A stretch of DNA of 44,961 nt from Candidatus Saccharimonadota bacterium (lineage in GTDB: Bacteria > Patescibacteriota > Saccharimonadia > Saccharimonadales > Saccharimonadaceae). The notes under the pieces were generated by a model. That model was not told the DNA's origin. It searched no databases and saw nothing but the letters and a program-made list of their open reading frames with translations. Positions within the stretch are counted from its first letter, which is position 1. Every line of letters starts with the position of its first letter. The stretch covers positions 1-44,961 of the forward strand of contig JAFSNI010000005.1 of NCBI GenBank assembly GCA_017447485.1. The letters are read 5' to 3'. The translations under genes and the position numbers were made by a program. Positions 1-44,961 of the stretch are shown one piece after another.

Positions 1-10
1 TATAGTATAT

Positions 11-16
11 ATTATA
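11..16 (-). promoter_or_regulatory. Likely -10 box of a gene beyond the left edge
   Basis: Minus-strand TGA-TATAAT directly downstream of the dnaE stop; same motif as the other -10 boxes in the window. Its gene lies outside. Confidence 0.45.
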
Positions 17-3000
17 TCACTTTATCTTAACCTTATCTTCCCCGACTAGCTCCTTTAGCTTCGAAATCAATTCTTCATTCGCATCAACTTTGAATGGCAT
101 TTTTAATGGTCGCTTGGTTTCTCCGTCTTTCAGTACCAGAATCACATCCTGAAAGCCTAGGTTCAAATCCGCTAGTCGCCGAATTGCTGTCAAAGTTTCA
201 GTATCGTCCGGATTTTCAATTAAAATATATAACTTTTCTTTACGTGGGTCTTTTGGTGGTGCTGCTAGCACTCGCGGTGCGTCAATTGTCCGAGGGCCGC
301 TAGTCCCACCTCGATATACTCGCTCTGCCGAAGTCCTTGCTCCGCCTCCGCGCCGGAACGATTTTTCGGGTGCACTCGCTGGTGCCGCGAGCTTCGTCCA
401 AGTCGGCTGATAGGAGTTCAAGATTTCATCTGACACCAGCTCCACCACCTCCGCTAAAACTTTAGCTTCCGAGGTCAAATTCCCATCTTTGTCTGTTGCG
501 TTGATTTTCCCCTGCACCCTAACCACGTTGTCAACCTCAAGTTTCGCACCGTGCTCTGCGAAAACGCTTGGAAAAACAATAAATTCCGTTTCGTTTGTTT
601 TATTCTCAATCTTCACGAACGCCATTTTGTCGCCTTTTTTCGTCAAAATTGTCCGTACCGCCGTCACAATTCCGCCAATCGTCACTAGCTTTCCGTTATT
701 TTCCGGCGTAATCAGCTCCATCGGGTGCGTCTGCTCGTTAAAATATGTATCATATTTATCGAGCGGATGCGCTGACAAATAAAGCCCCATCAAATCTCGT
801 TCCCAGAGAAGTTGCTCTTTCTCCGAGTATTGCATCGGCGCCGGCTTGATCTCCACTTCCGGAATCGCTCCCGCCTCGCCCATCAAAGCAAACAAATCCG
901 TCTGCCCCGAACCAACATCTTTCTGGCACTTCGCCCCATACGCCTGAATCGCCTCGAGATTATATAGCAAATCGCTTCTTGAATAGCCAAAACTGTCAAA
1001 CGCGCCAGTTTTAATCGCCGCTTCCCACGATTTTTTGTTAAATTTAGTCGAATCCACCCGCTTCGCAAAATCGCAAATCGACTTAAATGGCCCGTTTTTA
1101 TCTCGCTCCGGAATTACATATTCTTCCACCAATGCCTTGCCCATGCTCTTAATCCCAGATAGCCCGAACCGAATCGTCTTTTCGCCACCCACAATCCCAA
1201 AATCGCCATAAGACTGGTTGATATCTGGCCCCAGCACTTTTAGCCCCATCCGTTTACATTCCGCAATTTCAATCGCCAGCCGATCGGTCCAGCGCATATC
1301 TGCCGTCATCAGCGCCGCCATAAACGCATCCGGATAGTGCGCCTTTAGATATGCCGTCCAATACGCCACCAGCGCATAACACGCCGCATGCGACTTGTTG
1401 AAACAATAGTTCGCAAAATCTAGCAGCTGATTCCAAAAAGTTTCTGCAATTTCTTCCGTCGCACCGCCAATTTTCACCGCACCCTCGATAAATTGCGGTT
1501 TCACCTTGTTCATTAAATCGACTTTCTTCTTCCCCACCGCCTTACGCAAAGTATCCGCCTGCCCGCCGGTAAACCCGCACCATTCCTTCGAAATCTGCAT
1601 GAACTGCTCTTGATAAATCATAATTCCGTAAGTATTTTTCAGAGAGTTTTCTAGCCCCGGGTGAAGATAGGTAATTTCCTCTTGTCCATGTTTGCGCCGA
1701 ATGAACGAATCGATAAACTGCATCGGTCCTGGGCGATACAGGGCCACCATAGCGATAATGTCTTCAAACTGCGAAGCCTTTAAGTCTTTCAAATACCGCT
1801 TCATGCCCGCTGACTCCAGCTGGAACACACCCGTCGTCTCCGCGCGCTGTAACAACTTGTACGTTTCCTCATCGTCGAGCGGCACTGAATACATGTCAAG
1901 GTCGTTACCGTAAACTTTCCGAATCATCCGCAGCGCATTATTGATTACCGACAAGTTTGAGAGCCCCAAAAAATCCATTTTAAGTAACCCTAGCTCCTCA
2001 ACTTGCCCCATCGGGAACTGCGCCGCAATCGGGCCTTTGGCCGAAACTTCAAGCGGTAAAAACTTCACTAAATCATCCGGCGCAATAATCACGCCGCAAG
2101 CGTGCACCCCGTGGTTTCTAATTGTCCCCTCAAGTCGCGACGCAAAATCAATCACTTCTTTCGCGGTTGGATTCGTTTCATATTCTTGTTTCAGATCTGG
2201 TACGTTCTGAATTGCGTCGGCAAGTTTAACGTGGTGCCCCTGCACTGGGTCTGGCACCATTTTTGCCAGCCGGTCCGCCTCGGCATATGGCACCTCGAGC
2301 ACCCGCGCTACATCCCGCACTGCGTTTTTTGCCATCATCTTGCCAAATGTCGCGATATTCGACACCCGGTTAAACCCATATTTCTTTGAGCAATATTCAA
2401 TCACCTCATCGCGCCGCGTATCTTGAATGTCTGTATCAATATCCGGCATCGAAATCCGGTCCGGGTTCAAAAACCGCTCGAAGAGTAAATCGTACTTCAG
2501 CGGGTCAAGCTCCGTAATGCGCAGCGCATACGCCAGAATCGACCCGGCCGCCGAGCCCCTCCCCGGCCCGTATACGATTCTCTGCGACTTTCCCCAGTTG
2601 ATAAAATCTTGTACAATCAAAAAGTAGCCATTATATCCCATTTTATCAACTACCGAAAGCTCGTAGTCAATCCGCGGCAAAATCTTATGAACGTCATCTC
2701 GCTCTTGATCGACTTTTTCCAAAATCTTCCGGCACTCCGGCACCGTAAGTTCCCCCGCTTCCTCCAAGCTTTTCTCGCCATAGCGATAGACCAGCCCTTG
2801 AAATACCAACCTATCTAAATAAGTTTTTTCGTCCTCATCGGTTGGAATTGGGAATTTCGGAATTAAAATCCGCCCTAGCTGCAAATCTACGTCGCAGCGG
2901 TCCGCAATTCGCTTTGTGTTTAATACTGCTTCTGGACAAGTGTCTTGCCAATGTTCAATGATCTCCTCTGCTGGGATCACGTGCAAATCATAGTCTTTCA

Positions 3001-3742
3001 GCGTCATCCGGTTTGTGTCTGACAAATTCGCCGCCGTACCGATACAAAGTAAAACCTCGTGCGCATCTTGGTCCTCTTTTTTCAGATAGTGCGCATCGCA
3101 GGTCACCACGAGCGGCAGCCCCAGTTCTTCCGCGTGCGCCATATGCCACTCGTTAACTTTTTGTTGTTCCGCCGAATGCGTCGATGATTTCGGATGCCCG
3201 TGGTCCTGCATCTCAAGATAAAACCGGTCCTTAAACACATTCCGATACCAATCAATTAGCTCGTAGGCTCGCTTATCATCCCCCGCCCGAATCGCCTCGG
3301 AAATTTCCGACCCCATACAGCCAGAAAGGCAAATCAGCCCCTCGTTATATTTCTCCAGCTCGTCGTGATCGGTTCGCGGTTTATAATATTTTCCATGTTC
3401 CTCTGCATTGCTCATAATCCGGCACAAGTTTTCAAACCCCTTATTGTTCATCGCAATCAGAGTGATATGAAACCGCTGCTTGTCGTGCACCGGGTCTTTA
3501 TCGGTCATCTTTCGTGCCGCCACATATGCTTCCAATCCAAGCAGCGGCTTAATTCCCTTATCGTTGCATTCTTTATAAAGCTCAACTAACCCGCTCATTG
3601 TGCCATGATCGGTTACTGCCACCGCCTCCATCCCATCATTTTTGACAAAATCAACTAGTTCCGGCACCTTCGTCAGGCCGTCTAGTAACGAATAATGAGT
3701 ATGGTTGTGCAGATGCACAAAATCGCTAGGCTTCAGCTCCAT
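17..3742 (-). CDS. dnaE: DNA polymerase III subunit alpha
   Basis: Catalytic subunit of the replicative DNA polymerase (family C), 1241 aa, full length for a DnaE1-type enzyme. The N-terminal PHP domain (about residues 9-220) keeps its metal-binding His/Asp pattern (HLHNHTHYS at 10-18, TDHGTMSG at 44-51, DAHYL at 216-220), so a proofreading or pyrophosphatase role for PHP remains possible. The polymerase core has YGPGRGSAAG (391-400) and catalytic aspartates D434 and D436 in PDIDTD, with the third at D590 in KMDFLG. An OB fold lies near residues 1000-1090, followed by a basic, low-complexity linker and a short C-terminal domain. The ATG lies two bases after the TAA of the upstream Cys-rich gene and has a poor ribosome-binding site, so translation is probably coupled to that gene. 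Last gene of a three-gene minus-strand operon. Confidence 0.97.
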   Translation of the reverse strand: MELKPSDFVHLHNHTHYSLLDGLTKVPELVDFVKNDGMEAVAVTDHGTMSGLVELYKECNDKGIKPLLGLEAYVAARKMTDKDPVHDKQRFHITLIAMNNKGFENLCRIMSNAEEHGKYYKPRTDHDELEKYNEGLICLSGCMGSEISEAIRAGDDKRAYELIDWYRNVFKDRFYLEMQDHGHPKSSTHSAEQQKVNEWHMAHAEELGLPLVVTCDAHYLKKEDQDAHEVLLCIGTAANLSDTNRMTLKDYDLHVIPAEEIIEHWQDTCPEAVLNTKRIADRCDVDLQLGRILIPKFPIPTDEDEKTYLDRLVFQGLVYRYGEKSLEEAGELTVPECRKILEKVDQERDDVHKILPRIDYELSVVDKMGYNGYFLIVQDFINWGKSQRIVYGPGRGSAAGSILAYALRITELDPLKYDLLFERFLNPDRISMPDIDTDIQDTRRDEVIEYCSKKYGFNRVSNIATFGKMMAKNAVRDVARVLEVPYAEADRLAKMVPDPVQGHHVKLADAIQNVPDLKQEYETNPTAKEVIDFASRLEGTIRNHGVHACGVIIAPDDLVKFLPLEVSAKGPIAAQFPMGQVEELGLLKMDFLGLSNLSVINNALRMIRKVYGNDLDMYSVPLDDEETYKLLQRAETTGVFQLESAGMKRYLKDLKASQFEDIIAMVALYRPGPMQFIDSFIRRKHGQEEITYLHPGLENSLKNTYGIMIYQEQFMQISKEWCGFTGGQADTLRKAVGKKKVDLMNKVKPQFIEGAVKIGGATEEIAETFWNQLLDFANYCFNKSHAACYALVAYWTAYLKAHYPDAFMAALMTADMRWTDRLAIEIAECKRMGLKVLGPDINQSYGDFGIVGGEKTIRFGLSGIKSMGKALVEEYVIPERDKNGPFKSICDFAKRVDSTKFNKKSWEAAIKTGAFDSFGYSRSDLLYNLEAIQAYGAKCQKDVGSGQTDLFALMGEAGAIPEVEIKPAPMQYSEKEQLLWERDLMGLYLSAHPLDKYDTYFNEQTHPMELITPENNGKLVTIGGIVTAVRTILTKKGDKMAFVKIENKTNETEFIVFPSVFAEHGAKLEVDNVVRVQGKINATDKDGNLTSEAKVLAEVVELVSDEILNSYQPTWTKLAAPASAPEKSFRRGGGARTSAERVYRGGTSGPRTIDAPRVLAAPPKDPRKEKLYILIENPDDTETLTAIRRLADLNLGFQDVILVLKDGETKRPLKMPFKVDANEELISKLKELVGEDKVKIK

Positions 3743-3747
3743 AGCGC

Positions 3748-3966
3748 TTATTTCTCGTCAGCTTTTTTCTCGGATTTCTTTTCGTCTTTTTTGCACTCGC
3801 ATTCTTCGCCATCCTTGCAACCGCAGTCGCAATCCTCGTCACAGTCACATTCTTCGTCTGTCGTCTTCGTCGAAATAAACTTTCCCGCAATCGCCCCTGC
3901 AATCGCGCCGAGCGCCGCGCCTAAAATAAACTTCCCCGCTCCGCTACTTTTCTTTTCTTCCGCCAT
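3748..3966 (-). CDS. Cys-rich single-pass mini-protein
   Basis: A 72-aa protein of unknown function. Residues 10-31 form a Gly/Ala-rich hydrophobic helix with glycine-zipper spacing, resembling YtxH-type small membrane proteins. It is followed by a very acidic segment with seven cysteines in 19 residues (C40, C42, C46, C48, C50, C56, C58), mostly as CxC pairs, then a Lys/Glu tail. CxC clusters of this kind can bind soft metals, but no family was recognised, so metal binding is inference. The gene overlaps the upstream DUF948-like gene by 23 bases and ends just before dnaE, so it is part of the dnaE operon. Confidence 0.8.
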   Translation of the reverse strand: MAEEKKSSGAGKFILGAALGAIAGAIAGKFISTKTTDEECDCDEDCDCGCKDGEECECKKDEKKSEKKADEK

Positions 3967-4237
3967 CGTCTTTTTTCCTTTCTTTTAGCGTTTCTTTGAT
4001 TTTCGGATTGACATATTTATCTACTAGCATTTCTACAGTCCCGCCAACCGACGTTAATCCCCGCACATTTGTCACTACCCCGTTAGCATTATCAGCAATA
4101 TCTTGACTCTTAATTGCCACACGCTTAACTTCTTCTGACACGCTGAGTATTTTGATCATCAGGATAATCCCAACCACCAAAAACACAAACAGTGTCACCC
4201 CAAGTATTGCTACTAAAATCCATTCTGCTGTATTCAT
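3944..4237 (-). CDS. DUF948-like membrane/coiled-coil protein
   Basis: A 97-aa protein with one N-terminal transmembrane helix (about residues 7-30) and a helical, charged cytoplasmic part (SEEVKRVAIKSQDIADNANGV) that resembles DUF948/methyl-accepting-like coiled coils. The C-terminus is strongly basic and acidic (KERKKDDGGRKEK). It has a good Shine-Dalgarno (AAAGGAG five bases before ATG) and is the first gene of the operon with the Cys-rich mini-protein and dnaE. The function is unknown; the family assignment rests on architecture only. Confidence 0.75.
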   Translation of the reverse strand: MNTAEWILVAILGVTLFVFLVVGIILMIKILSVSEEVKRVAIKSQDIADNANGVVTNVRGLTSVGGTVEMLVDKYVNPKIKETLKERKKDDGGRKEK

Positions 4238-4255
4238 TTTTTCTCCTTTACCACC

Positions 4256-4261
4256 ATTATA
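4256..4261 (-). promoter_or_regulatory. -10 box of the DUF948-Cys-rich-dnaE operon
   Basis: On the minus strand this reads TGA-TATAAT, an extended -10. It is 18 bases before the ATG, leaving about 12 bases of leader that contain the Shine-Dalgarno. The -35 (TTTGTG, 17-base spacer) is weak. Confidence 0.65.
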
Positions 4262-4266
4262 TCACA

Positions 4267-5139
4267 CTAATTTTCCGCCACAAACTTCCGCACTTCGTCT
4301 GCATAATCTGAATTCCGGAGAACATATTCAAGATGCGCCATGAAATAATTCTTCGGGTCGCCCGTCGTAATCCATTTGCCTTCACTCTTCGCCACCACTA
4401 CATCGCCAGTCTCCGCGAGTCGAGTAATCGCATCCACCGTCCAAAGTTCCCCGTCTAGCCCGGTGTTCGACGGCACGAGATAATCAAACACTTCTGGAGT
4501 CAAAAGATACCGTCCATACGAAGTTAAATTGCTCGGGCTGAGATCCGGCGTCTTCGGCTTCTCAACGATATGGCTCAAAGTCCCGTTTTCTTTCAGCGCA
4601 ATCATTCCGTATTTATGCCAAACTTCCTCTGGCATTTCTTGCGCCGCAATCACCGCCTTGGCGTTCTTGTTTTGTTCATACGTATCAATCAAAACCTTCA
4701 CGTCGCCTTTGCCCAAAATCAAATCATCTGAATACAAAACCACAAACGCTTCTTCATCTTTCACAAAATCCTTCGCCGACACAATCGGTGAGCCATTGCC
4801 ATACGGTAAGCTCGGATCTTGCTCGATGATCGTGATTTTTGGAAAATTCAAAATCTCTGCCACCGGTTTAAATCGCTCCGCTTTGCCTTGCTTCTCGAGC
4901 AAAGCCTTCACATTCTCCGCCGGATTGTGAAAATAGTCGTCATAAATCTCGCGCGACTTCGTGTTTGGCGTTGCCACAATAATAATCTCTTCAATTCCTG
5001 CGTTAGCACATTCCTCCACGCATAGCTGCATTACTGGCTTCGCGCCAATCGGAATCATCGCCTTCGGAATAGTTTTAGTAATAGGTAGATACCGACTCGC
5101 AAAGCCAGCATCTGTGATAATCGCTTTTCTAATAGCCAT
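4267..5139 (-). CDS. galU: GalU-like UTP-glucose-1-phosphate uridylyltransferase
   Basis: Sugar-phosphate nucleotidyltransferase, 290 aa, the usual size for GalU, which makes UDP-glucose from UTP and glucose-1-phosphate. The N-terminal nucleotide-binding motif is recognisable but unusual: ITDAGFASRYLPITK followed by IPKAMIPIG, where typical GalU has AGLGTRxLPxTK and IPKEMLP. The SDDLI segment matches the metal-binding GDDLI. The usual LGLGHAV loop reads PYGNGSPIV, so substrate preference may differ from classic GalU. I chose the second of two tandem ATGs because AAGGAGG (5145-5151) is then five bases away; the first ATG (5142) would be only two bases away. Single-gene unit. Confidence 0.8.
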   Translation of the reverse strand: MAIRKAIITDAGFASRYLPITKTIPKAMIPIGAKPVMQLCVEECANAGIEEIIIVATPNTKSREIYDDYFHNPAENVKALLEKQGKAERFKPVAEILNFPKITIIEQDPSLPYGNGSPIVSAKDFVKDEEAFVVLYSDDLILGKGDVKVLIDTYEQNKNAKAVIAAQEMPEEVWHKYGMIALKENGTLSHIVEKPKTPDLSPSNLTSYGRYLLTPEVFDYLVPSNTGLDGELWTVDAITRLAETGDVVVAKSEGKWITTGDPKNYFMAHLEYVLRNSDYADEVRKFVAEN

Positions 5140-5159
5140 CATAGCCTCCTTGAGATTTA

Positions 5160-5165
5160 ATTATA
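5160..5165 (-). promoter_or_regulatory. Predicted -10 box of galU
   Basis: Minus-strand TGT-TATAAT, followed about 9 bases later by AAGGAGG. The -35 region falls inside the perfect palindrome at 5169-5201, so a regulator binding the palindrome could block this promoter. Confidence 0.55.
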
Positions 5166-5168
5166 ACA

Positions 5169-5201
5169 CATAAGGTTGTGTTTTGAAAACACAACCTTAT
5201 G
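5169..5201. repeat. Perfect 16-bp palindrome with one-base centre
   Basis: Left arm CATAAGGTTGTGTTTT (5169-5184), centre G5185, right arm its exact reverse complement (5186-5201). A run of six T follows on the plus strand only (5203-5208). It could be a terminator hairpin, but no plus-strand gene lies upstream and the minus-strand copy lacks a T-run. Because it covers the galU -35 position, an operator is the alternative. Confidence 0.85.
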
Positions 5202-5229
5202 ATTTTTTCTTCCCCTGTTAAAACGCATT

Positions 5230-5874
5230 TTATGATTTTTTCGTGCGTCTTGTGTTTTTCGCGGCAGTTTTTTTCTTCGCTCCTGCCTTAACGCCTTTTC
5301 GCGCTTCGCTCCGTGCCACTCTGTCTTCAACGTTTTGCGAGCGATTGTGTACGCCATAAACCATGCTGGAAACCCCCACCACCAAAAGATATGCTCCGAA
5401 GAACCGCACAAACGTCATCAACTCAAACGACCCCGCGTTCAAAATCACAAAGCCCATCACGGCTCCGATTACGCCGGCCAAAATCCGAATAAACCGATCC
5501 GTCGGGTCCACGGTCGATAAAAATCCGTGGAAAATATCGATAATGCCAGACACGAAAGTATAAACTGCCAAAATTACCGTGCACGCCACAAAATTACCTT
5601 GAGCGAAGAATAACAAAGCAATCGCCGCTGCCACGTCAATCAACGCGTCAATTACAGAATTAATCCAGCCGTGTTTTTTCATAGAATTATATAGCGCGCC
5701 GACCGCATCGATCACGCCCATCACCAAAAGAAAAATCACGATGATAGCAATCGCATAATTGAGGCTGCTCAACCCGCCAAAAAGCGCGAGAAATCCGAAC
5801 ACAGTTGCCAACCCGCCCCGCAGCACAAACATCAGCCAATGTTTGTCGATAAATTTTCTATTTATTTTTGCCAT
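5230..5874 (-). CDS. HdeD/DUF308-family membrane protein
   Basis: A 214-aa integral membrane protein with six hydrophobic helices spread over residues 15-175 (for example LRGGLATVFGFLALF and YAIAIIVIFLLVMGVIDAV) and a cytoplasmic Lys/Arg-rich tail (about 190-214). The helix pattern with Gly-rich starts and the length fit the HdeD/DUF308 family, named after an acid-resistance membrane protein of enterics; the actual role here is unknown. ATG with an AAAGGG-like site upstream; predicted extended -10 at 5906-5911. Confidence 0.8.
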   Translation of the reverse strand: MAKINRKFIDKHWLMFVLRGGLATVFGFLALFGGLSSLNYAIAIIVIFLLVMGVIDAVGALYNSMKKHGWINSVIDALIDVAAAIALLFFAQGNFVACTVILAVYTFVSGIIDIFHGFLSTVDPTDRFIRILAGVIGAVMGFVILNAGSFELMTFVRFFGAYLLVVGVSSMVYGVHNRSQNVEDRVARSEARKGVKAGAKKKTAAKNTRRTKKS

Positions 5875-5905
5875 AAAATAATTGCCCTTTATTACTTATG
5901 CTTAT

Positions 5906-5911
5906 ATTATA
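5906..5911 (-). promoter_or_regulatory. -10 box of the HdeD-like gene
   Basis: Minus-strand TGA-TATAAT located 31 bases before the ATG, leaving about 25 bases of leader. It sits just downstream of the femX stop codon. Confidence 0.6.
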
Positions 5912-5921
5912 TCACACAAGG

Positions 5922-6941
5922 TTAAACGTGGCGAATTTTTTTGCGCGCACTTTCTACCAACTTGGTTAGCTGGTATTTCCCCGGCTTCAAGATTAAATCA
6001 TGCGCTGGCGTATATTTTAATTCTTCGCACCCAAACGATCGCTTAAACTCCGAAACGCCATAGAACCGATGCGACTTTTCTTCCGTCCCCACAATCCCCC
6101 ATAAATTATAGCGCAAACACCCTCTTTTTCGCGCTTCCTCCATCGCCGCAAGGTGCAGCAGCGGTGCGGCGGAATATCTCGTCCCCAGTTCTGATGACAC
6201 GCCGTAATGATAACTCGCCTCCGGTCCGTAAAAAATCATAAAGTTTTGCGCTAAAATCTCGCCATCTTTTCGCGCGGTATAAATCAAAACCTCGTGATTT
6301 TTGCGAAACGCTTCAAATTGTTTCGTCAAAAACTCTGTAGAAAATGCTACATATTTCTGCCGCTCGGCGTGCTTTTTCTCAAGCTCACAAAACTCACGAA
6401 TCGCCGCGTCGTCGTCACTAAAACTGATTTCAATTTCGTTTTTCTCCGCTTTGCGTAATTTTCGCCGAAAACCTTGCGACGCCCCAGCCAAAATCTCTGC
6501 CTCGGATTTTTTAAGATCTAAAATCCCCGCATATTCCACCGAAAGATACATCGGTGCTTTCTTCAGTCCCAGCCCTCGCATCAATGTCAATGAGCTTTCC
6601 GAGAGCGGCAATTGCGGTCGCACTCGCGCAAACGCACAACCATGCAGAGCGCCCATCTTCCTGATGTCGTCAAATACTGTTTTTACAGTTGCCGAGTCAC
6701 CAAAATCAATCAGCGGCCCGCCCGCAATCGCGAGGTATTTTCCGCGCCGCGCGGTTTCTACTACGCCGGCATACACTCCAACAATTTTTCCGTCATTCAT
6801 AACCGCCCGTCGCACAATTTTCTTCCCGCGCGCCAGGTGAAATTCGTAAAAGTCCCACGATTGCAAAAAATTTGCTTCGGGCCGCTTTGTTACAAACCCG
6901 TCCCAGACCTCTCGGCTCTCGGCCTCAACTATCTCTATCAT
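5922..6941 (-). CDS. FemX/FemAB-type peptidoglycan bridge transferase (copy 2)
   Basis: A 339-aa protein of the FemABX family (GNAT-like fold duplicated), which adds amino acids from aminoacyl-tRNA to lipid II to build the interpeptide bridge. Recognisable parts are the N-terminal SWDFYEFHLARG region, the mid-protein LKKAPMYLSVEYAGILDL, the basic helix FRRKLRKAEKNEIEI, and the C-terminal YNLWGIVGTEEKSHRFYGV block typical of FemX. Its start codon overlaps the stop of the upstream paralogue as ATGA (6938-6941). It is the last gene of the Mur ligase operon. The two paralogues are similar in layout but clearly diverged, suggesting two successive or different amino-acid additions. Confidence 0.9.
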   Translation of the reverse strand: MIEIVEAESREVWDGFVTKRPEANFLQSWDFYEFHLARGKKIVRRAVMNDGKIVGVYAGVVETARRGKYLAIAGGPLIDFGDSATVKTVFDDIRKMGALHGCAFARVRPQLPLSESSLTLMRGLGLKKAPMYLSVEYAGILDLKKSEAEILAGASQGFRRKLRKAEKNEIEISFSDDDAAIREFCELEKKHAERQKYVAFSTEFLTKQFEAFRKNHEVLIYTARKDGEILAQNFMIFYGPEASYHYGVSSELGTRYSAAPLLHLAAMEEARKRGCLRYNLWGIVGTEEKSHRFYGVSEFKRSFGCEELKYTPAHDLILKPGKYQLTKLVESARKKIRHV

Positions 6942-7900
6942 AAATGCCTCTTCTTTTTTCTTAAAGTTTCAAACGCAAAGTCTGCCGCATAACGTATTTT
7001 GGACAGCACTAAATCGTGTGCTGGCACAAATTCGGTAATTTCGTCTGAAAACCCAGTCTTGAACGTCGTTACCCCAGCGTAGCGATGATGTGGCTGCCCA
7101 GCCGGTGCAATCCCCCACAAATTAAAGCGCCGGTAGCCGTTTTTCTTTAAATCTCGAGTCACTTGCCACAAAAGCGCATAAGCTCCAGGCAGTTTACGGT
7201 TCAAATCGGTTGAGGCCGCTTCGTAATAATCTCCCTCCTCGCCGCTCGTGATGATTAGACCATAAGCAATCGGCTGACCATCAGCGGTTTCTGCACAATA
7301 AATTTGGATTTGCTCGCCAAAAGCTTCGCGTTCTGCCAGCAGTGTCTTCAGCGACGGCGGAATAAAACCCTGCCGTTTTGCCGTTTCGGCCTGCACTTTA
7401 TGGAACTCCTTAAAGATTTCTTCCGTGTTAGAACTCGTCACTTTAATTCCGAGTTTTTCCGCTCGCCTCACCTCATAACGCGTTTGTCGTCGCATTTCTG
7501 CCAGGAGTTGTTCCTCTGGTTTTGTCAAATCCAAAATTACGGTGTGCTCCGCCGCGAGGTGCATCGGGGATTTTTTCAGCCCCAAGCCCTCAAGTAGTTT
7601 CAGATTTTCTGGCGTATTGAGGAGCTGCGGGCGGATTCGCACAAATACACATTTTTCCTTTTTGCCGACCTCGGCAATCTTATCAAAAATCATCTTTAAA
7701 GCTTCGCGGTCATTCCAATCCGCCAGCGGCCCACAAGGTATTTCTAAATACCGACCGCGCTTAGCGTCTCTAACTATCATCAGTGCAAAACCTTTTCCAT
7801 CAAAATCTTCTTGAATCACTTTGCAACCTAGTAGTTCATTCATATTGCCGTAGGCGGGAGATTGTAAGAAATTTGCCTGTGGGTATTTTTCTATTGTCAT
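6938..7900 (-). CDS. FemX/FemAB-type peptidoglycan bridge transferase (copy 1)
   Basis: A 320-aa FemABX-family protein, paralogous to the next gene. Shared blocks: LQSPAYGNMNEL at the N-terminus, RGRYLEIPCGPLADW, LKKSPMHLAAEHTVILDLTK, RYEVRRAEKLGI and the C-terminal FNLWGIAPAGQPHHRYAGV. The family uses aminoacyl-tRNA to extend lipid II stem peptides in the cytoplasm. Starts inside the stop of the DegT-family gene (ATGA, 7897-7900) and overlaps the next femX in the same way. The coupled order implies fixed stoichiometry with its paralogue. The amino acid and acceptor position cannot be read from sequence. Confidence 0.9.
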   Translation of the reverse strand: MTIEKYPQANFLQSPAYGNMNELLGCKVIQEDFDGKGFALMIVRDAKRGRYLEIPCGPLADWNDREALKMIFDKIAEVGKKEKCVFVRIRPQLLNTPENLKLLEGLGLKKSPMHLAAEHTVILDLTKPEEQLLAEMRRQTRYEVRRAEKLGIKVTSSNTEEIFKEFHKVQAETAKRQGFIPPSLKTLLAEREAFGEQIQIYCAETADGQPIAYGLIITSGEEGDYYEAASTDLNRKLPGAYALLWQVTRDLKKNGYRRFNLWGIAPAGQPHHRYAGVTTFKTGFSDEITEFVPAHDLVLSKIRYAADFAFETLRKKKRHL

Positions 7901-8994
7901 GCGTTTCCCTCCTTGTATTCTTCAATAATTTCTCGCGCTCGCGCCAGTTCGTTTTTACTATAATAATTTGGCAAATTCACAATCTTTTTTGCGACTTCGG
8001 TTGCTACTGGGCAGGTTTTCTCGTCAAATTTAGTTTTTTCATAATATCGTGCCGGTGAAATCGGTTTTTCGTACCAGAATCCGTCAAAATAATATCCTGC
8101 TTTTTTTAATTTCTCTAGCGCTTCGCCTCGATTTTTTACTAGATAAAATTCTCGTAGTGGTTTTGCACCACTCTTGGGGAGTTTTTTTAGTTGTTCAAGT
8201 GCCAGTTTGGCCTCAAAATTGGCTGGTCGTCGCGTAAGGTCGAGCTTATTATCCGCGGAACGTTCCACAAAATGGATTTTAATTAACGCCCGCATCAAAA
8301 CCCCGCCAAGATGCACTCGTGTCAACCTTCGGCACCAAGCCCCAAATAGCGGGTAGAATCTCTCGCGCAAATAGTCAGATTTTCGCGGTGCCCTTCCCGG
8401 CTTCGCGACTTTATTCATATGGTGATGCCGAAGAACCACCGCCCCACCTGAAGTCGCATCAATCGCTTTATCTTTGCCAAATGACAATACCGCTGTCGCC
8501 CCCACCGTGCCAGCTTCGCGCCCGTCCGCATACTTCACCCCCGCCGAGTGCGCCAAATCCTCGATAATAATCAACCCGTATTTCCCTGCAAATCGTTCAA
8601 TCGCCTGCATATCCACTGGATTTCCTAAAGTGTTTTGCACGATTATGCCTACTGTATTTTCGTCAATTACTTTTTCCAAAGTTTTAATGCTAAAGTTCAA
8701 ATCAGTTTTATCAATATCTGCAAACACTGGCACAAGCCCAGCCTCCCTTACGGCCTCATAAACTGCATAGCAGGTAAAACCATTTACAATGACTTTGTCG
8801 CCTTTATTAAAATAAGCCTTTAACGCCAGTGCCAAAGCCGACCGCCCATTTTTCGCCAACATCGCCTCCCCACCGTAATGTTCTGCTAAAAACTCTTCAA
8901 GTTGTGTTGCATCTTTCTTTCCCGCCCGCATGAATAAATGTCGCCACACCCGTTTTTGATTCGCCGCTAAACCTAAAAAGTAATGCTTTTTCAC
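7897..8994 (-). CDS. DegT/DnrJ-family PLP aminotransferase
   Basis: A 365-aa fold-type I PLP enzyme of the DegT/DnrJ/EryC1 group. Visible hallmarks are the cofactor-stacking NGRSALALALKAY region, IIIEDLAHSAG with the PLP-pairing Asp, and SFGKDKAIDATSGGAVVL with the likely Schiff-base lysine. Family members usually aminate nucleotide-linked keto-sugars, but this one sits among peptidoglycan-peptide genes, so an envelope sugar or cell-wall amino acid precursor is an inference. ATGA overlaps on both sides (8991-8994 and 7897-7900). Confidence 0.85.
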   Translation of the reverse strand: MKKHYFLGLAANQKRVWRHLFMRAGKKDATQLEEFLAEHYGGEAMLAKNGRSALALALKAYFNKGDKVIVNGFTCYAVYEAVREAGLVPVFADIDKTDLNFSIKTLEKVIDENTVGIIVQNTLGNPVDMQAIERFAGKYGLIIIEDLAHSAGVKYADGREAGTVGATAVLSFGKDKAIDATSGGAVVLRHHHMNKVAKPGRAPRKSDYLRERFYPLFGAWCRRLTRVHLGGVLMRALIKIHFVERSADNKLDLTRRPANFEAKLALEQLKKLPKSGAKPLREFYLVKNRGEALEKLKKAGYYFDGFWYEKPISPARYYEKTKFDEKTCPVATEVAKKIVNLPNYYSKNELARAREIIEEYKEGNA

Positions 8995-9749
8995 GCTTGC
9001 ATCCTCTTAATTAAAGTCGTTAAAGTCCGGGCAAGCTCCTCCGGCGAAGAAATATACGGCGCGTGCGTCCAGTTGGCATAAAACTTTAGTTCGGCGTTCG
9101 GCAAGCTCTCGTACATTTTGGTGGCCTGCCTCGGCGGGGTCGTGGTATCTTTTTTGCCCCACAAAATGTAAGTTTTAGTCGTCACTTTGCTAAAATCCAG
9201 GTTTTTGTCAGACTCTAGCATATTCACAAGAGTCGTTTTCATATTTTCCGGCGCCCTAGAATAATCCGTTGTGCCGGTCAACTTATGAAAAGCTTTGTTC
9301 ACGAGCGGGATTTTCTTGAGCGGCTTGCCCATCTTGGCAATTTTCTCAACCAACTGCTTCTTTTTGGACGGCTCATAGATTCCTGCCGAATCTAGCAAGA
9401 TCAAATATTTTAATTTCTCGGGATTTTTAGCCGAGAGGTTTAGCAAAATCCTTCCACCGTTGGAATGGCCTAGCGCCACCGCGCCATCCGGGATTTCCTT
9501 TTCGGCCCATTTAACGTAATCATCAATCGTAAAAGTTTTCTTGCTAGGTTCGGTCAGACCTGGCACCAACAACATTTTTACTTTGATGCCATTTTTTCGC
9601 ATTATTTCAAGCGTCGTTCGCCACGGCTCCACCGTATAAGTCCAACCGTGTATAATATATAAATCCGCAATCTTTCCGGAAGTTCCCGTCGCCCTTGTTT
9701 CCGTCCTGCGCCCCGCCGTTCTTCTTTCTGGCAAACCCGTCCCGCTCAT
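8991..9749 (-). CDS. Alpha/beta-hydrolase
   Basis: A hydrolase of about 252 aa with the complete alpha/beta-fold triad: nucleophile Ser in GHSNGG, Asp in WGKKDTTTPP and His in NWTHAPYIS; the oxyanion segment is IIHGWTYT. An upstream in-frame GTG (9764) exists, but the ATG at 9749 forms an ATGA overlap with the stop of the Mur ligase (9746-9749), matching every other junction in this operon, so I prefer it. The first 30 residues are unusual, rich in Gly, Arg and Thr, and look unstructured. Substrate unknown; a peptidase, esterase or amidase acting on a wall precursor is possible from context. Confidence 0.85.
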   Translation of the reverse strand: MSGTGLPERRTAGRRTETRATGTSGKIADLYIIHGWTYTVEPWRTTLEIMRKNGIKVKMLLVPGLTEPSKKTFTIDDYVKWAEKEIPDGAVALGHSNGGRILLNLSAKNPEKLKYLILLDSAGIYEPSKKKQLVEKIAKMGKPLKKIPLVNKAFHKLTGTTDYSRAPENMKTTLVNMLESDKNLDFSKVTTKTYILWGKKDTTTPPRQATKMYESLPNAELKFYANWTHAPYISSPEELARTLTTLIKRMQA

Positions 9750-11017
9750 GAATCCAGCCCCCACTTTTTACGTCGCTCAATGGCCGCCTTTTCTCTTCGG
9801 CAAAGCTTTTTTGCATCTTTCGGATTTTTCAGCAGTTTTTCAATAATCCACTCAAGATACTGGCTACCCTTAAAAATCAAAGTTTCATTGCCATGAATAC
9901 GCTTTTCGATATAAGCCAGCGCCTTTTTAGGGTCGGTAGTCGCCACTGCCGAAACGCCTAGCTCCTTCAATCTCGGTGCCGTATATTCTTTAGTGCGTCG
10001 CCCCACCAGCACTACGCGCTCTGGCTTTACCGATGCGATTAGCTCGGCTAGTTTCTTATGCTCTTCCTCTTCCATTGAGCCTTGATCCACAATATCGCCA
10101 ATCACCAACCACTTTTTCTCCGCGTGCATTCGCTTCGCCATGTCCAGAATTGACGCCACTGAAATCATGTGCGCATTATAGCTACTATCTACAATTTGAA
10201 TGCCTTTTTTACCTTCGAAATAAGAACTTCGCCCCGGTGCTAATTTTAGCTTTGAAAAGTCCGGGTTAAACGGTAATTTTAAGTATTCCATCAAATCTTT
10301 TAGCACAAATAAATTGAATGCCACATCCTTTGGCTCTGGCGCATTAAAATGAAAAGTTGTGTCTCCATAGGTAAAATCCGTTGAATCCGGATAAACTACA
10401 TATTTTTTCATTAAGGATTTTTTAATTGGCACGACTTTAGCCTTAATCCCGCTAGTCGCCTCGACCATCAATCTTGAATCAGCGTCAATATAAACCCGTT
10501 TTGACGTATTTCGCGGCAAATTCGCAAATTCCGCCGTGATTGCCTCCGACAGATCTTTGAATTTCCCTTCTTTCACTACTTTTTCAAATTGCACCGCGTG
10601 CGAAAGCCCAATCGATACCCAGATCGTCACCTCTGGCTTCAGCCACTCGGCTAAAAACTCCGCCTCGTGCGGCCGCTCCCCATCAATTTCCACTACGTAA
10701 AACTTCTCTTTTCGGTGTTTAAATAGCCCCAAAAATGGCGCCGCGATAAACAACCAAATCCATTTTAGCTTTGACCCGCGAATACCTTTTAACCCTAAAA
10801 TGTCAAATGAAATTCCGAACGCCGAGTTAGCGTCATGTGAATAGTGCGCCCTTTTCCCTATTTCATGTTCCAACATTGTGAGCATCGTGGTCTTCCCGGC
10901 CGAACCAGTCACCGCAATTACTCGTGGATGCCACCTCTTTAATGCCCTACTTGCAAAATGCCGAAAATAAGCCGCCGCACGGAAATAAAACTTTTTTTTG
11001 AGTTCAGAAACACTCAT
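9746..11017 (-). CDS. Mur ligase family protein (MurF-like, no N-terminal domain)
   Basis: ATP-dependent amide ligase of the Mur family, 423 aa from the chosen start. The P-loop VTGSAGKTT is near residue 40, followed by the central ATPase domain and a C-terminal domain with DSSYNAHMISVASIL, the counterpart of the MurF DCYNANP segment, and GDIVDQG. MurF normally has an extra domain of about 80 residues before the P-loop; here there are only about 35 residues, so the substrate-binding part is missing or replaced. A hydrophobic insert (WLFIAAPFLGLF) could bring it to the membrane. The longest frame begins at TTG 11053, but that codon is part of the -35 box; the ATG at 11017 lies 7 bases after TATAAT, so the mRNA is probably leaderless. 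First gene of a five-gene coupled operon. Confidence 0.85.
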   Translation of the reverse strand: MSVSELKKKFYFRAAAYFRHFASRALKRWHPRVIAVTGSAGKTTMLTMLEHEIGKRAHYSHDANSAFGISFDILGLKGIRGSKLKWIWLFIAAPFLGLFKHRKEKFYVVEIDGERPHEAEFLAEWLKPEVTIWVSIGLSHAVQFEKVVKEGKFKDLSEAITAEFANLPRNTSKRVYIDADSRLMVEATSGIKAKVVPIKKSLMKKYVVYPDSTDFTYGDTTFHFNAPEPKDVAFNLFVLKDLMEYLKLPFNPDFSKLKLAPGRSSYFEGKKGIQIVDSSYNAHMISVASILDMAKRMHAEKKWLVIGDIVDQGSMEEEEHKKLAELIASVKPERVVLVGRRTKEYTAPRLKELGVSAVATTDPKKALAYIEKRIHGNETLIFKGSQYLEWIIEKLLKNPKDAKKLCRREKAAIERRKKWGLDS

Positions 11018-11024
11018 AAGAACC

Positions 11025-11053
11025 ATTATACCGCATATTGCTTTTTTAGGCAA
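11025..11053 (-). promoter_or_regulatory. Promoter of the Mur ligase-FemX operon
   Basis: Minus-strand TTGCCT (11048-11053), 17-base spacer, TATAAT (11025-11030), then 7 bases to the ATG. It overlaps the rpsJ promoter on the other strand (11038-11066), so RNA polymerase cannot occupy both. Confidence 0.8.
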
Positions 11054-11066
11054 AGTGTGCTATAAT
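11038..11066 (+). promoter_or_regulatory. rpsJ promoter
   Basis: TTGCTT (11038-11043), 17-base spacer ending in GTGTGC, TATAAT (11061-11066). Predicted start of transcription is near 11073, giving a leader of about 68 bases with an inverted repeat CTCTGA/TCAGAG (11093-11098 and 11122-11127) that could be an autoregulatory hairpin. Confidence 0.8.
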
Positions 11067-11140
11067 AGAAAGATAATAACATTAATTATCAACTCTGAAA
11101 AACTCCAGTCTTGAGAGGTTATCAGAGAAGAAAGGTCAAA

Positions 11141-11467
11141 ATGACAGAAACCAAGAAAGACGAAGGCTTAACTATTCGCATTCGCCTTAAAGCTTATGAT
11201 CATCGCGTGATTGATCAGAGCGCTCGCCAGATCGTGGATACTGCAATCCGCACTGGCGCTAAAGTTAGCGGTCCAATCCCGCTTCCAACCAAACGCAGCA
11301 CTTTCACCGTCGTGAAGTCGCCACACGTTTACAAAACCGGCGGCGAAGCTTTCGAGATGAAGGTTCATAAGCGCCTGATTGACATCGTCAGCGCCAACCC
11401 AAAGACGATCGAGAGCTTGCAAAATCTCTCTCTCCCGGCCGGCGTCGACGCAGAAATCAAGATGTAA
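11141..11467 (+). CDS. rpsJ: 30S ribosomal protein uS10
   Basis: Small-subunit protein S10 of the 30S head, also NusE in antitermination. It has 108 aa, with the family core [23 protein letters not shown] and [21 protein letters not shown]. The frame is open from TTG 11111, but the ATG at 11141 gives the normal short N-terminus before the conserved core and follows an AAAGG ribosome-binding site. S10 usually opens the large S10 ribosomal operon; here it is a monocistronic unit with its own promoter and terminator, next to tuf and fusA but on the opposite strand. Confidence 0.96.
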
Positions 11468-11475
11468 GATTTACT

Positions 11476-11504
11476 AAAAAGCCGCTTGAAATAGGCGGCT
11501 TTTT
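11476..11504 (+). terminator. rpsJ terminator
   Basis: A-run, stem GCCGC..GCGGC with AAAAAGCC/GGCTTTTT extension, followed by T-run. It lies eight bases after the rpsJ stop codon. Confidence 0.9.
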
Positions 11505-11513
11505 GCTGACCCA

Positions 11514-11542
11514 TTGACTTTTTTAACTATATATGCTATAAT
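11514..11542 (+). promoter_or_regulatory. Strong promoter of the 94-aa orphan gene
   Basis: TTGACT (11514-11519), 17-base spacer, TGC-TATAAT (11537-11542): near-perfect consensus with extended -10. The initial transcribed region AAAGACA resembles that of the 213-aa gene. Confidence 0.9.
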
Positions 11543-11550
11543 AAAGACAC

Positions 11551-11587
11551 AGGTCATGGTTGAGGCATAGACCTTAAATAGCCTCAA
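11551..11587 (+). promoter_or_regulatory. Predicted 5' UTR pseudoknot of the 94-aa gene
   Basis: Stem 1 AGGTC/GACCT (11551-11555 with 11570-11574) and stem 2 TTGAGGC/GCCTCAA (11560-11566 with 11581-11587) interleave in H-type pseudoknot order, with loops of 4, 3 and 6 bases, the last A-rich. If not both formed, they are mutually exclusive hairpins. The Shine-Dalgarno GAGGAG follows about 13 bases later, so folding could affect translation. Confidence 0.6.
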
Positions 11588-11611
11588 AGTATTTTAAGAG
11601 AGGAGAACGTT

Positions 11612-11896
11612 ATGTCAAAAATAACTAAACAAGGCAATTATTTTCAGGTCGTTTACGACGATGGGGAGGCTTACCGTGTCAGCATAGCTGAGGCGCTTGG
11701 CGTCTTGTCAAGAGAAGTCTATGACAACAAGTTTAGCCTTATCCTGGCAGTTGCCGACCTGAAAAGATCCAGAGAGCTAGCCGACAAATCTCAGGGCAAC
11801 TTAAGCACCGCCAAGATGGATGCGATGGTAAACCTGGTTGGGACAACCAAAAGTTACTCCATGATATCTAATCTGGCTAGCCAGTATCTCCAATAA
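11612..11896 (+). CDS. Orphan 94-aa protein of unknown function
   Basis: No family recognised. The first third looks like a small beta unit (NYFQVVYDDGEAYRVS), and the rest is predicted helical, rich in Ser, Leu and Asp, with no membrane segment or signal peptide. It has a strong consensus promoter, a structured leader of about 60 bases, a good Shine-Dalgarno (GAGGAG) and its own terminator, so it is probably a real and well-expressed gene. It sits on the plus strand between rpsJ and tuf. Arg is written with AGA codons, unlike the CGN-rich neighbours, which hints at a separate origin. Confidence 0.75.
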   Translation: MSKITKQGNYFQVVYDDGEAYRVSIAEALGVLSREVYDNKFSLILAVADLKRSRELADKSQGNLSTAKMDAMVNLVGTTKSYSMISNLASQYLQ

Positions 11897-11903
11897 TTTT
11901 TCG

Positions 11904-11930
11904 CGGTCCGCTACGATGCGGGCCGTTTTT
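11904..11930 (+). terminator. Terminator of the 94-aa gene
   Basis: Eight-base stem CGGTCCGC/GCGGGCCG (one G-U pair), six-base loop, five T. Confidence 0.9.
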
Positions 11931-11942
11931 CGTTTTCCCAAC

Positions 11943-11973
11943 AAAAAATCTCCCCTGGTAAAGGGGAGATTTT
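11943..11973 (-). terminator. tuf terminator
   Basis: Perfect 11-bp stem AAAATCTCCCC (11945-11955) with GGGGAGATTTT (11963-11973). On the minus strand it ends in a T-run, just after the tuf stop; it may also stop plus-strand readthrough. Confidence 0.9.
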
Positions 11974-11988
11974 GCTAACGGTTATAAG

Positions 11989-13173
11989 TTATTTAATAAC
12001 CTTGGTGATAACACCAGAACCAACCGTCTTACCACCTTCACGGATAGCGAAGCGGTCGTTGTTGTTCATGGCGACTGGGGCGAGAAGCTTCACGTTGAAG
12101 GTTACCTGATCGCCTGGCATTACAATTTCCTTGTCAGCTGGGAGTTCAACTTCACCCGTCACATCGGTGGTGCGGAAGTAGAACTGTGGCTTGTAACCCT
12201 TGGAGAATGGAGTATGGCGGCCGCCTTCCTCTTTCTTCAAGATGTAAACCTGAGCCTCAAATTCAGTGTGTGGGGTGATTGAACCTGGTTTAGCAATAAC
12301 CTGGCCACGTTCAATCTGATCGCGCTCAATACCGCGGAGGAGAAGCCCAGCGTTATCGCCAGCTTGACCCTGATCGAGAGTCTTGTGGAAGGCTTCGATA
12401 CCAGTCACAACCGACTTCTGAGTGTCACGAAGACCAACGATTTCAACTTCGTCGTTCAACTTGACAACACCCTGCTCGATACGGCCAGTAGCAACCGTAC
12501 CACGACCCTTAATCGAGAAGACATCCTCGATTGGCATCAAGAACGGTTTGTCAAGATCGTGCTCTGGGATGTCAAAGTATTCATCCATCGCCTTGACGAG
12601 CTCCATGATAGCATCTTCGTTCTCTTTGTCACCTTCAAGAGCCTTAGTAGCAGAACCCTTGATGATTGGCGCGTTGTCACCATCGAAACCATACTTGTTC
12701 AAAAGATCACGCACATCCATCTCAACGAGCTCAACGAGTTCTGGGTCAGCGAGGTCCATTTTGTTCAAAAATACGATGATTTTCGGAACGTTCACCTGGT
12801 GAGCCAAAAGCACGTGCTCGCGAGTCTGTGGTAACGGACCATCGTTCGCCGCAACGACGAGGATGGCGCCATCAACCTGCGCAGCACCGGTAATCATGTT
12901 CTTAATGTAATCTGCGTGGCCCGGCATATCGACGTGTGCGTAGTGGCGTTTCTCAGATTCATATTCCTGGTGAGAGGTTGCGATGGTAATACCGCGAGCC
13001 TTTTCCTCAGGCGCGTTATCAATTTGGTCATAAGCAACCGGCTTGTTCACCTCAGACGGGAGTCTCTTCGAGAGAACCGTGGTGATTGCAGCGGTTAAAG
13101 TGGTTTTACCATGGTCGACGTGACCCATAGTGCCGACGTTAATGTGCGGCTTGGAACGGTCAAAATTTGCCAT
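11989..13173 (-). CDS. tuf: Elongation factor Tu
   Basis: GTPase that delivers aminoacyl-tRNA to the ribosome, 394 aa, full length. G1 GHVDHGKTT (residues 18-26), switch I ending [10 protein letters not shown]3 DMPGHADY (Met where most EF-Tu have Cys), G4 NKMD and G5 GSA are all present, followed by domains 2 and 3 up to the [11 protein letters not shown] end. It has a leader of about 60 bases with a hairpin, and ATTCTCC opposite strand reads GGAGAATG, a Shine-Dalgarno close to the ATG. Monocistronic: own promoter and terminator, separated from fusA by a plus-strand orphan gene. Confidence 0.98.
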
Positions 13174-13202
13174 TCATTCTCCTTTTATTTTGTTATTACG
13201 TC

Positions 13203-13228
13203 TGGAGCGCTAATAAAAACCAGCTCCA
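13203..13228 (-). promoter_or_regulatory. Inverted repeat in the tuf leader
   Basis: TGGAGC (13203-13208) and GCTCCA (13223-13228) can pair with a 14-base loop in the tuf 5' UTR. Role unknown; there is no T-run, so it is not a simple terminator. Confidence 0.55.
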
Positions 13229-13243
13229 AAACTCTACATTACT

Positions 13244-13272
13244 ATTTTAGACTATTTTTATCAAAATGTAAA
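13244..13272 (-). promoter_or_regulatory. tuf promoter
   Basis: Minus-strand TTTACA (13267-13272), 17-base spacer, TAAAAT (13244-13249); predicted leader of about 64 bases. Confidence 0.75.
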
Positions 13273-13302
13273 GAGTAAAATTAGATTTTCAGCCCCGTCC
13301 TA

Positions 13303-13331
13303 TTGACAAAATAAAACGTTTGTGCTATAAT
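13303..13331 (+). promoter_or_regulatory. Strong promoter of the 213-aa orphan gene
   Basis: TTGACA (13303-13308), 17-base spacer ending TGTGC, TATAAT (13326-13331): perfect -35 and -10 with extended TGn. Followed by TAAGACA, matching the 94-aa gene. Confidence 0.92.
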
Positions 13332-13338
13332 TAAGACA

Positions 13339-13375
13339 GATGGTAGGTTTTGCGTGGCCATCAAAAAAAGATTGG
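13339..13375 (+). promoter_or_regulatory. Structured leader of the 213-aa gene
   Basis: Hairpin GATGG (13339-13343) with CCATC (13358-13362), loop of 14 bases, beginning almost at the predicted transcription start. The loop holds TTTTG (13348-13352), which can pair with the CAAAA tail (13362-13366), then GGGGGT serves as Shine-Dalgarno. Hairpin plus A-rich tail before the ribosome-binding site is the layout of small pseudoknot riboswitches, but I cannot match a known class. Confidence 0.5.
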
Positions 13376-13387
13376 GGGTAAATCCAA

Positions 13388-14029
13388 ATGGAAAACGCAA
13401 AGTATTTTAATGATTCAAGAGTAAAAATCACAGTCGAGGATGTGCGTAAGCGCTATCCTGAGTTCGGCGTCGGCAGCTTGCTCGGCGACGAGAACGGCGA
13501 GGCTGTCGCCTATGAGGTGATGAATTACGGCGAGATCACCTCTTTCGCGAGAAGAGACCGTGAAGGTCTGGTGGAGATAGTTCTTCCGGGGACTTTGGCT
13601 CCCAGCCTGAACGGGCGTGCCCTTTGGCCACTCGATTGCAACGCTCACAAGGGCAACCATCCCTATGGCAAAGAATTCACCGAGCGCATCGCAGTAGGAG
13701 TGTTCCACAGGGGCTATGAGAAGCACTGTTTTGGACTGGTCCCGGGTAGGTTTAGATTTGACAATGGTGGTATTATTTTCCAGGTTGAGCCCAACCCGTT
13801 ATCCGACAGTGTCGACGCAATTCTGTTCTATGCCGACGGCAATATGAAAAGCTACGGCGGCGTCAACAAGCTGGCCTGCTTCAATATCGGCAACACTGGC
13901 CTTTACGGCATGGTGATTCCGCTGAACCATCTGGTTGAACCATACCAGGCTTTTACCGGCCACAGCATTGTGTGGCTGCGCAACATGATGGCGGATGGCC
14001 TGTCCAGCTATCTGGCGCAAATCGCCTAA
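13388..14029 (+). CDS. Orphan 213-aa protein of unknown function
   Basis: No family recognised. The protein is soluble-looking, with no signal peptide or membrane helix, mixed alpha/beta, Gly- and aromatic-rich, with segments such as LPGTLAPSLNGRALWPLDCNA, RIAVGVFHRGYEKHC and GIIFQVEPNPLSDSVDAILFY. It has a perfect promoter, structured leader and strong GGGGG Shine-Dalgarno, so high expression is likely. Codon use is richer in CTG and GGC than the neighbouring genes, which suggests acquisition or unusual expression demand. It lies on the plus strand between tuf and fusA and shares a terminator with fusA. Confidence 0.78.
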   Translation: MENAKYFNDSRVKITVEDVRKRYPEFGVGSLLGDENGEAVAYEVMNYGEITSFARRDREGLVEIVLPGTLAPSLNGRALWPLDCNAHKGNHPYGKEFTERIAVGVFHRGYEKHCFGLVPGRFRFDNGGIIFQVEPNPLSDSVDAILFYADGNMKSYGGVNKLACFNIGNTGLYGMVIPLNHLVEPYQAFTGHSIVWLRNMMADGLSSYLAQIA

Positions 14030-14036
14030 ACTCTTG

Positions 14037-14069
14037 AAAAATCCCCGAGTCGATTGACCCGGGGATTTT
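14037..14069. terminator. Bidirectional terminator between the 213-aa gene and fusA
   Basis: AAAATCCCCG (14037-14046) pairs with CGGGGATTTT (14060-14069). Both strands end in T-runs, and both converging genes stop within about 20 bases. Confidence 0.88.
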
Positions 14070-14085
14070 CATTGCCTAGAAGAAA

Positions 14086-16185
14086 TTATTTCGAATTTCG
14101 TTTCTCAATAATCTCGGCAGCTACGTTCGGTGGAACTTCCTCGTAAGCGAAGAGCTCCATCGAAGAGGCCGCGCGACCCTGAGTCATACCACGAAGATCA
14201 CCAGTATAACCAAAGAGGTTCGCGAGCGGGCAGAACGCCTTGATTAGCTTAGCGCCGCCGTTTAGGTCTTCCATCTCATCGATGCGACCACGGCGTGAGT
14301 TGATATCGCCAATTACGTCACCCATGAATTCCTCTGGAGTGGTAATTTCAAGTTTCATCACCGGCTCAAGCAGCACTGGATTTGCTTTCTTGATACCTTC
14401 GCGAGTTGCGAGCGCACCTGCGAGCGTAAACGCGAGCTCCGAGGAGTCGACATCATGATACGAACCATCGTAAAGCGTTGCTTTAACATCAACTACTGGG
14501 TAGCCAGCGATCACGCCGCCAGCCAAAGTATCTTCGATACCCTTCTGAACTGGTTTGCGGTATTCCTGAGGAACCACGCCACCTTTAATCATATCGATAA
14601 ACTCAAAGCCCTTACCTGGCTCGTTCGGCTCAAATTTGACCCAAACGTCACCATACTGACCACGACCACCAGATTGCTTGATGTGCTTACCTTGTGCTTC
14701 CGCCGTGCCGCGAATCGTCTCACGATACGCCACTTGTGGTGCACCAGTATTAGCCTCAACGCCATGTTCCCTCTTCAAGCGGTCGATAATAATCTCGAGA
14801 TGAAGCTCGCCCATACCCGAAATAATCGTTTGGCCAGTTTCTTCGTCGGTGTGGACGCGGAAGGTTGGATCTTCTTCGGCGAGTTTCGAGAGACCAAGAC
14901 CCATTTTCTCTTGGTCGGCCTTGGTTTTTGGCTCCACCGCAATCGATACCGGTGGATCCGGGAAGTCAATCGACTCTAGGAGAATTGGATGCGCCGGGCT
15001 ACAAATAGTAGTACCGGTCGTACAGTTCTTTAGTCCCACCACCGCCGCGATATCGCCAGCTTTAATCTCGGAAATCTCATTTCGGTCGTTTGCATACATC
15101 CGCACGAGACGCCCAATCCGTTCCTTGTCTCCAGTGGTCGCGTTCATCACCGTATCGCCAGATTTCAGCGTCCCAGCATATACACGAATAAAGATTAACT
15201 TACCTACGAACGGGTCGGTTGCAATCTTAAATGCGAGCGCGGTCAAAGGCTCGGAATTATCAGCTTTGCGCACAATTTGATCACCAGTCTTCGGGTCGGT
15301 ACCCACGGTCTGCCCCTGGTCGCGATCCAAAGGCGATGGCAGATAATCAGTCATCAAATCAAGCACCTTCTCTACAATCACACCGCGGCCATCGCCACCG
15401 GTAACGAGGAAGAAGTCGCCATCCAGCACGCGCTTGCGAAGTGCCGCCTTAAGCTCAATCTCAGTAATCGCCTCTTCGCCCTGGTTGAAGTACTTATCCA
15501 TCAGAGCTTCGTCCGCCTGGACCGCCTCTTCAACGAGCAAAGATCGCGCGTTCTTCGCCTTCTCAAGCATATCGGCCGGAATCTCGCCCACGGTCAACTC
15601 GTGGTCAGCATAATCTTTGTAGGTATACGCCTTCATATCAACGAGGTCAACTACGCCACAGATGTCTTTCTCAAAGCCAATTGGCAGATGAATTGCCACG
15701 GCATTTTTCGAGAGCCGCTTATGAATCGAATCAAGCGACTTGTAAAAATCGCCACCAATCTGGTTAATCTTGTTCACGAAACAAATGCGCGGAATCCCAT
15801 ATTTGGTCGCCTGGCGCCATACCGTTTCAGACTGCGCCTCAACACCCATTTTCCCATCGAACACCACTACTGCGCCATCCAGCACGCGAAGTGAGCGTTC
15901 CACCTCGGCCGTAAAGTCGATGTGGCCCGGGGTATCGATAATGTTAATCTGGTGGTTCTTCCAGTAAACCGTCACGGCCGCAGAGGTAATCGTAATCCCG
16001 CGTTCCTTTTCCTGTTCCATCCAGTCAGTCTCAGCACCACCGGTGCCGCCCTTCACGAGGTCAATTTTATGTTTAAGCCCGGTGCGATACAGAATCGCCT
16101 CGGAAGTCGTGGTTTTACCTGCATCAATGTGCGCAATAATACCAATATTGCGAAGCTTGTGTAGGTCGTTAATTTCAGTCGCCAT
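14086..16185 (-). CDS. fusA: Elongation factor G
   Basis: Translocation and ribosome-recycling GTPase, 699 aa, full length. G1 AHIDAGKTT, switch I with RGITITSAA, G3 DTPGHIDF and G4 NKIN are present, followed by domains II-V ending LFGYTGDLRGMTQGRASSM-like sequence (here GRAASSME). The open frame extends 15 codons upstream to GTG 16230, but the ATG at 16185 follows AAAGGAG closely and gives the canonical short N-terminus. Expressed from its own promoter; recycling with frr (36 kb) is the expected partnership. Confidence 0.97.
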   Translation of the reverse strand: MATEINDLHKLRNIGIIAHIDAGKTTTSEAILYRTGLKHKIDLVKGGTGGAETDWMEQEKERGITITSAAVTVYWKNHQINIIDTPGHIDFTAEVERSLRVLDGAVVVFDGKMGVEAQSETVWRQATKYGIPRICFVNKINQIGGDFYKSLDSIHKRLSKNAVAIHLPIGFEKDICGVVDLVDMKAYTYKDYADHELTVGEIPADMLEKAKNARSLLVEEAVQADEALMDKYFNQGEEAITEIELKAALRKRVLDGDFFLVTGGDGRGVIVEKVLDLMTDYLPSPLDRDQGQTVGTDPKTGDQIVRKADNSEPLTALAFKIATDPFVGKLIFIRVYAGTLKSGDTVMNATTGDKERIGRLVRMYANDRNEISEIKAGDIAAVVGLKNCTTGTTICSPAHPILLESIDFPDPPVSIAVEPKTKADQEKMGLGLSKLAEEDPTFRVHTDEETGQTIISGMGELHLEIIIDRLKREHGVEANTGAPQVAYRETIRGTAEAQGKHIKQSGGRGQYGDVWVKFEPNEPGKGFEFIDMIKGGVVPQEYRKPVQKGIEDTLAGGVIAGYPVVDVKATLYDGSYHDVDSSELAFTLAGALATREGIKKANPVLLEPVMKLEITTPEEFMGDVIGDINSRRGRIDEMEDLNGGAKLIKAFCPLANLFGYTGDLRGMTQGRAASSMELFAYEEVPPNVAAEIIEKRNSK

Positions 16186-16254
16186 ATGCTCCTTTATATT
16201 ATTATTTATACTGTTTTTCGAGCTCCACACTCAAAAACAAGACAGATTTTCCTC

Positions 16255-16283
16255 ATTATACCACACTTTTTCAATAATCACAA
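16255..16283 (-). promoter_or_regulatory. fusA promoter
   Basis: Minus-strand TTGTGA (16278-16283), 17-base spacer ending GTGTGG, TATAAT (16255-16260), then a leader of about 60 bases with AAAGGAG. Confidence 0.75.
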
Positions 16284-16309
16284 AAAATAGAGCCAGAAAA
16301 CAGCTCTAT
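16282..16309 (-). terminator. gatB operon terminator
   Basis: Minus-strand stem ATAGAGC/GCTCTAT with a T6 run. It lies about 23 bases after the gatB stop and just upstream of the fusA promoter, insulating the two units. Confidence 0.85.
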
Positions 16310-16332
16310 CTTTCCATTATATCATACTTATG

Positions 16333-17742
16333 CTATTTTGTCAACTTTTCCCTTAAAATCTGCTGCACAGCAGATGGATTTGCTTTGCCTTTAGACTCTT
16401 TCATTACTTGCCCCACCAAGAACCCAATCACTTTCTCCTCGCCGTTCCGGAAATCGTCCTGCGCCTTGGCCGTTTCTGGCTTTGCTAAAACTGCATCCAC
16501 AATCGCTTCCAGCGCCCCGAGGTCGTTTTCCTGAATTAAACCTAACTCTTTTGCGATGTTTCGTGCTCCCCGCCCCTTCATTTGCGGGTCAAACAGTCGC
16601 AAAAACACTTCTTTCGTCGCTGTGGACGACAATTCTTTCGCCGCGTTCATCTCCGCGAGCGTATTCAAATCTTCCGCGCTTGGCAAATCGTTCAAATACT
16701 CCGCCGACTTCTCTTCCGCCAAGAGCACTGACGCGAACAAATTAGACATTAACTTTACATTTTTTACTTCATCTAATTTTTGCATCAATTCTGGATAATC
16801 GAGCAATACTTCAAGCGTATCGCCAGCGATTATCTCGCCAAATTTCTCCCGATAATCCGCCGGCATCAGCGGAAAATCTTTCAACTGTTCTTCAATAAAC
16901 TCTGCAGATAAATTAATCGGTGGAATATCCGGCTCTGGCATATAGCGATAATCCTTCGCCTCTTCTTTCGAGCGCTGCCCGGTCGTCTCCCCCGTCGCAT
17001 CGCTCCAACCCCGCGTTTCCTGCACCACCTTTTCCCCGGCCTCCAAAATCTTCGTTTGCCGCTTAATCTCATACTCCACTGCCCGTTCCACGCTTCTAAA
17101 CGAGTTCAGGTTCTTAACCTCCGCCCGCGTTCCGAGTTTTTCAGAACCTTCCGGCGCCAGCGATACATTTACGTCGAACCGCATATTCCCATTATACAAA
17201 TCTCCATAAGTCACTCCAGCGTAGCGCATCAAACGCCAAAGTTCTTTACAATAATCATGCGCATCCTTCGCCGAGTGGATATCTGGTTGTGAAACAATTT
17301 CAATTAGCGGCGTATCAACTCGGTTTAAATCCACCAATGAATATGAGTCAAAGTGCGTCAACTTTCCCGCGTCGCCTTCAAGGTGCGCGTGCTCAATCCG
17401 AATCTGCGTCCCGCTCGGCAGCAGGACATACCCCGCCCCGATAATCGGATGATAAAATTGCGTAATCTGATAGCCTTTTGGCGAATCTGGGTAGAAATAG
17501 TGTTTCCGGTCAAACCGCGAAGACCGATTAATCTCGCAGTTCATTGCGCGCCCGGCTCGCACCGCGAATTTAATTGCCTCGCCATTTAGTCGCGGCAGCA
17601 TTCCCGGCAACGCATAATCAACTGGCGATACGCAAGAGTTTGGCTCTTTCCCGCGCGCATCGTTATCAACCTCAGAAAACAATTTAGTTTTGGTAGAAAG
17701 TTGTACGTGGCATTCAATGCCAATAGTCGGAATATATTTCAT
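16333..17742 (-). CDS. gatB: Asp-tRNA(Asn)/Glu-tRNA(Gln) amidotransferase subunit B
   Basis: tRNA-binding kinase/transamidase subunit, 469 aa, full length. N-terminal GIECHVQLSTKTKLF, the catalytic cradle with YALPGMLPRLN and DLNRVDTPLIEIVSQPD, RSVERAVEYEIKRQ, RSKEEAKDYRYMPEPDIPP and a C-terminal YqeY-like domain ending NPSAVQQILREKL are all clear. With GatA and GatC it converts mischarged Glu-tRNA(Gln) or Asp-tRNA(Asn). The start overlaps the stop of the preceding 139-aa gene as TAATG. Confidence 0.97.
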   Translation of the reverse strand: MKYIPTIGIECHVQLSTKTKLFSEVDNDARGKEPNSCVSPVDYALPGMLPRLNGEAIKFAVRAGRAMNCEINRSSRFDRKHYFYPDSPKGYQITQFYHPIIGAGYVLLPSGTQIRIEHAHLEGDAGKLTHFDSYSLVDLNRVDTPLIEIVSQPDIHSAKDAHDYCKELWRLMRYAGVTYGDLYNGNMRFDVNVSLAPEGSEKLGTRAEVKNLNSFRSVERAVEYEIKRQTKILEAGEKVVQETRGWSDATGETTGQRSKEEAKDYRYMPEPDIPPINLSAEFIEEQLKDFPLMPADYREKFGEIIAGDTLEVLLDYPELMQKLDEVKNVKLMSNLFASVLLAEEKSAEYLNDLPSAEDLNTLAEMNAAKELSSTATKEVFLRLFDPQMKGRGARNIAKELGLIQENDLGALEAIVDAVLAKPETAKAQDDFRNGEEKVIGFLVGQVMKESKGKANPSAVQQILREKLTK

Positions 17743-18161
17743 TAAATTGCTCCTAAATCTTTAAGTGCTTGTTTATAAATCGCAAGCGCCCCGGCTGCCT
17801 GCTTAAAACTGAGATCCATATCGTCTTCATGCGCAATCATGTTGCGAAGTTTATGTGCACGCCAAACTGCGTTAACATCCGAAAACTTATCGCCGGATTT
17901 CTTTAACCGTTCCCCCATCGTCTTTCCCGGCACACCCGCCTCCATCAGCGCCTTGTCTAAAAGTTTATCTCCACTGATAATCGTCATCGCAAACGTCGCT
18001 GGATTATTTTTGTTTAAACGATTCTCGATTTTTAAAAACCGGGTTTGATATTCCTCAACATCAAACTTATGCGCCCGTTTTTTAGTTAGCATCATTGCTA
18101 CAATCAAAAACACACCAACAATTACAATTGCAATAATAAAAGTTACCACCCCACCATTCAT
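17742..18161 (-). CDS. Membrane-anchored HEPN-like protein in the gat operon
   Basis: A 139-aa protein with one N-terminal transmembrane helix (residues 5-25) and a helical cytoplasmic domain. The motif LRNMIAHED holds R106 and H111, an Rx4H arrangement typical of HEPN-fold domains, many of which are RNases, though others only bind nucleotides or proteins. It sits between gatA (ATGA overlap, 18158-18161) and gatB (TAATG), so it is co-translated with the transamidase. A link to tRNA quality control is speculation. Family assignment is from the motif and all-alpha character only. Confidence 0.65.
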   Translation of the reverse strand: MNGGVVTFIIAIVIVGVFLIVAMMLTKKRAHKFDVEEYQTRFLKIENRLNKNNPATFAMTIISGDKLLDKALMEAGVPGKTMGERLKKSGDKFSDVNAVWRAHKLRNMIAHEDDMDLSFKQAAGALAIYKQALKDLGAI

Positions 18162-19531
18162 TTCGCTAACTCCTTGCTAAATTCAATTAAACTTTTATCG
18201 CTCCGCCGCGGCCCCACCAGCTGCAGACCAATCGGGAGGCCTGCTGCGTTTTTTCCTGCCGGGATCGCCAGCCCCGGCACGCCAGCGAGATTAAGCGACA
18301 CGCTCATCAAATCTTCAAGATACATCGCCACCGGGTCATCGACCTTTTCACCAAGCCGGAATGCCGGATTTGGCGAAACTGGTGTCAGGATAAAGTCGCA
18401 CTCAGAAAAGGCTTTCTCGTATTCTTTAATAATCAGTGTTCGCGCCTTGGCCGCCTTCAAGAAATAGGCATCATAAAAACCAGACGACAACACAAAGTTC
18501 CCAATCATGATGCGCCTTTTGTTTTCTGGCATAAACCCTTCGTCGCGAGTATTTTCGTATAGACCATCTAGGTCTTTTGAATCTTTAGAGCGAAAACCAT
18601 ACCGCACCCCGTCATAGCGTGAAAGATTACTTGCGACCTCCGCCGGCTGAATAATATAATATACGGCGAGTGCATACTTCAAAGTTGGCATCTCAATTTT
18701 AACAATCTCATAGCCCTTTGATTCCAAAAGTTCGCACTTTTCTTTCAATGCCTTCCGGATGTCCGCATCCACCACTTCATTATCAAAATCTTTTATAATC
18801 CCCACTCTTTTTACTTTTTTGACTTCGGAACTATTATAATAATCCGGCAAAGTCGTTAAGTCCTTCGGGTCTTGCCCCGCTGTAATCGACATCAAAAGAT
18901 CCATGTCTTCTGGCGTCTTCGTAAAGAACCCCATACAATCTGTCGAGGATGCCATCGCCACCACACCATAACGCGAAGTTGCCCCATAAGTTGGCTTCAG
19001 ACCATAGATGCCGTTAAACGAAGCCGGCTGCCGAATTGAACCACCCGTGTCTGAACCAGTCGCAAATTCGACAATACCAAGCGCCACTGCTACCGCCGAG
19101 CCACCTGAAGACCCGCCCGCCACTCGCTCGCGGTCTGCCGAGTTCAGGGTTGGTCCAAAATATGAGTTTTCGGTCGAGGAACCGTGCGCAAAAGCATCCA
19201 TGTTTGTTCGCCCAATCGCAATCGCGCCCTCGGCCTTCAATTTTTCTACCACGGTAGCCGTAATCGGCGACGTTAGCCCTTGCAACATATGTGCTCCGGC
19301 CGTCGTCTCGCCGTCCGGACTTAAGTAATTGTCCTTGAGCGCAAACGGCACTCCAGCCAGTCTTCCAACTTTTTCTCCGCGCGCAATTTTCGCGTCAATC
19401 TCCGCGGCCTGCGCCAAAGCCGCTTCTTCATTCATGGAGATAAAAACATGATAATCTTCAAACTCATGAGCTTTTCTTAAAGCTTCTTTCACTAAACTCA
19501 CTGCTGAAACTTCTTTACTTGCAATTCTCAT
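18158..19531 (-). CDS. gatA: Asp-tRNA(Asn)/Glu-tRNA(Gln) amidotransferase subunit A
   Basis: Amidase-signature subunit that releases ammonia from glutamine, 457 aa. The Ser-cisSer-Lys triad is present: Lys in PFALKDNYL, cis-Ser in AGGSSGGSAVAVALG and nucleophile Ser in GSDTGGSIRQPASFNG. The C-terminal part with YDGVRYGFR and LPIGLQLVGP is typical of GatA. Starts one base after the gatC stop and overlaps the HEPN-like gene by ATGA. Confidence 0.97.
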   Translation of the reverse strand: MRIASKEVSAVSLVKEALRKAHEFEDYHVFISMNEEAALAQAAEIDAKIARGEKVGRLAGVPFALKDNYLSPDGETTAGAHMLQGLTSPITATVVEKLKAEGAIAIGRTNMDAFAHGSSTENSYFGPTLNSADRERVAGGSSGGSAVAVALGIVEFATGSDTGGSIRQPASFNGIYGLKPTYGATSRYGVVAMASSTDCMGFFTKTPEDMDLLMSITAGQDPKDLTTLPDYYNSSEVKKVKRVGIIKDFDNEVVDADIRKALKEKCELLESKGYEIVKIEMPTLKYALAVYYIIQPAEVASNLSRYDGVRYGFRSKDSKDLDGLYENTRDEGFMPENKRRIMIGNFVLSSGFYDAYFLKAAKARTLIIKEYEKAFSECDFILTPVSPNPAFRLGEKVDDPVAMYLEDLMSVSLNLAGVPGLAIPAGKNAAGLPIGLQLVGPRRSDKSLIEFSKELAK

Positions 19532-19532
19532 A

Positions 19533-19820
19533 TTACAACACCTTTGGAACTTTAATTTGGTTATCTTTTTCTTCTTTGGTCAGCGCCAACAACTCTTCGC
19601 GCGAAGCATCCTGCGGTAAAACTTCATCTTCTCGCCAAACATTCTCCATTTCAAAAACCTGATAAGTTGGCTCGACATCATCAGTATTTAACTCATCAAG
19701 TTGAGAAATATATCTAATAATACTTTGCAAATCTTTTGTCAGGCCCTCAATCTCGCCCTCTTCAAGCGAAATATTTGAAAGTCCAGCCAAATGAATAATA
19801 TCCTCGCGTTTTATTTCCAT
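19533..19820 (-). CDS. gatC: Asp-tRNA(Asn)/Glu-tRNA(Gln) amidotransferase subunit C
   Basis: Small stabilising subunit of the transamidase, 95 aa, with HLAGLSNISLEEGEIEGLTKDLQSII and the ELNTDDVEPTYQV segment of the family. First gene of gatC-gatA-(HEPN-like)-gatB. The ATG lies exactly 7 bases after TGC-TATAAT, so its mRNA is predicted to be leaderless. Confidence 0.95.
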   Translation of the reverse strand: MEIKREDIIHLAGLSNISLEEGEIEGLTKDLQSIIRYISQLDELNTDDVEPTYQVFEMENVWREDEVLPQDASREELLALTKEEKDNQIKVPKVL

Positions 19821-19827
19821 ATCTTAA

Positions 19828-19833
19828 ATTATA
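19828..19833 (-). promoter_or_regulatory. gatCAB operon -10 box (leaderless)
   Basis: Minus-strand TGC-TATAAT, 7 bases before the gatC ATG, close behind the murJ stop codon. No good -35 (TATTCA at 17 bases). Confidence 0.75.
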
Positions 19834-19836
19834 GCA

Positions 19837-21477
19837 CTATTTAGCGTTTCTGAATAATACTTTTTTAATATAGCCAATAATTGGTTGTGCTTCCTCGAGG
19901 TTTAGGAAGTAGCTTGCGATTAGATAAGACAAAATTGACAACGCCGAAATCAATAAGAACTTTGGTACTGTAATCACGAGCGATGTGTCTGTCGCCATCA
20001 GTGGAATAAATTTTGTGAGCGAGAAAGCCACGCAGGCCGCCACCGCCGTAGCAATTAGCATCTTGAGAGTGGTTTTCCAAAAGTCTCGGTTTAAAATCTT
20101 ATGTTCGCTACGTCTTTGCAAAATAAATAATAATATGATAATCTCGATAATTGCGCCGATCGACTGTGCGAGGCCCAGCCCATCCACTCCCCAACCGAGG
20201 AAATAAAACCAAACTGAAAGCGCAATCGTTAGTCCAATCGCAATAATTGAAACCCGGAACGGCGTTTTGGTGTCTTGATAAGCATAAAAACCGCGCGAGG
20301 CAATATGAAAAACGCTCCGCGCAAAAATTGCAATACATAAAGTGCCAAGCACAGACGCAATTGTCCCGTTGCTATCATTATTACCGATATTAGAAATGAA
20401 ACTCGTGACATATCCGCGCGTAAAGAACGCAATCGCCGCTACGGGCAGGGCAATCCATAAAATCATCCTGAGCGCCTTCCGGAAAGTATTATAGAACTCG
20501 CTTTTATCTCCCGACCCTAGCTCTTCGGTCAGTTTTGGGAAAAATGCTGTCGAGATCGCCACACCAATTAAATTCACCGGCATTTGATGAAGCGACGACG
20601 CTTGGTTAAACGATCGCACCGCTCCCGCACCCATCCGTGACGACAAATTTGTATTTACGATCGCGTTGACATAGTCAATTCCCTGGTCAAGCGATCGTGG
20701 CGGCAACAACTTTAAAATCGTGCGAAAGCCTTGATTTTTCCAATAAATCTTAAAATCATAATCAAATCCTAGCCCAAACAACCCAATCAAAGACACGATT
20801 AGCTGCATCACTGCGCCCAGAATCACGCCAATTGCTACCCCCATAATCCCGCCCTCAAAAATCTGCACGCCAAATAAATTGATACCACCGGTAAACCAAG
20901 TAATACCAATAATGATACCTATATTATATATAGCGGGTGCAAACGCATAGAATACAAACCTTCCGACCGCCTGCTGGACTGAGGTTAAAACCGTCGCAAT
21001 CGAGAATAAAAACGGGTTAATTGCAATCACGCGCGTCATGTTGATTGCTAGAATCATCCCTGACTCGTCTAGTCCCGGCGAAACCACGTAGCGGATCAAA
21101 GGGTCCGCAAAAATCATAATCAAGACCGAAGTAATTAAAGTCAGGAGTGCAAGCAAATTCAAAAGTGACGATGAAAGTTCCCATGCTGATTTCTTATTTC
21201 CGGTAATTAGCCTTTGGTTAAAAACTGGAATAAATGAAACCGCGAGCGCCCCTGAAGTTAAAATAAAAAACATAAAATCCGGGATTGTAAACGCCGCCGT
21301 ATAGGCGTCAATTCCAGTTGGATAAGTTCCGAGATAATACGAGTTTAAAAGTCGGTCGCGAAAAAGCCCCAAGAGTGCCGAAATCAAAGTCGAACTCGCC
21401 AGCACAATCGCCGCCGACTTCACCGACATCTTTGCATTTGCCATTGCCACAACTGACCGAAACTTAAACTTTTTCAT
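19837..21477 (-). CDS. murJ: Lipid II flippase MurJ
   Basis: Polytopic MOP-superfamily flippase that moves lipid II across the membrane, 546 aa with about 14 hydrophobic helices. Family features: SAALGLFRDRLL-like start (here LISALLGLFRDRLLNSYYLG), FIPVFNQRL, and the SLHQMPVNLIGVAISTAFFPKL block. The frame is open to 21744, but those 89 codons are antisense to the PBP gene and read as low-complexity Phe-rich sequence; the ATG at 21477 is 6 bases after TGT-TATAAT and gives the normal N-terminus. Divergent from the PBP gene with only 33 bases between start codons. Confidence 0.95.
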   Translation of the reverse strand: MKKFKFRSVVAMANAKMSVKSAAIVLASSTLISALLGLFRDRLLNSYYLGTYPTGIDAYTAAFTIPDFMFFILTSGALAVSFIPVFNQRLITGNKKSAWELSSSLLNLLALLTLITSVLIMIFADPLIRYVVSPGLDESGMILAINMTRVIAINPFLFSIATVLTSVQQAVGRFVFYAFAPAIYNIGIIIGITWFTGGINLFGVQIFEGGIMGVAIGVILGAVMQLIVSLIGLFGLGFDYDFKIYWKNQGFRTILKLLPPRSLDQGIDYVNAIVNTNLSSRMGAGAVRSFNQASSLHQMPVNLIGVAISTAFFPKLTEELGSGDKSEFYNTFRKALRMILWIALPVAAIAFFTRGYVTSFISNIGNNDSNGTIASVLGTLCIAIFARSVFHIASRGFYAYQDTKTPFRVSIIAIGLTIALSVWFYFLGWGVDGLGLAQSIGAIIEIIILLFILQRRSEHKILNRDFWKTTLKMLIATAVAACVAFSLTKFIPLMATDTSLVITVPKFLLISALSILSYLIASYFLNLEEAQPIIGYIKKVLFRNAK

Positions 21478-21483
21478 ATAATC

Positions 21484-21503
21484 ATTATAACACGTGATAT
21501 AAT
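21484..21503. promoter_or_regulatory. Back-to-back -10 boxes of murJ and the PBP gene
   Basis: Minus strand TGT-TATAAT (21484-21489), 6 bases before the murJ ATG; plus strand TGA-TATAAT (21498-21503), 7 bases before the PBP ATG. Both mRNAs are predicted leaderless, and the two promoters cannot be bound at the same time. Confidence 0.75.
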
Positions 21504-21510
21504 AATATAT

Positions 21511-24237
21511 ATGGCTAAAAAGAAAGTTGAAACTGCGAAAAAAACTTCTTCGAAAAAGACAACCCGAAGAAGTCGTAACACAAGATTTTTTAAAAAAGTT
21601 CAAGATTTTTTCAAAAATCATAAGGCTAGAAAAAAAGCTCGTCGCGAGGCCGAAGCTCGTCAGCATGCTGAAGACTTGGCTAAATTGCCAAAGGAGCCAG
21701 TTAAAAGATTTTTTGCTAGGCTTCATCCAAAACGGGTTTTTCATTGGTGGTTTTCATGGCGTGGTCAAAGAACTATTTTAAAAACGCTCGGCGTCCTATT
21801 CTTACTCATGGCGATAGGCATCGGCGGGCTATTTATTTATTACAAAAAAGATCTTGACGCGATTCGTCTTGACGAAATGAATATCTCCGAAACGGTAAAT
21901 ACATATCTCGACCGCAATGGTGTCGTGCTTTGGAAAGACACCGGAAACGATAATTATCGCCTCGTGGTTGATGCGGATGATATTTCCCCGTATATGTATC
22001 AGGCCACCATCGCGATTGAAGATCGTAATTTTTACAATCACATTGGCGTTGACCCAGCCGGCCTTATTCGCGCCGTCTTTTCGACTTTGTCTGGGCATGG
22101 CGTCCAGGGCGGTTCGACTTTGACTCAACAGCTTATCAAGCAGGTTTACTTTGCCGATGAGGCTCAAAGTGAAAATCGTGGTGGTCTCACGCGCAAGATT
22201 AAGGAGTTAATCCTCGCGATTGAACTTGAACGGATGTATTCTAAAGATCAGATTATTACCATGTATCTCAACCAGTCGCCTTACGGCGGTCGGCGTAATG
22301 GCGTGGAGTCTGCCGCCCAAACTTATTTTGGCAAATCCGCAAAAGATTTAACTTTAGCAGAGGCGGCTTTGCTCGCCGCAATTCCAAATAATCCGGCAGT
22401 GCTCAATCCATACAATGAATATGGTCACGAACAATTGATTTGGCGCCAGCAATACACTTTGGACGCAATGGTGGAAATGGGCTATATCACACAAGAAGAG
22501 GCTGATGCCGCTAAAGAAGTTGCTATTCTCGATACCATTAAGCCAGAGTCTAGCCAATATGCCGGTATGCTCGCTCCGCATTTTGTGCTCGAAGTGCGTT
22601 CGCAGCTTGAAGAAAAATATGGCATCTCGACTATGCGCGCTGGTGGCTGGACTATCACTACTACGCTCGACTACCGTGCCCAGCAAATTGCTGAAGACGC
22701 CGTCGCGGTAGGTAAGGGATATACCTATATTAATAAAAGTGACGATATTGCCCTAGTTTCAGTCGACGTTGAAACCTCGCAAGTAATCGCCATGGTCGGT
22801 TCAATCGACTTTTACAACACGACCTACGGCGAAGTTAACGTTACGACCGACTCTTTGATTGAACCAGGCTCTACCATTAAGCCAATCCTGGACTATTCCC
22901 CGCTCTTTATGCAGCGCGAAGGCATTAATTATGGCCCAGGTTCAATTTTGAAAGACGAAAACATTGATAAGCTTTATTGCGCCGGTTATACTGGCTCCTG
23001 TTCCATGTCTAATGCTACTGGCCAATTCTACGGCAACGTTACAATTCGCTTCTCACTAGGGCACTCGTTAAACATTGCCGCGGTTAAGGCACTATATATT
23101 AATGGCATAGATAATTCCCTTGAAATTGCGCACGCTCTTGGTGACACTAGCTTTTGCGAAAATCGCAGCTACTACGGCCTTTCAATCGCGATTGGCTCTG
23201 GTTGCGGCGTAAAAATGGTTGAACACGCTAACGCCTATGCTTCGCTTGCGCGTGGCGGGTCATATAAAGACATTTCCTACGTGCTTGAAGTTAAGAATTC
23301 CGCTGGCGACGTTATCGAATCTTGGACAGATTCTCCAGCTACGCGCGTCGTTGATGAGCAAGTTGCCTATATGATTTCAAGCATTTTGAGTGACCGCTCG
23401 GCGCGCTGGTTTAATAACGAAGGCTTCGTAGTCCCAGGAGTCTGGACTGCCACCAAAACTGGTACTACCACCACGTCCAACTCTGCCGTCACCAAAGATT
23501 CGTTGATGGAAAGCTACTCTACGGCAATCTCGACCCTAGTTTGGAACGGCAACCATGATGGCTCTGGTCTATCTTCTAACTCCAACAATGTCGTCCGCTA
23601 CACCATTGGTCATTATATGGAGCGGGTACATAAAGAGGTTTACGAACCTGAAGGCAAGTGGAGTTATGGTAGCCAACCAGTTAAACCGTCTGGGATTAAA
23701 ACTTTGACCGTCAATGGCCAGACTGACATTTGGCCAAGCTGGTTCAATGCAGAAAAGAACTCGGGCGTTTCAAAAGAGACCCTCGCCTTCAACCGCTATA
23801 CGCATACGCTCGCTAGCGACTGCACCCCAGAAGCCTATAAAATTGAAGTTGAAGTTACCAAAATTATCGACCCAGTGACTGGTAAGTCCGAATACACTGC
23901 ACCAGAACCGTATGACAGTGAAACCAGTGACACTTGCACTTACATTCCACCAGAAGTCTCCATCTCAACTAGTGGCGACAAAATCATTGCCACCATCAAA
24001 AAAGGCAGTGAAAAAATCTCTGGCTATACTCTTACTGTGGACGGCACTAATTACAATAACATCAGCGTCGCATCGGACGGCACCATCACTGGCTACACAT
24101 TGACCGGCGATGAAACCTCTCTCAAGTTCACCATCTCCGACGCCGCCGGATATACCGCCGTCTCAAACCTCACGCTCAAATCCTCTTCCGCTCAAAAATC
24201 TTCTAGTAGCTCTAGCTCAACTAAAACTACTAATTAG
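21511..24237 (+). CDS. Class A penicillin-binding protein (PBP1A-like)
   Basis: Bifunctional peptidoglycan glycosyltransferase/transpeptidase, 908 aa. It has a long, very basic cytoplasmic N-terminus (1-85), a transmembrane helix (about 90-110), a GT51 domain with catalytic Glu in IEDRNFYNHIG (E170), GSTLTQQLIK (201-210) and RKIKELILAIELE, then a transpeptidase domain with S454-x-x-K457 (GSTIKP), S519-L-N521 and K649-T-G. A C-terminal Ig-like module and a Ser-rich tail follow. Extended -10 lies 7 bases before the ATG. Partner of MurJ, transcribed divergently; its end overlaps the convergent PIN-TRAM gene by 4 bases. Confidence 0.96.
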   Translation: MAKKKVETAKKTSSKKTTRRSRNTRFFKKVQDFFKNHKARKKARREAEARQHAEDLAKLPKEPVKRFFARLHPKRVFHWWFSWRGQRTILKTLGVLFLLMAIGIGGLFIYYKKDLDAIRLDEMNISETVNTYLDRNGVVLWKDTGNDNYRLVVDADDISPYMYQATIAIEDRNFYNHIGVDPAGLIRAVFSTLSGHGVQGGSTLTQQLIKQVYFADEAQSENRGGLTRKIKELILAIELERMYSKDQIITMYLNQSPYGGRRNGVESAAQTYFGKSAKDLTLAEAALLAAIPNNPAVLNPYNEYGHEQLIWRQQYTLDAMVEMGYITQEEADAAKEVAILDTIKPESSQYAGMLAPHFVLEVRSQLEEKYGISTMRAGGWTITTTLDYRAQQIAEDAVAVGKGYTYINKSDDIALVSVDVETSQVIAMVGSIDFYNTTYGEVNVTTDSLIEPGSTIKPILDYSPLFMQREGINYGPGSILKDENIDKLYCAGYTGSCSMSNATGQFYGNVTIRFSLGHSLNIAAVKALYINGIDNSLEIAHALGDTSFCENRSYYGLSIAIGSGCGVKMVEHANAYASLARGGSYKDISYVLEVKNSAGDVIESWTDSPATRVVDEQVAYMISSILSDRSARWFNNEGFVVPGVWTATKTGTTTTSNSAVTKDSLMESYSTAISTLVWNGNHDGSGLSSNSNNVVRYTIGHYMERVHKEVYEPEGKWSYGSQPVKPSGIKTLTVNGQTDIWPSWFNAEKNSGVSKETLAFNRYTHTLASDCTPEAYKIEVEVTKIIDPVTGKSEYTAPEPYDSETSDTCTYIPPEVSISTSGDKIIATIKKGSEKISGYTLTVDGTNYNNISVASDGTITGYTLTGDETSLKFTISDAAGYTAVSNLTLKSSSAQKSSSSSSSTKTTN

Positions 24238-24926
24238 CGGCGACTAGGTTTAGCTAGTTTTGCGAAGATCATTTTGCCGGCAGGGGTTTCGTAGAACTTG
24301 ACAAACTCCACCATTACGTCGCGCCCTACTTTACTTGCTGCACCATCTACTACCACCATTGTTCCATCATTTAGGTGCCCAACACCTTGACCGCGCCCTG
24401 AACCCTTTTCCGAAATTTTAATCTTAATTCTCTCTCCCGGCAAAAACTCGCTTCTGGTAGCGAGAGCTAACTCATTGATGTTTAAAGCCTCAATTTTTTC
24501 CGCCTCCGCTACCTTAATCAAATTATAATCTAGCGTTAAAATTGCGCCTTTGTTTTCCCGAGCATATTTTAGCAGCGCCTCGTCGACTTTTTTAACTCCG
24601 CTTTCGTCGCTAACAACTTCAGTATTTATATTCACTACTCTTTCAAGTTCCGCCGCAACCGTTAGCCCAGCCCTTGCGCGCGTGCGTTTATCAGAATCTT
24701 TGCCATCCGCCAGGAGTTGTAATTCTAGAAGTACAGACCTCAAAATTATCAAGTCACCGTCCAAAAAACCGCTTTTTGCAACGTTTAAAATTCTCCCATC
24801 GATCAAGGCGGAAGTGTCAACGTAAATTTTACGTCGGTTACTAGACGTCAATTTGTATTTTCTAAAAACTAAAATCGTTGTTTCAGCTAGAATCGCTAAA
24901 GCCACTAACAAAATAAATAATTCCAT
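24234..24926 (-). CDS. PIN-TRAM domain protein (YacL-like)
   Basis: A 230-aa protein with an N-terminal membrane helix (1-20), a PIN nuclease domain starting KIYVDTSALIDGRI with acidic residues in VDTSALIDGR, LLELQ and LTLDYNLIKVAE, and a C-terminal TRAM domain (GERIKIKISEKGSGRGQGVGHLNDGTMVVVD region) that usually binds RNA. This is the layout of YacL/PilT-like proteins of Gram-positives, thought to act on RNA; the target is unknown. TGT-TATAAT lies 7 bases before its ATG. Confidence 0.9.
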   Translation of the reverse strand: MELFILLVALAILAETTILVFRKYKLTSSNRRKIYVDTSALIDGRILNVAKSGFLDGDLIILRSVLLELQLLADGKDSDKRTRARAGLTVAAELERVVNINTEVVSDESGVKKVDEALLKYARENKGAILTLDYNLIKVAEAEKIEALNINELALATRSEFLPGERIKIKISEKGSGRGQGVGHLNDGTMVVVDGAASKVGRDVMVEFVKFYETPAGKMIFAKLAKPSRR

Positions 24927-24933
24927 GAATTTT

Positions 24934-24939
24934 ATTATA
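24934..24939 (-). promoter_or_regulatory. -10 box of the PIN-TRAM gene (leaderless)
   Basis: Minus-strand TGT-TATAAT, 7 bases before the ATG, just after the phosphoketolase C-part stop codon. Confidence 0.7.
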
Positions 24940-24949
24940 ACAGAAAATA

Positions 24950-26119
24950 CTACTTTATCAAATCTTGTCCGTATTTAACGGCATATTTATGGTTATTTTC
25001 TAAAATATCGCGATATTTAAGTACTAATTTTTCGCGCCCCAAAACTTCTGCTACGTCTATCGCTAAATCATATCGCGACGCCGCATTCCGACGCAACATT
25101 TCAAATGGCGTCGTGGTAGAACCTTCCTCATTAAAACCGTGCACCCGTAGTCTCCGGCGTTCAGTGTAGTTTTCCAAGATGTTCTCTAGAGTTTCTGGAT
25201 AACCGTGAAAGTTAGCAATAATTGGGCACTTTTCAGTAAACAGCTCCACGAATTTTGTTTTGCTTAATTTATTTTCTGTCGTCCCGATTGCCCGATAAGA
25301 CAAAGCATTAACTCCTACGAACCTGAATTTTACATCCGGTAAATCTTCGCGCAAAATCTTAATTGCTTCTAAAGTTTCATGCGTCGGAATATCGCCCGCT
25401 GCCGTGAAAACAAAATCTGGATTTTCATCTGACGCAAACTGATAAATTGAGGCGCCGCCGTTATCAAACAAGAATTTTGCATGGTGTGAATCAATATACC
25501 GAGGCTCAGAGGTTTTGTTAAATGTTGTAAGATTTACAACATTTCTCGAACTTAACATAAAGTTAAATGCTTCTTCTGCTGCCACGTCATCAACCGGAAA
25601 AATACAGTTAGCGAGGTTCGATGGTAAAGCGAGTAACTGCGAGATCAAAGCCGGTGATTGGTGCGTAAAGCCATTATGGTCTTGTCGCCAGCAAGTTGAA
25701 GTAGAAAGTAAATTGACTGCCGGCATATCCGCGCGCCACGACACAGTTTTTGATTGCTTTATGAACTTAATTTGTTGCAGAAGTTGCGCCGTAATAATCG
25801 GGAAAAAGGCTTCGTAACTCCCCATCATGGCTTGCTCGCCATTCATCAAGTGCCCAGTCATCACCGAAAATAACACATTCTCCGAGAGCATTTCAATAAT
25901 GCGACCATCTGGCCCTTCTGGCAAATCTCCGTCAAGAATCGGTAAACTCCAAGCCCGTTTTTCAACCTCAAATAGCTCGTCGAACTTGTTAGAAGTAGTC
26001 TCATCTGGTGAAAAGAAATAAAAATACGGGTCATTTTTCATTTCCGCCTTTAAAAGCTCCCCGATTCTTCTAGCCGGAGAATAATATTCCGCGCCTGGTC
26101 TCTCTACTCGCTCAATCAT
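24950..26119 (-). CDS. xfp: Phosphoketolase, C-terminal part
   Basis: A 389-aa protein equal to the XFP central and C-terminal domains of xylulose-5-P/fructose-6-P phosphoketolase. Visible: FFSPDETTSN (36-44), RIIEMLSEN (73-81), GSYEAFFPI (100-108), SWRADMPAVN, CWRQDHNGFTHQSP (143-156, with the catalytic-region histidines), FTAAGDIPTHETLEAI, FHGYPETLEN and EEGSTTTPFEMLRRN. Compared with usual enzymes SEH reads SEN and TGRHG reads NGEQA, so some active-site positions have changed. ATGA overlap with the N-part (26116-26119). The two products together are needed to make acetyl-phosphate and a triose- or tetrose-phosphate. Confidence 0.92.
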   Translation of the reverse strand: MIERVERPGAEYYSPARRIGELLKAEMKNDPYFYFFSPDETTSNKFDELFEVEKRAWSLPILDGDLPEGPDGRIIEMLSENVLFSVMTGHLMNGEQAMMGSYEAFFPIITAQLLQQIKFIKQSKTVSWRADMPAVNLLSTSTCWRQDHNGFTHQSPALISQLLALPSNLANCIFPVDDVAAEEAFNFMLSSRNVVNLTTFNKTSEPRYIDSHHAKFLFDNGGASIYQFASDENPDFVFTAAGDIPTHETLEAIKILREDLPDVKFRFVGVNALSYRAIGTTENKLSKTKFVELFTEKCPIIANFHGYPETLENILENYTERRRLRVHGFNEEGSTTTPFEMLRRNAASRYDLAIDVAEVLGREKLVLKYRDILENNHKYAVKYGQDLIK

Positions 26120-27048
26120 AGCGTAAACCCCGCCTCTTTATTGAATAACTCTTCAAAATGATATGATTTTAGCCACTCTTCAAGCTTTTTCAATTCTTCA
26201 TAATTGCTCGCGGGATTCTTAAGCGGAATTTGGTGCGCTAGGTGTCCACGATTCGGGCCACTCTCACCTTTTTCTGTCTTTAAAATATAAAATGGCGAAT
26301 CGACTTTTTTACCCAGAGCTTCTTGAAAATCTTCCGGGTCATTTCCACGAATCCACATTGGCGCAAAGCCAAATCCACGAATCATTTCATTCAATTCCCG
26401 TTCCGATTTTCGTGCATAAATCGAGGGCGCGGAAATTTTATAACCATTCAAATGTAAAAACGGCAAGACTTTACCATTCCGGTCGCCAGTTAGTAAATTC
26501 CTCAAATTTAATGAATCCAGCGCTGTCGCCGTCTCGAGTTCACCATCGCCAATTAAAACCGCTAAAGTTTTTTCTGGATGCCCCAAAGCCAGTCCATAAG
26601 CATTTGCCAGCGCGTAACCCAGCTCGCCACCTTCCGCGATAATCCCTGGGGTCATGGGACTAGCATGGCTCGGAAAACCATCCGGCCAAGAAAAGTTATG
26701 GCAGACATATTTTATTCCATAATAATCTGGCGAGGCTTTTTCATCAACTTCTGCAAGCTTACCGTCAATTAAAAGATTCGCATTCAGTGCTGGAAAACCA
26801 TGCCCGGGCCCCAGCACAAAAAGAAAATCCGGGTCATTTTTATAAACAGCGTGCAAGTTTGCGTAAGCTACATTAATCCCGTTACATGTTCCCCAATGTC
26901 CTAAAAGTCGAGGTTTAATGTCGTCAAATTGCAATGGTCTTTCTAGTAAAAAATTATCACGTAAATAAAGTTGAGCCACAGACAAATAATTGCACGCCCG
27001 AATTCGTCGTGAAATTTTCGCAATTTCATCAGTGCCCACACTGCTCAT
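26116..27048 (-). CDS. xfp: Phosphoketolase, N-terminal (ThDP-binding) part
   Basis: A 310-aa protein equal to the XFP_N domain. Motifs: LLGHWGTCNGINV (48-60), VLGPGHGFPALNAN (78-91), GFPSHASPMTPG (124-135), EGGELGYAL (139-147), the ThDP/Mg GDGELET (167-173) and LHLNGYKISAPS (198-209). A normal phosphoketolase is one chain of about 790-825 aa; here the two genes total 699 aa and the linker that normally carries RMGANPHANGG is absent. Extended -10 lies 6 bases before the ATG, so translation is probably leaderless. Confidence 0.93.
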   Translation of the reverse strand: MSSVGTDEIAKISRRIRACNYLSVAQLYLRDNFLLERPLQFDDIKPRLLGHWGTCNGINVAYANLHAVYKNDPDFLFVLGPGHGFPALNANLLIDGKLAEVDEKASPDYYGIKYVCHNFSWPDGFPSHASPMTPGIIAEGGELGYALANAYGLALGHPEKTLAVLIGDGELETATALDSLNLRNLLTGDRNGKVLPFLHLNGYKISAPSIYARKSERELNEMIRGFGFAPMWIRGNDPEDFQEALGKKVDSPFYILKTEKGESGPNRGHLAHQIPLKNPASNYEELKKLEEWLKSYHFEELFNKEAGFTL

Positions 27049-27050
27049 GC

Positions 27051-29015
27051 TTATATTATATCACGAATCTTTGCAATTTCATCCCGAAGTAATGCTGCCC
27101 GTTCAAAATCTAGGTTTGCTGCCGCAAGCTGCATTTCGGACGACAAAGATTTTATTAGATTTGACAGTTCGTCTTTCGGGATTTTTTTAATATCTAACTT
27201 ATTTTCAACTTGTTTTTCCGGAATAATCGCCCTTAGTCCCGCTGAAATCTCTTTCTTAATCGAAGTCGGCGTGATATTGTGCTCAAAATTATATTGTTTC
27301 TGGATTTCGCGTCGCCGGTTTGTCTCTGAAATCGCTTTTTCCATACTTTCAGTGATGAAATTCGCATACATAATCACTTTTCCTTCTACGTGCCGCGCCG
27401 CCCGCCCAATCGTCTGAATTAAAGCCGACTCGCTACGCAAAAATCCTTCCTTGTCAGCATCTAAAATTGCCACTAGCGAAACTTCCGGTAGGTCTAACCC
27501 TTCGCGGAGCAGATTAATTCCTACAAGCACGTCATAAACTCCTTCGCGCAAGTCTCTCAAAATATCGCCCCGTTCCAAAGTGTCAATTTCAGAATGAATG
27601 TAAGCCGTTTTTATGCCCCGCTCTTTCAGGTGATCGGTCAAATCTTCTGCCATTCGCTTTGTTAAAGTTGTAATCAAAGTTCTTTGTCCCTTTGCGATGC
27701 GCTGATCAATTTCTTCCATCAAATCGTCGACCTGCCCGTCGCTGCTCCGAACTTCAATTTCCGGGTCTAAAAGTCCCGTCGGACGAATCACTTGCTCGGC
27801 CGGCTTCGGCGAATGTTCAAGTTCGTATTCTCCCGGCGTTGCCGAAACATAAATCGCCTGATTCACTCGCGCCTGGAACTCTCCGAACGTCAACGGTCGG
27901 TTATCAAGAGCGCTAGGCAACCGAAAACCATAGTCCACCAGCGCTAACTTCCGCGCGTGGTCACCATTATACATCCCGCGGACCTGTGGTAATGTCATAT
28001 GTGATTCATCCACAATCAACAAAAAATCTTTTGGGAAAAAGTCGAGTAGGGTAGCCGGCGGCTCACCAGCTTTGCGCCCATCAAGATGCCGCGAATAATT
28101 TTCAATGCCCTTCACAAATCCGGTGCTAGCTAACATTTCGAGATCATATTTTGTGCGTTGCGATAATCTCTCCGCTTCTAGATATTTTTCATGTTCCTTA
28201 AAATATGCCAACCTCTCATTAAACTCGGCGCGAATTGTCTCAAGTGCTTTTTCGAGTTGGTCTTTTGGTGTAGCGTAATGCGTATTTGGAAAAATATGCA
28301 CTTTCTCAGGCTTTTCCAAAACCTCAAAAGTTAGTGGGTCAACGATTTTTATATCTTCTAGCGTATCAAAACCAAATTCAAATCTGTAAGCGTGCTCGCC
28401 ATTTGCTGGGTAGAGATCAACCGTATCGCCCATCACGCGAAAGTTCCCTCGTTCAAACGCCAAGTCATTCCGATGGTATTGAATCGAGATTAACTTCTTT
28501 ATAAAGTCAGTTTGCGAAAATAAATCGTTTTTAGACACTTCAAATGACATTTCAAGATAATGCTCTGGCGAGCCGATCCCATAAATGCACGAAACCGACG
28601 CAATCACAATCACGTCGCGTCGCGTAAGTAGTGCTTCGGTTGCGCCGTGTCGCAAACGGTCGATCTCGTCATTTATAGCCGAATCCTTTTCAATATAAGT
28701 GTCGGTTGAAGCAATATAAGCTTCTGGCTGGTAGTAATCAAAGTAAGAAACGAAATAATGCACCTCATTTTCTGGAAAGAACTCGCGAAACTCAGCATAG
28801 AGTTGTGCCGCTAAAGTTTTATTATGCGCTAAAATCAAAGTCGGGCGCTGGACATTCTGGATAATATTTGCCATCGTGAAAGTTTTGCCAGAACCAGTCA
28901 CCCCGAGCAGAGTTTGCTCTCTCGCCCCCGCCAAAACACCATCCGTGAGCTGTTTAATTGCTCCAGGCTGATCGCCGGTCGGCTGATATTTTGACACCAG
29001 TTTAAAATTAGGCAT
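27051..29015 (-). CDS. uvrB: Excinuclease ABC subunit B
   Basis: Damage-verifying helicase-like subunit of nucleotide excision repair, 654 aa, full length. Walker [11 protein letters not shown] (near residue 40), the damage-probing beta-hairpin region ([18 protein letters not shown]), DESH Walker B in [13 protein letters not shown], the [18 protein letters not shown] motif VI, and the C-terminal UVR domain ([14 protein letters not shown]) that binds UvrC. The UvrC partner in this window (42.4 kb) is shortened. The ATG lies 6 bases after TGG-TATAAT. Confidence 0.97.
27055..27060 (-). promoter_or_regulatory. Phosphoketolase operon -10 box (leaderless)
   Basis: Minus-strand TGA-TATAAT, 6 bases before the ATG, overlapping the 3' end of uvrB. 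Confidence 0.7.
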
Positions 29016-29021
29016 AATAAA

Positions 29022-29027
29022 ATTATA
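29022..29027 (-). promoter_or_regulatory. uvrB -10 box (leaderless)
   Basis: Minus-strand TGG-TATAAT, 6 bases before the uvrB ATG. Confidence 0.7.
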
Positions 29028-29045
29028 CCATATTCCGCCTAGGCT

Positions 29046-29972
29046 TTAGAATTGTAGCAGAGCAACACCGATTACTACCAAAACAGTAGCAGCCAAATGC
29101 ACTAAAACACTTTTCCGATTTAGTTTCTCGCGTCCGAACTTTGGCCAAATTAAAGTCAGAATAATTCCCATAAAGAAAATCACGATGGGTTCGGTCGAAT
29201 CCGCCGCCGCTGAAGCTAGTGCTACAGATGGCGCCAGGAGCAGGGCTCCCCGATAAGTAAAATCTTTAATCAGGCTAAAACTTAAAGTCCCCATGAGTGG
29301 TTTTAACACTTTGCGGCGGCTAGCTTTATAAACATCCCGAAACCGCTTGACCCATTTCGGCCTCAAGGCCATAATGATAACGTTCCCGATACCTTTTCCA
29401 AACATTACCAGCGTCATACTACCTAGAAAACTAATTTCCGTCGCGGAATTTTCTTTTACGAAAATCAAATTACTACTTACGGAGATTAAAACGTAGAGAA
29501 ACGCATAAAAAATTGCACGCAGTTTAATTTTGCGACTACGTTTCCGCGTGGTTAATACGATCAAAACCGGCGCAACCATAATTACGATAAATGCTACCAT
29601 TTGCAAAAGCGAAATTGACTCCCCTAAAAACAGCCAGCCTAGCACCAAATATAAAACCGGTGCCACCTGAATAAAAATCCCAAGATTTGTCGAATCGTCA
29701 ATTTCAAGCGCCTTGTAATATGGGATCCCCGCTAAACTCGTGCAGATTCCAGACAGTATCAAGAATAAAATTATTTTGATATCAACGCCGAGAAAGTCAA
29801 AACCAGAAATTATGGCCAGAATTATCGCCACAACAATAAACGCAAACGCAAAAAACATTTTTTGCGCCACCGCTAAACGCCCCTTAAAATAAAAATCCGA
29901 AATATAATTATCAATATAGATATGCGAAGAACCAGCCAGCACCGCGAACAAAACCAAAATCAACCAGTCCAT
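29046..29972 (-). CDS. DMT-superfamily transporter (EamA-like)
   Basis: A 308-aa membrane protein with about ten transmembrane helices in two halves, as in EamA/DMT exporters. Characteristic bits are PYYKALEIDDSTNLGIFIQVAPVL (end of helix 3-4), LGESISLLQMVAFIVIMVAPVLIV and the C-terminal half ASAAADSTEPIVIFFMGIILTLIWP. The substrate is unknown; DMT members export amino acids, nucleotides or other metabolites. TGC-TAAAAT lies 6 bases before the ATG. Confidence 0.85.
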   Translation of the reverse strand: MDWLILVLFAVLAGSSHIYIDNYISDFYFKGRLAVAQKMFFAFAFIVVAIILAIISGFDFLGVDIKIILFLILSGICTSLAGIPYYKALEIDDSTNLGIFIQVAPVLYLVLGWLFLGESISLLQMVAFIVIMVAPVLIVLTTRKRSRKIKLRAIFYAFLYVLISVSSNLIFVKENSATEISFLGSMTLVMFGKGIGNVIIMALRPKWVKRFRDVYKASRRKVLKPLMGTLSFSLIKDFTYRGALLLAPSVALASAAADSTEPIVIFFMGIILTLIWPKFGREKLNRKSVLVHLAATVLVVIGVALLQF

Positions 29973-29978
29973 GCTAGT

Positions 29979-29984
29979 ATTTTA
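29979..29984 (-). promoter_or_regulatory. -10 box of the DMT transporter (leaderless)
   Basis: Minus-strand TGC-TAAAAT, 6 bases before the ATG, close to the end of lysS. Confidence 0.65.
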
Positions 29985-29993
29985 GCATAAAAA

Positions 29994-31442
29994 CTATGAT
30001 TCAGCACGTTTCATCGTTGGGAATGGCACCGCTTCACGGCCAGGCACACCTTCGAGTAGCCAGAAGTTCCGTTCCGAGTTTCCCCAACCGCAAGCTGGCG
30101 GCATCCCGTATTCCAACATCTCTACAAAATCACGGTCAAGCATTTGCGCTTCATCATCGCCCGCATCACGCGCAGCCTGCTGCTCTTCGAAACGTTGCAA
30201 CTGGTCTAGCGGGTCGTTCAACTCCGAAAAACCATTCCCCATTTCCGTCCCGGCAATTACTGGGTGGAATCTTTCTGTCACCAGTGGGTTTTCAGCAGAT
30301 TTTTTCGCAAGCGGCGACAACGAAAGCGGTTCTTCAATTAGCCAGTATGGCCCCGCCGAAGTTTTGCGAATCAACTTCCAAACATGGTCAATCAAATGCG
30401 GCGTGGTCGTCTTCGAATCAACTTCGACTCCATTTTCTTTCAATGTTTTTAGTAATTGTTCGCGGTCTGGATTAAACACATCCACATTGAACTTTTCTTT
30501 CAGTAAATCTGCATATTTATAACGCGGCCATTCGCAGTCTAAATCGATATCAAAACCGCCGACATGAAACTTCAAAGTCCCCCAAGTCTCTTTAGCAACA
30601 TATTTAATCATTTCTTCGTAAAGTTTCATGCCATCTTCATAATTCTCGTAAGCCGCATAAGACTCAAAAGCGATATGCTCTGGCAAATGTTCATCGTCGA
30701 CGCCTTCGTTACGGAAACGAGCGCCGATGTCATAGACTTTTTCAAAACCGCCACCGAGCAGGCGCTTAAGTGGCAGCTCGTGGGAAATCCGCAGATAAAA
30801 ATCCTCGTCCAAGGCATTCATATGAGTTACGAATGGCGTTGCGTCAGCACCACCAGTTGTGTGCTCAAGCACCGGAATATTGATTTCAATAAAACCGTGT
30901 GCATTCATGAAATCGCGCGTAGCTTGCCAAAACTTACTGCGTCGCACCAAACGCGCGCGCACTTCCGGATTCACGTTCATATCAACGTAACGCCGACGGT
31001 AGCGCTCTTCCTTATTGGTGAATTTTTCTGGCAGAGGCCGTAATGATTTCGTTAGTAGTCTCACAAAATCCGCAAATACTGAAATCTCCCCAGTCTGCGA
31101 CTTATCAACGACGCCAGTCGCTTCTACAAAATCACCCGTATCAAGCAGCTTTACATCTTTTGCTCCGAACACTCCTTCTGGGACCGCGTCAGAAGCTTTC
31201 ATAAAAATTTGTACCTCGCCTGTATAATCACGTAACTTCAAAAATACCAACTTTCCAAACGATCTAATCGCTACGATGCGTCCAGCCACAGTGACTTCTT
31301 GACCTTGTTTTTCATCGAAATGATTTACGACATCAAAAATCTCGGTGTTTCGATAGCTCTTTGCCGGATAAGGATCAATGCCCCGTGCCCGAATCTCTTC
31401 TAATTTTCTAATTCTTTCGTTTCGATAATCTTCCAGTAACAT
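29994..31442 (-). CDS. lysS: Lysyl-tRNA synthetase, class II
   Basis: Charges tRNA(Lys), 482 aa. OB-fold anticodon-binding domain (about 55-150), then class II core: motif 1 region FIEINIPVLEHTTGGADATPF, THMNALDEDFYLRISHELPLKRL and motif 2 ARFRNEGVDDEHLPEHIAFE. Motif 3, normally GxGxGxxR, here reads PPACGWGNSERNFWLL, keeping the Arg but missing a glycine and one residue. The C-terminal GVPGREAVPFPTMKR matches the family end. ATG lies 6 bases after TATAAT within a perfect palindrome. Confidence 0.93.
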   Translation of the reverse strand: MLLEDYRNERIRKLEEIRARGIDPYPAKSYRNTEIFDVVNHFDEKQGQEVTVAGRIVAIRSFGKLVFLKLRDYTGEVQIFMKASDAVPEGVFGAKDVKLLDTGDFVEATGVVDKSQTGEISVFADFVRLLTKSLRPLPEKFTNKEERYRRRYVDMNVNPEVRARLVRRSKFWQATRDFMNAHGFIEINIPVLEHTTGGADATPFVTHMNALDEDFYLRISHELPLKRLLGGGFEKVYDIGARFRNEGVDDEHLPEHIAFESYAAYENYEDGMKLYEEMIKYVAKETWGTLKFHVGGFDIDLDCEWPRYKYADLLKEKFNVDVFNPDREQLLKTLKENGVEVDSKTTTPHLIDHVWKLIRKTSAGPYWLIEEPLSLSPLAKKSAENPLVTERFHPVIAGTEMGNGFSELNDPLDQLQRFEEQQAARDAGDDEAQMLDRDFVEMLEYGMPPACGWGNSERNFWLLEGVPGREAVPFPTMKRAES

Positions 31443-31469
31443 AAGATAATTATACTATAATTATCTTAT
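31441..31469. repeat. Perfect 14-bp palindrome at the greA/lysS junction
   Basis: Arms ATAAGATAATTATA (31441-31454) and its exact reverse complement (31456-31469), centre C31455. It covers the greA stop codon and the first base of lysS, and contains the lysS TATAAT (31449-31454 on the minus strand). It may be an operator, a weak hairpin, or a symmetric promoter. Confidence 0.8.
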
Positions 31470-31907
31470 CTCGACAATCTTAACCATTTTTCCATTAAAC
31501 TCAACGGTATCACCATTTTTATGCCCAACAATAGCTTTGCCGATTGGGGATTCATTAGAGATTTTGCCCTCAAGTGGATTAGCCTCAGTTGGTCCCACTA
31601 AAACATATTCAACTTCGCGTCCACCCATATCGAGTTTCACAGTTGCGCCTAGTGCCACAGTGTCTTTTTTGCCACCCCGAATCACTTTCGCATTTTTTAA
31701 AATCTCTTGAATTTCTAAAATTCTTCCTTCGGCGATTTTTTGTTCATTACGCGCCGAACTGTATTCTTCATTTTCGGACAAATCGCCAAACGCTCTCGCC
31801 GTTGCAATTCTCTCCGCGATTTCTGGACGGCTCGCGATTAAACTCTTTAGCTCTTTTTCAAGCTCTTTCTTCCCTTCAGCAGTCAAGCTGATATTCTTTT
31901 TAATCAT
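31461..31907 (-). CDS. greA: Transcription elongation factor GreA
   Basis: Rescues backtracked RNA polymerase by stimulating transcript cleavage, 148 aa. The coiled-coil N-terminal domain has ISLTAEGKKELEKELKSL and the acidic tip DLSENEEYSSARNEQ (the essential Asp and Glu pair), and the FKBP-like C-terminal half contains NPLEGKISNESPIGKAIVGHKNGD. A TTG six bases upstream is in frame, but GGAG is seven bases from the ATG at 31907, which I chose. Confidence 0.96.
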   Translation of the reverse strand: MIKKNISLTAEGKKELEKELKSLIASRPEIAERIATARAFGDLSENEEYSSARNEQKIAEGRILEIQEILKNAKVIRGGKKDTVALGATVKLDMGGREVEYVLVGPTEANPLEGKISNESPIGKAIVGHKNGDTVEFNGKMVKIVEIR

Positions 31908-31934
31908 AACCAATCTCCAATTACTTTATAGAGT

Positions 31935-33161
31935 TTACAGTATCTCGGCAAGCTTGTCAATAGTAATCATCTTGCTTTCACCGGTCTTCCGCGCGGTCAC
32001 CTCTGCGGCTCCTTCCGCCAAGGTCTTGTCTGAGATCACAATTCGATAAGGCATTCCCATCAGTTCCGCATCGGCGAATTTTTCACCTGGTCTTAAGTTC
32101 CGGTCATCAAACAAAACCGTTTCTTCATGTGTGGCATAAAACTTTTCAGCCTCAGCCGTCCCTTTTTCACCAATTCCGATTAACTGGGCTTTAAACGGAG
32201 CAACCGTTTCTGGCCAGCAAAGACCTTTCTCATCAGCGAATTTTTCCGCAATTACGCCCATCACACGCGAAACGCCAATTCCATAGCAACCCATATAAAC
32301 AGTTTTTTGCTCATTATTTTCATCGTTAAATTGTAAGCCTAAAGGTTCAGAATATTTATATTTTAGTTTAAAGATATTGCCAACCTCGGCGGCCGCAGTT
32401 TCGGTAAATGCCTCATTTTCTACACCAAGATCTTTCAAGACCTCTTCGTTAAAGACTTCTTTGTTAACTACGACAGATTTGTCACTATTATAATATATAG
32501 TGTCTTCACCAACCGGCAAGAAAGTCTGATATTCATGCGAGTATTTTGCAAAAATCCCGCCGCTTGCAAAAGTCTTGTAGGTTTCCGTTAGTCCTAGCCG
32601 AGCGTAAATCCTATCATAGGCCTTCTCAACTTCCGCATAGTAGCGATCTAGATCTTCTTCAGTCGCATGAAACGAATACATATCTTTCATTAAAAATTCG
32701 CGCCCGCGCAAAATACCAGACTTCGCTCGTTTCTCATTGCGGAATTTAGTCTGGAACTGGTAAACCGCGAGCGGCAAATCTTTGTAGCTGGAAATATAAG
32801 TTTTCATTAAATTAGTAATCGGCTCTTCATGTGTCGGCGCTAGCCCCACTACCCCACCGGATGACAACTCGGTTTTAAACCAAATGTCAACTTCTTGGTC
32901 AGAAAACCGCCCGGTTTTTTCCCATAGTTCCGGATTTTGTAAGGCCGAGAGCATCACCTCTTGCCCGCCGATTTTATTTAGCTCTTCCCTGATAACGGCT
33001 TTGATTTTTTCGAGTACCATCAGCCCAAGTGGTAGAAAATCATACACCCCAGCCATTTCCTTATGGATATACCCAGCCCGCGAAAGTAAAGCCCCATTTT
33101 TTGCAATCTCATCTTTTGGAGCTTCGCGCAAAGTCTTGATAAAAGTTTCAGATAATTTCAT
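31935..33161 (-). CDS. proS: Prolyl-tRNA synthetase (short, no INS domain)
   Basis: Charges tRNA(Pro), 408 aa. Class II motifs are present: motif 2 with FRNEKRAKSGILRGREFLMKD and motif 3 with GCYGIGVSRVMGVIAEKF, plus the C-terminal anticodon-binding domain. Standard bacterial ProS is about 570 aa because of an editing domain (INS) between motifs 2 and 3; here only about 100 residues separate them, so cis-editing of mischarged Ala-tRNA(Pro) is absent. Short forms without INS are known in other bacteria. TGA-TATAAT lies 6 bases before the ATG. Confidence 0.94.
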   Translation of the reverse strand: MKLSETFIKTLREAPKDEIAKNGALLSRAGYIHKEMAGVYDFLPLGLMVLEKIKAVIREELNKIGGQEVMLSALQNPELWEKTGRFSDQEVDIWFKTELSSGGVVGLAPTHEEPITNLMKTYISSYKDLPLAVYQFQTKFRNEKRAKSGILRGREFLMKDMYSFHATEEDLDRYYAEVEKAYDRIYARLGLTETYKTFASGGIFAKYSHEYQTFLPVGEDTIYYNSDKSVVVNKEVFNEEVLKDLGVENEAFTETAAAEVGNIFKLKYKYSEPLGLQFNDENNEQKTVYMGCYGIGVSRVMGVIAEKFADEKGLCWPETVAPFKAQLIGIGEKGTAEAEKFYATHEETVLFDDRNLRPGEKFADAELMGMPYRIVISDKTLAEGAAEVTARKTGESKMITIDKLAEIL

Positions 33162-33167
33162 AGGTAT

Positions 33168-33173
33168 ATTATA
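33168..33173 (-). promoter_or_regulatory. proS -10 box (leaderless)
   Basis: Minus-strand TGTGA-TATAAT, 6 bases before the proS ATG, overlapping the last bases of the CPBP gene region. Confidence 0.7.
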
Positions 33174-33899
33174 TCACACCCCAAGCACATAGAGCAGATA
33201 AAACGCTAGGCCGTTTTTAACCATGTGAGTCAAAATCCCAGCATAGATCGTCCCGGTAATCTCGCGCAAAACACAAAGCACGACAGACAAACAAAACACA
33301 TTCACGCCCACATTCCACTGCATGTGAATTGCGCCAAATAATACTGATACGATTAAGATCGATATTAATATGCCAACCCGCTCCGGCACTTTACCGTTTA
33401 ATTTTTCGCGTATTTTACCATACAGCCAACCACGAAAGATAATTTCCTCTGCAATTGGCGCGACTACTACTAAAGTCAAAAATGCAATAATTCGATCACC
33501 ACCAGACATATAAATATTAAACCCGACATCTTGAGCCTCATTAGCATCAAACCACGGAAAAATGCTAAACAACGCAACCAGCCCCGCCGCTAGCAAAGTC
33601 GATACGATAAAAGCGACCGGAGAAAGCCCGACATCCGTCCAAGTTGGCCAACCGGTTAGCCCCAGCTCACTGCGAGAGGTTTTAGTGATTTTGCGCGGCA
33701 CAAAAATTATTAAGACTAGTGCCACCGAGTATGACAGGGCCGAATAAACTGCTGTCCAAACCGGCTGCGATAACGCCTCGCGCCCAAATATCAAAATAAT
33801 CAGCCATCCAATCACAAATTGCGAGGCGATTACGGAAACTAAAACCCATAAACACATTAAAACAATTCCAAAAACGCTACTTTTAGGTGCTCTTTTCAT
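33174..33899 (-). CDS. CPBP family intramembrane metalloprotease
   Basis: A 241-aa polytopic protein with the CPBP (Abi/CAAX prenyl endopeptidase-like) motifs: EEIIFRGWLYGKI (glutamate pair and Arg) and FGAIHMQWN with a conserved His. About seven membrane helices. Family members process prenylated proteins, bacteriocins or other membrane substrates; the target here is unknown. I use the ATG at 33899, which overlaps the rseP stop as TGATG and has GAGG seven bases before it, rather than TTG 33902. Confidence 0.85.
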   Translation of the reverse strand: MKRAPKSSVFGIVLMCLWVLVSVIASQFVIGWLIILIFGREALSQPVWTAVYSALSYSVALVLIIFVPRKITKTSRSELGLTGWPTWTDVGLSPVAFIVSTLLAAGLVALFSIFPWFDANEAQDVGFNIYMSGGDRIIAFLTLVVVAPIAEEIIFRGWLYGKIREKLNGKVPERVGILISILIVSVLFGAIHMQWNVGVNVFCLSVVLCVLREITGTIYAGILTHMVKNGLAFYLLYVLGV

Positions 33900-34900
33900 C
33901 AAAAGAACCTCGTGATGTCTAGCACCGTCACAATCAACATCAAGGCCAGTAACACCACAAAAGCCCGCGCCACGATTTTCTCTTCAATTTCTTTAGTCAA
34001 TTTTTTACGACGCAACTTATAAAGCCCAATCAAGAACCACCGTCCACCATCTAGCGCTGGTATTGGCAGAACGTTCATACAGGCCAGCGAAATTGAAATA
34101 ATCGCGGCAAGATACGCCAGATTTGACGGACCGGCCGAAGTAAACGTTGGGAACAATACCCCTACAATCCCAACTGGACCAGAAACCGATTCTCCCACGC
34201 TAGAAATTGCTTCTTGCCCGCTCTCGCGCACGCTCGCGTCAAAGCTAAATAACCTTCCCACGCCCGAGATTAAATTCCATAGTAGTTCCCCTAAACCCTG
34301 AAAAGTTTGTCCGGTGATTTGTAGGGTAATCCCCGCTCCCACGATCGGCGCCGACCAAGTTGAGTACCGAATTTTTTGCGGCGTCCGCACTTCGTTCCCC
34401 TCGTCGTCTGTAGTAACGACTACAATTTCCGTAGACTCTTCCACCCGCGTGTCAGATTCAACCGAAAATTGCCCCGGCAAGAACTCTGGCATCCCCGTCC
34501 AAGCTAAAACCGTCAAAATCAAAAACGCCACTAACCAGTTCATCGCCACGCCAGCGAATAAAATCTTGGTTTTTGCCCAAAAACTCGCCGCCCCAAACGT
34601 CCCTTTTCGCTCGTCGAACGCCGATTCTCCATCCATTTGGCAAAAACCGCCAATCGGCAACCAGTTCAAACTAAAAATCAAACCTTCTTGCGGCTTCCCC
34701 CAGTCCTTTTTCTTGAACCGTTTCCACTTCTTCGTTTTTGGATCCTTCACCCAAGCAATCGCTCTCGGCGGGAAACCGATCCCAAACTCTAGAACCCTGA
34801 CGCCATTTCTGCGCGCAGCAACAAAATGCCCCAGCTCGTGTAAAGTCACGAGTAGCATCAGCACGAAAAGCCCAACGATAACCCCTACGAAAATATCCAT
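33899..34900 (-). CDS. rseP: Site-2 zinc metalloprotease RseP
   Basis: Intramembrane protease, 333 aa, with TLHELGHFVAARRNGV (HExxH zinc site, about residues 20-25) and the second motif NVLPIPALDGGRWF near 270-283 supplying the third metal ligand Asp. Between them lies an extracytoplasmic insert with the sequence EESTEIVVVTTDDEGNEV, likely a degenerate PDZ. It cleaves anti-sigma factors or signal peptides in other bacteria. TGC-TATAAT lies 7 bases before the ATG. Cotranscribed with CPBP. Confidence 0.93.
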   Translation of the reverse strand: MDIFVGVIVGLFVLMLLVTLHELGHFVAARRNGVRVLEFGIGFPPRAIAWVKDPKTKKWKRFKKKDWGKPQEGLIFSLNWLPIGGFCQMDGESAFDERKGTFGAASFWAKTKILFAGVAMNWLVAFLILTVLAWTGMPEFLPGQFSVESDTRVEESTEIVVVTTDDEGNEVRTPQKIRYSTWSAPIVGAGITLQITGQTFQGLGELLWNLISGVGRLFSFDASVRESGQEAISSVGESVSGPVGIVGVLFPTFTSAGPSNLAYLAAIISISLACMNVLPIPALDGGRWFLIGLYKLRRKKLTKEIEEKIVARAFVVLLALMLIVTVLDITRFF

Positions 34901-34907
34901 ATATATT

Positions 34908-34913
34908 ATTATA
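34908..34913 (-). promoter_or_regulatory. rseP -10 box (leaderless)
   Basis: Minus-strand TGC-TATAAT followed by AATATAT and the ATG; the same TATAATAATATATATG string precedes the PBP gene. Confidence 0.75.
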
Positions 34914-34916
34914 GCA

Positions 34917-35588
34917 CTATTTACCGAATCTACGGTTACGCTTTTCGTATTCTTTTAAGATTTCTTTAATGTCTTCCGCGCCCATTTCTGGGAAATACTT
35001 CTTGATAAACATCATTTCCGCGTATGCGCTTCGCCACAGCATAAAGCCAGAAATCCGCTCTTCCCCTGATGTCCGAACCACCATATCCACATTCGGTACT
35101 TCTGGATGATAGAGGTGCTTCCGAATTGTCTCCGGCGTGATTTCGCCGTCAGCCTCACCCGCAATCGTCGCCGCATCGGCAATTTCCTGTTCGCCACCAT
35201 AATTAAAGCAGAAACAAACCGTAATGCCGGTGCAATCTGCCGTGGCTCGTTCCGCCTCATCTATAACGCTTGCGAGCTTCGGCGAAATCCGCGCCTTTGA
35301 GCCGAGAATTAGCATCCGCGCATTATTTTCTGCCAACTCCTTGGCGTATTTCAAAATCCGCGTTTCGGCGAGCTTCATAATATAGCTCACCTCGTCCGTC
35401 GAACGTCCCCAGTTTTCAGTCGAAAACACGTAAAACGTGATATATTTAATCCCTGCTTTATTTGCTGCTCCGACCAGCTCCTTAATTCGGTCAAGACCTT
35501 TCTTGTGCCCCTCTAAAGTTGGTAGCCCCCGCTCTTTGGCCCAGCGCCGATTTCCATCAGCAATAATCCCTAGGTGTTCTAAAACCAT
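34917..35588 (-). CDS. uppS: Isoprenyl transferase (undecaprenyl diphosphate synthase)
   Basis: Cis-prenyltransferase that makes the lipid carrier for peptidoglycan, 223 aa. Substrate P-loop IIADGNRRWAKERG (N-terminus), FSTENWGRS, and RTSGEERISGFMLWRSAYAEMMF are intact; the DGNGRW motif reads DGNRRW. A TTG at 35594 is in frame, but AAGGAG would then be only one base away; at the ATG 35588 the spacing is seven bases. Downstream of frr by 32 bases. Confidence 0.95.
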   Translation of the reverse strand: MVLEHLGIIADGNRRWAKERGLPTLEGHKKGLDRIKELVGAANKAGIKYITFYVFSTENWGRSTDEVSYIMKLAETRILKYAKELAENNARMLILGSKARISPKLASVIDEAERATADCTGITVCFCFNYGGEQEIADAATIAGEADGEITPETIRKHLYHPEVPNVDMVVRTSGEERISGFMLWRSAYAEMMFIKKYFPEMGAEDIKEILKEYEKRNRRFGK

Positions 35589-35616
35589 TGACAAACTCCT
35601 TAAAGTGTGCTATAAT
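35588..35616 (+). promoter_or_regulatory. Consensus promoter facing into frr (antisense)
   Basis: Plus-strand TTGACA (35588-35593), 17-base spacer ending GTGTGC, TATAAT (35611-35616). There is no plus-strand gene downstream; a transcript would run antisense to frr. Its -35 covers the uppS start codon on the other strand. Confidence 0.55.
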
Positions 35617-35620
35617 AAAA

Positions 35621-36163
35621 TTATAACTTCATTATTTCTTCAGATTTAGCCTTAAACGCCGCCTCAATCTTGTCACTAAACTCTTTCGTCAAATCGTCGA
35701 TCTCTTTTTCGGCGCGCTTTTTGACATCTTCACCTAAATCTGCTGCTTTCAGTTCCTTGCGTGCATCTTCGCGCACATTCCTGAGCGCCACTTTGGCCCG
35801 CTCAACCTTCGCCGACGCATTTTTCACGATTTCCTTGCGGCGTTCCTCGGTTAAAGCTGGAATTGGCACTCTCACTACGCGACCATCATCAGCTGGATTT
35901 AGCCCGAGCGACTGGTCCGCGCGAATCGCCGAGGCAATCGCCTGAATGGTTGACGGGTCAAACGGCGTAATCACGAGCAAAGTTGCATCTGCTGCCGTCA
36001 CGTTCGCCACCTGATTTAGCGGCATAAATTGCCCATAAGCTTCAACTTTAATACTCGCCAGCATATCCGGATGCGCCCGCCCCGTCCGCACTTTTTTCAT
36101 CTCTTCTTCGAATCGCGATACCGCCTCCTCCATCGCCTTCCGTTCCTTACTCGTGTCAAACAT
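35621..36163 (-). CDS. frr: Ribosome recycling factor
   Basis: Splits post-termination ribosomes with EF-G, 180 aa, full length. Conserved segments: KKVRTGRAHPDML (near residue 25-37), QFMPLNQVANVTAADATLLVITPFD, and RVPIPALTEERRKEIVKNA followed by the long C-terminal helix. Shine-Dalgarno AAGGAG six bases before ATG; extended -10 TGT-TATACT at 36187-36192. Separated from tsf by a terminator. Confidence 0.97.
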   Translation of the reverse strand: MFDTSKERKAMEEAVSRFEEEMKKVRTGRAHPDMLASIKVEAYGQFMPLNQVANVTAADATLLVITPFDPSTIQAIASAIRADQSLGLNPADDGRVVRVPIPALTEERRKEIVKNASAKVERAKVALRNVREDARKELKAADLGEDVKKRAEKEIDDLTKEFSDKIEAAFKAKSEEIMKL

Positions 36164-36186
36164 AAAAACTCCTTATTTATATCTTT

Positions 36187-36192
36187 AGTATA
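36187..36192 (-). promoter_or_regulatory. frr -10 box
   Basis: Minus-strand TGT-TATACT, immediately after the tsf terminator; predicted leader of about 17 bases with AAGGAG. Confidence 0.55.
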
Positions 36193-36196
36193 ACAT

Positions 36197-36225
36197 AAAA
36201 AATAGCCCCTGTGGGGCCATTTTTT
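36197..36225 (-). terminator. rpsB-tsf terminator
   Basis: Minus-strand AAAAAATGGCCCC, loop ACA, GGGGCTATTTTTT; begins at the tsf stop codon. Confidence 0.9.
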
Positions 36226-36814
36226 ATTCAGTTACACCAAGCTCAATACGTTTGAACTGGCGCACGGTGATATTCTCGCCGGTTTTCGCAATCGCTTCTT
36301 TAATAAATTGCTCAACTGTCTTTGTATCATCGAGAATATACGGTTGGTTCATCAAAACTTTGTCCGAAAACGCCTTTTTGACCTGTCCCTCAAGAATTTT
36401 TTCCTTCATATTTTCTGGACCCTTAAAGTTTTCTTCAAGCTCCTTAATTTTAGCTTCACGAACGTCCGCCGGAATATCATCTTCCGAAACGTAAAGCGGT
36501 GCCATCGACGCCACTTGCATCGCAATTTGGTGCGCCAACGTCTTAAACTCGTCAGTCTTCGCCACGAACGACGTTTCGCAGTTCACTTCCACGATTGCGC
36601 CGAGCCGTCCGTCATGGATATAAGCCTCAACCAACCCCTCGCGCGTCTCACGGTCACCCCGCTTTTCAGCTTTCGTCAAACCTTTTTTGCGCATCGCTTC
36701 CAGCGCTTTGTCAAAATCGCCGTCCGCCTCGACGAGAGCTTTTTTCGCATCAGTCAGCCCTGCGCCCGAGAGCTCTTTTAATTTCTTGATTTGCTCAACA
36801 GAAATTTCTGCCAT
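36224..36814 (-). CDS. tsf: Elongation factor Ts
   Basis: Nucleotide exchange factor for EF-Tu, 196 aa. Starts MAEISVEQIKKLKELSGAGLTDAKKAL with the UBA-like TDAKKAL motif, followed by the core NCETSFVAKTDEFKTLAHQIAMQVAS. The reading frame extends 28 codons upstream with an Arg-rich sequence that overlaps the end of rpsB; the ATG at 36814 has AGGAGG close before it and is the right start. A shorter-than-usual core (E. coli EF-Ts is 283 aa) but typical for compact EF-Ts. Follows rpsB in the same operon. Confidence 0.96.
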   Translation of the reverse strand: MAEISVEQIKKLKELSGAGLTDAKKALVEADGDFDKALEAMRKKGLTKAEKRGDRETREGLVEAYIHDGRLGAIVEVNCETSFVAKTDEFKTLAHQIAMQVASMAPLYVSEDDIPADVREAKIKELEENFKGPENMKEKILEGQVKKAFSDKVLMNQPYILDDTKTVEQFIKEAIAKTGENITVRQFKRIELGVTE

Positions 36815-36827
36815 TTTGCCTCCTAAA

Positions 36828-37514
36828 TTATTTTTTACCTTCTTTGATTGCCTCAACAAAATACGAAAGCGCAAGCGCCGTCGCCTTGATCGCATCATCG
36901 TTCATTGGAATTACATAGTCAATGTTAGTTGGATCAACATTGGTATCAGTCAAAGCAAAGACTGGAATGCGGAGCGTGTTTGCCTCGCGAATGGCGTTCT
37001 TATCTTCGTTCGCGTCCACTACGATAATCGCCGCTGGTTGCTCAGTCATATCTTTAATGCCGCCATAGCGCTCGTTCAAGAGGTCGATTTCTTCTTGGAA
37101 GCGTTGCACTTCGAGTTTTGAATAACGATTCTCGAGCTCGCCCGAAGCCATCCGGCGTTCCAAATCTTTCAACTTTTTAATTTGACGATTCACGGTTTCA
37201 ACGTTCGTCAAAGTTCCGCCAACCCAGCGCACCGTCACATACGGCATCTCGACCGACTCGGCCGCTTCTTTCACGATATCTTTCATCTGTTTTTTGGTCC
37301 CGACAAACAAAATCTTTTTGCCAGACTTCGCAATCTCGGTCACCTTCGGCAAAGCCATTTCAAGCCCCTCGACGGTTTTTTCAAGGTTGATAATGTGGCC
37401 ATCCGCACGTTTGCTGTGGATGTATGGCGCCATCTTTGGGTGCCAGCGGCTTGTTTTGTGCCCAAAATGAGCACCAGCTTCAAGCAAAGCTTTCATATCG
37501 ACTTTTACAGCCAT
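36828..37514 (-). CDS. rpsB: 30S ribosomal protein uS2
   Basis: Small-subunit protein S2, 228 aa. Conserved LLEAGAHFGHKTSRWHPKMAPYI (start), KILFVGTKKQMKDIV, WVGGTLTNVETV, and PAAIIVVDANEDKNAIREA near the C-terminus. Leader of about 75 bases; GAAAGGAAAT upstream acts as ribosome-binding site. Operon rpsB-tsf is the common bacterial order. Confidence 0.97.
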   Translation of the reverse strand: MAVKVDMKALLEAGAHFGHKTSRWHPKMAPYIHSKRADGHIINLEKTVEGLEMALPKVTEIAKSGKKILFVGTKKQMKDIVKEAAESVEMPYVTVRWVGGTLTNVETVNRQIKKLKDLERRMASGELENRYSKLEVQRFQEEIDLLNERYGGIKDMTEQPAAIIVVDANEDKNAIREANTLRIPVFALTDTNVDPTNIDYVIPMNDDAIKATALALSYFVEAIKEGKK

Positions 37515-37597
37515 ATGATTTCCTTTCTCTCCACTCCCGGGCCCGTTTAAACCAGGAAATCTCCCAAGAGTTGTTTCGTTAATTGATATATACTTCC

Positions 37598-37626
37598 ATT
37601 ATAGCACACCTTTACAAAAAAGTCAA
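37598..37626 (-). promoter_or_regulatory. rpsB promoter
   Basis: Minus-strand TTGACT (37621-37626), 17-base spacer starting TTTTTT and ending GTGTGC, TATAAT (37598-37603). Overlaps the divergent rpmE promoter. Confidence 0.9.
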
Positions 37627-37639
37627 GGTGTGATAAAAT
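37611..37639 (+). promoter_or_regulatory. rpmE promoter
   Basis: TTTACA (37611-37616), 17-base spacer, TAAAAT (37634-37639). Predicted start near 37646, so the leader is only about five bases. Confidence 0.7.
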
Positions 37640-37650
37640 TAGGGACAGTT

Positions 37651-37980
37651 ATGAGTAAAACAGAGTTACATCCTAAAGATTATCGCGAAGTCGTGTTTAT
37701 GGACGAGGCGGCAGGTTATTCTTTCCTCACTAAGTCCACGGCGAAAAGCGAAGAAACCATCAAATGGGAAGATGGCAAAGAATATCCGTTGGTGAAAGTG
37801 CAGATTTCCTCTGCTTCCCATCCATTCTTCACTGGCGAAGAAAAGATTATCGATACCGAAGGTCGTGTCGATCGCTTTAAAGCTCGTGCCGCTAAGGCCG
37901 CCAAGATGAAAGAAGCTCTAGAAAACAAGGCTAAAAAAGCCGCCAAAGAAGCTGCCAAAAAGGCCGAAAAAGAAGCTTAA
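37651..37980 (+). CDS. rpmE: 50S ribosomal protein bL31 (type B-like)
   Basis: Ribosomal protein L31, 109 aa. The core [24 protein letters not shown] and [24 protein letters not shown] matches L31 type B, which lacks the zinc cysteines. An Ala/Lys-rich helical tail of about 35 residues extends beyond the usual end. GTG 37630 is in frame upstream, but it lies inside the -10 region; the ATG at 37651 is the start. Divergent from rpsB. Confidence 0.94.
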
Positions 37981-38009
37981 AAAATAACCCCAAAAGGGGT
38001 TATTTTTTT
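37981..38009. terminator. Bidirectional terminator after rpmE
   Basis: AAAATAACCCC/GGGGTTATTTT stem with AAAA loop; T-runs on both strands, so it also serves the minus-strand surface-protein gene that ends at 38081. Confidence 0.9.
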
Positions 38010-38010
38010 G

Positions 38011-38041
38011 TTGGGCGCCCTCGCAGTTTTTGAGCGCCCAA
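38011..38041. repeat. Perfect 8-bp inverted repeat
   Basis: TTGGGCGC (38011-38018) and GCGCCCAA (38034-38041) with a 15-base loop, directly behind the rpmE terminator. No T-run on either side; function unknown. Confidence 0.7.
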
Positions 38042-38080
38042 CATTAATAATGTGTAGAGTATAAAAGTTTTTAATACGAT

Positions 38081-38770
38081 TTAGCGTCGGCGTTTTCTTG
38101 AATCAGTTTTCTTGTTTCGCGCCACAATCCCAAATGCTACAATCCCAAGCACAAAGAACACGATCAATCCACTTACTAAATAATCTTCTTTCGAAATGTT
38201 CAAATTCTGGAACAAACCACCCGTATCAGGCGCGCCCGCGTCTGGCACTTCCGCCGCTTTATATTCCACGGTTAACAGAAATGGTTTGTATAGCTCTTCG
38301 CCGTCAGTATTATAAGCCGAAATGCTGATGGTATAAGTACCAGATGGCAATTCCTTCGCCGCAAACGGAATCTCAATCCGAGTAGTTGGCGGCAATACTG
38401 TCACGTTGGACAAAGCCTCGACCAGCTTACCATCTTTGTCATAAACATTGATAATCATTTTTGCTACTTCGCCGGTCAGCTCTTCGCCTGCCTCTGTTTC
38501 GCCATCGTCTGCCACATATTCCAAGTCCACGTAATGCTTACCAGTTACATCGTCAATGCTCGCAGTCGCATAAACCGGTAAATAATAGAACAAAACACTA
38601 TCCTCGTCATAAACCCCGTCATATCCAACGCCTTTCGCCGTAACTAGATATTTACCATAACCATATTCCGCCGCCGGGATATCGATTTCTTTGGCCGACA
38701 CCGCTTGGCCCGGGATTGCAATCGCGAGAAGCATTAGCGCACTAACTAAAATCTTTTTCAAAGTTTTCAT
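38081..38770 (-). CDS. Exported Ig-like surface protein with LPXTG-like end
   Basis: A 229-aa exported protein. Signal peptide (about 1-26, ends AVSA), a beta-rich, acidic domain with repeated Asp-Gly turns, then APDTG near residue 180, a spacer, a membrane helix (LVSGLIVFFVLGIVAFGIV) and a RKRRR tail. This is the layout of a sortase substrate, although the motif is APDTG and lies 13 residues ahead of the helix, so anchoring by the helix alone is possible. The second ATG (38770) is six bases from GGAG and preferred. Third gene of a surface cluster. Confidence 0.8.
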   Translation of the reverse strand: MKTLKKILVSALMLLAIAIPGQAVSAKEIDIPAAEYGYGKYLVTAKGVGYDGVYDEDSVLFYYLPVYATASIDDVTGKHYVDLEYVADDGETEAGEELTGEVAKMIINVYDKDGKLVEALSNVTVLPPTTRIEIPFAAKELPSGTYTISISAYNTDGEELYKPFLLTVEYKAAEVPDAGAPDTGGLFQNLNISKEDYLVSGLIVFFVLGIVAFGIVARNKKTDSRKRRR

Positions 38771-38784
38771 CATCCTCTCCTCGC

Positions 38785-39147
38785 CTACTTGATTAACCTA
38801 ATTCTATAAGTTTCAGTCCCCGCGTTATAATCCGGAGTCGATTCATCCAAAACGGTAGTCGTCACATTTCCTTCTAAATCCGTATATTCTAGCGAAACTA
38901 CCATGGTTTCAACGTTCTCATAATCCACAGAGAAATTTCGTTCTGGCGTCACATAAATCGCATCATTCGTAATGCCACGGATGTTGATGTCAGGAACGCT
39001 CCCCACCACCCGCACCGTAATGGTGTCGGTAATAGTTGATGATGTTGCCGAGGCTCCAGGGGTCGGTAGGCTAGCTGCAACCATAGTCATTGCAACTACC
39101 AACGACAATCCGAAGAACCCAAGACACTGCTTTTTTGCTTTCTTCAT
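38785..39147 (-). CDS. Small secreted protein of unknown function
   Basis: A 120-aa protein with a signal peptide (KKQCLGFFGLSLVVAMTMVAASLP) and a beta-rich, Thr/Val-rich mature part (ITVRVVGSVPDINIRGI). No cysteines in the mature part and no membrane anchor. It lies between two membrane-anchored surface proteins, 11 bases before the next gene, so it probably belongs to the same complex. Confidence 0.75.
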   Translation of the reverse strand: MKKAKKQCLGFFGLSLVVAMTMVAASLPTPGASATSSTITDTITVRVVGSVPDINIRGITNDAIYVTPERNFSVDYENVETMVVSLEYTDLEGNVTTTVLDESTPDYNAGTETYRIRLIK

Positions 39148-39225
39148 ACTCTACACTCTTTTTATATTTTATGTTTGTTTGGATTTTGTAAAGCCTGCTC
39201 CACACAGACGCAAGTTAAGCTATAT

Positions 39226-40227
39226 CTAGAATTTAAACCTAGACTTGCGTTCTTTACGCTTCCTAACCATAATTATAATCCAAACCACAAGCGCTGTCAA
39301 TACTAAAATTATAGCAATAATCACTGGCGCCGGTAAAATCATAATCATTTGCGAAATTGTCTCTGCTTCAGTTCCTGGTGCTGATACGGTCCAAGTCGCC
39401 TTGAAAATGCCAAAATATGGTGTCTCTTCCCAAGCGTCTGACACGGTCAGTTCTGCGTCCGGGATAATCGACACCCGACCGCTATTCGTCGGTGTTTCGT
39501 AGCTAATGCCTCCAAACAATCCTTCAACCACCAGCTTTCCGCTAGCCATAAAGTCCACGTTACCTTCGTTCTTGACCTTCGCCGAAGCCCCAATCAGGGC
39601 TTTTGTCTCCCCGTCCTTGTTGACCGACTGAGAAATTGCCATGTCTGAGATGGAACTTTTTAAAATTGTTTCCCCGGTCGAGCGCCCATAAACCACCAGC
39701 CCTGGGCTAGCCTCAGTTTTAATCCCGCCAGACGTAATCGTGTTTGACAAAGTGTGCGCAAAGAGCACTGCATACTGACCACCCGCCGGAATGCTACTTG
39801 GCGTGGAAATCCGGTAGGTTACCTCAACGCTCTCTCCTGGCCCAGCGTTAAAATGTGGATTTTTGACAAATTCCCCGCTAGTATCCTTAAACGTAATCCA
39901 GCGCGTAATTTGGGTATAATTATTTTCAGAATTAAAACCGAGTTTGTATTCATTGTCGTCTTCGGAATAAGTATAGGAATACGGCGAAGCATATACTTCA
40001 AACTCCATATCACCCGCGCCGTTGTTTGTTACCTTAAAAGTATCTTCATAAATCGAATTTGCCTCAATCTGCAAAACTTTGTTCACCGGACTAATACTAA
40101 TACTAGTTGCTGCACGCATCAATTCTTCGTTCTCGTTTTCCGCAAACACCACACCATTATTTACAAAACACGCGCAAAAAACTAGCGTAGCCGCTAGTAT
40201 CAACCATGTTCGAACGAACTTCTTCAT
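39226..40227 (-). CDS. DUF916-like exported protein, C-terminally anchored
   Basis: A 333-aa protein with a signal peptide (1-29), an N-terminal beta-sandwich with SISISPVNKVLQIEANSIYEDTFKVTN-type start and PSSIPAGGQYAVLFAHTL, a second Ig-like domain (INEGNVDFMASGKLV region), then a transmembrane helix and KRKERKSRFKF. The pattern resembles DUF916, found in surface proteins that bind peptidoglycan or host ligands with WxL proteins. AGGAGG lies before the ATG. Starts 28 bases after the tRNA-Leu 3' end and may be cotranscribed with it. Confidence 0.75.
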   Translation of the reverse strand: MKKFVRTWLILAATLVFCACFVNNGVVFAENENEELMRAATSISISPVNKVLQIEANSIYEDTFKVTNNGAGDMEFEVYASPYSYTYSEDDNEYKLGFNSENNYTQITRWITFKDTSGEFVKNPHFNAGPGESVEVTYRISTPSSIPAGGQYAVLFAHTLSNTITSGGIKTEASPGLVVYGRSTGETILKSSISDMAISQSVNKDGETKALIGASAKVKNEGNVDFMASGKLVVEGLFGGISYETPTNSGRVSIIPDAELTVSDAWEETPYFGIFKATWTVSAPGTEAETISQMIMILPAPVIIAIILVLTALVVWIIIMVRKRKERKSRFKF

Positions 40228-40255
40228 TTACCTCCTGCTCGAGTTTGAATAATAA

Positions 40256-40346
40256 TGGTGCGCCTGACTAGACTCGAACTAGCACAGCCGTGAATCTGGC
40301 CACTACCACCTCAAGGTAGCGTGTCTACCAATTCCACCACAGGCGC
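40256..40346 (-). tRNA. tRNA-Leu (GAG anticodon)
   Basis: Minus strand. 91 bases with encoded CCA (40256-40258). Acceptor GCGCCTG pairs with CAGGCGC; anticodon stem CTACC/GGTAG with loop TTGAGGT gives GAG (reads CUC/CUU). A long variable arm and TTCGAGTC T-arm fit class II tRNA-Leu. Predicted -10 TGA-TATAAT at 40355-40360. Confidence 0.95.
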
Positions 40347-40354
40347 ATACAAAC

Positions 40355-40360
40355 ATTATA
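40355..40360 (-). promoter_or_regulatory. tRNA-Leu -10 box
   Basis: Minus-strand TGA-TATAAT, 8 bases before the mature tRNA 5' end; no clear -35. Confidence 0.6.
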
Positions 40361-40374
40361 TCATACTTTTCGCA

Positions 40375-42111
40375 TTATGGCGTAAGATTTCGGGTCGCTT
40401 TTACCGCCGCCCAATCTTCAACATCCGAAAAGCGGTCAATCGCCGTCACCAGCTTAACATTCTCGTCATAAGTCCGCACGTTCCTATTATATATATAGAG
40501 CGCATTAGCCTGATAGAGCGCAATCGATGGCACATCGCTAACCCAGTAATTCAAGAACGACTCGTATTTGCGGGTCCTGAGCCCAGTGTCCAAGGTCTCC
40601 CGCGCCCCCACGATCAAATCATCTACCAGTGCGTTACTATAATTAGAGAGATTCAGTCCCGCGGCTTTAGTTTGCGAAGAATGATAATATGGCAACAAAT
40701 CTGGATCGGCGCCAAGCTCAACTTCATAAACTAAAATATCATAATTGCGCTTCGCAATAATATTGGCAATAAAATCTTGCGTTTCTTCATAAACCATTAG
40801 TCTTGCGTCAATCCCGAGCAACACCAGCTGGTTCTTTAGTTCTTCCGCCACGGCTGGCAAATAGCCAGAGCTAACTGTTGCGATATTTAGTTCAATCGCC
40901 CCGCCCTCTTCCAACTCTTCGATTTTAGTGGTCGCCTCCAAAAAGTTTTCCGCCGGAATCTCTGGGTAGGTATTTAGCTCTATTTGGCTACTGGTCAAAG
41001 GATAGTTAAGCGCTAAAGTCCCCGGCGCTCTCATACGAATTTCCGCAAGGTTCAGCCCTTCGCGGATGGTTGCTCGAAGCGTCTGGTCCTTCAAAAAGTG
41101 GCTAGTCGTATTAAAGAAGATAAACGCCCCCACGTTTACGCTACTTTCGCGCTTGATGAAACTACCAGAAGTTACTTTTTCGGCCTCCAGCCCACCAAGT
41201 TCCGCGGTCGCCGTCACTGAACCGCTATTTAGCGCATTGATCACGGCGTCTTTAGTCATAAAAGCGTGCACAGCAAAAGTATTCAACATTGGCCGTCCCA
41301 AGTAATAATTTGGGTTCGCCGAAAGATAAACCACCTCCTCATCGGAATTGGCGGTCGTTTGTAACGCGTTAAACTTAAACGCTCCGCTCGTAACTGGCAT
41401 ATTAGAAAAGTTATCTTCTATCAAAGTCTTCGGTGCCACATTTGCCAAAATATGCTTCGGCACAATCGGTATTTCAAGTGCCGACTCAAAATCTGCGTAT
41501 GCCGACGGTAAAGTAAACACGATTTCCCCGTTTTCACTCTCGGCAACTTTTACATTCTCAAGATTCGAGGCATAAATTGTGTTAACTACCGGATTTTGAA
41601 TCAGCTCGATTGTAAATAGCACATCTTCATTTGTCAAAGCTTCACCGTCTGACCATTTTAAATCGTCGCGCAGTTTCAAAGTCCAAACCTTGCCATTTTC
41701 GTCCGGCACCAAGCTCTCCGCCAACATTAAGCCAGGTTGCCCAGAATAATCTACCGTCGTCAAAGTCGCGAACATCAATTTGCTCAAAACTTTTTCACTG
41801 CCCGTCGTTGCAAACAGCGGATTCATCGAATTAATGCGCCCAATTGTCGCCTCCGTATAAGTGCCACCCTCCACGAAAACATCGGTTGCATAAGAGCTAC
41901 TAAACCAAAAAGCTTGCGTCATTGCCAGCATAATCAGCGCCAGCGTTAAAAGCGACCACTCAAGAATTAAGAGCTTAATATTCTGAATATGCGAGACTCG
42001 CTCAATTAAATTCTCTTTAATGTGTTCACGGCTATCTTCGCTTGCTTGAATCGACGCCTTTGAAAACCGCCTTAAAATTTTTCGCCCACGCTTTTTGATT
42101 GATGTACCCAT
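40375..42111 (-). CDS. Membrane-anchored ABC substrate-binding protein, family 5
   Basis: A 578-aa solute-binding protein of the OppA/DppA type (SBP_bac_5). It has a basic cytoplasmic N-terminus of about 45 residues, an uncleaved transmembrane helix (about 46-70), then the binding domain with the family entries INSMNPLFATTGSEKVLSKLM, LAESLVPDENGKVWTLKLRDDLKWSDGEALTNEDVLFT and IPIVPKHIL. There is no lipobox. No permease or ATPase lies nearby. Starts one base after the secG stop. Oligopeptides are the likely ligand class, an inference. Confidence 0.88.
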   Translation of the reverse strand: MGTSIKKRGRKILRRFSKASIQASEDSREHIKENLIERVSHIQNIKLLILEWSLLTLALIMLAMTQAFWFSSSYATDVFVEGGTYTEATIGRINSMNPLFATTGSEKVLSKLMFATLTTVDYSGQPGLMLAESLVPDENGKVWTLKLRDDLKWSDGEALTNEDVLFTIELIQNPVVNTIYASNLENVKVAESENGEIVFTLPSAYADFESALEIPIVPKHILANVAPKTLIEDNFSNMPVTSGAFKFNALQTTANSDEEVVYLSANPNYYLGRPMLNTFAVHAFMTKDAVINALNSGSVTATAELGGLEAEKVTSGSFIKRESSVNVGAFIFFNTTSHFLKDQTLRATIREGLNLAEIRMRAPGTLALNYPLTSSQIELNTYPEIPAENFLEATTKIEELEEGGAIELNIATVSSGYLPAVAEELKNQLVLLGIDARLMVYEETQDFIANIIAKRNYDILVYEVELGADPDLLPYYHSSQTKAAGLNLSNYSNALVDDLIVGARETLDTGLRTRKYESFLNYWVSDVPSIALYQANALYIYNRNVRTYDENVKLVTAIDRFSDVEDWAAVKATRNLTP

Positions 42112-42112
42112 A

Positions 42113-42340
42113 TTATGCCGGAATTAATAATAACCCCAAAATTGATCCCACAAACACCACCGACGTCACGATAGTTGCTACGAACATTGATTTTTCCAAA
42201 CCGCGCCGCGTCGTGTAAAGTTCGCCCGAGCTACCAAAGCCGGCCCCGAGCGACGCTCCGCGCTGTTGCAACAAAATCAAAACTACCGTAAGGAAAGCCG
42301 AGATAAATATCACTACTTCTAGAAAACTTCCGATCTGCAT
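42113..42340 (-). CDS. secG: Preprotein translocase subunit SecG
   Basis: Small SecYEG subunit, 75 aa, with two transmembrane helices and the conserved linker LQQRGASLGAGFGSSGELYTTRRGLEK. AAGGAG Shine-Dalgarno; TGC-TAAAAT -10 at 42361-42366. Cotranscribed with the binding protein downstream. Confidence 0.94.
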   Translation of the reverse strand: MQIGSFLEVVIFISAFLTVVLILLQQRGASLGAGFGSSGELYTTRRGLEKSMFVATIVTSVVFVGSILGLLLIPA

Positions 42341-42358
42341 AATAACTCCTTTATATAT

Positions 42359-43612
42359 CTATTTTAGCATATTTTTTCGTTTCAGCAAAGAATGATACGT
42401 AATCGCAAACCGATGTGCCTCTTCATCAATTCTCGCTATCAGCCGTGCGAGGTGAGAACTTTTTGACAATGGAATGATTTTACCGCCCACGATAATTTTT
42501 ACTTCTGCACTTCTCGCATGGTTGCCAGACTTATCGCGCCCAATTACCGGAATCCCATGTGGCTCGACTAGCGGCAAGATTGCCTTCACCTGCGCCACGC
42601 CGCCATCCAGTAAAATCAAATCTGGATACTCCCATTCCGTATGTCTCAGCCGCCGCGAAATCACCTCAGTCATGCTTCTTAAATCATCGTTCGTGGATGT
42701 CCGAATCTTAAATTTCCGGTACTCATTTCGCGCAGAAGCTCCGTTTAAAAACACCACCATACTCGCCACCGTGTTCGTCCCCGATTGGTGCGAAATGTCA
42801 TACCCCTCAATCCGCCGCGGCGGTTTTTCTAGCCCTAGTAAACGCTTCAATTCCATTAGTGCTTGATCCGACGAAATATCCAGAAACTCTTTATCTGAAA
42901 ATATAATCTTTTTTTGCAGCTCTTTCAGCCCAAACCACTGGTTTCGCGCTTCTGCCGCGAGTTCATAGTTCCCCTTCGCCGCCTCCGTGTACATCGTTTT
43001 TTCTAAATCTTTGAGTAATTTTTCGCGGTCTCCCTCAAGATAGCGTATCAACTTCCTGAGATTCCGCTTATAATCGCGCGGTGTCGCTCGCCCCACTTCA
43101 ATCCCCGGCGTCAGCCCAAGGTCAGTGTCCAAAGTTTTTTTGCCGCTATAGGGCTTTATATAATACGGAAAAATCCGCCGGAGCATTCGCACGGCTTTCT
43201 CGACACTAGATTTTCCATAAAATGGGCCAATATAGGTCGCTCCGTCATCCACGGGATTTCGCGTAAAACTAATATACGGCACTTCTGATTTCATGTCGAT
43301 TCTCACATACGACACCGTTTTATCGTCGCGAAGCAGGATGTTCCATTTCGGCTTGTAGCGCTTAATCATTTCGGACTCCAAAAACAGCGCGTCCATCTCC
43401 GTGTCTACCACAATCCAATCCGTATCAAAAATCTCCGCCACTAGCGCCGCCGTCTTAACGTCTTTTTCGGACTTCTGAAAATATTGTCTAACTCGGTTCT
43501 TTAAAACCGCCGCCTTGCCCACGTAGATAATCTCACCCGCGGCATTTTTATGAAAATAAACCCCCGGGCTTGCCGGGAGTTTCTGAAGTTTTTGTTTTAG
43601 CCTCTCGTCCAT
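42359..43612 (-). CDS. uvrC: Excinuclease ABC subunit C, shortened
   Basis: Dual-incision endonuclease of excision repair, 417 aa versus about 600 normally. The GIY-YIG domain (ASPGVYFHKNAAGEIIYVGKA, NRVRQYF, LESEMIKRYKPKWN), the UVR motif (ELAAEARNQW region) and the RNase H-like domain (GYDISHQSGTNTVASMVVF, LLDGG, DEEAHRFAITYH) are complete. The Cys-rich iron-sulfur segment after the first nuclease domain has no cysteines (FPYYIKPYSGKKTLDTDL), and the C-terminal helix-hairpin-helix domain is missing. It is not a recent truncation: secG begins 19 bases after the stop. ATG is 6 bases after TATAAT of a consensus promoter. Confidence 0.93.
   Translation of the reverse strand: MDERLKQKLQKLPASPGVYFHKNAAGEIIYVGKAAVLKNRVRQYFQKSEKDVKTAALVAEIFDTDWIVVDTEMDALFLESEMIKRYKPKWNILLRDDKTVSYVRIDMKSEVPYISFTRNPVDDGATYIGPFYGKSSVEKAVRMLRRIFPYYIKPYSGKKTLDTDLGLTPGIEVGRATPRDYKRNLRKLIRYLEGDREKLLKDLEKTMYTEAAKGNYELAAEARNQWFGLKELQKKIIFSDKEFLDISSDQALMELKRLLGLEKPPRRIEGYDISHQSGTNTVASMVVFLNGASARNEYRKFKIRTSTNDDLRSMTEVISRRLRHTEWEYPDLILLDGGVAQVKAILPLVEPHGIPVIGRDKSGNHARSAEVKIIVGGKIIPLSKSSHLARLIARIDEEAHRFAITYHSLLKRKNMLK
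42361..42366 (-). promoter_or_regulatory. secG -10 box
   Basis: Minus-strand TGC-TAAAAT at the 3' end of uvrC, 20 bases before the secG ATG, with AAAGGAG in the leader. Confidence 0.6.
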
Positions 43613-43618
43613 CTTTTA

Positions 43619-43647
43619 ATTATAGCACACTTTCTCAAAAAAGTCAA
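43619..43647 (-). promoter_or_regulatory. uvrC promoter (leaderless)
   Basis: Minus-strand TTGACT (43642-43647), 17-base spacer starting TTTTT and ending GTGTGC, TATAAT (43619-43624), 6 bases from the ATG. Confidence 0.9.
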
Positions 43648-44906
43648 TAGACAGGCTCTTCTGGCACCATTTCTACAATGTCAGTACCATAAAAATCCGA
43701 GAGTATTTGCGCCAGTAAATCGCCCAAATCAATATAATAAGTTGGTGCTTCTACGCTAATTGCCGTTTCTGGATAGCCAAATGAGACATCCGCACTCACA
43801 TCATTTAGGCCATCCTCGCTCGTCACAACCATATATAAACGCGTGAAATTGTCATTGTCGTCAATTTCCACATAAATTGCCGGCACCATCGCCACAATAT
43901 TAGAAACTTCTTCAACTGTCGCTGCCTCGTTGGTTGCCAGGCCGCCCGTGCAAGCCAGTAGTTCGTTCATAAACCCAGCATTGCCAATCGAATTGATAAA
44001 TGCAGTTAGTTTATCTGCATTGAACGATAAGCGATAGAGCGGGTCTTTCTTTTTGGTGATATCAAGGTTGGCCGTGGAATATTCTACAAACGGATTAGTG
44101 TTATAGAGCGAAACGAAGTTATTGCCATATTCGCTGAGGTTCCCCGCCGCGTTAATTAAGCAGGTTGTCATTCCGTCAACCGACACCAAGTTATCCAAAT
44201 TGCTAAAATCGCTACTCGGGATTCTAATCCATTCATCATCAATCACATCAAACACATCCAAAAAGTTCAAAATTGAAATCGCTGGCGATTCTTCCGTCGC
44301 GCAATTTGTCAAACCAGTTTCGTCGCCGGCGCAGTTTGCCTCGGCCGCCCTGAAGCTTCCCAGCGCATCAACAATGCCGCTTAATTTCAAATATAAATCT
44401 CCGTCTGCGGTATGGATTTCACTGGCGTCAAAGGCAAAAGTTTCTTCAGTGGACAAAGTGGCGTTGATATTTGCCGTTACAGAGTTTTCGGTCGTCTCGG
44501 TGTTAAGCTTGGATGAAAAGTTAATTAGCGTACTCGTGAAAGCTGCGCCCTCATTTCGGTCATGTGCGGTAATAGCGCCTTCCATCGTTACATTCTTTGG
44601 CGCCCCAACCGAAAACAATTTAGAGATTGCTGCTGGCACCGCATCATGCGCGGCAAACGGCTTCAAAATCGCTACTGCTGCCACGGCCGAACCAGTTGCT
44701 ACCAAAATCAAAATTATTGCCGCAATCAAAATTGGCTTCTTTGATTTCTTCTGCGGCTCTATGACTGGCTCCGCTGGCTGCTCTACTGGTATCGGTTGTT
44801 CTACCGGTGCCGGTTGTTCCGCTGGTTGGCTAATCACTGGCCCTGCCGGCTCCGCTGGCACCACCGGGTTTAACGGGTTCGGCGTTCCCGTAGGGTTTTC
44901 ATCCAT
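43644..44906 (-). CDS. Pro-rich anchored extracytoplasmic protein
   Basis: A 420-aa protein with a cytoplasmic N-terminus of about 52 residues rich in Pro, Glu, Val and Gln, containing near-repeats such as PVEQPIPVEQPAEPVIEP. A transmembrane helix (about 58-80) and an acidic extracytoplasmic domain of about 330 residues with beta-strand character follow (for example SFNADKLTAFINSIG). Four cysteines (in EANCAGD, LTNCATE, TTCLINA, LACTGG) may form disulfides. No family recognised; the outer domain could be a lipid- or polymer-binding fold. AAAGGAG before ATG, -10 TAAAAT at 44940-44945. Confidence 0.8.
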   Translation of the reverse strand: MDENPTGTPNPLNPVVPAEPAGPVISQPAEQPAPVEQPIPVEQPAEPVIEPQKKSKKPILIAAIILILVATGSAVAAVAILKPFAAHDAVPAAISKLFSVGAPKNVTMEGAITAHDRNEGAAFTSTLINFSSKLNTETTENSVTANINATLSTEETFAFDASEIHTADGDLYLKLSGIVDALGSFRAAEANCAGDETGLTNCATEESPAISILNFLDVFDVIDDEWIRIPSSDFSNLDNLVSVDGMTTCLINAAGNLSEYGNNFVSLYNTNPFVEYSTANLDITKKKDPLYRLSFNADKLTAFINSIGNAGFMNELLACTGGLATNEAATVEEVSNIVAMVPAIYVEIDDNDNFTRLYMVVTSEDGLNDVSADVSFGYPETAISVEAPTYYIDLGDLLAQILSDFYGTDIVEMVPEEPVY

Positions 44907-44939
44907 AAAAACTCCTTTACATTAATAATTCTTATGCTT

Positions 44940-44945
44940 ATTTTA
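44940..44945 (-). promoter_or_regulatory. -10 box of the Pro-rich anchored protein
   Basis: Minus-strand TGT-TAAAAT, leaving a leader of about 27 bases with AAAGGAG. Confidence 0.6.
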
Positions 44946-44961
44946 ACATAAATATGATAAA

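Follow-up and report, generated by a model that had tools for sequence, protein, structure and literature searches.

The window analysed here is a 44,961-nucleotide stretch at the beginning of contig JAFSNI010000005.1, from the genome of a small uncultured member of the Saccharibacteria. An earlier note had claimed that at least twelve of its genes have a -10 box placed 6 or 7 bases before the start codon, which leaves no space for a Shine-Dalgarno (SD) site. All twelve boxes lie where they had been placed, eleven reading TATAAT and the one of the DMT transporter gene TAAAAT, and a TGn precedes the box in ten of the twelve. The features are listed below, spacing being the number of bases between box and ATG and "leaderless" referring to genes with a box at such a distance.

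11017..11033, minus strand: murF-like gene (murF family, below the curated cut-off); start codon from 11017, box TATAAT at 11025-11030, spacing 7, CGG in place of TGn.
19820..19836, minus strand: gatC; box at 19828-19833, TGC, spacing 7; orthologues leaderless in 28/32.
21475..21492, minus strand: murJ; box at 21484-21489, TGT, spacing 6; promoter back to back with that of the PBP gene; orthologues leaderless in 8/9.
21495..21513, plus strand: PBP gene (PBP1A-like); box at 21498-21503, TGA, spacing 7; orthologues leaderless in 2/2.
24926..24942, minus strand: PIN-TRAM gene; box at 24934-24939, TGT, spacing 7; orthologues leaderless in only 2/10.
27048..27063, minus strand: phosphoketolase N part (family match); box at 27055-27060, TGA, spacing 6; orthologues leaderless in 12/12.
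29015..29030, minus strand: uvrB; box at 29022-29027, TGG, spacing 6; orthologues leaderless in 66/79.
29972..29987, minus strand: DMT transporter gene; box TAAAAT at 29979-29984, TGC, spacing 6.
31442..31457, minus strand: lysS; box at 31449-31454, spacing 6, TAG in place of TGn; orthologues leaderless in 7/8.
33161..33176, minus strand: proS; box at 33168-33173, TGA, spacing 6; orthologues leaderless in 3/6.
34900..34916, minus strand: rseP; box at 34908-34913, TGC, spacing 7; orthologue leaderless in 1/1.
40347..40363, minus strand: TGATATAAT, a box of the type found at leaderless genes, upstream of tRNA-Leu (40256-40346).
43612..43627, minus strand: uvrC; box at 43619-43624, TGC, spacing 6, with a -35 TTGACT at a 17-bp spacer; orthologue leaderless in 1/1.

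The name gatC is that of the earlier note, NCBIfam giving no match to this gene at 1e-25, and the DMT transporter gene had no orthologue among the loci compared.

Spacing, gene order and inheritance

A 205 kb sample of the genome, consisting of the window and eight 20-kb stretches, was screened with our own greedy ORF script, which yielded 173 genes, a count that varies with the cut-off (174, 173, 188). The spacing distribution, which had been proposed as a check, shows the expected peak: an ATG follows TGNTATAAT (TGnTATAAT) at spacing 6 in 42 cases and at spacing 7 in 17, whereas each remaining spacing up to 30 has 0-6 cases, with six at spacing 8 and one each at 4 and 5. Spacings 4 and 5 should be nearly empty if transcription has to begin no later than at the start codon. 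Of the 173 genes, 39 have an exact TATAAT at spacing 6 and 14 at spacing 7, with 0-9 at each of the other spacings from 0 to 30, and shuffling of the upstream 60 nt gave an expectation of approximately 0.2 per spacing. When one mismatch was allowed, 63 of the 173 genes had a box (36%), versus 9 of 173 at the control spacing. Genome-wide, TGNTATAATN{6,7}ATG has 119 matches; its reverse has one, and a version with the spacing set to 13-14 has seven. Across six genus genomes the exact sites number 106-142 per genome, versus 7-17 at spacing 13-14. Among 108 TGNTATAAT boxes of the sample, 59 have an ATG at 6-7 and three have a GTG or TTG there.

The genes that had been named as leadered (tuf, fusA, frr, tsf, rpsB, secG, galU and greA) do carry AAGGA, GGAG or AGGAG-type sites, and the proposed existence of two initiation regimes holds, with place in the transcription unit as its clearest divider. 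At same-strand gaps of at most 5 bp leaderless genes are rare (2/46), at gaps of 6-40 bp they make up 29/48, above 40 bp 13/37 and among divergent genes 20/50. The suggested functional division stands only in part. Nine aminoacyl-tRNA synthetase genes are leaderless, as are numerous genes of repair, recombination and the cell wall, and tuf, fusA, frr, rpsB, L25 and dnaK are leadered, but the leaderless set also includes prfB, obgE and a dusB-like gene, the metabolic genes galU and ackA are leadered, and some synthetase genes are leadered in sister species. A purely functional split was given less weight because place in the transcription unit separates the classes more clearly; tsf, 13 bp behind rpsB, is probably operon-internal. 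The gene identities draw on an NCBIfam scan of 50 of the 65 leaderless and 20 of the 55 SD-led genes, in which 36 and 8, respectively, matched a family at the applied threshold; the matches of murF, rseP, pheS, ftsA, xerD, dusB, pcrA and rnhA fall below the curated cut-off. A riboswitch link to the leadered synthetase genes was considered and dropped, as Rfam gave only tRNAs in the window and in loci L117, L121, L122, L124, L126, L085 and L082.

In an orthologue comparison, 131 of 161 counterparts of the leaderless window genes are themselves leaderless, against 16 of 178 for twelve other window genes; tsf was left out of this test (out-of-frame query; two loci, neither leaderless). These counts mark the predicted leaderless class as inherited gene by gene and kept over deep divergence. 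Contrary cases are the PIN-TRAM gene and proS, with the low orthologue counts listed above, and galU and dnaE, with orthologues that score leaderless in 5/22 and 7/21, respectively, and window copies that do not. Among 23 starts of four class I synthetase genes examined across the six genus genomes, 18 have a box with at most one mismatch at spacing 6-8, although only 11 have an exact TATAAT, and the box is absent from ileS in two and from valS in three of the six. None of the six groEL genes is leaderless; four have a groES-end-like sequence just before them, and these four are probably operon-internal, so that groEL says little about leadered genes. By eye, the ileS leader of genome G109 resembles a T-box.

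In principle, AT-rich intergenic DNA could produce such an arrangement on its own, or gaps could be so short that any promoter has to lie close to the start codon; of the 64 leaderless genes that have a neighbour, 29 do sit 6-40 bp behind a same-strand gene. The shuffles, the near-empty spacings 4-5 and the low counts at 13-14 contradict this, as do the leaderless fractions at gaps above 40 bp and at divergent genes and the conservation of the class over deep divergence. We consider this origin very improbable.

Promoter, start codon and translation

In a logo of the 59 leaderless genes, for which exact TATAAT was the selection rule, the box is preceded by T (68%), purine (92%), T (97%) and G (92%), and no -35 consensus appears. 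At 12 places a box of identical type precedes a tRNA gene by at most 40 nt (18 tRNAs listed), and boxes also lie at least 20 bases upstream of SD genes, several of them with TTGACA. Because tRNA genes carry the same box, we interpret the TRTGnTATAAT box as a promoter and not as a translation signal. A sigma-70 with regions 2-4 is encoded, and the best sigma-70 match of each of the six genus genomes retains RTIRIPVHMVETI and VTRERIRQIEAKAL, which we take to be the TGn-contact and the -35-contact region of sigma-70, respectively.

A different role for the AT-rich box, as an A/U-rich or S1-binding translation signal in a longer leader with the promoter farther upstream, would fit the S1-domain proteins and IF3 encoded in all six genus genomes, and passages of PMC5397173 discuss AT-rich upstream biases as possible S1 sites. 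Such a signal would not be expected to take the form of the full TRTGnTATAAT promoter, to precede untranslated tRNA genes or to lie as far upstream of SD genes as described above, and we give this role hardly any chance. A further distinction, with leaderless promoters lacking and leadered promoters having a -35, proved weak: a -35 is present at 3/53 leaderless versus 5/18 SD-led boxes (p=0.02), but upon inclusion of seven boxes that have an ATG at 6-8 and no called gene the former becomes 6/60 (p=0.11).

The start codon is ATG in 59/59 leaderless genes, and none of the 59 carries a 4-base SD core in the region 3-11 nt ahead of it. A search of genome G000 for GGNTCACCTCCTTT gave no match, which is uninformative since the 16S of the family reads GGATTACCTCC; the Rfam 16S model matched in two of five genomes (G123 and G168, none in G109, G157 and G244). 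Least probable of all is that the ATGs are misassigned and the true starts lie downstream behind SD sites, since, although 7/59 genes have an earlier start codon within their longest ORF and a weak SD-like candidate precedes a later in-frame start in some of the 59, 52/59 begin at the earliest one, uvrB starts align across relatives, and NCBIfam alignments that begin few residues from the predicted Met (UvrB, ProS, UvrC, SerS, GlyS, ObgE, AlaS, FtsE, DnaG) give independent support.

Taken from sequence, it is thus highly probable that extended -10 promoters are set such that the mRNA starts at a 5'-AUG and lacks an SD site, and that this is the commonest start of a transcription unit in the genus. 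RNA polymerase recognizing T-R-T-G-n-TATAAT would begin transcription at the A of the start codon or one or two bases ahead of it, and the 5' AUG would be translated by direct ribosome binding, probably of the 70S ribosome. Where the spacing is 8, or transcription begins one to three bases away from the predicted position, some mRNAs would carry a very short leader instead of lacking one. Operon-internal genes would depend on SD sites or on coupling to the preceding gene. A smaller set of heads (tuf, fusA, rpsB, dnaK), probably highly expressed or regulated, has a 5' leader with SD, in several cases with a TTGACA-like -35.

Bacterial leaderless genes are already known. Passages of PMC12340547 describe "-10-motif" genes of Deinococcus-Thermus, where approximately 30% of ORFs are leaderless and reporter experiments show the motif to be a promoter. 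There, as here, a -10 box lies few bases before the ORF without SD; the motif is TANNNT there and a strong TRTGnTATAAT, a predicted promoter, here, in a reduced genome of 46% GC, and some boxes here, unlike those described there, are common to two divergent genes. The survey of TA-led leaderless genes by Zheng et al. 2011 (PMC3160421) gives a mean of 39.4% for Deinococcus-Thermus, close to our 36%, which was obtained by another method. It likewise places the first T of the TA box approximately 12 bp upstream and finds COG J genes less often leaderless; "TM7" does not occur in its main text. In the literature searched no report of leaderless genes in Saccharibacteria was found.

If the preferred reading is right, a reduced and probably host-dependent genus dispenses with a ribosome-binding site at the start of approximately one third of its genes and still uses SD-led genes alongside. 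Within the family the number of exact sites per genome ranges from 2 to 142, such that the gain of leaderless expression should be traceable by comparison. The pattern also bears on start codon prediction, on reporter design for cultured Saccharibacteria and on how 5'-AUG mRNAs are translated where both IF3 and S1 are present.

Predicted palindromic promoter pairs

The most novel part of the predicted leaderless pattern is a 20-bp palindrome, CATGnTATAATTATAnCATG, in which the -10 boxes of two divergent leaderless genes overlap by 2 bp and the start codons are 14 bp apart. A search for CATN2-4TATAATTATAN2-4ATG gave 18 matches, spread over 10 of the 121 family genomes, and the six genus genomes account for 13 of these matches; the geometry of this pattern places the predicted transcription starts 15 bp apart. 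In the 20-bp form the ATG of either gene overlaps the TG that belongs to the opposite gene's promoter, which suggests that polymerase serves one gene at a time and that the two promoters and start codons would be unable to change independently. The pairs ung/tdk and glyS/ABC transporter keep the 20-bp form between species, and near forms are kept for dnaG/membrane-protein gene and murC/tsaE. The palindrome may well mark the lower size limit of a bidirectional expression unit, combining two extended -10 promoters with the start codons of divergent housekeeping genes whose mRNAs would both be without leader.

Bidirectional promoters that arise from -10 symmetry (Warman et al. 2021, as described in passages of PMC10268837) share the overlapping -10 elements on opposite strands, which there drive divergent transcription. 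Their usual distance is 18 bp, in a class that spans 7-25 bp, as opposed to the 15 bp predicted here, and one of the two RNAs is often non-coding in that class, whereas both are predicted leaderless mRNAs here.

Position of the -10 box

Twelve genes of the window (murF-like, gatC, murJ, PBP, PIN-TRAM, phosphoketolase N, uvrB, DMT, lysS, proS, rseP and uvrC) had been described in an earlier note as leaderless, and their -10 boxes are indeed present where it had placed them (TATAAT in eleven, TAAAAT in one), with a spacing to the start codon of 6 bases in seven genes and 7 in five, and TGn before the box at 10 of the 12 sites. The eight genes it called leadered do carry Shine-Dalgarno (SD) sites of the AAGGA, GGAG or AGGAG type.

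Eight 20-kb stretches of the window's genome were added to the sample and ORFs were called by a simple script. In the 173 genes that reach a length of 120 aa, an exact TATAAT occurs 39 times at spacing 6, 14 times at 7, 5 times at 8 and 0-9 times at each remaining spacing from 0 to 30; a shuffle of the 60 upstream bases gives an expectation of about 0.2 per spacing. Permitting one mismatch, 63/173 genes (36%) have a box at spacing 6-7, and 9/173 at the control spacing of 13-14. Irrespective of gene calls, ATG follows the extended -10 pattern TGNTATAAT (TGnTATAAT type) in 42 places at spacing 6 and 17 at spacing 7, which corresponds to 59 of the 108 such boxes in the sample; spacings 4 and 5 have one place each, and no other spacing has more than 6. 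Such a drop below 6 would be expected if any closer ATG preceded the transcription start.

The 59 strongest leaderless genes, selected with TATAAT mandatory and TGn mandatory for the five spacing-8 genes only, all start with ATG and share the consensus T(68%) R(92%) T(97%) G(92%) n TATAAT; they show no -35 consensus, and none has a four-base SD core at 3-11 nt upstream of its start codon (0/59). TGnTATAAT is also found at most 40 nt upstream of tRNA genes (12 places, 18 tRNAs). We take the box to be a promoter, not a translation signal. A -35 that agrees with the consensus at 5 or 6 of its 6 bases, with a spacer of 16-18, accompanies 3/53 leaderless boxes, 0/12 tRNA boxes, 5/18 boxes of SD-led genes, 5/18 unassigned boxes and 3/7 boxes with an ATG but no called gene, as well as 1.6% of random positions. 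That the -35 is rarer at leaderless than at SD-led boxes is only suggestive, because p rises from 0.02 to 0.11 when the seven boxes of uncalled genes are added to the leaderless set. The best sigma-70 match in each of the six genomes of this Saccharibacteria genus contains both RTIRIPVHMVETI, which we take to be the TGn-contact region, and VTRERIRQIEAKAL, presumably the -35-contact region.

Transcription units and function

Position was tallied for 188 genes, 65 called leaderless and 55 SD-led, with exclusion of the 7 that have no called upstream neighbour. With a same-strand neighbour, leaderless genes number 2/46 at gaps of at most 5 bp, 12/21 at 6-15 bp, 17/27 at 16-40 bp and 13/37 above 40 bp; with a divergent neighbour they number 20/50. 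These counts argue that the predicted leaderless starts head transcription units, even where the promoter lies near or inside the end of the preceding gene. The two initiation regimes suggested earlier are recovered in that leaderless and SD-led genes fall apart by transcription-unit position, as seen at the shortest gaps.

Function was surveyed by NCBIfam for 50 of the 65 leaderless genes, part of whose names fall below NCBI's cut-off, and for 20 of the 55 SD-led genes. The leaderless set includes synthetases (pheS, serS, hisS, glyS, tyrS, aspS, lysS, proS, alaS), DNA genes (uvrB, uvrC, pcrA-like helicase, recG, ruvB, rarA-like, dnaG, xerD-like), wall and division genes (murA, murF-like, PBP, ftsA-like, ftsE), relA/spoT, tpiA and pgk-like, and also prfB, obgE and dusB-like. 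On the SD-led side, families were assigned to tuf, fusA, frr, rpsB, L25, dnaK, galU and ackA. The functional division drawn earlier thus stands for leaderless synthetases, repair and wall genes and for leadered tuf, fusA, frr and rpsB, but not for leaderless prfB, obgE and dusB-like or leadered galU and ackA.

Genes for S1-domain proteins and IF3 occur in 6/6 genus genomes, and the anti-SD CCTCC is kept in two 16S genes from other genera of the family, so the SD-led mode has apparently not been lost. In the leadered dnaK (locus L085, about 15239-15265), a CIRCE-like TTAGCACTC-N9-GAGTGCTAG repeat lies between promoter and start codon. YchF, which reportedly favours leaderless translation, is broadly conserved according to passages of a paper on CPR bacteria (PMC12641178).

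Some window genes have unusual structures. In the region 24950-27048, the phosphoketolase N part (310 aa) covers no more than roughly the first third of its ~800-aa family and is followed, with a 4-bp overlap, by a 389-aa gene that may be the remainder, so the enzyme seems split into two genes; orthologues of the N part occur in 12 loci and of the second piece in 10. proS (408 aa, 31935-33161) and uvrC (417 aa, 42359-43612) fall far short of the length of their family models, to which each aligns in two separate stretches, so that internal parts look missing.

Distribution and inheritance

The source genome, 87% complete, is split into 24 contigs with a total of 612,171 bp, and the window corresponds to contig 24. 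Among named sequences, the closest UvrB relatives (90-85% identity) carry the title Candidatus Saccharibacteria; several of them come from samples of ruminant gut. Of 80 UvrB-relative loci fetched, 64 are titled Saccharibacteria or Saccharimonas/-monadia/-monadales, and 16 'bacterium', Patescibacteria, Nomurabacteria or Chloroflexi.

Exact TGNTATAATN{6,7}ATG occurs in 106, 115, 119, 129, 132 and 142 places in the six genus genomes (7-17 at spacing 13-14) and in 2 to 106 places in the other 115 genomes of the family. Across the phylum, 274/286 genomes have at least one exact site, often about ten outside the family as judged by eye; reversed-pattern controls give 0-5 per strand. With one mismatch, a box at 6-7 precedes 108/346 genes in the nearer named relatives (L001-L028, L077) and 33/243 and 55/453 in two more distant locus sets, with 2-4% at spacing 13-14 in the same pooled loci. 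The counts indicate that the predicted leaderless regime dates far back in Saccharibacteria and has expanded strongly within this genus. The more distant relatives (L029-L080 except L077) show a smaller second ATG peak, at spacing 10 after TGNTATAAT (10 places, 80 boxes).

Among the uvrB orthologues in the 80 loci, 66/79 carry a -10 box at 5-8 bases from a start codon lying at most 45 nt from the aligned one, even though the surrounding sequence differs. Pooled, 131/161 orthologues of window leaderless genes are leaderless (65/82 without uvrB), and 16/178 for twelve other window genes, a figure that doubles as the background rate of this lax rule; galU (5/22) and dnaE (7/21) supply 12 of the 16. 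Inheritance is weak for PIN-TRAM (2/10) and proS (3/6), and DMT has no orthologue in the loci compared. In the six genus genomes, four class I synthetase genes, picked out by eye from PF00133 matches, have a box at 6-8 within one mismatch at 18/23 starts (exact TATAAT at 11/23): ileS 4/6, valS 3/6, leuS 5/5 (one start is cut off at a contig end) and metG 6/6. groEL is leaderless in 0/6. The following synthetases are leadered, mostly with an SD-like site, and have leaderless orthologues in the genus:

ileS of genome G109 (locus L121)
ileS and valS of G375 (L117, L124)
valS of G361 (L122)
valS of G387 (L126)

By eye the L121 leader is T-box-like; Rfam does not report a T-box in it.

Divergent pairs and shared palindromes

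Leaderless transcription was reportedly modelled in gene prediction by Lomsadze et al. in 2018. Leaderless genes with a -10 box adjoining the ORF are known in Actinobacteria and Deinococcus-Thermus (passages of PMC3160421), with reporter experiments in Deinococcus in passages of PMC12340547, whose authors also scanned 'common phyla', which may include Patescibacteria. Our search, mostly outside subscription papers, found no literature on leaderless genes or SD in Saccharibacteria, TM7, Patescibacteria or CPR, or on transcription starts in Saccharibacteria, as judged from passages of PMC12641178, PMC6851277 and PMC7441243 and from the title and abstract start of other papers; no paper on bidirectional leaderless promoters appeared in the literature listings. 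In our view the case differs from these, and is new to that extent, in its lineage (Saccharibacteria), in the strength of its TRTGnTATAAT box and in the palindromes shared by two genes.

murJ and PBP (window 21475-21513) are divergent and both leaderless by sequence, their promoters lying back-to-back without overlap inside the 33 bp that separate the start codons. In the palindrome CATN{2,4}TATAATTATAN{2,4}ATG the two boxes overlap. It occurs at 18 sites in 10/121 family genomes: this genome has 5, the remaining members of the genus 3, 2, 1, 1 and 1, and four genomes outside it a further 5; the reversed control is found in one genome. The complete form CATGnTATAATTATAnCATG is present at seven of these sites. 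Both sides are open for at least 65 codons at 14/18 sites, including 12 of the genus's 13; short frames on one side measure 6 codons in L106, 23 in L108 and 2 in L110, and the L101 site is truncated by a contig end.

Genes at palindrome sites (tpiA and dnaG from NCBIfam, with the dnaG pairs of G361 and G387 assigned through BLAST against that first one; remaining names from reading of N-termini)
tpiA and a HAD-like gene, 14 bp between start codons
dnaG and a membrane-protein gene, three genomes
murC and tsaE, two genomes
glyS and an ABC transporter, two genomes
ung and tdk, this genome and named locus L077
rRNA/tRNA methyltransferase-like and glutaredoxin-like genes
lexA-like gene, paired in G157, one-sided in G375
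smpB and a glycosyltransferase-like gene, G336

As the boxes overlap by 2 bp, the predicted starts are 15 bp apart, whereas 18 bp is usual between the starts of Salmonella bidirectional promoters, according to passages of PMC10268837.

Follow-up and report, generated by a model that had tools for sequence, protein, structure and literature searches.

The window, which comprises the whole 44,961-nt stretch analyzed here (contig JAFSNI010000005.1 of a Candidatus Saccharimonadota bacterium), carries two overlapping genes, pkN and pkC, that divide between them the domains of a phosphoketolase (PK) (Table 1). pkN matches the Pfam family XFP_N (7e-83), and pkC matches XFP (1e-46) and XFP_C (2.5e-44). 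The order XFP_N, XFP, XFP_C is thus retained, spread over two chains rather than one, and this is the one XFP_N locus in the genome of the window, an assembly that is 87% complete. A sequence-only reading had already described the pair, and its coordinates, lengths, and motifs were all as stated when rechecked, as were the ATGA junction and the stop that lies six codons upstream of the pkC ATG. The pkC frame opens 22 nt ahead of the end of the pkN stop codon. The Shine-Dalgarno (SD)-like sequence upstream of the pkC start, GAGGCGGGG, pairs with the anti-SD with a duplex energy of -7.3 kcal/mol. The uvrB-like gene lies upstream of the PK genes on the same strand at 64 of 76 loci and is probably on one transcript with pkN and pkC, and the PIN-domain-like gene lies downstream, also on the same strand, at 68 of 76.

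Table 1. Features of the split phosphoketolase locus (positions within the window)
Feature	Position	Strand	Length	Remarks
pkN, phosphoketolase N subunit (PP domain, XFP_N)	26116..27048	-	310 aa	
pkC, phosphoketolase C subunit (Pyr domain XFP and C-terminal domain XFP_C)	24950..26119	-	389 aa	
ATGA stop/start overlap of pkN and pkC	26116..26119	-		Basis: sequence
Shine-Dalgarno-like GAGGCGGGG	26128..26136	-		Within pkN 3' end, upstream of pkC start
uvrB-like upstream neighbor	27051..29015	-		2-nt gap; named by sequence reading
PIN-domain-like downstream gene	24234..24926	-		Named by sequence reading

How widespread is this arrangement? In a scan of named genomes, 80 relatives of pkC (64 to 86% identical) were all titled Saccharibacteria, and many came from ruminant digestive tracts. 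The set of split loci assembled for analysis numbers 106, of which 102 are distinct, and it includes loci from genomes of the window's family. The split PK occurs in about a hundred genomes of tiny gut and rumen bacteria, which belong to five related genera within a single Saccharibacteria family. Within the window's genus, the N half is present in every genome listed by an order-level search, and the N frame is short in all of them except G346, the source of locus L158, which is identical to L047 (discussed below). Outside the family, no comparable short N frame was found in 295 order-level and 380 phylum-level genomes, save for one match at a contig end.

The junction between the two genes varies from locus to locus. 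The sequence-only reading had proposed searching relatives for the same ATGA split, and a pkC start at -4 relative to the end of the pkN stop is indeed the commonest geometry, occurring at 67 of the 102 distinct loci (as GTGA in two). Starts at -8 and -11 account for 12 loci each and those at -23 for four, with rare offsets of -16, -7, +4, +14, and +37 nt; the two +4 starts are possibly misassigned, since an ATG at -20 is equally suitable. Both non-zero frames of pkC relative to pkN are used (71 versus 31 loci). The mean anti-SD pairing energy before the 102 pkC starts is -7.3 kcal/mol, compared with -2.2 kcal/mol for 1,588 control ATGs inside pkN (p 1e-44). Purifying selection is evident as well: among pairs with usable dS, most dN/dS values are about 0.02 to 0.05 for pkN and pkC alike, and a few reach about 0.14.

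These observations bear on two ways in which the split might be illusory. The first is that an ordinary PK gene was broken in the window, either by a mistake in sequencing or assembly or by a one-base frameshift that left a pseudogene. The window is, after all, a single contig of a draft genome, in which single-base errors are able to break a frame. Chance or assembly error is excluded, however, because the same split occurs in 102 distinct loci, with differing junctions and in independent assemblies. In addition, an SD sequence precedes most pkC starts, dN/dS is far below 1, and there is no linker left for a frame repair to rebuild, so this explanation is hardly credible. The second is programmed ribosomal frameshifting that joins both frames into one chain. 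The frames of pkN and pkC do overlap, but both relative frames exist, the genes are separated by +14 or +37 nt at some loci, SD sequences lie ahead of the pkC start, and a classic -1 heptamer is found close to the junction in only 2 of the 102 loci; we regard frameshifting as very improbable. The varied offsets, the use of both frames, the SD sequences, and the low dN/dS therefore remove error, decay, and frameshifting as general explanations. PK as two overlapping genes, the central claim of the sequence-only reading, is borne out by a single clade with its own SD sequences, varied overlaps, purifying selection, and conserved catalytic residues.

What became of the piece that normally joins the two halves? 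Known XFP members are single polypeptides of about 780 to 830 aa with a linker between the PP and Pyr domains, whereas the window has two open reading frames and no linker. In single-chain relatives the linker is about 69 residues long, and its RMGxN motif is found in 47 of 51. The motif is present in 0 of 106 split copies, in agreement with the missing linker noted from the window sequence, and in none of the four fused sequences of the split clade, which carry unrelated filler instead. PK trees of 107 rows and, in a more careful version, 36 rows unite all split copies and five fused rows, which represent four distinct sequences, in a clade supported at 100/100 and nested among single-chain Saccharibacteria PKs. 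The possibility that each genus split its PK independently was considered and rejected, as the trees put all splits into that one clade. Judging from the sequences, the split pair derives from a single-chain PK that was cut at the PP-Pyr boundary and lost its linker.

The split is old, and at least once it has been reversed. At L047/L158, the PK frames are joined into a 725-aa open reading frame by an 84-bp palindrome (L047:5893-5976) with a predicted folding energy of -42.6 kcal/mol, of which three diverged copies (74 to 82%) lie elsewhere in genome G346. With its deep position among the split copies and an inserted palindromic repeat bridging the frames, this PK is clearly a secondary re-fusion. 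The sequence-only reading had set an intact single gene in a close relative against a genuine split; formally one exists, L047/L158, yet being a secondary re-fusion it does not refute the split. The three other fused relatives look re-fused too. For genus g9, a tree grouping the split copies minus g9 (L047 included) was not rejected by the AU test (p 0.097), so re-fusion there is likely, though short of proven. Weakly similar palindromes (E 0.09) also occur downstream of the PK genes in two further genomes of the group, at L063:7887-7969 and L071:7175-7249, and possibly represent a mobile or terminator-like repeat family.

Structure prediction agrees with the domain assignments. For AlphaFold, three rows from plasmid records were left out of the alignment. 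Modeled alone (AF2), pkN takes the form of a PK PP domain (pLDDT 84.7), matching that domain in solved phosphoketolases with a TMq of 0.87 to 0.91. For L047, the natural fusion, the model shows the whole PK fold (pLDDT 90), with the filler linker disordered at the junction. This model aligns with PKs at Z scores of 46 to 48 (rmsd 2.0 to 2.3 over about 704 to 714 residues), compared with 33.4 or less for PDH E1 and transketolases. PDB sequence matches of both halves at E <= 1e-3 are exclusively phosphoketolases. The best solved relative is a Candidatus Saccharibacterium PK of 799 aa (PDB 9cd3/9cd4; 1.8e-85 and 4.4e-87 to the halves), a thiamine-diphosphate (ThDP) enzyme that shares the domains and the LSEN and SNK motifs of the window pair but is one chain and reads TGRYG where the window reads NGEQA. 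The X5P/F6P phosphoketolase of Bifidobacterium (3ahc, 3ai7, 6lxv) shares the fold (the re-fused relative aligns with it at a Z score of about 48) and has all the listed active-site residues in common with the split copies; it differs in being one chain of about 825 aa that forms a homodimer (PMC5315409).

Is the split enzyme likely to be catalytically intact? A published model of the PK active site comprises 13 residues (PMC10547157). In all 106 split copies, pkN keeps the equivalents of H64, H97, H142, G155, H320, and Q321, and pkC those of S440, E479, Y501, Q546, H548, N549, and H553; the equivalents of K300 and K605 are invariant as well. The window pair was earlier suspected of altered catalysis because it reads LSEN and NGEQA in place of LSEH and TGRHG, a suspicion that now looks weak. 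The equivalent of H480 is N in all split copies. Since N also occupies this position in the solved PK 9cd3 and in 5 of the 6 closest single-chain relatives, LSEN is older than the split. The change of TGRHG to NGEQA is a trait of the window's genus and affects 0 of the 13 published active-site residues. At positions 492 to 494, single-chain PKs have TGR, as do the split copies of g9, g12, and g59; those of g11 have SGG, and those of the window's genus mostly NGE. This distribution places the change from TGR to NGE after the split. The split clade also has a shortened PP-domain loop. The Pyr-domain change and the shorter loop could affect activity or substrate. One alternative is that the two chains assemble into an enzyme of different activity, which uses another ketose or sugar phosphate or acts as a ThDP lyase other than phosphoketolase. 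The series TGR, SGG, NGE within the split clade and the shortened loop speak for it, while the invariance of all 13 modeled catalytic residues and of the two lysines, along with the retention of acetate kinase in the genus, speaks against it, and we consider it unlikely.

By sequence, predicted fold, and residues, then, pkN and pkC are assigned as a phosphoketolase, yet one in two chains. As read from the sequences, the pair has complete domains, separate start signals, purifying selection, and every listed active-site residue. It is highly likely, from sequence, modeling, and analogy, that the products are two subunits of one ThDP phosphoketolase, predicted to be alpha2beta2. How might such an enzyme be made? 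Ribosomes ending pkN would re-initiate at the overlapping pkC ATG, helped by the SD sequence, and this coupled translation would yield roughly equal amounts of the two chains. The PKs described so far form homodimers whose active site is at the subunit interface (PMC5315409), and this site draws on residues of both halves; by analogy, two N and two C chains would assemble in the same manner. A precedent is provided by split-gene transketolase, whose lone subunits are inactive and which is active as an alpha2beta2 heterotetramer (PMC7661550). It has the same cut between PP and Pyr plus C-terminal domains and the same missing linker, although its N subunit is only about 17% identical to pkN and it is a transketolase, not a PK. 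The single-chain form and its linker are an architectural trait of known XFP members rather than a catalytic requirement.

The N2C2 complex would convert xylulose-5-phosphate (perhaps also fructose-6-phosphate) and phosphate to acetyl phosphate, from which acetate kinase would generate ATP. The gene content of the window's genus fits such a role. Acetate kinase is encoded in 41 of 45 genomes and ribulose-phosphate 3-epimerase in 44 of 45. Transketolase_N (PF00456) had no match in G000 or 44 further genomes of the genus, and 6-phosphofructokinase and 6-phosphogluconate dehydrogenase were each found in 0 of 45. Because the genus is without these three enzymes, PK is probably its main sugar-phosphate-cleaving step, and with acetate kinase and the epimerase also kept, PK and acetate kinase together probably yield ATP from pentose phosphates. 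The same role has been proposed in another Saccharibacterium, where PK adjoins acetate kinase (PMC6031116).

Why does a divided PK matter? In all solved structures found, PK is a single chain, and no earlier description of a split phosphoketolase or of PK gene fission was found in the literature searched, which did not extend to subscription papers. The split adds a naturally divided form, with its break at the joint also used in split transketolase, to an enzyme employed in metabolic engineering. With closely related split, re-fused, and original single-chain PKs at hand, fission and fusion can be tested directly in an enzyme of central metabolism. A more ambitious and rather doubtful proposal is that this is the first two-subunit PK lineage, in which a single fission and linker loss freed the PP-Pyr interface, followed by TGRHG to NGE, a shifted substrate or regulation, and natural re-fusions. 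If true, the re-fusions would provide one-chain counterparts to match the two-chain forms of this enzyme.

Some further observations concern the surrounding metabolism. Acetate kinase in the window's genus falls into two score classes, with E near 1e-150 in G000 (C10:25622-26788) and eight others and from 1e-72 to 1e-89 in most of the remaining genomes, a pattern that would fit replacement of the gene in some lineages. Across the window's GTDB family, Transketolase_N matches occur in 107 of 151 genomes, almost all in open frames of about 270 to 320 aa; read from these N halves, transketolases of the family seem as a rule to be encoded by split genes. Transketolase is absent from the genomes listed for the split-PK clade and from most of the nearest single-chain PK relatives (g2, g10, g25, g30, g40), and its loss may have preceded the PK split. 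Lastly, a PK from plasmid II of Legionella fallonii (L151) falls on the Saccharibacteria side of the tree, with about 40% identity to pkC. Its gene is located after those for thymidine phosphorylase and ribose-phosphate pyrophosphokinase, an order that suggests the use of pentoses from nucleosides.
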